Shown here: positions 1 through 64,000 of the stretch, piece by piece | How the letters are laid out: each line of letters opens with the position of its first letter | Position numbering within the stretch: position 1 is the first letter of the stretch | Assembly: GCA_037349105.1 (NCBI GenBank) | Contig: JAYJMM010000042.1 | Location: 1,591,501 to 1,655,500 of the forward strand | Length of the DNA: 64,000 nt | Source: Limnomonas spitsbergensis | Lineage: Eukaryota; Chlorophyta; Chlorophyceae; Chlamydomonadales | Direction: 5' to 3' | Position numbers and translations under genes: made by a program | The notes under the pieces: model-generated | Told to the model about the DNA's origin: nothing | The model's database searches: none | What the model saw: only the letters and a program-made list of their open reading frames with translations

Positions 1-8
1 TTATGTCT

Positions 9-62
9 TGAGGTAGACCCGAACCCAGGCAGCTTACCGTGAAGTCCATGTCCATCCGGATG
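9..62 (-). repeat. Copy of exon 30 end plus donor
   Basis: CGGATGGACATGGACTTCAC then GGTAAGCTGCCTGGGTTCGG repeats the end of exon 30 and its intron start 120 bp downstream in gene direction. The spacer (65-130) is TTTAGGG-like filler. The true next exon is outside the window. Confidence 0.85.
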
Positions 63-159
63 CAATGGATTAAGGGTATAGGGATTTAGGATTTATGGTT
101 TAGGATGTAGGGTTGAGGGTCAAGGGTTTTTGAGGTAAACCCGAACCCAGCCAGCTTAC

Positions 160-1669
160 CATAAAATCCATGTCCATGCGGATGTTTCCGCTGTCCTGCC
201 ACTTGAACAAAACTGTCATGTAGCCAAACACTTTGCCGGTGGGGTTGTACGCCACAGCCTACATGGGGGGAGGTTTGTACTCAGCACACGTAAACAACAT
301 TTCAGCTACACTTCAGCTACATACCAGTCTGTCGCTGAGGGAAGCACTGGCCAGACATGCCCTGCTGCTCCGGAGCCAGCATGCTGCCGTCAAACTGTTG
401 AGTCAGCTACTAGTACACACGCTACAGCATAAATTCAGCTACACGTAAGCTATACTCCAGCTAGCCATCAGGTACCCGTCAGCTGCACTCCAGCTACAAT
501 CCAGCTACAGTTCAGCTACAATTCAGCTTCCCAGCAGGGCCACACTCACCTGCATCATCACGGTCTCGGTGAGCTCCAGAACCAGCAGGTAACCGCCAAC
601 CATGTAGGTGTGTTGCTGGTTCAAGTGCTTCAGCGTCAATTTAGCTACAATTTAGCTACACCTCAACTTCCTAGCAGCGACACACCAGCTACACTTCAGT
701 TTCCTACACACACCTGCATCGTCATGCTCTTTGTGAGCTCCGGAACCAGCAGGCCGCCGTCAAACATGTAGGTGAGTTGCTGGTGCACACGCTTTTCACT
801 AGTGTGTGTGTCGAACAGTATGGGATAGCCATCGGGGAAGCCTGCACAGATGATGTGGTGACTGGAGTTGATGTAAGGTTGACTCTGCTACCAGACAGGT
901 ACAAGACAGCGATAATTCAGCTGTAACTTAGCTACAATTCATCAGAATCACCGGTGTGCGTGCAAAATATAATGGTTTGGTCTCTGGGGTAATGTACGAG
1001 GAGGAAAATATGGTCAGGTTTGATAACAAGTCTCCAACTAGAAGTCAGCTACAAGTCAGCTACATCATTTGTGTGTGCATGAAACAGGATGGGGTAGCCA
1101 TAGGAGTAGCCTTCACAGAGGAGGCTTTGTGGATGGGAGGAATAGTGTTCAGTCAGGGGCTCAGGGCGACCCATCTACATATACAATTCAGGTTCATGTC
1201 AGCTACATCACCACTACATTTCAGCTACATCACAGCCCACGGCCATAGGGGCCTGGTGCATGAAGGTGTCGCCTGCTTCGACTAAGTGGTGGCCACCCGG
1301 CGGTCCTACAATGGTGGTCTAAGGCACACTAACAAACACTGTATCTGAGCAGTCACGATATTTTCGTTTCGCCTCGGCGAGCCCCCTCGCCTCCTTCTCA
1401 CCTTTCAGCGGATGGTGAAAGAAGCCGTACGGCACGCCCGTTGAGGGGTTCACCTCTGTCGAGTTTTCGCCAACGTCGTAAAAGTCGCCTAGGTCCAGGT
1501 TTGGCTCGTACAGAGAGGACTGACGGTTGAACACTGGGTCGCTGCCGACACCCCCGAGAGAGGTGGCGGAGAAGGTGCGCCGCCGCGAGTCGCTCTTTGA
1601 GCACGAGGGAATGAGGCTCGGGAAAGATGAGTCCAGACACACCCGTGCAGAGTCGGGGTCTCCGAAGGA
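160..1669 (-). CDS. Exons 28-30: polycystin channel extracellular (TOP) domain
   Basis: Exon 28 (1402-1669) gives GSDPVFNRQSSLYEP and VPYGFFHHPLKG. Exon 29 (714-841) gives FPDGYPILFD and LTYMFDGGLLVPELT. Exon 30 (160-258) gives VAYNPTGKVFGYMTVLFKW. The order Y-x-x-G-x-x-x-x-x-L-T, Y-N-P-x-x-x-x-F, F-x-W and xSGNI matches the polycystin-family ectodomain between helices S1 and S2, where PKD2 has GGY-x-x-x-L and YN-N-x-LF. Joins are phases 1 and 0. The exon after 160 is outside the window, so pore and voltage-sensor-like helices cannot be seen. Confidence 0.82.
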
Positions 1670-4600
1670 CTGAGAGATGACAGTGGGGGTGGGAGGTGGG
1701 AGGTGGGTCTACACGGGGAAGGTAATGACGCCTTGGATGGATAAGTCCAGGCACTCCTGTGCAGAGTCGAGATCCCCGAAGGACTGTTGGGAGGGGGGTA
1801 GGGAGGCGGGATGTAGGAGGTATGACAGGGGGGGAAGGAAGGGTCCAGACACTCCTGGGCAGAGTGGAGATCCCCAAAGGACTGTGGGAGAGGCATAGGG
1901 TGAGGGGACTGGGTATGAAGGACTAGAGGTTAGAGGTGGGGGACGGATTAGTCCAAGCACACCTAGACAGTGGCCTATACCCTTAACCCACCTGTGGCGC
2001 CTCGCCCTTGGTCTTTAAAATCCTGTGCTAAAAGAGACCGGACAGCATTGTGTTCCTGCAGCCTTCCTTGAGGCACAGCGACGACAAAACACGGACCCTC
2101 CTGGACCCCACCTGTGGCGACTCGCCCTTGGTCTTCAGAGTTGTGTGCAAGAAGAGACCGGACAGCATCCTGTTCTTGCAGCCTTCCTCTAAGCAGCGAT
2201 GGGGGTCAGCGTTCCACGAGTCGTATAAGTTATAGTCCGCTGTTGAGTCAAAGCTAGGGATGAGGTACCCATCGAAATCGTCGCTGTCGGCCATGCCAGT
2301 CCTGCTGGTAGAGACGCCGCTGGACCGCTGCTGCAGGCGGCGGCGGCGGCCGCCGACCGTAGCGCTGCCATCATCCGTAGCGCCTCCAACCGTATTGCCT
2401 CCAACCGTAGCGCTGCCATCATCCACATCGCTGACGGCGTGACGCGATACTTTAAAACGTATCTGTGGTGAGAGGCTATTCCGCTGCACGCAGACGATGT
2501 AGGTGGCCTGCACCATGGCCTCCGACAAGCCCAGCCCCGAGAGGACGTCGGCTGTGGAGGTCATGATGAAGCCCACTGCGGCAGTGACGACAGCCAGGCT
2601 GTTGACGGCGAGGAGAAGCATGGCCGACGCCGCCTCAGTGTTGGCAGCCTGGAGAAGCAGTAATGTCTGGTTTAGGGTTTGGAGTTTAGGGTTTAGGATG
2701 CACGGGTGTAGGGCTGAGGATTGGGGTTTGAGGTCATAGGGAGCGGCAGTTCGAGTACAGTTGGATTGAAGAGGTAAATACCACCAGTAGTACCTGGCCG
2801 AGTTGCACGGCAATCTACCCAGTGTCATAGCTGGGCGGTTGGCCTACTCATTGATCCACGCCCCAAGGCATTTTCTTGATTGATTGATTTACAGTATCAT
2901 GGACCTGATGGCAACTGATTCTGAACAGGCAAAAGGTTCCAGGACTCTTTCCAGAGACCAGCACCAGCACCAGCACCAGCACCAGCACCAGGACCAGGAC
3001 CAGCACCAGGACCAGGACCAGGACCAGGACCAGGACCAGGACCAGGACCAGGACCAGGACCAGCACCAGCACCAGCACCTCCCTTGGTCCTTAGATTCCT
3101 TGTTCCCTAGATCTCTTGATCCGCCCCAATTCCCAGGGCACACCGCCCTCCCGCCCTCGGAGGCTAGCCGCAGGCTCGTGAAGTCGTGAACCCTGAAACC
3201 CATGCACTAAGCCATGAACTGTTCAGCCCAAACCCTGAACTGTTCAGCCTGAACCCTGGACACCTGCACCACCAGGGCTTCCTCAAACACATTTCAGAGA
3301 GGAAGGAGAGGGCAGAGCAAAACACACAAGTATGTCGGTTTACAGAAGAAGGAGAGTGTTAAGCCACAAAACAAAGGGTTCAAGAAGAAGGAGAACATAA
3401 ACATCCCAAGTCATCAACACCTGTGCAGTTACATAAAAGTGGGCGAATTCTGGCCAGGACCCGCATGGAGCACCCCAAGCACCTGCACTGCCAGCGTTTC
3501 GTCCAGCAACTTCTTTAGCGTCTGGATCTGCGCAGTCACGTTGGAGTGGGCGCCGAGGGCCAGGTCCCGCATGGCTGTGAAGGCTGCCTGGGCTCTGGAG
3601 TCGTACTGGTCGAACTTGCCGAACAGGGAAAGTGTGGTGGCGGCGACAGCCGTTTGACTGGCCTGAATAACATGAAATTGTGATTGATTTAATTGATCAT
3701 TTATGAATATCTTAATTAACCACTGTAGCCGGTTATCCCTTATTTTCATCATTACCAATTTATGGATAATTCAATAGATCGCTGGAGCCGGTGATCCCTT
3801 ATTTTCATATATTCCATTGCAGGGCATGAGAGCATGCAGAGCATACAGAGTGGTGGCAGACACACCTTCTTGGCAGGCCTGGTGGCAGGCAGCAGGGGGC
3901 AGGGGGTAGGGGGCAATCAGTTACAAGTCAGGTACATGGTCCTTCAGCGACAATTCAGCTAACAAATGTTATTCATTAAAATTAGCTGCCGGTGCTGGTA
4001 GCTATTTAGCTGACTAAGGTACCGTACAGGTAGTAATCAATTCAATCTGGCGACAACTTGGCTTAGATGTAATACAGTATAAATTAATATCCGATAGATT
4101 TGGCAATTTAGAACGGTAACGGAAACGGAAAACAGAAAATCCCAGACCCTCACCTCAATACTCCTGGAGGTGTCTTCAAGGCCAGAGATGGCGCCGAAGA
4201 TGAGCGATAGCGCGATGCCGTCCGTCGAGATCGGAGCATCGCACACGGCTGTCGGCGCGGACGCAGAAACGATTGAGCCCACGGTCCCCGAGGTGTCGCC
4301 ACTCCGTGCAGCCACAGCCGCGGCAGCGGCAGACAAAGCCGCGTCGCACGCTGACGCGACGACATCCAGGAGCCGCCGTCCGTCGGGAGCACCAGCCACA
4401 GCCACGCCGCCGCCCTCGTCGACATCCTCCCTGTCCCAGCACCTCACTGTGGCCCTCGCGGCCCCGCCGCGGCGCCTTGTGCGCATCGTCGCACGGTCAG
4501 CAATGCCGTTATGCACGTTTTCTGGGCGGGCAGGCGCTTGTTGATCGGTCCTGCTGAGGCTCCTACCGAGGCCACCCACCTGCTGCTGCTGCTGTTGCCC

Positions 4601-7600
4601 CTGCAACCTCTCATCGCCTTGTTCCCCGTCATGCACCAAATCGTTGGAATCATTCACCTCATCCTCGCACCAGCCGCCCAGCATGACGACCAAGGTCTCC
4701 ATCAGCGGAGCGAGCGGCCGAGCCGCCGCGGCGCGAAGCGAGGAAGTGAGGCCAAGCATGGCAGCCTCGGCCAGGGCCAAAGCGCCGTGGGCGGTACTCG
4801 GCAGCGCATCATCAGCAGACTGCCAACCTGTATTCGGATCAGTAACATACGGATCACCGATGTTGAGGTCCCCATAGCCGTCGGCCGCATCGCCTGCTCG
4901 CTCGAAGTTGCCAGCCAGTTGGACATCATCAGCAGGGGCAGGTCCATCACCGCATAAACCGCCAGTTGCCGCGCCGTGCGCGTTCGTGGCTGCGCGTCTG
5001 AGGTCTGTGGCCACAAGGATGGCACGGGCGAGGACGGCACGGCGCACAACATTTGCCAGGGACTGCGACTGCGATGCTGGTGTCGCCGACAGCCGCCGGA
5101 CGTGTTGCGCTTGATCCTGTTGGTGCTTAGATGCATCCCAGGCCTGTGCGGCGAGCTCCAACATAAGCCGGCGGCTGCTTCCGCGCCGGCGTGTGGCGTT
5201 GGTAGACACACTAGCAGAGCCCTGCATCACAGATTGTGTAAGCTGGTACGATGCCGGTACGCTGGTACGATACCAGTACGCTGGCACGATACCAGTACGC
5301 TGGTACGCTACCGGTAAGCAGGTACGATACCGGCAAGCTGGTACGATGCCGGTACGCTGGTACGATACCGGTACGCTGGCACGATACCAGTACGCTGGTA
5401 CGCTACCGGTAAGCAGGTACGATACCGGCAAGCTGGTACGATGCCGGTACGCTGGTACGATACCGGTACGCTGGCACGATACCAGTACGCTGGTACGCTA
5501 CCGGTAAGCTGGTACGATACCGGTAAGCTGGTACGATACCGGTACGCTGGCACGATACCAGTACGCTGGTACGCTACCGGTAAGCAGGTACGATACCGGC
5601 AAGCTGGTACGATGCCGGTACGCTGGTACGATACCGGTACGCTGGTACGATACCAGTACGCTGGTACGATACCAGTACGCTGGTACGATACCAGTACGCT
5701 GGTACGCTACCGGTAAGCAGGTACGATACCGGTACGCTGGTACGATACCAGTACGCTGGTACGATACCAGTACGCTGGTACGATACCAGTACGCTGGTAC
5801 GCTACCGGTAAGCTGGTACGATACCGGTAAGCTGGTACGATACCGGTAAACTGGTACGATGCCGGTACGCTGGTACGATACCAGTACGCTGGTACGATAC
5901 CGGTACGCTGGTACGATGCCGGCATTTGAAAACTTAATAAGACCCCGGATTTTTTGTAAGCATCCAATGAGTGCTTTGGACAATAGGTGGGAGGCACACA
6001 CAGCTCATGAGCCCAGGCTGCCTGCATCCATGCCCCAGCCAGAGCGGGTCTCTCACTAGTTTAGGGTCTGGGGTTGAGGGGTTATGGGTTATGGGGTTTA
6101 GGGTTCAGGGGATTAGGGTTCAGGGGTTTAGGGTTCAGGGATTTAGGGTTCAGGGGTTTAGGGTCTCCAGCCAGAACAGCAGCCAACCCCTTAGAACCCA
6201 TAGCTCCCCAAAGGTCGAAAGCTGCCCGGCACTCAGCCCAAAGGCCCCCCCAAAGCAGATAACGACCTCCTCTGAAGGCCCAGGCCCCAAAACTCCAGCC
6301 GTCCTGTTCCTTTCAGTGCACATCAGACCACCATTGGGGGACGGCTGCGCTGACAGGGGCCAAACTTCATGAGCCGTGATGTAGCTGAGTTGTAGCTAAG
6401 GCACCTTACAATAAACAGTGCTGCCCCCAGAGGCACGGGGACATTGTAGCAGAATTGTAGCTGAAGCACAATCAGGTCAAAAGTGCCGCCTACCGAGACC
6501 ACTGATTATGTCCTTCAGCAGATAGGGGTACACGGCCGAATTGTAGCTGAAGTTTAGGTGAACTGTAGCTGAATTGTAGCGAAGATGAAGAGTGATGCCT
6601 ACCAGGGCCACGGTGACGTTGTACTTCAGCAAAATGGGGTACACAGCTGCACCCTCCAGGCCCGAGAAGTTGCCCGATGCGTTGCCGGCAAAGCTGTTGA
6701 AGGCCGCGCCCACAGATACCGATGCTGCCCGGACTGCCCGGACACGATCCGCACTGATGTTGAAGTAGCTTGGGAGGTGCTCCAGCGCCAGCTGCAGCAG
6801 GAGGCTTACATCGCTGCGAAGGGCTGCCGCGTAGGCCATGGCCGACTGGGAGTCCATGCTACGTGGTACGCGGGAGGTGATGAGTTAAATATGTTCAAGA
6901 TGACGTTGAGGATTCGAACATCCTCTCGTCTTCAGACTAAAAGTTGGTTGCATCATATGTTAAAATCCATAAAAAAAAACGATTTCCAAAAGTACCGTAG
7001 AACCGGTAGGGGTCGCGCAATTGTAGCGCTCCCTGGATTTTGATATTTTAGCAAATCGTCTGCGCAGGCAAATAAGCCAAGTGTCTGCGCAGCGCACGTA
7101 CTGCGCAGCAACCAATTTGAGCACATACTTTCATTTTCTGTGCCCGCGCACAGCTTCCAAAACAACAACTTTGCGCAAGGCAAATACCGGTAGTCGGAGG
7201 AGTAAGAGGCCGACTGCCCTGAACTGAACAGCCCTGCCTAGAAACTGCTGCTAGATAGGCGACAGCACCGTTACTATGCAGACTACTGAACATAACCTTG
7301 ATATTTTTTACCGGTAATTGGTAGTCCACGCAGCCCCCCAAATATGTTTTTGGCCTTTGACTACCAAGTTCGCGCAACGGGATTTTGGAATTATTTTTAC
7401 CGCGCATGCTGTTCGCGCACCCCCCAAAACGATTAATTCAACGCGAAGTGAAACCGGTTCTACAGTAGATCAATGAGATCGTAAGAGAAAGTGGACCTCA
7501 ACCCCAATGATACGCTTTGGCCGAATTTCTCATGGTGTGGCTTTGCTGCATTCAGCTAGAGTTTATTTGCATCCTGGTCCCTGGCTAGAGGCCTCATGTA

Positions 7601-10600
7601 TGGCCTGCCTTGCTGCTTGGGCCTGTGTCTGTAGGCCGGTCAAGGTGAGCCCTTAAGAGGCCTTGGTGGGCTCATAGCTGTTTTGAGATTTACGGGGCCG
7701 GGGTGAATGATGATTCAGGGCTTGGCATCTAGGTTGAAGGATGTAGGGTTGAAGCTTGACGCCTAGGATGTAGGGTTCAGGATTCAGGGTTTAAGTGTAG
7801 GCTTGGTGTTCAATATTTAAGATTAGGGGTTCAAGGAAAGAACTGGCTCTGGTCAGTACCTGCTGTTACTGATAACATATTAAAAGTGTAGTCTGACTTA
7901 AATTAAATGCAGTTTATTGCGAACTTAGGCAGGCCATGCATGAGGCTGGACAAAAGAAAAAACCGACCTTCTGTTGCTGACAAAGGTGTAGTCCAATTTG
8001 AAGTAACTCAGTTGCTCCACGTTCACGTTCAGGTACGCAACCGTTCCCGACATGTTGTACTGCAACACATACTGCCCGGGCGAACAGACGCCCGCCGAGA
8101 GAGCAACCGCGCCGCATCGGAATTTTAGAGGCACAGGCGAAACGTCCGAGACGACGATCCCGGCGGACACGTCCGACAAGCCGGACGTGGCGACCTGTAC
8201 GGCCGCTGCCGCACACTGCACCTTGGCCGACAGCCCTTGAGTGGAAGGGCACGGCTCTAGGGAGAAGCTGGAGACCTGTCAGTGGATAGGGGTAGCAGAA
8301 GATACTGATAAGATACTTCTTAGATTTAGGTGAGCACCATACCAAGTTTGGGGCTGCCCAGCGGAGCACCTAGTTTAGGGTTTAGGGTTTAGGGTGAAGG
8401 TTTTACGCCGGCCACCACTTGGCCCATGGAAACCAAACCTTGACCGACAAATGGCCGGTAGTCCCGGTAGCAACAGATCACTCTTCCAGACTCCCCTGTA
8501 TTAGGCTGTGATTCAGATGGACTGCGTCCTAAGCGCACTTCTCGTTTTTCTGGCTGGACACACCAAGCAGTTTACTGAGTACCAGGGCAATGGTATTTTT
8601 TGACAAACCTGAACCTGAACCCATGTTCATATTAGGCTGGGCAGGGCTTGCTGCGCCAAGCCCCGCCGGCCATGGTGGCCGGTTTGAAGCTCAAGTGCAG
8701 CCAAAGCACAAAAATACAACACTGGTTGTAAACTCATTCCCGGCTTAGTTGTAGCTAAATCGCAGCTGACTTGGAGCTGAATTGTAGCTAAATTAACCCA
8801 CCCACCGCCCGCGCCCGACAGAGATGTCAGACCTCCCCTCAATGTGCTTATAAAACGCTGACCTGGCCGTACACAAGGAAGACAGTCTGGTTGGCGGCGG
8901 TTGTGTTCAGCGAGGCGAGGGTTGCAAAGTCGGTTGATGCGGTTGGTAACAGTGATAGCACGAGCTTGAGTGGAGGGGGGGGGGCAAACCCTGTGACATT
9001 GGGGAACAACAAGAGCTGAACTGTGTTTGGCTTTCATGGGCCAGCAAGGGTTTAGGGTCCAGGGTTTCGGGCTCATGGATCAGTCCAGGGAAGGGTTATA
9101 GGTTTAGAGTCCAGGGTTTCGGGCTCATGGATCAGTCCAGGGAAGGATATAGGGTTTAGGCTTTTGGGCTCATGGATCAGTCCAGGTTAGGGCCGGGGGT
9201 CAGTCAAGTAGCTGTTTATTTTGTTTATTTTGTCACGCTGTTTATTTTGTTTATTTTGCCACGCTGTTTTTTTTCAGCCGGCCTAGGCCAGCAGTGTGGA
9301 CAGATTTTAAATGTATTTTTATTCTTTTAGTGGCCAGAATCGTGGGTGGAGTTTGCACTGCAGTAGTACTAAGCCGTTTCGTATCTTGCTTGTTTGCTCT
9401 CACCTGACAAAAGCCGTGCCAGCTGAGTAATCTTGGTCCACTCATGACCAATATCCAGCCAATCCCACCTGGGGCCTGGACTACACAGCTCCCTCGAGGC
9501 ACACGCCTCTTTAAGGAGGCGTCCGTAGTTTCGTCTCTACTTGTTTGCTCTCACCTGGCAAAAGCTGTGTGAGTTGAGCGATCTTGGCGCAATCCACGGA
9601 CTGGCAGGAGCCGTCTGGACAAAGCTTGGTGCCTGAGGGTGTGTGGGTGGGGCAGAAAGGACCACGGATTTCTTTGGAGTGCTTCAACTGTACTTGTTGT
9701 ACCGTATTATGGTAGCACGATACGGCACGAGATGATCCGGATTGTACTACGAAGGCAGCGCGGTACGACGAAACGGCACATGTCTAACCAGATCGTGCTT
9801 CCATGAGTCCCATCGAGTTTGGGCGCTTCAGCTGCACTTGCCTTTGACCACAAGCCAGCCCAAGGCCGAATGGGCTTGATGCAGGATGCCCTGCTGCTTG
9901 GGACACCGGTTGTTAGCCGGTTATGGATTGGTACTAATGGTCCCAGCGGTGGCCTCGATGTGACCCACGAAGGTGGGCCGGTGAGTGTCTAGTAAGCATT
10001 GCTTGCATAAACACAGCTCCGCTCGCACCCATTCTGAACTCATCCTTGGACTTTTTGGTCCCCCCACAAACTGTATCCTTACTTGCACCCTGCTGAGTCC
10101 ACACTTCTGCACCCCAAGGCCTTTAGGATGCCCCCACGCCAGCCTTGCCCTTGTTCCCCATAACCCTAATCCCTCACCCCTACTGGTTCACTTACTCGCA
10201 TTCTTCCAGCAGACCAGCACTCAGTCCTCACCGACACTGCACGGACTGATGACCGTAATGATCCGCTCCACGCTCGCGCCGAGTCCGAACCGATTGAACA
10301 CAACATATTCCAGCCTGAAGCTGGTCCCTATCGCCGTCCCGTTTGAGGTGTCGATGCCACATGCCGATATGTCCTTCTCGCCGACAAAGTGCCCGCTGCA
10401 GCCGTTGGTCTGGCAGCCCGGTGGCGGGCAAAGCAGCAGCTTTGATGCGACCAGCGGGTCGGCGAGGTCGGCTGCGGTGGCGCCCAGCTCGCAAGGAACG
10501 TTGCCGCTAGGGGCCTGCCCGATGCGGCACATGGCGTAAAATGTGCCTCGCTTCACGCTGATCGATGTGCCGTAACCCGTCAGGACGTTCAGGACGATCG

Positions 10601-13600
10601 AGGGTGGCGAGGGGGAGACCTGTGTGTAGCAGCATGGCTTGCTGCAGCAGGCCCTCAGCCACGGGTGTCATGTAGCTAAAGTGTAGCTGAGTCAGGCTCT
10701 AGTGCCGGTGAACAGTGTGCAACAGATCATGCAATATGCATCTACCGACCTATGATCGGTAGCTAAAATGCAGCTACGATTCAGCTACAGTTCAGCTCAA
10801 TAAGGGTGACATTAATTTAAGTCCTACTGCGCCCCTAGTCTCTGCTGCTTGCTTCCAAGTTTTTGATGGATTTTCTGGAGAACGCTGCATAATCCGCCTT
10901 GTCCGACTAAAAATGTGTATGCCATGTGTTGAACCTGCTTCAGCTAAAATTCAGCTACCATCCAGCTAAATTCAGCTACCATCCAGCTAAAGTGAAGCTA
11001 TGACTAATATGTCTTACTGCACCCACTGACCTCTGCTCCTCCCAAGTTCTTGGTGGATTTCCCGAAGAGCAATGCATTTTCCGCCTTGTCCGACGAGGCA
11101 GGTAGGCTGGAGGTCAGGCAAACTGTTGACAGCAGTAGGTTTTCAGGGTTTCAGTTTTTGTTTTTCAGTTTCCAGGCTTCCTCCCAAAGAGATAAAAGGA
11201 ACACTGCCGCTGACTAGGATCACACTCCCCACCATACTACCACAGGGCACATCGAATTAAAAGTGGCAAAATTAAGCTGAGTTGTAGCTGAAGCACCCCT
11301 GATTGTAGCTGAAGCACCCCTGATTGCAACCACTCAAGTGGAGCGCACACCCCGTCACAGAATACCGGTACTTCCCTGGCCTGGCCCTCACAGGCCCCAG
11401 CAGCCAATGACATTACACCTCTGTGCCATGCTGAAATGAAGCTCGGCCACTTGGGCAAACAAAAAGACAGCTAGGAAAGTCAAGGGAGAAGGCATAAGAG
11501 GAAAGGAAGGATGACAAGTTCACCCACCAAACAACAAGAACACAAAGGCCCAAGCAGCATGGCTGGCTGCACATGGAACCTCCGGCTGAGGGCAGCTGAA
11601 CTACAAGGGGTAGCTGAACTACATGCGGTAGCTGACCTACAGCTGCATTGTGGTTGAACCTGAACCAAGCTACTCACATCCTTTCGCTAAGAATAAAGTG
11701 TCACTCACCCGCAGCGCACTCCCCGCCACAGAGCACCTCTCCGGCCTCGCAGACGGGGTAAACGACAACAGTCATCTGTACCGCAGCAGTACCGCCGCCA
11801 GGGCTTGTAACTGTGTACTCCACGACGTAACTTCCTGGCTTTGTACTGCTGATGCCGCAGTACAGAAGCCCAACGGACTCATACGGCAGCGGTACGTTGA
11901 TACCAGCGGCCACAGCCCTGCGACAGAGATCGTTCAGAAAATGCCATATATTATTATGCCATATATTATTTGGAATCGGATTCCACACTGTCGATTAATT
12001 TGGCGTTCACACTTCTGTCCCTATGGGGGGGATGGAATGAAGGCATTTCATATGTGAGATGACGGAATCCAGGCCAGCATGTCGGCACTTTGCTCAGGAT
12101 GCTCCCCTGAAGCTGCAACCCGGCCACCGCGGCCGCCTGGTCCCGATGCAGCCCGGAGGCCCTGGTTGAAACGGCCGGCCATAGGTATCAGTGGCCGCCC
12201 GGCAGCCTCCAATATGTTATCAATGGCACACTATGAAAAACCACTGCTGGAAACCTGTAATCTAGCTGTGATGTAGGCATATGACAGGGGTAGCTGTATC
12301 TGAGATGTTACAGAACAGTACTATACCTATGTTTTTAGCTAATTTTAGCCGTCTCGGACAGGTAACTGTATTTTACAGCCACATTGTACCAGTAGCTGCA
12401 CTGAAGCTATGTGTAAGCCGTCTTGTGTCAGTAGCTGTATTTTACCTGTCATGAGCTAGAGACCAAAATAGTACAATCTTGTGTGTTGTGCATCCTGTAA
12501 TCGCTAACCATAATGAACTGATACTTATATTTTAGCTATAGGTCAGCCGTCTCGCACGAGCAGCTGTGTTTGCCTATGATGAACTGACAGTTGTAATTTA
12601 GCAGAAGTACCCACAGCGAGCACTGGGAATCATAGCACTGGTGGAAACCCGCGCCAGGGTTACCCTGTACAGAAACACGGTCCGGTCAAACGGTACGGAT
12701 ACGGATACGGTACGGCCAAAATGGCCGGACAGGTAAGAAATGGCCGACACGGTGTTGTAACTTGGAACCGCTTGCACTCGCCTGCGCCCGCAAGCCACCA
12801 CCCTGCTTGACAGCTCTGGAGGAGACACCAGCGGCAGGCCTTGGTCGCATCTCCCTTCGGCTGCATCTGCAGCTCCGAGGCACTTGGTGTAAGCCGTCCC
12901 GACAGGGATCTTCAAGGGGAGGAGAGGGAGTGTGGTGGTTGGGGCATGGTTCAGGGTTCAGGTATCAAGGGGTACCAGCTGAGTGCCTTGGTCGCAACTC
13001 CAGCTGCTCATATCTGCAGCTCCGAGGCAGTTGGGGCATGCCCCCCTCCCTGGGTTCTGCAAGGGGAAGAGAGAGGGGTGCGGCATGTAGAGCATACCGC
13101 AGGCTTCAGAGTTGTGAGTTTTGGGGGCGGCCAAGAGGCCACCCCTGAGATAATGGGGTCCAAACCGTAACCGGTCTACGGCGGTTGTGGCTACTGTTGC
13201 GGTTGAGTGTTGGTCACTTGCCTGGGGGGGTCACTGTTTTTCGCTCACAGTCCTAGCTTATACCGGTTTAAAGACATCCGTCCCTTGCATCATATCATTC
13301 ATAGGCGATGCCGAACTGGACAGAGAAATTTTGCCAAAAACGTCACGGCCGGCGAGAAAGCATTCGTAATTTCTGCACCAATGCCGCATGGTCTCAGCCC
13401 AGGTTGTGGCTGAAGTGTGGCTGAAGTGTGGCTGACGCACCCTAACATATGCAGGGCCGAGGGGTGAAGAAACACCATAGAGCAGTAAGTGCATCCGAGT
13501 AGTGAGGGCGACAAGGCGCGGTACCAGGACCACATGAGCCTCGAAAGGCATAAGATCATACAAGTGTGCCAGAGTATGGGAAGCATATCCGGAAACCTTG

Positions 13601-16600
13601 GATCACCAGCAGTGAAGGCATCCAAGCACTGTATATTTGCTTTGCCTTCCCTCATAATTAGCGTTGTTTGGGGTTCAGGGATGCATGAAATGACTAATTA
13701 TCGATTGTCAACGCCAGTTTTCAGTCGAAAAAGAGTTTTTTGTCGACAGGTTGCCCTGTGGGCAGCTTATAAAAAATCACATTTGATGCCCGAGGGAAGG
13801 CAACTCAAATCTATATGGTACATCAGAGTTGTGAATGCATCAGAGCAAAGTGCCTCATGCGCAGCGCTGACCTGGACCACCTCAGCCCCCAACAGCGTGA
13901 TGCTGGGCAGAACCGGCGGAGCTGTCCGGCCGACTGCTTCGGTGAACGCCCTGTCAACAGCAAAATGCACAAGTTGGTTTAGACCCTTTTGAATATCTCA
14001 AGTGTCTGTGGTCGGCAAAGGTCTGCTTTTATGGTGGGTAGAACCGGCGGACACCATTCCACTGAACAGTTATAAACAGAAAATAACAGACGATTAGCTA
14101 GGATGGAATAAAAGAATGGTAAACTTTACACACACACACACAACGGAATCTTCACACACACACACAACGGAATCTTCACACACACACACAACGGAATCTT
14201 AACACACACACACACAACGGAATCTTCACATACACACACAACGGAATCTTCACAAACACACACAACGGAAAAAATGTCCAGGAAAATGTAACGGGTAGGC
14301 TACCACGCAAATAATGTGTCTCGCTAGGCTGCCCCTTTTCGGAAGGAAGACAGCAGGTACTAAGCTTTATAAAAGACCCTTCTTGCTTTTTTGAAAATGT
14401 TAGGTTTACACCCGATATACTTTTTGCCGAAGGACCTCTTAAGGATCCCATATTTGTTTCGGCTTTACTTACTCGATTTCGACCCCCAAAGGATGCTTAA
14501 CACCACTGGTCTGGGTCTGCGTCTGGTCTGGGCCAGGGTCTGGACCTCTGCTTGACACTTCTACAGATCACATATCCGGTACAAATCGATTTTGACCCTA
14601 CAAATAGACTTAAACTTAATCTCAACCCTAATGCGTTACCTGGGAGCAATGGTGAACGAAGCGCCCTTGCCAGACGAGGCGCCACTGCCTGAGGATGCTG
14701 CTGAAGTCGTGGACACGGCAAAGCCCTGAGACGATACAGGGGGCAGTGCTGGGAGCAATACAGGGGGCAGTACTGGGGCAGTACATTGAGCAGTACATGA
14801 AGACTGCCCGGGCAGTACAACAATGCGCATAGCCCTGGTACTAAACAGGAGGCAATACAGCAACAGTTATTTGGGGGGTGGGGCATACAGAGGGCAGTAC
14901 ATGGGACAATACAGGAGGCAATAAAGGGGGCTTTCAAAAGGGACAGTACATGGTTTGGTTGCAAAGAACCTCCCTTTCTCGCTCCTCCCTGGCCTCCCTC
15001 CCTAAACCCTAAACCCTCCCTTCCCTTCCTCCCTCCCCTTCCTCCCTGAAACCCTCCCCTCCCTCCCTGGCCAGCCTCCAGCACCTTCTCACCGAGAGAT
15101 TGGGAAAGCACTGCCCACCGGAGCTGCAGCCGAGTGAGCCATCGTCGTTTGGGGGGCAGATGAAATCCTCTCCGCCGCAAACAACCTGTGCAAGGGAAAC
15201 ACCAGGTGAACCTCCCTTCTCAATGGTGGCACCCTCACTACCTTAACAACACTGCTGTGCCGATTACTGTCCTTATGGTGGCTGAATTACGTAGCTGACT
15301 TTCAATCACTGCAATTTCAAGGCAAATTCAGCTACTGTTACCAGCAAGGGACCGTAATTACTTACATGATTTCTGAATTACGGCGCAGTGGCACAGCACT
15401 GCTTACCAATGGTGACACGTTCAAATATCTCCCCCCCCCCCTCTTGTACCCAGATAATGACCAAGACTCTCCGCCACGCACCACTGCGCACCACTGCACT
15501 AAATCATACACTTTGTGTGCATGCATCCGCACTCCCTTCCCAATGGTTGCATATTCAAATTACGCTTCTACCCCACCTCTTGTACCCAGACAATGATCAG
15601 ACTCTCCGTCGCTGCCTCAGTACAAATTGAAAATTTTCCGCCACTGTCGCCACCAAGAAATTAATCCTGAATATCAAAACCGGTAAATTAACCCTTCATC
15701 CTACATCCTACCCCCTGCACCCTTAACCCTGCACCCTCAACCCTGCATCCTACCCCATGCACCCTTAACCCTGCAACCAGCATCCTGTACCCTCAACTCT
15801 GCACCCAGTGCTCTGCACACAAAACCCTAAACCCTGCAACCTACATCCTGCACCCAGCGCTATGCACCCTAAACCTTGCAACCTACCCCATGCACCCAGC
15901 GCCCTGCACCCTTAACTCTGCACCCAGTGCTCTGCACCTACCCCATGCACCCAGCGCTCTGCACCCTAAACCCTACCAGGACTCTCCGTCTCTGTGTCTC
16001 TGCCTTGTTGGGAGGAATCGTCGCGTCTTGGGCATCGTAACTGTGATCGCAAAGGCAGGCAGGTACGGGTTCAGGCAAAGGTAAGGTGTAGGTTTAGGTT
16101 TAGGTTTAGGAAAGTAAGAATTTTCGAGCTTTGGTGACCCTGATTTGGTGACCCTACTTAAATGCTTTTCACCCTCCCTGAAATGTGCCGGTAGGGTCTG
16201 TTGCTCAGGCAATTTAATTCGTCTCAACAGTACAAGACAGGCATACACTGTACTCTGTTCCAGTTGTACATGTTGCGCAGGCAGTGCAGACTGTTCCAAC
16301 TGTACATCTTATACATGCAGTCCAAAGTATTCCATCAGTACATGTTGTCCATGCAGTCCACACTGTTCCAGCGGTCCTTGTCATGCCGCAAGTCTTTATA
16401 CTTTCTGCTTTGGGTCTTGTCGCTGTTTCCCCCAGTTCACCCTGTCTGGCCCTTTTGAAGAAGGCTGTGGGTGGTTGCGACAGCTTTGTAACAACAGCAG
16501 CGGGCTCTGCAAAGGCGATGCGTGAAGCTTGCAGTACAATTCAGCGAAGCTCAAGAGGCGTGGACGACGTCAACCCATGTTTAGGGTTTCAGGTTTCAGG

Positions 16601-19600
16601 TCGGTGCGTAGGATTGGATTTGAGGTTTAGGGTTGAGGGTTAAAACGGCGAGGGCGACCCTGGCCCAGCAAGGGGGTGGGCAACATGGGATATTCTAGCC
16701 CCTACCACGAGACGGTGCATGCCTGCATCAGTGAATCTTTTAATGCACACTAGAACATCTTGAGCAGGCATTTTGGCCACCACAGGGAAAAGGGGGTCAC
16801 GTGTCCACCTTTATCAACATACCGGTGCCCTGAAAGCAGGGGGGCTTGGTGATAAAGATAAACAGTGATAGCCTGCACAAGCAACAACGCATGCGCACAG
16901 GTATACAGGCTGAGGGTCCAGGGCTGAAGGTTTATGATCAAGGGTTAAGAGTTTAAAATGGCAAGCTCGCATTATCACTGAATCGTGCATGTGCTTGTGT
17001 GAGTTTAGGGTTAAGAGCTCAGGGCTGCTGTTTTGATTTTGGTGGCCGGTATATGTTCGTGCGCCAACAGATGCCTGACAGGGGTGCCTGGCTACTTCTG
17101 CTCATTTGTTCTATTGATACCGATTATAGACGTCAAATTTCAGTATTCCCACAAAGACAACGAAGACCACCTGGCAGTGCCCAGCCCCGCCCAAGCTGGT
17201 ACCGATACATGCCTGTAGATGTAGGGGGCGTCGGCCGGCGTGATCCTTGATGTGTCGACGGGGGTGCTGGGCTCTGAAACCTTCACCTTGACTGCCATAA
17301 GGTTGCCGGGGTTGTTGCGGGGCACCTTAACGGCGGTAGCGCCTGTGGTGCAGGCAAGCATTCTTGAGTGAGCTACAATTCAGATGCAACTTAGCTGCAA
17401 CTCAGCTACAATTTAGCTACAGTTCAGCTGCAGTTCAGCTGCAATTCAGCTACAATTCAGCAATACTTCAATTGCTGTGGGCTGCCTGGGCTACGGGCTG
17501 TGGTTTATTAAGGTCGAAATTTTGTCTGCATCGGCCCAGTGGTCGTCGATTTAGGTCGTCAAGGGCAAACTAAAAACCAATCCTGGCACCTCCAGCAGGC
17601 AGGTGCAGGCACTAGCGCAGAGCAGGTTTGGCGGACATGTTCTTCACTGGTGTCTGCCTGTCATATAACATTTTTTCGAATGGGAGTAAAGGGTCCAAAG
17701 AGGAAGCTGCTGCCCAGGATTTTTTTTATCAACACATGGTTGAGAGAGTCAGGTCCATCAGACATGCTCCCCAAAGAAAAAGAAAGCTACGCCCCATAGG
17801 AGGCGTGAAAGTTAAGGAACAGCACCTGGGCCGAAGCCACATGCTCCCCACTAAAGTCTTCAGGGTCTAAGGGCAAAGAAAGAAAGAGGGAGGGAAAGAA
17901 AGTACGCGTCTCCAAAGGAGTACATGAGGGCCATGGGCAATGTCCTACGCATCTGCTTTGGTGTCCTTGAGCAGCATTCCAATGGCCACAGCTTACTTGG
18001 TGATAAAACCTTCTCTTGGGTTGGCTGAGCAGCAAATATGTTAAACTTGGACCCTGCAGTGTGGATTTACCCCCCTTCCCTCCCACCTGGCTCCTCATAC
18101 AGCATGCCAAGGGTGGCAGATTTCTTGGTTATAACACCTTATCTCAGTTTTGACAAACAACACAATATGTCTGTCTAGCCTGGCAACTGCAGTGTGGTTT
18201 CCCTCCCCCCCTCCTCCCACCTGGATCCTCATACGGCATGCCCAGAGTGACAAAGGTGATGAGGCCCGTCTGCCCTGCCTCGTTGATGAAGCCCTTGCTC
18301 GTGTATGGCCCGGGTGTGATGGTGATGATGGGCTGCGTCGTGTCCAGGATCAGCGGCGGAACCTGGCAGACAGGATGCATGGTTCGATTTAGGGACAAGG
18401 GTTTAGGAATTAAGGTTCAGCATTTAGCGAATGGCCCGGGTGTGATGGTGATGATGGGCTGCGTCGTGTCCAGGATCAGCAGCGGAACCTGGTACGTGGG
18501 ATTTAAGGTTCAATTTAGGGACAAGGATGTAAGGTTCAGCATTTAGAGTTCAGCATTAAGCGTAGAGCACGGATGTGTGATGTTGATGGAGCGCTGCGTT
18601 TTGTCCAGTATGAGCGGCGGAACCTAGAACACGGGGTTCAGGTCAAATATAGGGATAAGGGATTAGGGTATAGGGTATGGCAGTAATGGCACTACAGCCT
18701 GGGTGTGATGGTGTGATGGTGGACTGCACCCTGTTCAGGATAAGCGGCGGCAACAGATGACAGTAAACGCTTAGAGGTGAATGGTTTCGGATTTAGGGTG
18801 CAAGGGTAAGCATATGTCCCAGGTGTGATGGTGACGGTGGGCTGCACCTTTTTCAAGATATGCGACGGCTCCAGATGGGCCGGATTTAGGGTTGAGGGTT
18901 TAGGGGATAGGGTTCAGTACTGAAGGTTAAGGGTCGAGGGTCGAGGCGGGCGCAGCTCCATGTGACCATTATTGATGTGACAGCAAAGTTGTTTGTTAAG
19001 TTCCAATGACTGGCAATTGGACTGATACAAGCAGCCTGCTAGGGGACAACAAACTGATCAAAACATTTGTCTAGCCCTGCTTCTTAAAGCATGACCCATA
19101 AACCCTTCATCAGGCTCATCACCTCAATCTGCGTCTGCTGGCCCGCCACGATGGAAAAGCTGGTCACAGTTGCGGAGCCCGCTTTGGGCTTTGAGGTCTG
19201 AGGCGTCCCGAGGGAGGGCACCCCTGCCGATGCGGCGGACAGGAAGAGCGCGGACAGCTGAGAGGAGGCGGAGCACCTGAGATGGGCATGGTGCCAATGT
19301 TCATTTAGGGGAGAGCTTCAGCTACAATTCAGTCACATCATGGCCCGCGGCCATGGGGAGGGTCTGATGCATGATGAGTGTATTTGCTGCTCGGACCGCC
19401 AGTCCTGGGTGAACATGAAGGCTTGGTCCGTGTTAGCCCGGAGGATTTCACGCTCACCGTGCCCCCAAAGTTGGCTGGGCGCTCTCTGCAATGAACCTTG
19501 GGCTGTACCCACTTCCCCATCACAGATCGTACAAACAACAGAGTTTATTTCTGTATTACCTTACCAGATATTGTCGAGAGGGGGAACCAGCCATGAGAGG

Positions 19601-22600
19601 AACGCCACGGAGGCATTGCCAATATTCTAAGTATGGAGCTTAGTCATACCGGTACCGGTCAGTGTTTCTTGTTTCGGCTATGAGGTCACCTTCAGCGGGC
19701 CGCCCGGCGGCCGCCTAAGGCCCGATTGGTACAAAACCTTGACCGACGTACCAGTGCATATTCTGGTATAAAGTTTACCAGGCACTGTCACAGTCCTGTG
19801 TACTTGATATAATCCCGGCATATATTTTTCTAGCCTTTCTTCCCAGGCACCCTCAGGATCCTTTGGGATTATTGCACTTGAGGCCACCTGGCTGTCCTCA
19901 ATGCTTATATTTGCCATACCGTTACTCCCCGTATTGAACTTGATAGACAGGCACACTCACACTTCCTTTGCGACATTGCACTTGTAGCCTGGGTCACCCC
20001 ATTGTGTGGTAGGTATTTTAGTATTTACCAGGCATTACTGTGTTCCGCTTATTAACATTTATAAATAGGCACACTCACACTCCCTTGGCAACGCTGCACT
20101 TGAGGCCAGGGTCGTCGCGGCATGTGAACTCGTCGGGAGATTCAGGAGTAGTGCATGGGTCCACCACCATAACACTGCACATTGCATGGGAGGGGGTACT
20201 TGATGTTGGTGCAGGGGGCACGCAAGCGCATGGGGGAACATGCAAGTGCATGGGGGGTGCATGTAGGTGCATGGAGGGTGCACATGGGCACATGAGGCAC
20301 TTGGGGTTGATGGGGAGTGCATGGGGGTGCATGGGGGGGGCATGTGGCGCATGGAGGCGTGCATGGATACATCGTCACAACACTGCCAGGCGCATGGGAG
20401 ACACTATGTGCTTCAGGGTGCTTACAATTCAGCTACATTCCGCGAATGCTTCATGGGCCTATCACCGTCACACTGCAGGGCGCATGGGGGGAGCAATACA
20501 TATTTTCGCCTTATTCCGCAAAATGTCAGTGGTATTTTGACCTGCAACCACATGGGCCGGACGCAGGAAGGTGCCTGCCACTTAGGCCCCCTGCTGTAGA
20601 CCGGCACCCGTTCGCCCAGCGGTGACTCCCAAGCAGCGTGCCAGGCAGTGCAGTGTGCAGTGTGCAATTGAGTCGTAATTCGGAAACCAGGTGATTCATT
20701 ACAGACCCTTTCGGATAAAAGTAGCTGACTTTGCCTTTAAATTATGCTGACTGAAACTCAGCTCTAAATCATTCAGCCAGGACCATAGTGAGCACAGCAT
20801 TGATGCCAAAGGTGGCCAACCGCACGCTAAATAAATATACCGTAGACTTGATTAACCTTCCCTCGGGTATGAAAACACATTTCTTTTCAATGCAGCCCTC
20901 AGGGCAAATTATGGACCCCAACTCTTAATTTCTGACTGAAAACTGGCGTCAATGATCAATAATTAGTATATTCATGGATCCCTCTACCCCAAACAACGTT
21001 AATTATGAGGGAAGGCAAAGCAAATCTACAGTACGGTTATACATAAAATAAACCCTGACCTGCAATAGACTTGTGTGCTGAAGCTGCCGGCGGAGCTTGT
21101 GGCCGTGTAAGTGATGACAAACGGTTGCTGGGTCACCTTGTGGGTGAAATTGACAGGTAAGCTGGCAGAGGCTGTGACGGGCAACGGGTCGGGTGACGCA
21201 GCTTCTGTGGCAAAGGCTCCTGAGAGGTTTCAAAAGGAGGAGGGAGGGCTTAAGTGGAGGAGGGAGGGCAGGGTGCCTGGGTCACTTGACTTGTGTGGCA
21301 AAAGCCGCTGGGAAGTTCATTCAGGTGTCAGGGGGTCAAACGGGGAGATTCATTCAGGGAGGTAGTTGGGGAGATTGGAGGGGGCGGATAGGTCAAGTGT
21401 GGGGGGCGGATAGGTCAAGTGTGGGGGGCGGATAGGTCAAGTGTGGGGGGCGGATAGGTCGAGTGTGGGGGGCGGATAGGTCAAGTGTGGGGGGCGGATT
21501 GGTCAAGTGTGGGGGGCGGATAGGTCAAGTGTGGGGGGCGGATAGGTCAAGTGTGGGGGGCGGATTGGTCAAGTGTGGGGGGCGGATTGGTCAAGTGTGG
21601 GGGGCGGATTGGTCAAGTGTGGGGGGCGGATTGGTCAAGTGTGGGGGGCAGATTGGTCAAGTGTGGGGGGCGGATTGGTCAAGTGTGGGGGGCGGATTGG
21701 GCACAGGACCAGTATTTCTTGTTCGGCTATAAGGCCACTTTCATCGGGCCGCCCGGCGGCCGTCTAAGGCCCAGTTGGGATGACACCTTGACCGGCCTTC
21801 TTAAAATAAACGCTACAAGTTACAGGGGGAGTACATTGCGCAGAGAATGGGTTGTATGGAAGGTGCGCTATTGGTGGCATGTGCAAGGTGGCGCAACAGG
21901 TTTGCCGACCGGCATACCTGGATCCAACCAGCTGGCGCGGATCTGCCCACCTGGATCCAACCAATTGTACTCATACATCTGCCTTCCTTTATCCAACTAG
22001 CCGTGGTCATAGATCTGCCCACCTGGATCCAACCAACTATTGCCATAGATCCACCCAACCAGATCCAATCCCCTGTTGCTGTAGATCCGCCTACCTGGAT
22101 CTAGCCAGCTTGTGTAGATATTGATGAAGACAGAGGTGCTACCCAGCAAGGTGATGTCCGGGGCCGCAGCCAGACCGCTGGTCATTGCATAGGTTGCCTT
22201 GGCGGAAGCTGAGGAGGTGTTGGTGGGGATATCCAGGCGGCCGGTTGCGCCCAGGCTCGTCTCGTACTCTGTAGGCCATGGGGGTTAATAACCTTTAGGA
22301 TTCAGGGCTTAGGGGAGCTTGTGACAATTTACGATTCAGAGTTGAAGGGAGCATGTGATAATTAACTTCAGTTGCCAGGGTAAAGGGTTTTAAGTCCAGA
22401 CCGCAACCCCTACTCAGCCTATCAAATATCGACACAGATCAGAGCAAGCCTCAGGCTGGATGCACTGCGACACCGACGAGCCAACAAAAACAAACCAAAC
22501 TACAAGCAGCCGCATGTTTTATTGTTGACACCAGGACTCGAGCTACTGTCACGGCCAACGGCCACAGGCCAATCCAGGTTTGGTCCTCATCGTCCCAACG

Positions 22601-25600
22601 GTGGCCGCCCAGCGGCCTGCCAAAGGTGGCAGAGTGCGCACCAAAATAAGACTTTGATACCGACATATCTAGACACAGCTGAATGTATGTGGCATGGCCT
22701 CTGTATTTCTCCTTTAAATAAAATTCTCACACCCCACAATGTTTATTTCACGCTAGCTGAGTGTCCCGCCTGCAGGTGTGGCCTAAGCGTTCTTCTCGTA
22801 TTAAACTGTCAAACCCCAAAAGAGTGTCACCGTTTTATTGATTCAATGATTGCTCCTCTTTCTTTCCAATTGAGTGCCCGACCTGCAGGTTTGGCCTAGG
22901 CGTTCTTCTCGTATTAAACTCACGCAAACACCCGCCCCAAAAGGGTGTCACACTTATCTTGATTTATTTTACGACTTTCTTTTTGACACGCCTCTCGAGT
23001 GACCCACCTGCAATGGTCTCCACCGTTTCAAACGGCGGCGGCGGCGGCGGGCTAGGCGGCGTCGTCAGTGCCTCCAGCATCTTCTGACCCTGCGGTGGCA
23101 GGGGTGGCGGCGGCGAGGGCGGCGGCGGTGAGGGCGGCGACCGATACCCGACTGACACAATGATCGAGGTTGCCCCGTAGGTGCTGCCCGCTGCCTTAAG
23201 AGCTTGCAGCATTGCCGACGGCACGGTCGACATTAGGCTTGTTAGCGCCGAGAGGTCCTGAGCTGACCTGGTCAGAAGACCCACTGACAGCAGGGTGCTG
23301 CCTGCTTGATGCAGCCTGCAGCAGGGGAGGGACAGTGAGGGTGAAGGGAGTAGGGTTCAAAGGAATTAACTTAACATAATTTAGTGAAAAGGGATGTTTA
23401 GCAAGGGTGGAGGGAGTAGGGGCAATTTCCCATGGCCATTATCTTTTGTCATTCCCCAGTACAAGTTCCATGAGCCAGCTGTTAGTGCAATTTCCGTGTG
23501 CCAGTCCCTACTAAGTGTTGGTTCCTAATGTCAGTTTATTTTCTTGAACCAGCCATTCAATTTAGGTTTCGTGTCAAGCGCAACTCCTCTTCCGAAACGC
23601 GATGTATTCGACTCCTTCTCATGCAGTTGAGTGATAGAAAAACGTTGGTTCAATTGCTCCAAGGCGCTGCGAGCAGATGGGGGAGGGATACCGTTGGGGA
23701 GCCTCGTGGAGTTTGACAAAGCCTAAGAAAATCGTAAGATTTCTTCGGAATTTACACCGACGGCCCGATTTTACTGCCAAAACCGAAGTAAAAGGTGGTA
23801 AATTCGCCTCAGCTTCAGTCCCATGCGGCCTGTTCATAACATACCGGTCCTTCACATTATGTACTCCCCGCACCTTGTACCTCTGGGCCCACGTAGATGT
23901 ATCCGTCTCAGTGAATAATGGAAGTGGGATGGCCAGCCCCTGGGATTCCCGGGTGCTGCTTAGCCGCAAACGAAGCTAGATGGTAGATTACCTAATGCTA
24001 CGGCCGAACAGTCGCCTTCCTTCATGCACGCTTCAGGGCATATACCTATATCCTCTCTTTCTAATCCCCGCACCTTCGAGCCGCCCCTGAAGAGGGAGAA
24101 GCCGAAGCACCCAGCGGGATGCATGCCTCAGCGGACGCTTGCACCACCAGCACAGCACACATGTCTGCTGCCGCCTGGTCGAGGCTCACGCTATTGGAGA
24201 GCGATGAGAAGGAGGCACTAACCAAGGTGATGCCCAGGTGGAGGATGAGGTTCGGGTCCGCGGGGGGGCGGGGGGGAGACGGGGGAGGGCGGTGGGATTG
24301 GGGGGTAGGAGAGTGGGGGAGTGGGGGGAGCGGGGGCGTGGGGGAGACCGGGGGCCACGGGGAAGGGCGGGGCAGGGGAGGTGGAGAGGGGATGGGTGTT
24401 GATGGTGAAAGGGGTGGCGGGGGGTTAGGCGGAGGTAGTGTTTGGGGTACGGGAAGAGGCAGAGGAGGGGTGAATCGAGGAGGCTTGGGTGGGGAGAGGT
24501 ATGGGGGTATAGGGGGTGATGGTGACGGTGGGCGTGGGGAGAGAGGCGAGGGCGGGGGGGATGGGGACGGGGGGGGTGGAGGGGAGGGGGAGGGGGAGGG
24601 GGGGGGGAAGGGTGAGGGTGAGAGCTTAGGTGTAGGCGGGCTAGGGAGCGGGGGAGACGGAGGAAATGGTGGGGGTGAAGGGCTTGGAGGGGGGGGAAGG
24701 CTAGGGAGCGGGGGAGACGGAGGAAATGGTGGGGGTGAAGGGCTTGGAGGAGGGGGAAGGCTAGGGAGCGGGGGAGACGGAGGAAATGGTGGGGGTGAAA
24801 GGCTTGGTGGAGGGGGAGGGCTAGGGAGCGGGGGAGACGGAGGAAATGGTGAGGGTGAAGGGCGTGGAGGAGATGGAGGTGACGGAGGAAATGGTGGGGG
24901 TGAAGGGCTTGAAGGAGGGGGAGGGCTAGGGAGCGGGGGGGACGGAGGAAATGGTGGGGGTGAAGGGCTTGAAGGAGGGGGACGGCTAGGGAGCAGGGGG
25001 GACGGAGGAAATGGTGGGGGTGAAGGGCTTGGAGGAGGGGGAGGGCTAGGGAGCGGGGGGGACGGAGGAAAAGGTGGGGATGAAGGGCTTGGAGGGGGGG
25101 GAGGGCTAGGGAGCGGGGGAGATGGAGGAAATGGTGGGGGTGAAGGGCGTGGAGGAGATGGAGGTGACGGAGGAAATGGTGGGGGTGAAGGGCTTGGAGG
25201 AGGGGGAGGGCTAGGGAGCGGGGGAGACGGAGGAAATGGTGGGGGTGAAGGGCTTGGTGGAGGGGGAGGGCTAGGGAGCGGGGGAGACGGAGGAAATGGT
25301 GGGGGTGAAGGGCTTGGAGGGGGGGGAGGGCTAGGGAGCGGGGGAGACGGAGGAAATGGTGGGGGTGAAGGGCTTGAAGGAGGGGGAGGGCTAGGGAGCG
25401 GGGGAGACGGAGGAAATGGTGGGGGTGAAGGGCTTGGAGGAGGGGGAGGGCTAAGGGGTGGGGGAGACGGGGGAAATGGTGGGGGTGAAGGGCTTGGAGG
25501 AGGGGGAGGGCTAGGGGGTGGGGGAGACGGAGGAAATGGTGGGGGTGAAGGGCTTGGAGGAGGGAGAGGGCTGGGGAGCGGGGGAGACGGAGGAAATGGT

Positions 25601-28600
25601 GGGGGTGAAAGGCTTGGAGGAGGGGGAGGGCTAGGGAGCGGGGGGGACGGAGGAAATGGTGGGGGTGAAGGGCTTGGTGGAGGGGGAGGGCTAGGGAGCG
25701 GGGGAGACGGAGGAAATGGTGGGGGTGAAGGGCTTGGAGGGGGGGGAGGGCTAGGGAGCGGGGGAGACGGAGGAAAAGGGGGAGGAGGAACAGGTGGGGC
25801 GCTTGGAGGGGGTGAAGGAGGTGGAGGGGGGGGGAGGGGGGGGAGGAGGGGGAGGGCTAGGGAGCGGGGGAGACGGAGGAAATGGTGGGGGTGAAGGGCT
25901 TGGAGGAGGGGGAGGGCTAGGGAGCGGGGGACACGGAGGAAATGGTGGGGGTGAAAGGCTTGGAGGAGGGGGAGGGCTAGGGAGCGGGGGGGACGGAGGA
26001 AATGGTGGGGGTGAAGGGCTTGGTGGAGGGGGAGGGCTAGGGAGCGGGGGAGACGGAGGAAATGGTGGGGGTGAAAGGCTTGGAGGAGGGGGAGGGCTAG
26101 GGAGCGGGGGGGACGGAGGAAATGGTGGGGGTGAAGGGCTTGGAGGAGGGAGAGGGCTGGGGAGCGGGGGAGACGGAGGAAATGGTGGGGGTGAAAGGCT
26201 TGGAGGAGGGGGAGGGCTAGGGAGCGGGGGGGACGGAGGAAATGGTGGGGATGAAGGGCTTGGTGGAGGGGGAGGGCTAGGGAGCGGGGGAGACGGAGGA
26301 AATGGTGGGGGTGAAGGGCTTGGAGGGGGAGGAGGGCTAGGGAGCGGGGGAGACGGAGGAAAAGGGGGAGGAGGAACAGGTGGGGCGCTTGGAGGGGGTG
26401 AAGGAGGTGGAGGGGGGGGAGGGGGGGGAGGGGGGGGAGGGCTAGGGAGCGGGGGAGACGGAGGAAATGGTGGGGGTGAAGGGCTTGGAGGAGGGGGAGG
26501 GCTAGGGTGCGTGGGAGACGGAGGAAATGGTGGGGGTGAAGGGCTTGGTGGAGGGGGAGGGCTAGGGAGCGGGGGAGACGGAGGAAATGGTGGGGGTGAA
26601 GGGCTTGAAGGAGGGGGAGGGCTAGGGAGCGGGGGAGACGGAGGAAATGGTGGGGGTGAAGGGCTTGGAGGAGGGGGAGGGCTAGGGGGTGGGGGAGACG
26701 GAGGAAATGGTGGGGGTGAAGGGCTTGGAGGAGGGGGAGGGCTAGGGGGTGGGGGAGACGGAGGAAATGGTGGGGGTGAAGGGCTTGGAGGAGGGAGAGG
26801 GCTGGGGAGCGGGGGAGACGGAGGAAATGGTGGGGGTGAAAGGCTTGGTGGAGGGGGAGGGCTAGGGAGCGGGGGGGACGGAGGAAATGGTGGGGGTGAA
26901 GGGCTTGGTGGAGGGGGAGGGCTAGGGAGCGGGGGAGACGGAGGAAATGGTGGGGGTGAAGGGCTTGGAGGGGGGGGAGGGCTAGGGAGCGGGGGAGACG
27001 GAGGAAAAGGGGGAGGAGGAACAGGTGGGGCGCTTGGAGGGGGTGAAGGAGGTGGAGGGGGGGGAGGGGGGGGAGGGGGGGGAGGGCTAGGGAGCGGGGG
27101 AGACGGAGGAAATGGTGGGGGTGAAGGGCTTGGAGGAGGGGGAGGGCTAGGGTGCGGGGGAGACGGAGGAAATGGTGGGGGTGAAGGGCTTGGTGGAGGG
27201 GGAGGGCTAGGGAGCGGGGGAGACGGAGGAAATGGTGGGGGTGAAGGGCTTGAAGGAGGGGGAGGGCTAGGGAGCGGGGGAGACGGAGGAAATGGTGGGG
27301 GTGAAGGGCTTGGAGGAGGGGGAGGGCTAGGGGGTGGGGGAGACGGAGGAAATGGTGGGGGTGAAGGGCTTGGAGGAGGGGGAGGGCTAGGGGGTGGGGG
27401 AGACGGAGGAAATGGTGGGGGTGAAAGGCTTGGAGGAGGGAGAGGGCTGGGGAGCGGGGGAGACGGAGGAAATGGTGGGGGTGAAAGGCTTGGAGGAGGG
27501 GGAGGGCTAGGGAGCGGGAGGGACGGAGGAAATGGTGGGGGTGAAGGGCTTGGTGGAGGGGGAGGGCTAGGGAGCGGGGGAGACGGAGGAAATGGTGGGG
27601 GTGAAGGGCTTGGAGGGGGGGGAGGGCTAGGGAGCGGGGGAGACGGAGGAAAAGGGGGAGGAGGAACAGGTGGGGCGCTTGGAGGGGGTGAAGGAGGTGG
27701 AGGGGGGGGAGGGGGGGGAGGGGGGGGAGGGCTAGGGAGCGGGGGAGACGGAGGAAATGGTGGGGGTGAAGGGCTTGGAGGAGGGGGAGGGCTAGGGTGC
27801 GGGGGAGACGGAGGAAATGGTGGGGGTGAAGGGCTTGGTGGAGGGGGAGGGCTAGGGAGCGGGGGAGACGGAGGAAATGGTGGGGGTGAAGGGCTTGGAG
27901 GAGGGGGAGGGCTAGGGAGCGGGGGAGACGGAGGAAATGGTGGGGGTGAAGGGCTTGGAGGAGGGAGAGGGCTGGGGAGCGGGGGAGACGGAGGAAATGG
28001 TGGGGGTGAAGGGCTTGGAGGAGGAGGAGGGCTAGGGAGCGGGGGAGACGGAGGAAATGGTGGGGGTGAAGGGCTTGGTGGAGGGGGAGGGCTAGGGAGC
28101 GGGGGAGACGGAGGAAATGGTGGGGGTGAAAGGCTTGGAGGAGGGAGAGGGCTGGGGAGCGGGGGAGACGGAGGAAATGGTGGGGGTGAAAGGCTTGGAG
28201 GAGGGGGAGGGCTAGGGAGCGGGAGGGACGGAGGAAATGGTGGGGGTGAAGGGCTTGGTGGAGGGGGAGGGCTAGGGAGCGGGGGAGACGGAGGAAATGG
28301 TGGGGGTGAAGGGCTTGGAGGGGGGGGAGGGCTAGGGAGCGGGGGAGACGGAGGAAAAGGGGGAGGAGGAACAGGTGGGGCGCTTGGAGGGGGTGAAGGA
28401 GGTGGAGGGGGGGGAGGGGGGGGGAGGGGGGGGAGGGCTAGGGAGCGGGGGAGACGGAGGAAATGGTGGGGGTGAAGGGCTTGGAGGAGGGGGAGGGCTA
28501 GGGTGCGGGGGAGACGGAGGAAATGGTGGGGGTGAAGGGCTTGGTGGAGGGGGAGGGCTAGGGAGCGGGGGAGACGGAGGAAATGGTGGGGGTGAAGGGC

Positions 28601-31600
28601 TTGGAGGAGGGGGAGGGCTAGGGGGTGGGGGAGACGGAGGAAATGGTGGGGGTGAAAGGCTTGGAGGAGGGAGAGGGCTGGGGAGCGGGGGAGACGGAGG
28701 AAATGGTGGGGGTGAAAGGCTTGGAGGAGGGGGAGGGCTAGGGAGCGGGAGGGACGGAGGAAATGGTGGGGGTGAAGGGCTTGGTGGAGGGGGAGGGCTA
28801 GGGAGCGGGGGAGACGGAGGAAATGGTGGGGGTGAAGGGCTTGGAGGGGGGGGAGGGCTAGGGAGCGGGGGAGACGGAGGAAAAGGGGGAGGAGGAACAG
28901 GTGGGGCGCTTGGAGGGGGTGAAGGAGGTGGAGGGGGGGGAGGGGGGGGAGGGGGGGGAGGGCTAGGGAGCGGGGGAGACGGAGGAAATGGTGGGGGTGA
29001 AGGGCTTGGAGGAGGGGGAGGGCTAGGGTGCGGGGGAGACGGAGGAAATGGTGGGGGTGAAGGGCTTGGTGGAGGGGGAGGGCTAGGGAGCGGGGGAGAC
29101 GGAGGAAATGGTGGGGGTGAAGGGCTTGGAGGAGGGGGAGGGCTAGGGAGCGGGGGAGACGGAGGAAATGGTGGGGGTGAAGGGCTTGGAGGAGGGAGAG
29201 GGCTGGGGAGCGGGGGAGACGGAGGAAATGGTGGGGGTGAAGGGCTTGGAGGAGGAGGAGGGCTAGGGAGCGGGGGAGACGGAGGAAATGGTGGGGGTGA
29301 AGGGCTTGGTGGAGGGGGAGGGCTAGGGAGCGGGGGAGACGGAGGAAATGGTGGGGGTGAAAGGCTTGGAGGAGGGGGAGGGCTAGGGAGCGGGGGGGAC
29401 GGAGGAAATGGTGGGGGTGAAGGGCTTGGAGGAGGGAGAGGGCTGGGGAGCGGGGGAGACGGAGGAAATGGTGGGGGTGAAAGGCTAGGAGGAGGGGGAG
29501 GGCTAGGGAGCGGGGGGGACGGAGGAAATGGTGGGGGTGAAGGGCTTGGTGGAGGGGGAGGGCTAGGGAGCGGGGGAGACGGAGGAAATGGTGGGGGTGA
29601 AGGGCTTGGAGGGGGGGGAGGGCTAGGGAGCGGGGGAGACGGAGGAAAAGGGGGAGGAGGAACAGGTGGGGCGCTTGGAGGGGGTGAAGGAGGTGGAGGG
29701 GGGGGAGGGGGGGGAGGGCTAGGGAGCGGGGGAGACGGAGGAAATGGTGGGGGTGAAGGGCTTGGAGGAGGGGGAGGGCTAGGGTGCGGGGGAGACAGAG
29801 GAAATGGTGGGGGTGAAGGGCTTGGTGGAGGGGAAGGGCTAGGGAGCGGGGGAGACGGAGGAAATGGTGGGGGTGAAGGGCTTGGAGGAGGGGGAGGGCT
29901 AGGGAGCGGGGGAGACGGAGGAAATGGTGGGGGTGAAGGGCGTGGAGGGGGGGGAGGGCTAGGGAGCGGGGGAGACGGAGGAAATGGTGGGGGTGAAGGG
30001 CTTGGAGGAGGGGGAGGGCTAGGGAGCGGGGGAGACGGAGGAAATGGTGGGGGTGAAGGGCTTGGAGGAGGGGGAGGGCTAGGGAGCGGGGGAGACGGAG
30101 GAAATGGTGGGGGTGAAGGGCTTGGAGGAGGGGGAGGGCTAGGGAGCGGGGGAGACGGAGGAAATGGTGGGGGTGAAGGGCTTGGAGGGGGGGGAGGGCT
30201 AGGGAGCGGGGGAGACGGAGGAAATGGTGGGGGTGAAGGGCTTGGTGGAGGGGGAGGGCTAGGGAGCGGGGGAGACGGAGAAAATGGTGGGGGTGAAGGG
30301 CTTGGAGGAGGGGGAGGGCTAGGGAGCGGGGGAGACGGAGGAAATGGTGGGGGTGAAGGGCTTGGAGGAGGGGGAGGGCTAGGGTGCGGGGGAGACGGAG
30401 GAAATGGTGGGGGTGAAGGGCTTGGTGGAGGGGGAGGGCTAGGGAGCGGGGGAGACGGAGGAAATGGTGGGGGTGAAGGGCTTGGAGGAGGGGGAGGGCT
30501 AGGGAGCGGGGGAGACGGAGGAAATGGTGGGGGTGAAGGGCTTGGAGGAGGGAGAGGGCTGGGGAGCGGGGGAGACGGAGGAAATGGTGGGGGTGAAGGG
30601 CTTGGAGGAGGAGGAGGGCTAGGGAGCGGGGGAGACGGAGGAAATGGTGGGGGTGAAGGGCTTGGTGGAGGGGGAGGGCTAGGGAGCGGGGGAGACGGAG
30701 GAAATGGTGGGGGTGAAAGGCTTGGAGGAGGGGGAGGGCTAGGGAGCGGGGGGGACGGAGGAAATGGTGGGGGTGAAGGGCTTGGAGGAGGGAGAGGGCT
30801 GGGGAGCGGGGGAGACGGAGGAAATGGTGGGGGTGAAAGGCTAGGAGGAGGGGGAGGGCTAGGGAGCGGGGGGGACGGAGGAAATGGTGGGGGTGAAGGG
30901 CTTGGTGGAGGGGGAGGGCTAGGGAGCGGGGGAGACGGAGGAAATGGTGGGGGTGAAGGGCTTGGAGGGGGGGGAGGGCTAGGGAGCGGGGGAGACGGAG
31001 GAAAAGGGGGAGGAGGAACAGGTGGGGCGCTTGGAGGGGGTGAAGGAGGTGGAGGGGGGGGAGGGGGGGGAGGGCTAGGGAGCGGGGGAGACGGAGGAAA
31101 TGGTGGGGGTGAAGGGCTTGGAGGAGGGGGAGGGCTAGGGTGCGGGGGAGACAGAGGAAATGGTGGGGGTGAAGGGCTTGGTGGAGGGGAAGGGCTAGGG
31201 AGCGGGGGAGACGGAGGAAATGGTGGGGGTGAAGGGCTTGGAGGAGGGGGAGGGCTAGGGAGCGGGGGAGACGGAGGAAATGGTGGGGGTGAAGGGCGTG
31301 GAGGGGGGGGAGGGCTAGGGAGCGGGGGAGACGGAGGAAATGGTGGGGGTGAAGGGCTTGGAGGAGGGGGAGGGCTAGGGAGCGGGGGAGACGGAGGAAA
31401 TGGTGGGGGTGAAGGGCTTGGAGGAGGGGGAGGGCTAGGGAGCGGGGGAGACGGAGGAAATGGTGGGGGTGAAGGGCTTGGAGGAGGGGGAGGGCTAGGG
31501 AGCGGGGGAGACGGAGGAAATGGTGGGGGTGAAGGGCTTGGAGGGGGGGGAGGGCTAGGGAGCGGGGGAGACGGAGGAAATGGTGGGGGTGAAGGGCTTG

Positions 31601-34600
31601 GTGGAGGGGGAGGGCTAGGGAGCGGGGGAGACGGAGAAAATGGTGGGGGTGAAGGGCTTGGAGGAGGGGGAGGGCTAGGGAGCGGGGGAGACGGAGGAAT
31701 TGGTAGGGGTGAAGGGCGTGGAGGGGGGGGAGGGCTAGGGAGCGGGGGAGACGGAGGAAATGGTGGGGGTGAAGGGCTTGGTGGAGGGGGAGGGTTAGGG
31801 AGCGGGGGAGACGGAGGAAATGGTGGGGGTGAAGGGCTTGGAGGGGGGGGAGGGCTAGGGAGCGGGGGAGACGGAGGAAATGGTGGGGGTGAAGGGCTTG
31901 GAGGAGGGGGAGGGCTAGGGAGCGGGGGAGACGGAGGAAAAGGGGGAGGAGGAACAGGTGGGGCGCTTGGAGGGGGTGAAGGAGGTGGAGGGGGGGGAGG
32001 GGGGGGAGGGGGGGGAGGGCTAGGGAGCGGGGGAGACGGAGGAAATGGTGGGGGTGAAGGGCTTGGAGGAGGGGGAGGGCTAGGGTGCGGGGGAGACGGA
32101 GGAAATGGTGGGGGTGAAGGGCTTGGTGGAGGGGGAGGGCTAGGGAGCGGGGGAGACGGAGGAAATGGTGGGGGTGAAGGGCTTGGAGGAGGGGGAGGGC
32201 TAGGGAGCGGGGGAGACGGAGGAAATGGTGGGGGTGAAGGGCTTGGAGGAGGGAGAGGGCTGGGGAGCGGGGGAGACGGAGGAAATGGTGGGGGTGAAGG
32301 GCTTGGAGGAGGGGGAGGGCTAGGGAGCGGGGGGGACGGAGGAAATGGTGGGGGTGAAGGGCTTGTTGGAGGGGGAGGGCTAGGGAGCGGGGGAGACGGA
32401 GGAAATGGTGGGGGTGAAAGGCTTGGAGGAGGGGGAGGGCTAGGGAGCGGGGGGGACGGAGGAAATGGTGGGGGTGAAGGGCTTGGAGGAGGGAGAGGGC
32501 TGGGGAGCAGGGGAGACGGAGGAAATGGTGGGGGTGAAAGGCTTGGTGGAGGGGGAGGGCTAGGGAGCGGGGGGGACGGAGGAAATGGTGGGGATGAAGG
32601 GCTTGGTGGAGGGGGAGGGCTAGGGAGCGGGGGAGACGGAGGAAATGGTGGGGGTGAAGGGCTTGGAGGGGGGGGAGGGCTAGGGAGCGGGGGAGACGGA
32701 GGAAAAGGGGGAGGAGGAACAGGTGGGGCGCTTGGAGGGGGTGAAGGAGGTGGAGGGGGGGGAGGGGGGGGAGGGGGGGGAGGGCTAGGGAGCGGGGGAG
32801 ACGGAGGAAATGGTGGGGGTGAAGGGCTTGGAGGAGGGGGAGGGCTAGGGTGCGGGGGAGACGGAGGAAATGGTGGGGGTGAAGGGCTTGGTGGAGGGGG
32901 AGGGCTATGGAGCAGGGGAGACGGAGGAAATGGTGGGGGTGAAGGGCTTGGTGGAGGGGGAGGGTTAGGGAGCGGGGGAGACGGAGGAAATGGTGGGGGT
33001 GAAGGGCTTGGAGGGGGGGGAGGGCTAGGGAGCGGGGGAGACGGAGGAAATGGTGGGGGTGAAGGGCTTGGAGGAGGGGGAGGGCTAGGGAGCGGGGGAG
33101 ACGGAGGAAAAGGGGGAGGAGGAACAGGTGGGGCGCTTGGAGGGGGTGAAGGAGGTGGAGGGGGGGGAGGGGGGGAGGGGGGGGAGGGCTAGGGAGCGGG
33201 GGAGACGGAGGAAATGGTGGGGGTGAAGGGCTTGGAGGAGGGGGAGGGCTAGGGTGCGGGGGAGACGGAGGAAATGGTGGGGGTGAAGGGCTTGGTGGAG
33301 GGGGAGGGCTAGGGAGCGGGGGAGACGGAGGAAATGGTGGGGGTGAAGGGCTTGGAGGAGGGGGAGGGCTAGGGAGCGGGGGAGACGGAGGAAATGGTGG
33401 AAGTGAAAGGCTTGGAGGAGGGAGAGGGCTGGGGAGCGGGGGAGACGGAGGAAATGGTGGGGGTGAAGGGCTTGGAGGAGGGGGAGGGCTAGGGAGCGGG
33501 GGGGACGGAGGAAATGGTGGGGGTGAAGGGCTTGTTGGAGGGGGAGGGCTAGGGAGCGGGGGAGACGGAGGAAATGGTGGGGGTGAAAGGCTTGGAGGAG
33601 GGGGAGGGCTAGGGAGCGGGGGGGACGGAGGAAATGGTGGGGGTGAAGGGCTTGGAGGAGGGAGAGGGCTGGGGAGCAGGGGAGACGGAGGAAATGGTGG
33701 GGGTGAAAGGCTTGGTGGAGGGGGAGGGCTAGGGAGCGGGGGGGACGGAGGAAATGGTGGGGATGAAGGGCTTGGTGGAGGGGGAGGGCTAGGGAGCGGG
33801 GGAGACGGAGGAAATGGTGGGGGTGAAGGGCTTGGAGGGGGGGGAGGGCTAGGGAGCGGGGGAGACGGAGGAAAAGGGGGAGGAGGAACAGGTGGGGCGC
33901 TTGAAGGGGGTGAAGGAGGTGGAGGGGGGGGAGGGGGGGGAGGGGGGGGAGGGCTAGGGAGCGGGGGAGACGGAGGAAATGGTGGGGGTGAAGGGCTTGG
34001 AGGAGGGGGAGGGCTAGGGTGCGGGGGAGACGGAGGAAATGGTGGGGGTGAAGGGCTTGGTGGAGGGGGAGGGCTATGGAGCAGGGGAGACGGAGGAAAT
34101 GGTGGGGGTGAAGGGCTTGGAGGAGGGGGAGGCCTAGGGAGCGGGGGAGACGGAGGAAATGGTGGGGGTGAAGGGCTTTGAGGAGGGGGAGGGCTAGGGA
34201 GCGGGGGAGACGGAGGAAATGGTGGGGGTGAAGGGCTTGGAGGGGGGGGAGGGCTAGGGAGCGGGGGAGACGGAGGAAATGGTGGGGGTGAAGGGCTTGG
34301 AGGAGGGGGAGGGCTAGGGAGCGGGGGAGACGGAGGAAATGGTGGGGGTGAAGGGCTTGGAGGGGGGGGAGGGCTAGGGAGCGGGGGAGACGGAGGAAAA
34401 GGGGGAGGAGGAACAGGTGGGGCGCTTGGAGGGGGTGAAGGAGGGGGAGGGGGGGGAGGGGGGGGAGGGGGGGGTGGGCTAGGGAGCGGGGGAGACGGAG
34501 GAAAAGGGGGAGGAGGAACAGGTGGGGCGCTTGGAGGGGGTGAAGGAGGTGTATGGGGTGAAGGGGGTAGAGGGCTTGGGAGGGGGGGGGACAGGGGATA

Positions 34601-37600
34601 TGAAGGAAGTGGAGCCAGTGGAGGGTTTATTTGAGGAAGAGGAGGATCTGTGAGTGGGGTAGATTCAGGAGGCGGAGGAAGAACAGGGGGCTGGGATGGG
34701 GGTGAGAGTGGGAGGTATGGCAGAGATGGTGTTGGTATTTGGGGAGAGATAGACTCAGGCTGAGAAGGGGGTAGAGATTCAGGCAGGGAGGGAGGGTTGG
34801 GGAGTGGGGGAGATGGTGGATAAATGTCAAATACGAACCCGAGCATGCCATAGCCGTCGCAAGAGGAGCACGTGGCCACTGATGCATTGGTTCTTGCTGC
34901 CCAGTTATCGATGATGGAGATGTTTGTGTAAGGGGAGGTGTCGGTATCCAAGCTGCCTGCTTCGACAGCGTACACCCAGACCTCGCCAGCGGAGGACACG
35001 TAGAATGCGAGCATCGCCATCGCCGTCACGCCGTTGATGTTCTGTACCGCAATCCAACGGCTCTCGTCGGCCGTTCCATCATCGAACGGCAAGGCCTGGC
35101 AGGGTGTCGAGTTGTTGCTGGAATAGCTGTTCGCAACGTATGCGCCACTCATGACGCAACCGAGTGAAGGCTGCAACATAACGACGTTACGCACGTAAGC
35201 CGCCGCTGCCGCCGTCGTCGCCGTTGTCTTGATCCCGGGGTACGGCCCGACGAACGCGTTCGCGTAGTGCCTTGACGTGGAGGCAGAAACAACGAAATCT
35301 GCGCCGTAGACCTGAAGCTCGCAAATGCTCAGGTATGTCTGCGCATCGCTGGACTGCGCCACGGGGCTGTCGTATGCAACGTTCATGACCTACACAAATG
35401 GGCAAGCCTTTCGTTGGAGAAGGTGCACGTGGGGACATATGTGTGGGGCCGGCCACAGTGTGCAGCAGCATTCACGACCTACGAAAATGGGAAAGTCTTT
35501 CAGGGATGAGCAGGTGTCAATGTATGTCTGGAGCTCAAGCTCAGCAACCCAGATATGTCGGGAATTTTTGTTTGAATGGTTAGGTGCTGAAGCATGAACC
35601 CCACTGCTTAGGTATACATATCTCTCAGTGTTCTTTTTTCGTGACTCAGCTACATGTGAGCTTAACTCCGGCCTCTGGCCGGTGACCCCATTTGCGGGCA
35701 TCCATGCTGCTCAAGCAACCAGTCGTAGGCTGGTCCAAGTTTGGTCCCAATTGGGCCTTCGGCGGACGCGGGGAGGTCTGCAGAAGGTGGACTTGTAGCC
35801 GAAAAAAGAGGCACTAGAGGCCCTCTCTTCGCATCACCGGTCTCCACACTGGGCTGTCGTATGCCGCGTCCATGACCTGGCGAGAGTGGGCAGGGTCTAG
35901 GGCTGACTGTAGGACGTTTCCGGTACAATTCAGCTGTATGGCCGGCCTGTGCCACCGCCCTCGCACCGTGCTTGCATACCAGGACGAAGTATTCAAGACT
36001 TGGCAGCTGGGTTTTAAAACGTTTTTAGGGATCTCCTTCATGGGAGACTGTAAAAAAAGTGTGCCTAGAAAAAAAATCGTGGGGATCTTTGGCACCTTTC
36101 CCGGGTTTCTTTTGGTGTATTTACTTTTCTTCAACCTTTCGCTCTTTTTCAGGGTTGTTTTCTTTCGGGTGCGAACAACCATCGGCGTGTCAGTGCGATA
36201 ACGCACGGTATGCAACAACTTTTTCTGCCACCAGCAGGTATCGAACTCGCGACCTCCGCTTGATCAGCATCGTCGGTGCTAGGCTGTAAGCGACTGACAC
36301 CAGTACGGCATTAGTCACGGACGATTGGGTGGGTGGCGGGCGAGAGGTGTCATCGCCGCGCGGCCAAAAAGCTTCACGAATACACATCGCCTTCACCCGA
36401 CGTTGAGCACAATATAACCACATTGCTAATGCGCTGCTTTTGATCGAGGCCGCACTTGCGGCATAACACTGCGTTGCAACCCAGGCCTTGCATGCCGAGC
36501 GTCGCCACTCGTTTCGGTATGTAACATGGGTGGTTGGCCGGCGAGAGATGTCATCGGCCCCCAATTCGCAGCGACTGCAATAACTTTTCGAATACATATC
36601 GCCTACACTCGACGTTGAGTGCATTAGAATCACAATGTCAATGCGCATCTTTTGATCGCCTGCCCGGTGCCTGCTGAGCGTCGTCAGCCGTCCAGGCCGG
36701 CATAGTAGGTTCTGCTGACCGTCTTTTTTTTTTTTTTTTTTTTTTTAGTCACTTTTTTTTTCTAGGCACACTTTTTTTACAGTCTCCCATGAAGGAGATC
36801 CCTAAAAAAAAGACGGTCACCAAACCTACTATGCCGAAGCGACGGCTCACGACGCTCCGCAGGCCAAGCCAGGGGTGGGTTGCGACGTAGTGTTCTGCCG
36901 CAAGCGCGGCCTCGATCAAAAGAAGCGCATTAGCAATGCGATTCTATTGTACCCAACGTCGGCTGTAGGTGACATGAATTCGAAAAGCTTTTTGGCCGCG
37001 CGGCGATGACATTTCTCGCCCGCCACCCACCCAACGTAATCGTCCGTGACTAATGTCGTACTGGTGTCAGTCGCTTACAGCCTAGCACCGACAATACTGA
37101 TCAAGCGGAGGTCGCGAGTTCGTTACCTGCCGGTGGCAGAAAAAGTTGTTGCAGACCGTGCGTTATCGCACTGACACGCCGATGGTTGTTCGCACCCGAA
37201 AGAAAACAACCCTGAAAAAGAGCGAAGGGTTCAGGAAAAGAAAATATACCAAAAGAAACCCGGGAAAGGTGGCAAAGATCCCCACTATTTTTTATTTAAC
37301 TTTTTGGGGTGGGCTGGGTTCACTGTTCAATTAGTGGGTATGGTTAATTTCCCCAGGAGTCAAGACGGAACAGACCAACTTCGCTGACTAGAGCCAACAG
37401 GCCCGAAGCAATTTGCAGCGCGTATGTATTTTTAGTGCACAATATAACGGTACTTATATAATAATTTAAGTACCGGTATCCTATAAAAAGGCCAAGCCTT
37501 TCAAACAAAATGAGGCACGGGAAAGTCTTTATGAAGTGTAGCTCATGTCTTATTTTTTCGATTATTATTCTTGAAGTACGGTATATTGAATTAAGAAAAT

Positions 37601-40600
37601 CATATTCCAGGGCAAGCGCGTTGAGATCCATCCATCGTGGGCCATGTGTGCATAACTAGAACTTTGTCACTCGAGACAGGCATAAGGTTTAGGGTTTAGG
37701 GTTTAGGGTGGCACAAGATGTGTCTTTATAGACACCACTTATGCCACACCCTAAGTAAAACGTTGATCATACACGCTTTTTGTATTGACTCATATGGGCC
37801 CACCTTGGACCCTTAACCCTGCATTTAATTACACGTACCCACCTACTCTAAAACCCTCATAAACCCTAATACATTCACACGTCGCAGCCCACTCGTATCA
37901 TGAACTTAATCTTAATGGACACATCTCGGCCCGCATTGCACCCTAACCTCTACTCCCACAGCCCTTTGCACTCAACCCCAACGGTATGGACACACATCTG
38001 TGCACCCTACACCCTTCACCCTTCACTCTTAATTTCATACCCTACCCTACCTGTATGGACAGGTATCGGCCCACAAGTACCGACGTGCACTGAATGACTG
38101 TGACGGGGTCCGCATGCACAGTGCCCGGCGGGAAAGCTTTGCAAAGGGCGTTCCCTGTGGCCGCGCCCACGCTTGAATTGGACGGGACAGAGCTGGTATC
38201 CACCAAGGTGTCTCCCACGCGGATCTCGAGGGATTGAAGTTTCTCTGTATGTGTGGGGGCCAGTTCGTGCGTTCGATTGAATGTCATGCTGGGATAAGCA
38301 ATTTATATTCAGGCATGGGGGCCATGTCCCTTGTTTGGGCAAAAATTGTGGCTTCCCACAATCCACTCACACGCTTGTTTTCAAACTTGTTTATTCATTC
38401 CGGCCCCCAATGATGGTTTGAGTTTTTATTTTTTGCACTTTTAATTCGTAGCGCGCACCCCCCAAAAACTGTTTGAGCACCTAATTGACACGCCGCGCTG
38501 GGGCGATTTTCAAAATAATATTAGCGCGCAGCTACCATATGTCCGCGCAGGCCAATATTTAATCAATACAGAGCAAAGTCTATCGATTTCACCGTAGACT
38601 ACCAAAGCAAAGGCAAGGGCAGGGACGAGGGCAGGGACGTGGGGGGGGAGCAACCCCGGGCCCCCCAAAGGTGGAAAAGAGGGGCCAAGGAAGGCTTCCG
38701 GGGACTAACAGGGGGAGGGGCAGGGCTGCAGGGGGGCCGGGACAGGTCTCAGGGGACTGGCAGGGGGAGGGGCAGGGCTGCAGGGGGGCCGGGACAGGTC
38801 TCAGGGGACTGGCAGGGGGAGGGGCAGGGCTGCAGGGGGGCCGGGACAGGTCTCAGGGGACTAACAGGGGGAGGGGCAGGGCTGCAGGGGGGCCGGGACA
38901 GGTCTCAGGGGACTGGCAGGGGGAGGGGCAGGGCTGCAGGGGGGCCGGGACAGGTCTCAGGGGACTGGCAGGGGGAGGGGCAGGGCTGCAGGGGGGCCGG
39001 GACAGGTCTCAGGGGACTGGCAGGGGGAGGGGCAGGGCTGCAGGGGGGGGCCGGGACAGGTCTCAGGGGACTGGCAGGGGGAGGGGCAGGGCTGCAGGGG
39101 GGGGCCGGGACAGGTCTCAGGGGACTGGCAGGGGGAGGGGCAGGGCTGCAGGGGGGCCGGGACAGGTCTCAGGGGACTGGCAGGGGGAGGGGCAGGGCTG
39201 CAGGGGGGCCGGGACAGGTCTCAGGGGACTGGCAGGGGGAGGGGCAGGGCTGCAGGGGGGGGCCGGGACAGGTCTCAGGGGACTGACAGGGGGAGGGGCA
39301 GGGCTGCAGGGGGGGTCCAGGACAGGTCTCAGGGGACTGGCAGGGGGAGGGGCAGGGCTGCAGGGGGGCCGGGACAGGTCTCAGGGGACTGGCAGGGGGA
39401 GGGGCAGGGCTGCAGGGGAGCCGGGACAGGTCTCAGGGGACTAACAGGGGGAGGGGCTGGGCTGCAGGGGAGCCGGGACAGGTCTCAGGGGACTGGCAGG
39501 GGGAGGGGCAGGGCTGCAGGGGGGGGCCGGGACAGGTCTCAGGGGACTGACAGGGGGAGGGGCAGGGCTGCAGGGGGGGGCCAGGACAGGTCTCAGGGGA
39601 CTGGCAGGGGGAGGGGCAGGGCTGCAGGGGGGCCGGGACAGGTCTCAGGGGACTGGCAGGGGGAGGGGCAGGGCTGCAGGGGAGCCGGGACAGGTCTCAG
39701 GGGACTGACAGGGGGAGGGGCAGGGCTGCAGGGGGGGGCCAGGACAGGTCTCAGGGGACTGGCAGGGGGAGGGGCAGGGCTGCAGGGGGGCCAGGACAGG
39801 TCTCAGGGGACTAACAGGGGGAGGGGCTGGGCTGCAGGGGGGCCGGGACAGGTCTCAGGGGACTGACAGGGGGAGGGGCAGGGCTGCAGAGGTGGCACAT
39901 ATTGAGGCTGTTGATTCTGAGGCAGTAGATTCTGAGGCTGACGAGGAGGGAGGAGAGGAGAGGGATGAGGAGGGGGAGGAATCTGAGGGGAGAGGCCTGT
40001 GAAGATGAATCACGCATGTCGAACTCACAGCAGTACCACGCACTGCGGCAGTGGTGGCTGAATAAAATCAAATAAATATTAGTTTTCGGGTTTTTAAGGG
40101 CTAATGAATACAATAAGACGAATTGGTCTTCCTTTAAATAATTCAATGTTGAAGCCCTAATGAACTTCTAAGTTGCTGAAATGGTACCGTGGTACACGAC
40201 GACACGATACACTATTACGCCCAACAGATTGTTTTCAAAAAGTTCCTGCCTCATCAGACGACATCAGAATTGGGAATACAAAAATTGGCTGCGGTATTGC
40301 CTGTTAATACCGGTACATAAATTCAGCCTCTTGCTAAAGAGGCTTCTTTGTCCTGAACATTCCTTTTGGTTCTTGTGGCTTGTTTCCCACGATTCGCACT
40401 GCCTGGCCCTTTCGCAAAAGGCTGTGGGTGGTTGCGTTAACTTTGTTACCACAACAGACGCGACTAGAGAATCGTTGTACTGGCTTCACACCTTTTACCT
40501 GACCATGAGACAGGATGTCATAAAATGCAGTGCCCGTTACTGGTAGATTATCTGTAGTCCTCACACCTCTTGCCATGAGTCAGCTGCCAGCATGTCCACA

Positions 40601-43600
40601 CATACAGTGACAGGCACTGGTACATTCCATGTTATCTTCGTACCATTTACCTGACCATGAGTCAGCTGCCTACATGTCCATACATGAGGTGGCAGGCAAT
40701 CCGACAGTGACACATTTTTATGTTGCCTTCATACCCCTGACCTGACCAAGAGTCCGTCCGCCCATAAATGATGACGGTCCCAATGCTGTAGCTGGCCCCA
40801 AGGTCGACGCTGTGAGGCAGCAGGGGAGTCATGTTGAGCATTTTCCTGCTACAATTCAGCTATTATAAGGTGTTTCCGCAACAATTCAGCTACTGCGAGG
40901 TGTGCCTGCTACAGTTTTAAAGGTGTTTCTGCAACGAAATTGAGTGATTTTAAGGTGTTTCAGCTGCATCAGGGTACTATATGCCCAAGAGGGCCCTGGT
41001 GCAGCAAGGCCCCCAAGGTAGATGTTACGAGGCAGCAGCAGTGTCATTTTAGATGTTGAGCATGTGTCTGCTGCAATTTAGCTATAATAAGGAGTTTCTG
41101 CAAGAATTCAGCTACATCACGGTGTACGGCTGAGGTGGCCTGGTGCAGCAAGCAGTGCTGTGCCGATTACTGTCCTTACGGTGGCTGAATGACGTAGCTG
41201 AGTTTTAGTCACCATATTTCCAAGGCAATTTCAGATACTTTTACCACTAAGGGACCGTAATTGTTCACAAGATTTCTAGATTACAGCGCAATTGCACAGC
41301 ACTGAAAGCAAGGACCCAAGGTTAAAGTAACATCAGTGTCATGTTGCTTCAGCGAGGTGGGAGGCCTGAAAACACAATTGGGGGGCATTGATTTTTGAGT
41401 ATTTTAATTAGTGTGCGCTGGACGACCCTTGGTGGCCGCCAGTCGGCTACAACTGGGCTGATGCGGGGCAAGCATTGACTTCCCCCAATGGAGGCGGCCT
41501 GCACAGCAAGCGCCTTGCTGCACCAGGCGCATCCGGCCGCAAGCCTTCATGTACCTGACATTTAGCTGAAATTAGCTGACATGTAGCTGAAATTAGCTGA
41601 CATGTAGCTGACATGCAGCTGAAACAAACAAGAGCCTTGCAACCCATCACCTGGAATATCCCCAGTACAGTTTTCGTTTTGGCTTTGAGGCCGGCAAAGG
41701 CCCTGATGGGACCAAACCTGGACCAGCATATGGCCGGTGGCTACAGCTCATGTCTGGCCACACCTGAGGTCTCTGGCCAGAGGCCAGAGTGTAGCTGAAT
41801 TGTAGCTGAGTGGTAGGAAATAAAAGAAACTGTCAGAGTTCAAGACCTGAGCTCTGGCCATCCGACCCGGGAGGCGGAAACGGCAAAGAGTTAGGGTCTA
41901 GGGTATAGCTCAGCCTGACAGCTGTCGTCCTCACGAAGGCCTCCACAGGGTTCAGGGATCAGGGTTGAGAGTTCAGGGTTCCGAGTTCAGGGCTCAAGGT
42001 CTGGGCTGATGGTTACTGAGGGTTTAGGGTCCAGGTTACTTCCTCACCTGATCCATGGAAACCCCACTCCATTGGCGGCAACGTAAGCTGTCGAGGCGCA
42101 AGATCCCGCAGCCATATCCCCGTCCGTGTTTCCATCAGCAAGCTGTTGCATCGTCCCCGGCGTGAGCACCGTGCTGGCCCTCACGGGCTTGCCCGCGGCC
42201 AGGTTTGGCGCCTTGTGCAGCGGGACCCAATCGAAGAGCAGCGCGCGCACGAGGCCGCCGCCGGCCTTCCCGTGGATGCGGTAGAGACGCGCCGGGGAGA
42301 AGGAGGGTGCCGCGGAGTGCACCGTACCAGAGCTGGCGGTGCCGCAAGCGCCGAGGAGGCCCTGGGTCACGGTCCGCCCCGACGAGGTGGTCCAGAGGAG
42401 GCTCTGTATGTGGATGGCAGTTAAGGATGGGTCTTCCGCGCTGGTACCGTTGCCGGCGCACACAGACACAGCGGTGATGAACTCGTTGGTGGCCAGGGTC
42501 AGCCTGTACCGCACAAGGTAGGACGGGAAAGGACGAGCACTGAAGTGACTACCTGGTACATGCCGTAAGCAATGGCCATTCTATTACTGGCGCCAGCAGG
42601 TAAACGGGCGCTGTGATGTGCACAGAAAATGCATGTGCAAGCTATTAAATACCTACATAGCATTGTGCAGACAAGGCGAAGAATTGAATACTGCCCCACT
42701 GGACCTGCTAAAGCCGGTGGGAAAATGAATCAGAACCGCAAGCCGCCGTAATCAATTATCATGTGTCTTCTTTTTCTCACGGTAACGGCGCGGATGTAGC
42801 TTCGGCCCAGGCTGCGCTGTTTCCTTAACTCTCACGCCCCCCACGGGGCGTAGCTTTCTTTCTTTCTTTCTACGGGCGCTGTGGCACCTACCTCATGATG
42901 GGGTGCGTAATGAATTGATAGATTGTGGTACTGATGCCGGTTATTAATGAACATTTCGTCAGCACATAAAATTAATCGTCACCGTACCCGCACATTTGAT
43001 TTACCTTAGGAATACTACGTAATATAGCATAAACCCACAATAAATACAAAAATAATTTAATTTTATATTTAAAAAAAAAGCCCGCGGGTATTAATTAATC
43101 ACGATACTCGTATAAATGCTGCCCTTAGGGCAGAAACTACCACTGGTGATAGGTAGCCTTTGAACATATCCTTGACCCTTCATTATGAGAAATTCAATGC
43201 AAACATGCCATGAAATTAAAAATTTAAATTATAAATACGACCACCTACAGATAAATAAATATGCCCTGAGGCGTGGATTAAAGAAGCCACGGAGCCTCCC
43301 TATCGTCATGCACTTTCGTCATCACTTGAGAAGAAGGAAAGAAAGAAAACGAAACTGCCCCCCCCTCCTCCCCGCACCACCAAGATCAGGTACAGGTTAA
43401 AAAGATACGTCGGCTACTGGTTGCCGGGCTAGGGCGCGGCCGGGGGTGGGGAGAGGGACTTACGACGAGGGAAGGGTTCAGAGGGTAGAAGCCTCTTAAG
43501 GTTCCCCGGACGGTGGTGGGGGGGAGTGGATTTATGACGAGGGAAGGGTTCAGAGGGTAGAAGCCTCTTGAGGTTCCCCGGACGGTGGTGGGGGGGAGTG

Positions 43601-46600
43601 GATTTATGACGAGGGAAGGGTTCAGAGGGTAGAAGCCTCTTGAGGTTCCCCGGACGGTGGGGGGGGAGTGGATTTATGACGAGGGAAGGGTTCAGAGGCT
43701 AGAAGCCTCTTGAGGTTCCCCGGACGGTGGGGGGGGGAGTGGATTTATGACGAGGGAAGGATTCAGAGGCTAGAAGCCTCCTGAGGTTCCCCGGACGGTG
43801 GTGGGGGGGAGTGGATTTATGACGAGGGAAGGGTTCAGAGGCTAGAAGCCTCTTGAGGTTCCCCGGACGGTGGGGGGGGGAGTGGATTTATGACGAGGGA
43901 AGGGTTCAGAGGCTAGAAGCCTCTTGAGGTTCCCCGGACGGTGGTGGGGGGGAGTGGATTTATGACGAGGGAAGGGTTCAGAGGCTAGAAGCCTCTTGAG
44001 GTTCCCCGGACGGTGGGGGGGGGAGTGGATTTATGACGAGGGAAGGGTTCAGAGGCTAGAAGCCTCTTGAGGTTCCCCGGACGGTGGGGGGGGGGAGTGG
44101 ATTTATGACGAGGGAAGGGTTCAGAGGCTAGAAGCCTCTTGAGGATCCCCAGACGGTGGGGGGGGAGTGGATTTATGACGAGGGAAGGGTTCAGAGGCTA
44201 GAAGCCTCTTGAAGATCCCAGGACGGTGGTGGGGGGAGTGGATTTATGACGAGGGAAGGGTTCAGAGGCTAGAAGCCTCTTGAGGATCCCAGGACGGTGG
44301 GGGGGGGAGTGGATTTATGACGAGGGAAGGGTTCAGAGGGTAGAAGCCTCTTGAGGTTCCCCGGACGGTGGTGGGGGGAGTGGATTTATGACGAGGGAAG
44401 GGTTCAGAGGCTAGAAGCCTCTTAAGGTTCCCCGGACGGTGGTGGGGGGGAGTGGATTTATGACGAGGGAAGGGTTCAGAGGCTAGAAGCCTCTTGAGGA
44501 TCCCAGGACGGTGGTGTTGGGGATCCATCCAGAACCCATAAGGGAAGAAGACACTGCCATCCTCCTTGCTAATTAAACGCTGATCCCAAATCCCCTTAAA
44601 TGGACACACTTGCCCGTTTTCACCCCGATTCCCAATTTGCAAGTTTATTTTTTCAAAACACCATACCGTAGATTTGATTTGCCATCGCTCGATCCCTCAA
44701 CAGTATTTCCCCCACAAAATACCGCATTTGACCGGCTGTTTCTTAGACAAAGAGGCTTTTGCACATAGGCTGTTGGGTATAGGCTGTTGGGCAGACAAAA
44801 TACCACATTTGACAGGCTGTTGGAAAGCCACCCCCAAGCTCTTCACATTCTTGCAGGAACATTCATCAGTATTTGTTAAGGGTTTAGGGTTGAGGGTTGA
44901 GGGTTTAGGGTTGAGGGTTAAGTGCACCAATACCACACACACCGGCAGAGCTCATTTATACTCAGCTGTACCCAGAGCCCTAAACCCCACAGGTAAGAAA
45001 GAAAGAAAGCTACACCCTACTGGGGCGTGGAGGTTAAGGAAGCAGCGCAGCTTGTGGCCCCACAGGTAATATCTGCACCTGACCCCCCGATGTGACCGGT
45101 ATGCAGCTAGTGGCTCAGATTACCCAGCATAAGCAATTAAGCATCACGGTATCTCACGCCAGACTTCCCCCACCCCGTCCGTCAGCCATGATGTTGCTGA
45201 AACGTAGATGAAGCACCCAGAAATTAACTAAGCTGCATAACTTACTTGTCCAGCACGTCACCGTCAGCGCCTTGCGTCGACGCCAGTGTGACCCCATACG
45301 AGACCTGCATCTTGACCATGTTGCCAGCTGGCAGGGCCGCCGAGTCCGTCCACACTTCAACGGCTGAGATTGGCGCGTAGTGTGAAGCTGACAGGTAGGC
45401 CTCATCATCATACAACCCGCCCACCCACTCTCCGAAAGGACCCACAGCTTCATACCCTGAAAAATTTGTGGTTTAGGGGTGGGGGTTGAGGGTTGAGGGT
45501 TGAAGGTTGAGGGTTGAGGGTTAAGGGCACAACGTACGCTCAGTCTAAAACCCATCGCCCCTTCCCCACCTAGAGACCTCCACGAGGTCATGTCTCTGTC
45601 CCGGCTGGTGTGAATATGCAGGGCTATCAAGGGTTTGGGATCTAACGTTCGGTGCAAAACCCTCACGCATCTGCAGATTGCTCCAAGTTCACACCCATGT
45701 TCCGACCGGTGTGAATGCACCAGGACTCTGAGAGTTTGGGATTTAAGGCTCGGTGCTAAACCCTCACTTACCTGCAGATCGCTCCCAGTTCACACCCTGG
45801 TCCCGGCTGGTGTGAATGTACCAGGACTCTGAGAGTTTGGGAATTAGGGTTAAGGGCACAGCCCTCACTCCCATACAGATTGCTCCCAGTTCACCCCCCT
45901 GTCCCAACTAATGTGAATGTACCGGGATTTACAAGGTCACAGTTTCCGTTAGGGTCTAGGGTTTGAGGTACCCATTCCCTCACCTATGGACCGCTACCAA
46001 ATCTTGCCCGCCCCGGCTGGTATGGATATACCAGGCATTGAGAGTTGAAGGGCTTAGGGTGTAGGGTGAAGGTTTTAAGGTAACCCCTTCACTCACATAC
46101 AGACCGCTGCCAAGTCTCGCCCATGTCCCAGCTGGTTTGGATGTGCCAAAATATTGAGAGTTTTAGAGTTTTAGAGTTAGGGTTGGAGTGTTGGTGTTTA
46201 GGGTTTAGGCCTTTAAGGTAACCCCTTCACTCACCTACAGACCGCTGCCAAGTCTCGCCCTTGTCACGGCTGGTGTGGATATACCGGTCGTTGTCGGCGC
46301 CCATGGACAACGCAGCCATCCTGAACCCGTCGGCGGAGCAGACGGCCTTCGTGAAAATGCCGGTGCTCGTCCGAGCGGCCCAGCTGCCGCCGCCATCGTA
46401 GCTGGTGAACAGATCCCCGCCGATGACAGCTACCATGGCCAGGCCGTCGTCGGAGCTCTTGATGTCCAGCCCGGGACCGCGGGTCAGCCCGGCGGCTGCC
46501 TCTCTCCAAGTGGCGCCACCATCCGCGCTGAGGAAAACTGTGGAGTTGCTGGACTTGACCGCCGCCAGGCTGCCACCGTCATTGAAGCTGGTGAGTGCGG

Positions 46601-47306
46601 TCCAGCATGCGCCACCGATGGACGCCCGTTGCGCCCATGTGGCCCCGCCATCAGCGCTTGTGTAAACATACTCACTGCAGCCTTCACCGGGGAACTGTCC
46701 AAACGCAGCTGCGGCGAGCCGCATGCCGTCTGGGGAGGACGTGATGGAACTCCAGGCTTTCCCCGCAGGCCCGCGCGGTGCCCATGTGCTGCCGGAGTCC
46801 TCGCTGATGTGGATGGAACCTTCCGCAAGAGTCGTTCCGTTGGCTGTTAGGAAGGAGCCGGCAGTTGCTGCTGCCCTGGTGCCGTCACTTGATGCAGCGC
46901 AGTCGGTCCAGGGCTGCTGCACAGTGGGCCCACGCTGGTCCCATGCGCTCCCCTCGTTTGAACTGACGTACAGGTAGCCACTTTGGTCAGCGACAATGAT
47001 TTGGTTGCCAGCATGCGAGACCGCGAAATGGCCCCTGGCTGAGGGCACCGCGCTGTTTTTCGCGCCCCAGGATGCGCCCGTGTCGCTGCTCACATACAGG
47101 CCGCTGTTGAAGGTGCCCGCGATCAGCCTGGCGCCATCACCGGAGATTCCCAGTGACTCCCAAACTTCGGTGAGGCTGGGCTGGTAGCCGCTCACGTTAA
47201 TTAACCGGTGCGTTTGGGTGGCGAAAACGAGTAGCAGGAGCTGGATCGTAAACTTGTGCAGAGGTCTCCGTCTCCTGGCTGGTGAACAGTTCGGTGATTG
47301 GAACAT
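160..47306 (-). CDS. Giant polycystin-like receptor/channel with lectin, Asp-box and Ser-Pro shaft ectodomain (30 exons; 3' end beyond window)
   Basis: Predicted membrane protein whose huge secreted N-terminal part leads into a polycystin cation-channel domain; probably a cell-surface or ciliary sensor (inference). Exons, in order: 46235-47306, 45246-45456, 42048-42503, 38051-38288, 24074-35389, 23008-23315, 22095-22268, 21060-21219, 20079-20174, 19123-19276, 18221-18362, 17213-17342, 15977-16040, 15093-15185, 14640-14725, 13872-13950, 12782-12909, 11709-11917, 11031-11122, 10232-10619, 9555-9632, 8863-8990, 7982-8275, 6603-6845, 4154-5221, 3483-3662, 2112-2648, 1402-1669, 714-841, 160-258. 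Introns are GT-AG except two GC-AG (after exons 12 and 17). All phases agree once three one-base differences in G runs of exon 5 are allowed for, giving 6,206 codons with no stop. The start is the first ATG before an Arg-rich signal peptide. The channel helices lie left of base 1. It could be more than one gene, but no in-frame stop or new signal peptide interrupts the chain. Confidence 0.82.
361..628 (-). repeat. Two copies of exon 29 end (polycystin domain)
   Basis: 545-628 codes NQQHTYMVGGYLLVLEL and keeps the donor ATGCAG|GTGAGTG; it is a diverged copy of the last 24 codons of exon 29. 361-423 is a more decayed third copy. The first is still open and might be an alternative exon, but it lacks a good acceptor. 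Confidence 0.8.
1737..1965 (-). repeat. Acceptor-side copies of exon 28 start
   Basis: CAG|TCCTTCGGGGATC at 1,737-1,792 and CAG|TCCTTTGGGGATC at 1,836-1,888 repeat the start of exon 28 with its acceptor; a fragment near 1,950 may be a third. Spacing is about 100 bp. The acceptor at 1,670 is used in the model because its frame is open. Confidence 0.8.
1986..2070 (-). repeat. Copy of exon 27 end plus donor
   Basis: Repeats AGACCAAGGGCGAG...CACAG|GTGGG and the upstream ATGCTGTCCGGTCTC of exon 27, about 120 bp downstream in gene direction, with a stop introduced. Confidence 0.85.
2112..3662 (-). CDS. Exons 26-27: helical juxta-channel region
   Basis: Exon 26 (3483-3662, 60 codons) is a coiled-coil-like helix ending KKLLDETLAVQ. 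Exon 27 (2112-2648, 179 codons) starts AANTEAASAMLLLAVNSL, contains a hydrophobic run of about 22 residues, a conserved-looking YIVCVQRN, tandem GGATDDGSATVGG, an RRRR cluster, and ends NRMLSGLFLHTTL. That last motif normally precedes the channel ectodomain in algal polycystins (family recollection). The hydrophobic run could be a membrane helix or a buried amphipathic helix. Confidence 0.68.
2957..3078. repeat. Hexanucleotide (ACCAGG/ACCAGC) repeat
   Basis: About 20 copies of a 6-bp unit in intron 26, between exons 26 and 27. Confidence 0.95.
4154..5221 (-). CDS. Exon 25: long Ala/Arg-rich ectodomain region with polyQ
   Basis: 356 codons, phase 0 at both ends, acceptor GATGCAG|GGC and donor GAG|GTGAGG. 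It opens with N-glycosylation and dibasic motifs (TNATRRRGSSRR), is rich in Ala helices, has acidic linkers, a QGQQQQQQ run and another RRR segment, and ends LSLIFGAISGLEDTSRSIE. No named domain recognised. Position and composition match the region just before the channel domain in algal polycystin-like proteins. Confidence 0.68.
5240..5923. repeat. 19-bp minisatellite in intron 24
   Basis: About 36 copies of gctggtacgataccagtac and variants. The period is not a multiple of three and the array is open in several frames on both strands, producing spurious Tyr-rich reading frames. It abuts the acceptor of exon 25. Confidence 0.95.
6603..6845 (-). CDS. Exon 24: helical SEA-like segment
   Basis: 81 codons: helix LRSDVSLLLQLALEHL, then FNISADRVRAVRAASVSVGA and a YNVTVAL strand. 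This looks like half of a SEA- or GAIN-proximal fold but cannot be named firmly. The donor CTG|GTAGGC is chosen because the neighbouring duplicated copy (6,483-6,540) keeps the same GTAGGC. Other phase-0 donors exist at 6,644 and 6,617. Confidence 0.6.
6993..7467. mobile_element. MITE-like element, 475 bp
   Basis: Begins TACCGTAGAACCGGT and ends with the reverse complement of TACTGTAGAACCGGT. The interior is AT-rich with GCGC-rich patches and no gene. It lies in intron 23. Confidence 0.65.
7982..8990 (-). CDS. Exons 22-23: HYR/DUF5011-like repeat 5
   Basis: Exon 22 (8863-8990) begins FAPPPPLKLVLSLLP and ends VFLVYGQ. Exon 23 (7982-8275) gives VSSFSLEPCPSTQGL, then SPGQYVLQYNMSG and YLNVNVEQ, the last two strands of the fold. 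It lacks the terminal P-C, so the chain runs on into helical sequence. Entry at the acceptor before GGTTTGCC (8,990), not the closer CTCAAG, is required by phase. Confidence 0.72.
9378..13043 (-). repeat. Further exon-edge copies: exons 21, 19 and 17
   Basis: Within this interval lie a copy of the exon 21 end with donor at 9,378-9,440, a copy of the exon 19 end at 10,822-10,910, and an upstream copy of exon 17 coding sequence at 12,982-13,043. Each is diverged and not usable as an exon. The copy at 6,483-6,540 (exon 24) and that at 19,951-20,000 (exon 9) are of the same kind. Confidence 0.7.
9555..11122 (-). CDS. Exons 19-21: HYR/DUF5011-like repeat 4
   Basis: Exon 19 (11031-11122) opens CLTSSLPASSDKAENALLFG and makes the phase 1 to 0 change between exons 18 and 20. 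Exon 20 (10232-10619) is a near-complete repeat: PPSIVLNVLTG, SVKRGTFYAMC, a CPPPGCQTNGC loop, GIDTSNGTAIGTSFRLEYVV and a TVISPC end. Exon 21 (9555-9632) gives the Cys tail TKLCPDGSCQSVDC. The C-loop plus G-x-D-T motif is common in Chlamydomonas/Volvox-type matrix receptors, from recollection of the family. Confidence 0.77.
11709..14725 (-). CDS. Exons 15-18: HYR/DUF5011-like repeat 3
   Basis: Exon 15 (14640-14725) is a Gly/Ser linker. Exon 16 (13872-13950) gives APPVLPSITLLGAEVVQ. Exon 17 (12782-12909) gives IPVGTAYTKCLGAA and a CDQG turn. Exon 18 (11709-11917) gives GSYVVEYTVTSPGGGTAAVQ, a VVVYPVC strand and a Cys knot, CEAGEVLCGGEC. Exon 17 ends at a GC donor (GCGCAG|GCGAGTG), needed to meet exon 18 in phase 2. 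Signature strands of a DUF5011-like fold are in the expected order. Confidence 0.72.
13628..13820. mobile_element. MITE-like element, related to the one at 20.8 kb, opposite orientation
   Basis: Shares TTTGCTTTGCCTTCCCTC and CCCGAGGGAAGGCAA ends and the GTTGTTTGGGGT interior with the 20.8-kb element. It lies in intron 16. Confidence 0.7.
14128..14271. repeat. About 28-bp tandem repeat of CA runs
   Basis: Six copies of a CA run followed by ACGGAATCTT, in intron 15. Confidence 0.9.
15093..19276 (-). CDS. Exons 10-14: HYR/DUF5011-like repeat 2 and Cys-rich linker
   Basis: Exon 10 (19123-19276) closes the previous Cys linker (VCSASS). Exon 11 (18221-18362) gives PLILDTTQPIITITPG and ends MPYEDP|G. 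Exon 12 (17213-17342) continues ATAVKVPRNN to YIY. Exon 13 (15977-16040) gives SYDAQDATIPPNKAETQRRR. Exon 14 (15093-15185) is Cys-rich: VVCGGEDFICPPND. Exon 12 must leave by a GC donor (CTACAG|GCATGT) to enter exon 13 in phase 2; the GT seven bases on (CAT|GTATCG) would skip exon 13's strand and break the repeat. Exon 13 is only 64 nt and is supported by phase, splice signals and the expected RRxV strand. Confidence 0.68.
15250..15401. mobile_element. 152-bp MITE with CAGTGCTGTGCC ends, copy 1
   Basis: Ends are CACTGCTGTGCC and its inverse GGCACAGCACTG; about 80% like the 41.15-kb copy by eye, and the same length. It lies in intron 13. Confidence 0.7.
16200..16560. repeat. Dispersed repeat, related to 40.3-40.5 kb
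   Basis: CTGGCCCTTTTGAAGAAGGC and GGCTGTGGGTGGTTGCG recur with changes near 40,405-40,440. The left part also holds a degenerate tandem repeat of CATGCAGTCCA-like units. It lies in intron 12. Confidence 0.6.
18424..18875 (-). repeat. Four acceptor-side copies of exon 11 start
   Basis: Copies at about 18,424-18,500, 18,566-18,626, 18,695-18,751 and 18,817-18,875 repeat the exon 11 start (CCGCTGATCCTGGACACGAC and following), progressively more decayed with distance from the exon. The nearest is almost identical for about 60 bp and retains an acceptor. A donor-side copy of the same exon lies at 18,072-18,118. Confidence 0.85.
19675..19750. repeat. Dispersed GC-rich repeat (GGGCCGCCCGGCGGCC type)
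   Basis: GGGCCGCCCGGCGGCCGCCT then AAGGCCCGATTGG and AAAACCTTGACC. Relatives, whole or inverted, lie near 8,410, 21,735, 22,570, 35,730, 41,690, 57,050 and 59,625, nearly always beside AGCTACAATT-type motifs. A family of intronic and intergenic elements of unknown type. Confidence 0.75.
20079..22268 (-). CDS. Exons 7-9: HYR/DUF5011-like repeat 1 with Cys-rich tail
   Basis: Exon 7 (22095-22268) carries DITLLGSTSVFINIY and ends at LDP|G. Exon 8 (21060-21219) carries FVITYTATSSAGSFSTQVYC. Exon 9 (20079-20174) gives VMVVDPC and a Cys-rich tail, CRDDPGLKC. The series I-T-L-x-G, Y-x-D-P-G, Y-T-x-x-D/S-x-A-G and V-x-V-V-x-P-C is that of HYR/DUF5011 Ig-like repeats in adhesion and polycystin-1-like proteins. 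Joins are phases 1, 2 and 2. Intron 8 contains a 22-bp minisatellite and intron 7 is short. Confidence 0.75.
20838..21033. mobile_element. MITE-like element, 196 bp
   Basis: Terminal inverted repeats of about 27 bp start TACCGTAGACTTGATT and TACTGTAGATTTGCTT and both include CCTTCCCTC. It lies directly next to the exon 8 donor. A related copy is at 13,628-13,820. Confidence 0.7.
21372..21700. repeat. 22-bp minisatellite in intron 7
   Basis: About 15 copies of a 22-bp unit containing GGTCAAGTGTGGGGGG. It lies between exons 7 and 8. Confidence 0.95.
21910..22080 (-). repeat. Five short copies of exon 7 end plus donor
   Basis: TTGGATCCAG|GTGGGCAGAT and variants recur every 35 bases or so, copying CTAGATCCAG|GTAGGCGGAT at the exon 7 end. 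At least three keep a GT donor. Confidence 0.8.
23008..23315 (-). CDS. Exon 6: helical matrix module with short Pro-rich insert
   Basis: It follows the end of exon 5 (RR|LHQAGSTLLSVGLLT) and codes an alternating helix/strand stretch, DLSALTSLMSTVPSAMLQAL then TSIIVSVGY, then two short SPPPP tracts. The pattern of an Arg pair, LHQAG, a helix and a closing VSV strand recurs in large algal matrix and receptor proteins and resembles a SEA-like unit; I cannot name it firmly. It ends in phase 1 (GCAG|GTGGGTC). Confidence 0.65.
24074..35389 (-). CDS. Exon 5: globular region then about 3,500-residue Ser-Pro-rich shaft
   Basis: After the F5/8C tail come about 150 residues of unknown globular sequence with several Cys. 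From about 34,835 to 24,245 everything is Ser/Pro-rich. The core is roughly 160 copies of a 60-bp unit coding PPPPSPSPPPFPPSPPLPSP, typical of hydroxyproline-rich extensin-like wall glycoproteins, hence probably a rigid extended rod (inference). Every few hundred bases a linker coding SAPPVPPPPF interrupts the array. As given, the frame slips at about 33,175, 28,430 and 25,830, each time where a linker G run is 7 or 9 instead of 8. With 8 at all three the exon is 11,315 nt, fully open, and ends in phase 2 (CGAAG|GTGCGG), the phase exon 6 requires. The exon ends in a non-repetitive helical segment, LGITLVSASFSSLS. Confidence 0.75.
24640..34500. repeat. 60-bp coding minisatellite with higher-order blocks
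   Basis: About 160 copies of a 60-bp unit, G-rich on the plus strand, coding the Ser-Pro repeat on the minus strand. Linkers holding GAACAGGTGGGGCGCTT occur at 25788, 26374, 27019, 27664, 28369, 28895, 29660, 31016, 31952, 32717, 33122, 33886, 34411 and 34516. Spacings are 45+60n or 36+60n, except for plus or minus 1 at exactly the three blocks with odd G runs. Plus-strand reading frames through the array are Gly-rich shadows. Confidence 0.95.
35290..42229 (-). CDS. Exons 3 (end), 4 and 5 (start): F5/8C, fucolectin-like domain
   Basis: After the jacalin part, exon 3 reads NLAAGKPVRASTV and a DGNTDG segment, the opening of F5/8 type C or fucolectin domains, and ends GFPWI. Exon 4 (38051-38288) gives LEIRVGDTLVDTSS, then a Cys, then GRYLSIQV. 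Exon 5 opens VMNVAYDSPVAQ and LSICELQVYG, the classical closing strand. Joins are phase 2 and phase 0 and exact. Family members bind fucose, galactose or phospholipid surfaces. Together with the jacalin domain this makes a double-lectin tip on the protein. Confidence 0.8.
35468..35885 (-). repeat. Two acceptor-side copies of exon 5 start
   Basis: 35,820-35,885 codes VMDAAYDSPVW after a CAG acceptor, a copy of exon 5 start VMNVAYDSPVA. 35,468-35,505 is a shorter copy that includes the polypyrimidine tract and TAG acceptor. The latter is 85 bp and the former 490 bp upstream of the real exon. Confidence 0.8.
36020..37310. mobile_element. Long imperfect inverted repeat with tRNA-like (B-box) motifs: head-to-head SINE pair or foldback element
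   Basis: About 36,040-36,500 and 36,840-37,300 are reverse complements over hundreds of bases. Each arm has GGAGGTCGCGAGTTCG, a T-arm/B-box-like stretch, at 36,238-36,257 (minus) and 37,106-37,131 (plus). A third partial copy lies at 36,520-36,670 and a poly-T run at 36,727-36,746. This fits two tRNA-derived SINEs inserted in opposite orientation, or a foldback transposon. It sits in intron 4. No protein is coded. Confidence 0.65.
38690..39895. repeat. 52-bp minisatellite in intron 3
   Basis: About 22 copies of a 52-54-bp unit containing ggacaggtctcaggggact and ggggcagggctgcagg. Length variation lies in the G run. Open frames through it are spurious because the period is not a multiple of three. 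Confidence 0.95.
39896..41152. other. Non-coding part of intron 3
   Basis: Acidic-looking GAGG-rich sequence to 40,000, an AT-rich stretch, a dispersed repeat at 40.3-40.5 kb and AGCTACAATT-type motifs at 40.85-41.1 kb. Near 40,560-40,760 three approximate copies of a CATGAGTCAGCTGCC-containing segment occur. No exon is needed here: exons 3 and 4 join in phase 2. Confidence 0.55.
41153..41304. mobile_element. 152-bp MITE with CAGTGCTGTGCC ends, copy 2
   Basis: Begins CAGTGCTGTGCCGATTACTG and ends TGCACAGCACTG. Same interior (GGGACCGTAATT) as the 15.25-kb copy. It lies in intron 3. Confidence 0.7.
42230..45456 (-). CDS. Exons 2 and 3 (first part): jacalin-like lectin domain
   Basis: Exon 2 (45246-45456) reads VGPFGEWVGGLYDD, the Gly-rich start of jacalin domains, then an I-x-x-V-E-V strand. 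Exon 3 (42048-42503) continues with LATNEFITAVSVCAGN, LLWTTSSGRT and an RIHGKAGGGL strand before LLFDWV. This is the order E-x-I-x-x-V...T-x-x-G-R-T...hGr expected for the second half of a jacalin-like fold, a mannose- or galactose-binding beta-prism. The 2.7-kb intron between them is phase 2 (AA|G restores Lys), so the halves join exactly. Sugar binding is inferred from family knowledge. Confidence 0.75.
43455..44515. repeat. About 72-bp minisatellite in intron 2
   Basis: About 15 copies of a 70-73-bp unit containing GAAGGGTTCAGAGGCTAGAA and ending in a G run. It lies between the two jacalin exons. Confidence 0.95.
45568..46160 (-). repeat. Tandem copies of an Asp-box exon end (six) in intron 1
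   Basis: Six copies of the last Asp box of exon 1 lie at about 46,091-46,160, 45,980-46,045, 45,862-45,929, 45,762-45,835, 45,660-45,734 and 45,568-45,640. Most keep part of the splice signals; some have a 2-base deletion or a mutated donor. Spacers are TTTAGGG-like. The copy at 45,772-45,828 is intact and is listed separately. Confidence 0.85.
45772..45828 (-). CDS. Candidate 57-bp cassette exon coding one Asp box
   Basis: Acceptor CTCTCAG, 57 bases, donor CAG|GTAAGTGAG. It is symmetric phase 1-1, so it can be included or skipped without changing frame between exons 1 and 2. It codes WYIHTSRDQGVNWERSA with a perfect Asp box (SRDQGVNW). No other copy in the array has both splice signals and an open frame. 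Whether it is used is unknown. Confidence 0.6.
46235..47306 (-). CDS. Exon 1: signal peptide and seven-Asp-box beta-propeller
   Basis: Codes for residues 1-357. Residues 11-35 form an Arg-rich n-region and a Leu-rich hydrophobic core, a signal peptide. Seven Asp boxes (S-x-D-x-G-x-x-W) follow at about residues 73, 115, 168, 217, 260, 302 and 346, spaced 42-53 residues, as in sialidase, BNR and sortilin-type propellers. No sialidase arginine triad is evident, so a binding role is likelier than catalysis. It ends in phase 1 at donor GTGAGTG (46,234). The last Asp box is the one repeated as mini-exons in intron 1. Confidence 0.85.
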
Positions 47307-47585
47307 GTCTAAATGCGCATTCTGACGTGAAATTCAACGACAAGTCTCTGTGCAAAGAAAAAGAAAAGAAAAGAGAACGCCGATGCGGCGTGGATTTTGG
47401 GAAGTACAGGTTGACGAGACGCCCAAGGCCCGGTCTGTATACACTTAAGGGGGAAAGGGGCTATGGCGGGTCAGTTAGAACAGGGGGAGATGCAGGCCGG
47501 CAGTCGGGTGGACTGTTTTCAAGGAAACGTCGGAGACGATGGATGGAAAAGGCAGTATGGACAGTGTGAACTGCAAGTTGTTTAC

Positions 47586-48297
47586 TAAGAGCCAATTCAC
47601 ACCTAGTTCAGTTCGTCGAGTTCGGTTCGGTTCAGTTCGTCAGTTTGGCGACTGGTTTCGCAACCTGCGTTCTCACCTAATTCACATCAGAAAAACTTAA
47701 CCTTGCGGCCGTCGCATGCTTAGACGTCAGCTTATGCAGTGAAGTGGCCAGGAAAGCAACATACAACAACAGACAATACAGCACGGGCTAGCATGACAGC
47801 ATGGTCGTCATTGCCATGCTGATCTGATGAGCACATCGGATGGCATGTCGTCCTCAGCCGACTCAACCCCATCCTCAGGGTGGGACAATTGGAGATATTC
47901 AATCAAATAACACATTCCTTTACTGCTGTGCCTTCTCATTCGGCATGACGTTCCTAGCAGGCTGTTTGATGCGCCCTTGCCTCGTAGTTGGGGTCTGATT
48001 GCTGCCGACAACCTTTATGGCAACGAGCAGTTGGAGGTATAGAAAGAACTACAGTTAAGGAAGCTGTAATTTGAAAATCAGGGCGCGGTATGTAGACCGC
48101 AGCGAGCAATGCCGATAAATCGTGACGAAACTTACGAAACCAGCCAACCTTGCGAAACCAGCGAACTGAAACTGGTGGTCCGAGACCGGTTTCAGTTGGC
48201 GTGGTTTCGTCGAACTGAACCGAACTGAAACCACGCGAAACCACGCGAAACCATGCGAAACCGATAGATGGGAATCAGGTGTGAATCCGCTCTAAGG
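47586..48297. mobile_element. Inverted-repeat element with GGTTTCG-rich ends, about 710 bp
   Basis: The left end CTAAGAGCCAATTCACACCT and the right end, read inversely, CTTAGAGCGGATTCACACCT match, followed on both sides by AGTTCGGTTCAGTTCG-like repeats. No coding sequence was seen. It is a non-autonomous DNA element just upstream of the giant gene's start, so it may affect its promoter. Confidence 0.65.
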
Positions 48298-48708
48298 AGT
48301 GGATGGGGGGACTGACGTGGAGGGGCGGGATACCAAGGACTGGAAAGAGGCTCATGATATCTTTATAGCAAATGCCAGAGCAACCAATGATGACGAGGTG
48401 AACACAGGGGTACAGGATGTATGTAGCAGGGGGGGGGGGGGGGGGGGCGGGGTAGCGGATTTGGAAGAGGTAGGTGGGGGGCAGGACTGGAGTATGGAGC
48501 GGGTCCATGTCTCCATGATAGGTGTAGACAGCAGGGTCCATCCGGCAGCGCAAAGCAAATGTACTAATTGTGCATGTTGTGTGGATTTGTAAGAAAGGCA
48601 GAATTGAAGATTAGAGGTAAACCCAAGCTCAATAATATGGATAGTACAACGCACGTCGTTGGAAGTCAAGAAGGAAGACAGCGTGCGTTAGCAAGCCGGG
48701 CGGGAGGA

Positions 48709-48932
48709 TAAGTATACGTTATACCACGATCCCGGGGGTATACCGAGAATGATGGCATGCGGCTTGCATGCGGTTTGTTTCTGCAAGTCTCGCGCTGCTG
48801 TGAGACTTCTCGACGCTACGCGTCTCGAAGCCTCACATCAGCGCGCGCGAGACTTGCAGAAAAAAAACTGTTCGACTGAATATCGGGCCATCATTCGAGG
48901 TGTGCCCCCAGGGGGAGGGATATACCGTAACT
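48709..48932. mobile_element. Foldback hairpin element, about 224 bp
   Basis: The centre is a near-perfect hairpin (TTTCTGCAAGTCTCGCGC at 48,779 against GCGCGAGACTTGCAGAAA at 48,846), and the outer 45 bp at each end also pair (GTATACCGAGAATGATGG against CCATCATTCGAGGTGTG). The whole element can fold into one stem. Confidence 0.65.
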
Positions 48933-49262
48933 GACGTATCCCCGCGAGGCGCGATGGTGAAATGAACACCATGCAGACAATGTGCAGCAAAGTCCAAGCA
49001 AGAGATATTTGCAGCACCCAAAGCCCCCCATGGTTCCGTTACGAGCCTTCGGAGCTCCAATTTTGAATCCGTCTTACAGCTTGCGTGTGGCACACGCCTA
49101 GAGCACCAGGCTGTTCATGAGGCTTCGTTTGGATCCTTAATTATCACCAACATCAGTATACAGCCCGCGCTCGTTGCGTATAAGCCTCATATAGCACAAT
49201 GCAGAATGAAGGATTTCGCGGCCAGCTGAACAGGCTGCTACCACACTGTACATGGGATGTAG

Positions 49263-49620
49263 CAGACAACAGGGCATATCTGTCGTCAACAGGGCATATA
49301 TGTCGTCAACAGGTGCATATTAGTCATCAGCAGGGCATATCTGTCGTCAACAGGGCATATCTGTCGTCAACAGGTGCATATTACTGTGATATTAGTCATC
49401 AGCAGGGCATATCTGTCGTCAACAGGGCATATCTGTCGTCAACAGGTGCATATTACTGTGATATTAGTCATCAGCAGGGCATATCTGTCGTCAACAGGGC
49501 ATATCTGTCGTCAACAGGGCATATTAGTCATCAGCAGGGCATATCTGTCGTCAACAGGGCATATCTCTCGTCAGCAGGGGCATATCTCTCGTCAACAGGG
49601 GCATATCTCTCGTCACCGTG
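49263..49620. repeat. 20-bp tandem repeat in intergenic DNA
   Basis: About 18 copies of agggcatatctgtcgtcaac and shorter variants containing ATTAGTCATCAGC. No spacers of constant length, so not a CRISPR array. Confidence 0.95.
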
Positions 49621-52028
49621 ACAGCTATGCATACATGGCATCTCTCGATTTAACGCGCGCTAAGTAGGGCTGTCTATTATAAATGTTCTGCAATTGAGAG
49701 CCTATTCGGTCTCAATGCCGCATGTTTGCTTCGTCGCGCCCAAGATGCCATGCCGTGCCATCGCAGCCTGCCCTGCCTGACAGGCATCTCAGTCGCTTGC
49801 GTGCAAAGCAGAGCCCAAAGGGTGCAACACATCTGTCGAATCACAGGCTTTATGTTGGATCTGCTTGAATCAAACGTCGTGTGTGTTCGGACGTGATTCA
49901 ATGCTTCGTTGCACTCCATGCCGCAGGGTGCACACGTGTCGCGATCGATCAGTCTATCTCTGGCGTTCAAATTCTGATTGCATGTGCTGACTCCCTTGCT
50001 CTATCTTAGACCATTGTAAATATTATGCTGTGCTTCTTACGATGCTGTGTTTCATTGTTGCGCTGTGTGGAAATATTCACCTGCCTGGTCACCTGATGTG
50101 ACAGAATACCGCGCCGAATAAAGGGCCCTTATGGGGTCGAGCGGGGGATACGTGATACTGGTATTTGTGGATGCCTCCGGCATTTATAGCTTATTTCCTC
50201 CTCATGGTGTATTTGAGATTTCAAAGCCTGCATTCCAGCTTGGATGCTCCCTAATAATGCCCACACTTCCTCGCGTCTGCCCAATTATCCCTTTAGTCCA
50301 TGGTCTCAACATTCACAGTTTCACTTGTGTCCCTCATCTAACCCAGCGGGTAGAACCCACCCTATCTCAGCTGTCAGTTCTCCTTCATTTCATCTCCATC
50401 ACACATGCATGCACCAACCACATCCTTGAGTTCGCCGTAACTTCATAATAAAAGGGTCGTCACGACTGTCTCATGCAACAAAGCTTCCAACACCAACGAC
50501 CATATTACACACCTCGTTTCTTTGCTTGTTGGCACCTACACCACTCCTCTCCACCTATTCCGCCCCCCCCTCGCCTCCACTCATGCCCTTACCGTCTTCC
50601 TCCATTTCCCTTCACCGCTTCCACCTCACCCTCTCCCACGGCGGCTTGCTCCCCATCTTTCACCTTTGCCTGTCTTGTCACTACCACCAGTCCTATCTGC
50701 CCCATCCCATTTGTCTATACGCTCCTCCTCGGTTCCCAATGCCCCTACATCGTACTTCCTTAAAGACCACTGTATAATCACACCACACTGACCGCACACA
50801 TGCTTTCCTGTTTGGGTTCGGTTTCAACCAACCTAGATTTCCATGTGTTGAGGTAAATCCATCCCAGCGGGCACTAGGTCATCTTTGCATCAGTCTAGTA
50901 TCATTCAAGAACAGCAAAACATGCAATCTCTAGCATGCTTGAATGATCCGCTTCATCTGGGCTCAGCTCAATAGTATCCTACTTAAGTTCCGAGTGGTAC
51001 CTTATATAAAGATTTGAGGCCAAATAACCGGGGGATGACTGAATCCCCCTGCAGATTTTATAGCTGCTGTCCATGATTGCATCAACTCCCCGCCTGGGTG
51101 TGGAAACTGAATTCCTAACTCATTCAGGAACAGCTGAACTTGCTTTCCTCTTGTGCCTTCTCCCTTCACTTTCCTACCTTATGTTTGCCGACGTGGCCGA
51201 GCTTATTTTAGGAAGGGCCCAGAGGTGTAACGTCGTTTACTTAGGAGCTGGGCAATAGTCCTTCGTGGCCTGCCAAGGTGCTTTAGGCCGTGACTGTGAG
51301 GGCTTCAGGCAGTAAGGGCTTAGTGGTCCCATCTCGATAAGAGAAATTCAACCCTGTCAATGCCCTGCCCATGACTTCTGCTTTGCGGGGACCTGGCCCA
51401 TGCATCAATTGTGATTTTCAGCAGGACAATCAAACTTTCACACAAAAACAAGAATCCAGATTTGCACAGCTCATGCAGAGCCTGCAAATGGAAAGCAATG
51501 CTGCAAAGTAACATAATTGAAGGAGCAAAATAGGTTCAGGCACAAACATTCCTCATATTTCACTACTTTCGGCAGGCCGGTGAGAAGGCACCACCGGGCG
51601 TATAAGGCCAAACCCTTAGCCGTCCTGCGTCCGGTGGCCCAAGCAGCAAGGTTTGCTACACCAGGCTCAACGGACGCATACCGTGGCACACCTGAAATAT
51701 ACCTGGAGCGCCCAACAAAAAACAGTGAATTATGCCTGTCCGCTGGACGCTACTAGGTGCACATGTCTGTCAGTCAACCACCCAACCACCGCACTGCACG
51801 ATGTGCACTACAAGACGTTAACTTCGAAATGAATGTACTGTCCACCTGTCCGACACCCGTGCACAGCAGATGACAACATCCTGGACCCTCTTTTGCAAGA
51901 CGCCACACAGCACACGACAAGATGCACTCGTCCGCATGCTATGCCAGCAGTCTTGCGCTGCACATCACCAAATGTCCGCTCCAGGCTGTAGTTGTCTGCA
52001 TGCTCAGCAAACAGTTGTCCGCAGCATA

Positions 52029-57812
<5,784 letters not shown>

Positions 57813-58384
57813 CTTGCAGGTGTCGGGGCTTGCAGATGGAGGCTTCGGCGTATAATTGACTGGATTTACTTTTGAATTAAATGCTACAGATGATGTTGAG
57901 TTTGCAAGTTATACAGGAGACGCTGGTAGGGAACGCTTGGGCGATGAAGAAACTGGTTATGACCGGTTTTACAGTCAGGTAAGTTGGACCCGATTCGAGG
58001 AACGAGGGATCGACCAAAGTAATAGAGTTCAAATGATTTTCATCTAATCGGGTGGAGTGCTACAGTGCACTTGTGCTCCGCTGCCCCGACATCATTGGGC
58101 AACGAACTTCTCACAAAACGTACTGCTTTATTTTAGAGCTAGACACCCACGTAGAGTCGGAGACGCATTGTAAAGGTTCTGTGATACAGCGCATGCGTAT
58201 TATAATTTTTATACACCGCGGTCTTGTAGGTTGAGCAGGGCCTGCAGCGAGCCTCGAAGAAGCTCCGTCTCTGAACATCATTGCTCCAAGGAAATCCCTT
58301 AAGGACGGAACAAGAGACTGACATAAAATCGAAGTTATTAGCAAGAGGAGCTCTCCTACTGCTGCTGCTGCTTCGGGCTAGGTC
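57813..58384. promoter_or_regulatory. Shared upstream region between RUVBL1 and the coiled-coil gene
   Basis: 572 bp between two divergent start codons, so both promoters must lie here or overlap. It holds AT-rich stretches (about 57,850-57,920 and 58,195-58,215) and a CTG run near 58,360 just before the plus-strand ATG. No TATA box can be called with confidence. RUVBL1 helps assemble axonemal dyneins through R2TP and the neighbour looks ciliary, so co-expression is plausible but unproven. Confidence 0.45.
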
Positions 58385-61300
58385 ATGGCGACCGGTGATA
58401 TCGAGCTAGGAGAGCTCGAGGATGTGTCGCAAAGCGAAGCTTTCAAGGTAAGGACGTGCACACCAGCGTACACCCAGGATTCCTCGGAAGTTATCCGTTT
58501 GTACGAGTGAAAATACCCAAAAGACAGGGAAGCTAAGAAGCCTGTCCGGGTATATTGAGGGCTTGGCTTGCTCTGGGTCCCCCTGAATATCTCCTTACCC
58601 TGTGCAAAGGGCTCTCCATACCAAGGCTGGAGAGACAGGAGAGGAGGAGGTTCTAAAGTGTGCAACGCACTGTACAGGCCAAACCAGACGTATGCCTTTG
58701 GTCCCATGAAGCTTGCATGCATGCAACACCTGAAGGCGCTGCATGGCACTGCCTCACTTCTCCTGGCTGGGAGGCTCGACAGTGCATGTTGCCTATGCTG
58801 CAAATGCAGAGCCATGTGCAGCATGAGCATGGCCCCAACCACCGTACGCCAAATCCTGACTGAAGCTGGCGTTGGGGTTGGGTGGTTGAGTAAACGCTAC
58901 AGCCAAAGTTGTTTATGGTGCTCACCAGACCCCCTTTGGTAGGCTGCCTGGCAGCCAATTTGGGTACAGCTGGGGCCAAACCCTGAACAGCCTGCAGCCT
59001 CTAGCCCAAGCACCTGGGCTTGCAGCTCCAGAACCGCTCGGCTAGTCCAGTGATTATTTGCTAATTGCTCTTCACAAGTGAAAAGGCATGCATAAAAAAA
59101 CACGCCATATTTTACGTCAAAATGCGTCATACATGTCATGCGTGTAACTAATACATGCTTACCCACCCCATGCAACGTCATGTGTTGGCATGCGTGAAAC
59201 CTGCCATGCATGCCATGTGCGGCCTCGCCCACCCCATGCACACAGCCGATACAGATCCTTCTTCCCCTAATCTGCACCCAATGTCTGGGAGCTGGATGCC
59301 CATGCATCATCATGCGCCAGTACAGACATCATCGGTCGGCGCATTTCCAGCGATGTCACCACTCAGAAACCTGAGCCATCAAACACGTCCAACCTTTGTT
59401 ATCTTTCATCTCGCCAGAATTGTTTTTGTCACCATGCTTCTCATTATACTTTTCGTCACCGTACTTCTTCTTGTCTCCATACTGGTGCTTCTTACTAGTT
59501 TTCATCTCACCTTACTTCTCATTGTCACACGAGTCATATGTGTAACGTGTCATACTTGCCTCTTTCACACGTTGTACGATAATCAGTGTATCTTTTTTCT
59601 GCTACAAGTCCACCTTCGACAGGCCGCCCCACGGCCGCGAAAGGCCCGATTGGGACCAAACTTGGGCCGGCCTACTACCGGTGGCCAAAGCTGCATGGCT
59701 GGCCACAAATGGGCCCCATGGCCAGAGACCGGAGTGTAGCTGACATGTAGCTGAGTCACGCTAAAATAATCACTGACGTGAATATCTTGCCGCCCCTCAG
59801 CTGTGTCAGACTGCACATCAGAGCATATTTTTCTGACCCTCTGTCCTCTCTCTGCCCTCCCCCGCGATCTAGATCCTGAACAGCCTAGTGGATGGATACG
59901 ACATTACTGTCGAGCGGGCAGACAAGAGCAAGCACCTCTATTCCAAGCTGCACTCAGTCCTGGTGGCGGCCATGACGCGCGAACGGGAGCTGCTGGATGA
60001 GGCAAAGGGGATGAAGCGCCAGCTAGATGTGGGTGTGGGGAGGGAAGGAGGGAGGGGGGGGGAGGAGATCGGGGTAGGGGTTGGACGAGGCAAAGGCGAC
60101 CAAGTGCCCAGTGAATGTGGGCGTGTGGAGGGAAGGGGGGAGGGGGGGGGGAGGAGGGGAGGTGACGGGCTGGATAAGGCAAATGGGATGAAGTGTCAAC
60201 AGGATGTGGGCATGGGGAGGGAGGAAAGGTTGTCGTGGGCAGGATGTAGGGAGGAACATCAATGGAGGAGGGGGAGGGGAATGTGTATGAGGACGAGGGA
60301 CCAAAGTGCCAACAGGGTGTGGGTGTGATAGACGATGGGGCTTTGGATGAGGCGGGCACGGACAAAAAAGGAGAATCGGAGGAGGGGGGAAATGGGGCAG
60401 GACTGATATCTGCTTCTATTACACCGTTATACCACGATGTGCCTAAGTGAATAATATAGGTCCTTATTTGTGACTCTCAACATGACTTTCTCCTGGCCTC
60501 TATCGCTACCCTCACTGTCCAAGGTCCCTGAGAGCCCCAGGGCCCTAGGGGACTGTCCAAGGGCCGGAAGAGCCCCAGGACCCTAGGGGACTGTCCAAGG
60601 GCCCCATTGGGCCTTAAGAAGACAGCAGAGGGTGTGGCTTAACTCCGTAGCAGCTGGGTTTTTGCCGTCACCCTAAACCCTGCCTCTCTTGCTCCTCCTG
60701 CAGTCCCAAGGCCCCATATTGGAGGAAGACGGAGTCGCTCTCATAGAGACATTGCGGGAGGATGTAGACTCAGCCATGGCAGAAGCGTCCTTAGCGCAGG
60801 TGAGGCTGGGGTGGAGGGTGGAGGGTTTAGGGTTTAGTGCTGCGGGTTGAGGGGTGAGTTGAAGCTGGGGTTGAGGGTGAGGGACAAGGTCTTCCTTCTG
60901 ATCGAGGCTCAGCGCGGAGGTGTGGACTCAGCCATGGTGGAAGCGTCCTTGTCGCAGATAAGACTGGGGTTGAGGGGCAGCTGCTGCCGAGGGGCACCTC
61001 TGCACTGCAGCTGCTGCCGAGGGGCACCTCTGTACCGCAGCTGCTGCCGAGGGGCACCTCTGTACCGCAGCTGCTGCCGAGAGGCACCTCTGCACCGCAG
61101 CTGCTGCCGAGGGGCACCTCTGCACCGCAGCTGCTGCGGAGGGGCACCTCTGTACCGCAGCTGCTGCCAAGGGGCACCTCTTCACCGCAGCTGCTGCAGA
61201 GGGGCACCTCTGTACCGCAGCTGCTGCAGAGGGGCACCTCTGTACCGCAGCTGCTGCCAAGGGGCACCTCTGTACCGCAGCTGCTGCCGAGGGGCACCTC

Positions 61301-63581
61301 TGCACCGCAGCTGCTGCCGAGGGGCACCTTTGTACCGCAGCTGCTGCGGAGGGGCACCTCTGTACCGTAGCTGCTGCCGAGGGGCACCTCTGTACCGCAG
61401 CTGCTGCCGCGGGGCACCTCTGCACTGCATCTGCTGCCTTCCACCAATTCTTTCCTGTAATCATTAACCCTAAGCACTAATCTCATGGAATCCCATAGAA
61501 TGTTTTCCACTTATTTAATGATCAGTCTTAACTTTTCATCACGAACCCTTCAGCCATGTGGCGTCTTGCCCCTAAAAAGCGACACCAGCTGCCACGAATG
61601 AGACGAATCCTCTTCTGCCCCTCCCTCCCATTGTGTGCTTTTGCCACCCAGGAGCGGCAGCAGCTGCTACAGCTGGAGGTGACTGACCTGCAGCGGCAAC
61701 GCAACGAGGTGGCAGCACGAGTGGAGGAGCTATCAATAGAGCAGGTGCAGTGCAGGGCAAGGTAGAGCAGGGGTGGCAGTCCTTGTTAGGATCGTGAAAT
61801 ATAGGATTCAGGCTTGTCACTGAATGCTAAGACCTAGGTTCAGATGCTGTTGCTAAAGCAGGTGTTGCACATGGCAGGGTAGAGCAGGATGCATATATAG
61901 AATAGAGCAGGTGTGGCGCAGGGCAGAGGCTGGAAGGGGTATGTCTGCCACTCTCAGGTGCCCCCCTGTGCTGTATGTCGTTGGAAGCAACCTTGGGAAT
62001 TATAACGAACAGGGTGGAAAGTATGCCGAGGTGCAAATCCTTTAAGCCGCTGACCCCCCCCCCCCCCTGAGCCCTATCCTCAAAGCACCGTGAACCCTAA
62101 GAATGCAACACCCTGAACCATGGCGACACAATGTCATAAACCCTGACCTTTGTTGCTGACCTACGTCCAGGCCGACGCGCTGATACCTTGAGATGAAGAT
62201 GCTTAATGAGGAGGTCACGAAGATACACTTTTAACCCTCAACTAGCAAGCTTGAACCCTGAAACCTGCTCCTCCTCCCCTCCCTCGGCCCCAGGCCGATG
62301 CGCTGCTCCCCATGATCGAGTCGCTCAAGGAGGAGGTCACAACGCTGTCCTCGGAAGTGGAGGTGGAGAACGAGCGGGCCGAGGCAGCCAGGCGCGATCT
62401 GGAGGGGACCAAGGAGCGGGTGTCAATGGTGGCCAAGGAGATGGAGGTCCTGGTAGATGTACGCATGGCTGAGAGGGCGGCGCTACATAAGGCGGAGCAG
62501 CTGCCTGACAAGGTACACAGGCTAAATGAGAGGAGGAAGGGTAGAGTGTTGGACATGTGCATGGCTGACAGGGGGTCAGAATTGACATGAGAGAGTGGGT
62601 CCAAAAGGTAGGTGGAAAAGTGGGGGCAAAATATAGACGGGGGAGATGGGATGTAGCGTGGTAAATGTGCACATGGCTGAAAGGGCGGCTCTTCATAAGG
62701 CGGAGCAGCTGCCTGATAAAGTACATGTGCTAAATGGGAAAGTGAAGGCAAGGGATAGATGGGAGGAGGAAGGGTAGAGAGGAGTGGATTTAGGCATGGC
62801 TGAGAGTGGGGGCACAACGTTGATGGAAAAGTGGGGGCAAAAGGTACATGGGGGAGAGGTGGCAGAAGGTAGATGGAGGGGGAGGGGTGCTGCTGGGTGG
62901 ATATACGAACAGCTGAGAGGGCTATTTGGACATTTTGTTATATCAAAGTGGTGTCGGGCCTCCTTACGTTTTTAAGCCCTACTATCGTAGCTCCGTAGCC
63001 ATGTACTGCTTGCATCATAGATACTGGGTGCAGACAGGGCTACGGCTTTGTCTTCATCCGGGGGAAACTGACTAGAAGTCCAGTTGTTGGCTGGTTGCCC
63101 TTTGACATAGACCATCTAGTTGTGTCCATGGAGGCTGTGTGATGAAGCTTCTTTCAGACGGAGGCTGTCTCAGGTGTGCTGAAGAACGTGCGAGGTCGGC
63201 TGGAATTTTAGCGCTGGAGCATCTCAACCCTGCCCCCCTCTTATAACCCCTTCTCCCTCTCCTCCTGTTACCTCAGGCTCATCGTCAGGCAGAGGCTGTC
63301 TCAGGTGTGCTGAAGAACGTGCACAGTCAGCTGAATGCAGCCCTGGAGTGCCTCAACCCTACTTCTCTTAATCCCTTCTCCCTCTCCTCCTGTTACCTCA
63401 GGCTCATCGTCAGGCGGAGGCTGTCTCAGGCGTGCTGAAGAACGTGCGAGGCCAGCTGGATGCAGCGCTGGAGCGCCTAGCGCTGGCTGAGCATCAGTAC
63501 GGGGAGGTCACGGACCGAGAGCGCACCATGCAAGAGGACCACGGCAAAGTGCTCAATGCGCTTTCAAGAGGCAGAATGCAG
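58385..63581 (+). CDS. Coiled-coil protein resembling CCDC146/MBO2 (5' part; continues past right edge)
   Basis: Six exons: 58385-58447, 59873-60028, 60704-60799, 61652-61744, 62294-62512, 63402-63581; all introns are phase 0; 269 residues so far. The N-terminus has VSQSEAFKILNSL, then K-x-x-x-Y-S-K-LH, then LLDEAK, the same order of residues as the start of CCDC146. The rest is heptad-rich coiled coil (IESLKEEVTTLSSEVEVE, ALERLALAEHQYGEV). In Chlamydomonas MBO2 is a flagellar coiled-coil protein needed for normal waveform and proximal beaks; mammalian CCDC146 acts at centrioles and sperm flagella. The ATG at 58385 is the first, followed by GTAAGG after 21 codons. It could be another ciliary coiled-coil family; the exon model is firmer than the name. 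Confidence 0.65.
60076..60360 (+). repeat. Three copies of coiled-coil gene exon 2 end
   Basis: GCTGGAT(G/A)AGGCAAA...TGAAG(C/T) followed by GTGGGTGTGG recurs near 60,085, 60,170 and 60,300-60,360, copying the end of exon 2 and its donor region. Confidence 0.7.
60982..61431. repeat. 30-bp minisatellite in intron 3 of the coiled-coil gene
   Basis: Fifteen copies of a 30-bp unit containing ggggcacctctgtaccgcag. The period is a multiple of three, so open frames exist on both strands, but the array is flanked by exons whose phases join without it. Confidence 0.93.
62165..63360 (+). repeat. Exon-edge copies around exons 5 and 6 of the coiled-coil gene
   Basis: 62,165-62,220 copies the exon 5 start with acceptor (CAGGCCGACGCGCTGAT) but gains a stop. 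62,660-62,740 copies the exon 5 end (GGCGGAGCAGCTGCCTGA). 63,160-63,245 and 63,270-63,360 copy the exon 6 start (GCGGAGGCTGTCTCAGG region), the second with an intact CTCAG acceptor. Similar copies of the exon 3 end (60,905-60,965) and exon 4 end (61,850-61,925) exist. Confidence 0.78.
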
Positions 63582-64000
63582 GTAAGGGGGGGGGGGGGAT
63601 GTTGATGTGGGTGGGTGGGGGGCATGCTAATGTGGGTGGGAGGGGGCGGCATGGTGATGTGGTTGGGAGGGGTGCATGCCGATGTGGGTGGGAGGCGGCT
63701 GCATGTTGGTGTGTGTGTAATGTGGGGGTGGGAATGTTTGGGGTTGAGGGCTGTGTTTGGGGGAATAGGCTGCAGGTTGGCGTGTGTGTGGGGGGTGTGG
63801 GGGGTGCATGTTGGTGTGAAAAGTGTGGGGGGGGGGGCTGCATGTTGGTTTGTGCAGGTAGGGGGGTCATTCTCTTTTACTAGTCTGATGCTTCCTCACC
63901 CGCACCCTTATGGCCTTACCACTTACGTCTTTCACATTCTTCCTCCTTACTTATGTCTTTAGATTTCCTTCCCTCATGATTTCCTCCCACCTGATCTCCC

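Follow-up and report, generated by a model that had tools for sequence, protein, structure and literature searches.

The 64,000-nucleotide window of Limnomonas spitsbergensis DNA analyzed here raises the question of why, in three of its genes, exon edges recur together with their splice sites inside the adjacent introns, and whether this is peculiar to the window. The copies are confirmed as real; they occur far above chance and also outside the window, and in about half of the tested introns the adjoining exon edge recurs in tandem with its splice site. The copies resemble side effects of small, local duplications of DNA by which introns grow longer, rather than a working device. No report of junction copies on a genome-wide scale appears in the available text of the literature matches listed, in a search that lay mostly outside subscription papers.

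Within the window, RUVBL1 reads as one open frame of 462 amino acids across its exons (Table 1), and all eight introns were found again by a spliced aligner starting from one protein with 50% of its residues randomized. We scored as a junction copy any match with at least 8 bases on each side of the junction and a score of at least 20, lying within 500 bp in the same intron. By this measure 7 of the 16 RUVBL1 edges are copied, junction included, within their own intron, the same number as counted by eye in the initial annotation, and 11 of 16 do so when the query is widened to 60 bases on each side, with the threshold as before and without recalibration. The donor array in intron 7 comprises 7.5 copies of a 66-bp unit (TRF), the first of which, in the direction of the gene, is the real exon edge, and the exon 9 acceptor has another, nearer copy 200 bp from the junction (score 24). 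The earlier count of six for the coiled-coil gene is also matched (6 of 10 edges of five hand-placed exons), and a codon-and-splice-site model of this gene that continues through the following 10 kb contains 15 introns, of which 14 are affected, with 11 donors and 9 acceptors copied. This model lacks the hand-placed exon at 60704-60799 and sets one acceptor 12 bp off, and those edges are less certain; the donor at 63574-63641 has a separate copy at a distance of 23 that scored 24. The edges of the giant gene come from ab initio prediction only, and 3 of its 24 predicted introns lie inside a proline-rich repeat exon and are not credible. Copies are present for 13 of 42 of its edges without the doubtful introns, or 17 of 48 with all 24; the initial annotation counted 15.

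Table 1. Copied exon-intron junctions and their originals in the window
Feature	Position	Strand	Remarks
RUVBL1 gene	52029..57812	-	9 exons, 8 introns; exact exon chain
RUVBL1 intron 2 donor junction, original	56620..56695	-	score 32
Copy of RUVBL1 exon 2 end and donor, intronic	56517..56592	-	
RUVBL1 intron 5 acceptor junction, original	54377..54461	-	score 41
Copy of acceptor and RUVBL1 exon 6 start, intronic, upstream in gene	54487..54571	-	
RUVBL1 intron 6 donor junction, original	54239..54330	-	score 43
Copy of RUVBL1 exon 6 end, donor decayed, intronic	54077..54167	-	
Copy of acceptor and RUVBL1 exon 7 start	54032..54075	-	original 53802-53841; score 20
RUVBL1 intron 7 donor array, exon 7 end and donor	53234..53729	-	TRF; score 58
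Copy of RUVBL1 exon 8 end and donor	52547..52607	-	original 52761-52821; score 31
Copy of acceptor and RUVBL1 exon 9 start	52451..52510	-	original 52144-52202; score 25, wide window
Coiled-coil copy, exon end and donor	60073..60174	+	original 59985-60085; period ~88 bp
Coiled-coil copy, exon end and donor	60898..60976	+	original 60740-60818; hand-placed exon absent from ab initio model
Coiled-coil copy, exon end and donor	61878..61940	+	original 61708-61774; score 24
Coiled-coil copy, exon end and donor	62661..62782	+	original 62453-62572
Coiled-coil copy, acceptor and exon start	63214..63336	+	original 63343-63461; period ~125 bp
Coiled-coil copy, G-rich, exon end and donor	63628..63693	+	original 63574-63641; weak; score 38, wide window
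Giant gene, ab initio intron with donor copy	45364..46234	-	score 60
Giant gene, ab initio intron with donor copy	17343..18220	-	score 42
Giant gene, ab initio intron with acceptor copy	18363..19122	-	score 58
Giant gene, ab initio intron with donor and acceptor copies	1670..2111	-	scores 30 (donor) and 39 (acceptor)

Outside the window, 246 introns were placed by protein homology in parts of six dynein heavy-chain genes (of at least 16 loci) on five other contigs, using six of 120 listed proteins as references, trained splice weights, and a raised intron penalty; 33 of 279 distinct predicted introns were dropped, as fewer than four of the six references placed them alike. Together with RUVBL1 these form a seven-gene set of 254 introns, in which copies within 500 bp are present for 98 donors and 74 acceptors (either in 137 introns, both in 35). 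Comparing exon edges with their own introns, as had been proposed, gives a clear excess over shuffled sequence: in introns of at least 420 bp, copies exist for 73 of 145 donors and 63 of 145 acceptors, compared with 5 of 725 (0.7%) at the donor, and likewise at the acceptor, in dinucleotide-shuffled introns at score 20, and 0.6% (donor) and 1.7% (acceptor) of 715 in shuffles that keep local composition. The copies are local: the neighboring intron beyond the exon contains none (0 of 137 for the preceding and 0 of 136 for the following intron), and donor edges match other introns at the null level (3 of 434 at a score of at least 20). The suggestion of a genome-wide process is supported, as far as sampled, for the dynein genes on the five other contigs and for two of three genes modeled ab initio outside the dynein set, one of the two being the coiled-coil gene of the window, and fails in the third, C109x (0 of 7 introns). 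Near-tandem peptides were seen in 1 of 12 named dynein proteins (P0046, Chlamydomonas sp. UWO 241) and in 1 of the 108 others among the 120, and not in P0043 or P0071, from two further relatives, which is too thin for claiming the pattern in relatives.

Self-alignment, with exon flanks covered to 120 bp and two introns of more than 2,500 bp left out, finds 254 arrays in 174 of 252 introns, 157 of them head to tail (aligned over the whole period) and 97 spaced. A stricter self-alignment of the 252 introns yields 102 junction pairs (57 donor and 45 acceptor), in which the copied unit consists of exon edge, splice site, and adjacent intron and lies near its original. Junction-spanning duplications have their nearest copy at an offset of about 45 to 200 bp, and the spacing of 35 to 130 bp given in the initial annotation is found at 79 of the 102 junctions. 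Two other parts of that description do not hold in the seven-gene set. Similarity does not clearly fall with distance: among 42 junctions with at least two copies the farther copy has the lower identity in 22, the higher in 18, and the same in 2, and the identity of the nearest copy is hardly related to offset (Spearman -0.12, P = 0.22). Nor are the spacers often TTTAGGG-like; 50 of the 102 pairs have a gap of more than 5 bp, with 7 to 169 bp of other sequence between copies, and just 9 of these 50 fillers are telomere-like, a mild enrichment (3.8 expected, P = 0.0125). In four stretches of the window, leaving out 24000-34700, TTTAGGG-type heptamers exceed the shuffle mean 4.7- to 9-fold on the plus strand and 1.8- to 12-fold on the minus strand. 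The exon part of the copies is 0.84 (donor) and 0.88 (acceptor) identical to the original, and the intron part 0.76 and 0.80. The exon part exceeds 60% of the copied unit in 0 of 102 pairs and half of it in 11 (about 51 expected); exon-rich copies may be selected against, or breakpoints may be restricted. Only eight clean young two-copy duplications can be read for microhomology at the joints, and neither G-runs at donors nor C-runs at acceptors predict which junctions are copied.

The pattern had been described as junction centered, and this is correct in one respect. In the position profile (109 of the 254 introns, shorter than 420 bp, left out), the copied fraction is 0.50 at donors and 0.43 at acceptors, against 0.37 to 0.51 deep in the intron, and at 80 bp into the exon it is just 0.014 on the donor side and 0.007 on the acceptor side. 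Since intron interiors are nearly as repetitive, local duplication is general, and since junctions are copied about as often per position as the interior, the signal is for the most part one of intron duplication in general. The part that stands is the placement of arrays, whose starts or ends fall on junctions at 1.5 to 2.5 times the frequency predicted by uniform placement. This holds when exon letters are hidden (controlling for exon conservation, which keeps old copies visible longer), when expectations are corrected for intron growth (allowing for shorter introns when the arrays arose), and when low-complexity arrays are removed. Local shuffles, a control for G-rich or C-rich intron ends of low complexity, give a mean of 16.3 spurious arrays in ten shuffles against 217 observed, and 0.3 against 162 at a dinucleotide entropy of at least 3. 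With growth correction, 121 of the 254 arrays span a junction against 66.5 expected, and with exon letters also hidden 95 of 217 are at a junction (55 donor and 40 acceptor) against about 48.4. The three ab initio genes outside the dynein set, the coiled-coil gene included, give 13 of 38 against 5.5. The excess is uneven, with just 58 against 39.3 for head-to-tail arrays (exons visible, growth corrected); the youngest of these, at an identity of at least 0.92, show no excess at donors (3 against 2.8) and an excess at acceptors (9 against 2.8), and C109 gives 7 against 4.8 expected, with 1 against 2.4 at its acceptors.

Recurrent local duplication that is tolerated because the exon-proximal splice site is still used, together with an unexplained bias of about twofold toward junctions, is the most likely reading of these data. 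Small tandem duplications, head to tail or with short filler, would be frequent in this genome, and those inside coding exons would presumably be purged. A duplicated piece lying across a border would leave the exon-proximal splice site usable and the protein unchanged, and the second exon edge and splice site, now inside the intron, may multiply and would decay, with longer introns as the outcome. The copies, their locality, their decay, and their roughly twofold anchoring at junctions are observed in the introns themselves; the duplications may originate in the repair of breaks or nicks or in template switching, and the copies are presumably nearly neutral. The proposed lengthening of introns is supported as a correlation only, the median being 553 bp in introns with a junction-spanning array, 481 bp with other arrays, and 334 bp with none. 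Taken as a whole (duplication, tolerance at borders, decay, and intron growth), we regard this explanation as probable.

The junction bias itself could reflect a breakage hotspot or the longer survival of arrays beside a border that deletions may not cross. If tandem duplication were uniform and border-crossing units merely tolerated, the similar coverage of junctions and interiors would follow, as would the RUVBL1 result (7 of 16 edges copied, with 32% of 898 tests positive in the intron interior) and the fit of head-to-tail arrays with periods below 40 bp when exons are visible (7 against 6.9). Pure neutrality with uniform placement predicts no junction excess, however, and an excess, though uneven, is found, also in short-period arrays once exon letters are hidden (12 donor and 6 acceptor of 67 against 2.8 each, without growth correction); we consider uniform placement unlikely. 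Survivorship, in which arrays of uniform origin persist at junctions as the deletions removing them would cross the splice site and be purged, fits the involvement of both intron ends and the density of array starts close to the intron edge (24 within the first 20 bp of the intron, followed by 9 and 5 in the two 20-bp bins beyond). It should matter least in younger arrays, yet when exon letters are hidden, arrays with an identity of at least 0.88 show an excess no weaker than that of the whole set (34 of 75 against 14.1; all arrays, 95 against 48.2), identity being an imperfect clock, and survivorship is a possible but doubtful account. Equally possible but doubtful is that exon-intron borders are mutational hotspots in this lineage, with DNA breaking or switching template at both intron ends.

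Other origins fare worse. Among the copies with a splice-site score, 27 of 54 donors and 15 of 43 acceptors are at least as strong as the real site, as might be expected if selection retained them as decoys or as a reserve for splicing. Across the 57 donor and 45 acceptor copies, however, the splice core has no clear extra conservation over the copied exon letters (0.87 against 0.84 and 0.88 against 0.88), and GT is intact in 45 of 57 and AG in 35 of 45, with about 40 and 34.5 expected at the decay rate of those letters; this reading is rejected as very unlikely, and a role as decoys or new exons is a potential only, as judged from sequence. Assemblies are known to be weak at tandem arrays, and one copy, in C86 intron 22, equals its original over 104 letters. 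An artefact is nonetheless barely credible, since the assembly was made from long reads (L50 32.9 kb) and polished with PacBio and Illumina data, as reported in its description (PMC11228838), and copies with a median identity of about 0.83 have diverged too far to be copying errors. Mobile introner-like or transposon elements inserted at junctions could account for the sequence between half of the junction pairs; as the source of the copies they are contradicted by the confinement of copies to their own intron, what is repeated is the edge of the host exon, and we consider them highly improbable. Equally improbable is intron birth through tandem duplication of an AGGT-containing exon piece, with the copies as remnants, although this is a documented route of intron gain (PMC3443670, PMC2891723, and PMC4974935) and local tandem duplication is present here too. 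Donor and acceptor surroundings are alike in register in 0 of 254 introns (none reaches 18 of 27 exon-end or 20 of 30 intron-start matches, and the means are at the null), which contradicts AGGT duplication as the visible source of today's introns; older births that can no longer be recognized are possible.

These arrays make intron growth readable, as the original exon edge, held by selection, identifies the copied sequence, its direction, and its rough age. Many introns with at least two near-identical donors or acceptors within about 200 bp also constitute a natural experiment on splice-site choice, and in the homology models the site used is the outermost of the near-identical ones. A mutational junction bias, if true, would tie gene structure to the sites of DNA duplication. 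If borders are hotspots, something linked to transcription, splicing, or chromatin would recopy exon edges and splice sites inward, introns would grow from their borders, and a large part of the genome's introns would test how the spliceosome chooses the exon-proximal among near-identical sites.

Introner elements are repeats tied to the introns of many genes, with a sequence common to these introns, and the copies described here share the intron linkage across many genes but match other introns at chance only; no sign of mobile elements or of intron birth is seen in the 254 introns of the seven-gene set. Tandem exon duplication copies exon sequence into the adjacent intron, as here, but the exon part of our copies is an edge of 8 to 80 bp with one junction, in exons with a median of 162.5 bp, and their absence across the exon contradicts this origin. 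The head-to-tail majority of the arrays resembles intronic minisatellites, except that 120 of 254 extend over the junction into the coding exon edge. Break-repair duplication would be expected to leave copies on either side of non-templated filler, with microhomology at the joints; here 50 of 102 pairs have gaps, 9 of the 50 fillers are telomere-like against 3.8 expected, and eight joints are clean. AGGT intron gain, as described in the papers cited above, likewise duplicates sequence carrying splice signals in tandem, but predicts the in-register likeness of donor and acceptor that these introns lack. In the potato RdRp gene, according to PMC4974935, one tandem duplication across an intron-exon boundary made a new intron, and the likeness is that a local duplication spans the junction and the second copy carries the 3' splice site and exon edge. 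In contrast to that single event, copying here affects about half of the tested introns, and the homology models require no new intron and use the exon-proximal site.

Exon edges with their splice sites are repeated in their own adjacent introns in the genes of the window, and the initial annotation's observation is real, with good counts in the two genes that can be checked, RUVBL1 and the coiled-coil gene. A junction was scored as copied where the top local alignment (+1, -1, gap -2; score at least 20) crossed it by at least 8 bases per side with its partner 20 to 500 bp off in the same intron. The RUVBL1 structure was solved exactly (nine exons, every intron GT-AG, and a complete open frame of 462 residues), and 7 of its 16 junctions are copied, equal to the number counted by eye; agreement is also complete in the coiled-coil gene, where 6 of 10 hand-placed edges pass and hand-placed edges and ab initio model differ at one exon and one acceptor. 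The giant gene has 13 of 42 edges copied, using ab initio edges only and excluding three predicted introns in a proline-rich repeat exon. We note that one minus-strand segment of the window has frames open over thousands of codons, made of 60-bp and 180-bp repeats that encode proline-rich and HPHHFLRLPRSLALP-type peptides. The assembly analysed has 260,226,709 bases in 124 contigs; the published description gives 260,248,090 bases, 124 contigs, and a GC content of 54.15% (PMC11228838).

Repeat features of the window; the large minisatellites have periods of 19, 22, 52 and 71 bp
Positions	Strand	Feature
5238..5922		large minisatellite
21380..21700		large minisatellite
24061..35389	minus	long open frames of repeats
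38700..39889		large minisatellite
43437..44523		large minisatellite

Introns outside the window were taken from dynein heavy-chain genes, for which a Pfam search gave 89 matches, hand-grouped into 16 loci, six of which were sampled with 20 to 50 kb surrounding each. Introns were defined using six reference proteins and a spliced protein-to-genome aligner, which, given a single protein in which 50% of residues had been randomised, placed 8/8 RUVBL1 introns exactly. This yielded 279 distinct introns, 246 identical in at least four proteins and 228 in all six, and the 246 together with those of RUVBL1 form a 254-intron set. A homology-free codon-and-splice-site model recovered exactly 37/39, 52/52, 22/26, and 47/56 introns of four dynein genes, or 158/173 homology-defined introns overall, with the codon part trained without the tested gene and the splice weights, drawn from four dynein genes including two of those tested, not fully held out. 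Coding contrast is thus strong in this genome, as so plain a model recovers these introns.

Junction copies reach past the window, as had been proposed, and are present in every gene of the set, the extremes being 3/47 acceptors in dynein gene C109 and 18/26 donors in dynein gene C92. Within 500 bp, 98 donors and 74 acceptors of the 254 introns are copied, with either end copied in 137 introns and both ends in 35. Searching up to 300 bp in the 145 introns of at least 420 bp finds 73 copied donors and 63 copied acceptors, against 5/725 for each in shuffled introns and 0.6% and 1.7% of 715 in local-composition-preserving shuffles. Copies sought in other introns number 3/434, and those in the intron across the exon 0/137 and 0/136.

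How far the pattern is junction centred, as first described, depends on the measure: the effect is evident in where arrays (runs of local repeats) are placed and small in coverage per position. The duplicated fraction of introns at a given position is 0.50 for the donor and 0.43 for the acceptor, 0.52 to 0.54 at 20 to 50 bp inside the donor end, and 0.37 to 0.51 deeper; in the exon it is 0.27 to 0.28 at 30 bp and ∼0.01 at 80 bp. Local duplication therefore pervades these introns, and junctions stand out little from the sequence around them. In placement, of 254 arrays detected in 174/252 introns, 121 span a junction (including one wholly in the downstream exon under separate sorting), against 66.5 expected once each intron is shrunk by its other arrays; the counts are 58 against 39.3 for head-to-tail arrays and 63 against 27.3 for spaced ones. 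Because exon conservation could keep old copies visible, placement was rerun with exon letters hidden, and 95/217 arrays then touch a junction (48.2 to 48.4 expected), as do 75/162 after removal of low-complexity arrays (37.5 expected; local shuffles yield 0.3 arrays against the 162). In three ab initio gene models from beyond the dynein set, with 31 introns in total and the window's coiled-coil gene among them, 13/38 arrays touch a junction (5.5 expected); one of the three has no copied junction. Two results speak against the bias. Short-period head-to-tail arrays fit uniform placement with exons visible (7 against 6.9), though with exon letters hidden short-period arrays also favor junctions (12 at donors and 6 at acceptors; n = 67; 2.8 expected each). 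Among the youngest head-to-tail arrays, donors are not in excess (3 against 2.8) but acceptors are (9 against 2.8). We take the junction bias as real and about twofold, ranging from 1.5 to 2.5 by array class, a preference that merits a genome-wide test.

Over 102 junction pairs, the median offset to the closest copy is 88 bp for donors and 103 bp for acceptors, with 79 offsets inside the 35 to 130 bp initially reported; 52 pairs are head-to-tail, and the other 50 are separated by >5 bp. The exon part of the copied unit is 8 to 80 bp (median 27); it never exceeds 60% of the unit (0/102), where random breakpoints would often give more, and exceeds half in 11/102, against ∼51 under uniform breakpoints. 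No whole-exon copies were seen in introns. In five pairs with identity of at least 0.92, the copied piece ends no more than 8 to 12 bp into the intron from the splice site, and unrelated filler, telomere-like in places, comes next. Two details of the initial annotation fare less well: telomere-like heptamers, described as frequent in spacers, occur in only 9/50 fillers (random pieces of intron would give 3.8; P = 0.0125), and copies show no clear fading with distance, the farther copy being less alike in 22, more alike in 18, and equal in 2 of 42 cases. Median intron length is 553 bp with a junction-spanning array (n = 101), 481 bp with other arrays, and 334 bp without arrays (n = 78), and arrays spanning or within 8 bp of a junction account for 31% of intron bases and interior arrays for 13%.

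The phenomenon is most likely intron growth through recurrent local duplication that repeatedly takes in exon edges. Tandem duplications of tens to hundreds of base pairs, with or without filler, can result from template switching and from the repair of staggered breaks or closely spaced nicks. For Chlamydomonas reinhardtii, a comparative genomics paper on Chlamydomonas describes homologous recombination as very infrequent and cites a view in which intron gains and losses are shaped by end-joining (PMC8226300), both of which would suit the duplication reading. The bias toward junctions could arise because both intron ends are hotspots of breakage or switching, or because arrays last longer beside a border across which deletions are not tolerated, and both explanations are live. 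With exon letters hidden, the bias persists in younger arrays (34/75 with identity of at least 0.88 at a junction; 14.1 expected), favoring a hotspot over survival; however, array identity is an imperfect clock, as exchange between copies can refresh arrays.

The splice core is retained in 45/57 donor copies (GT) and 35/45 acceptor copies (AG), with ∼40 and 34.5 expected from the square of exon-part identity. Per-base retention is 0.87 for donors and 0.88 for acceptors, compared with 0.84 and 0.88 in the exon part of the copies and 0.76 and 0.80 in their intron part, which fits an original under constraint and a copy decaying freely. Among scorable copies, 27/54 donors and 15/43 acceptors equal or exceed the real site in score. 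Core retention gives no sign of selection for decoys or of marked selection against them, and being about that of copied exon letters, it does not support a selected decoy system on present evidence. Protein homology points to use of the exon-proximal site. In Chlamydomonas sp. UWO 241, a predicted dynein (P0046) has an 18-residue near-tandem peptide repeat at residues ∼2568 to 2605, absent at the same place in three other dynein proteins (P0001, P0002, and P0005); the repeat might stem from a junction copy, in a relative, that has been misread or is used.

The 254 introns also have a strong heptamer strand bias, with 1,027 sense-strand heptamers in the CCCTAAA orientation and 190 in the TTTAGGG orientation (19 further heptamer cycles with matching composition have medians of 54 and 48), and telomere-like heptamers are present in 72 and 45 introns. 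TTTAGGG numbers 104 in the first intron quarter and drops to 13 and 14 in the third and fourth quarters; TTTAG before G is acceptor-like, which may underlie its avoidance late in introns. In the 211 introns of at least 300 bp, G-runs follow donors, GGG having a frequency of 0.086 there and 0.031 in mid-intron, and C-runs precede acceptors, where CCC stands at 0.118 compared with 0.037.

On present evidence the copies are neither introner-like, as their matches to other introns are no more than chance, nor a mobile element. Intron birth by AGGT duplication, a model that predicts in-register likeness of donor and acceptor (PMC3443670, PMC2891723), is also rejected on this evidence, with such likeness in 0/254 introns. 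Among the literature matches listed, whose coverage is incomplete, none reports junction copies as a genome-wide pattern. The nearest described case found for junction-crossing duplication is a potato gene in which a single tandem duplication over an intron-exon boundary gave rise to a new intron (PMC4974935).
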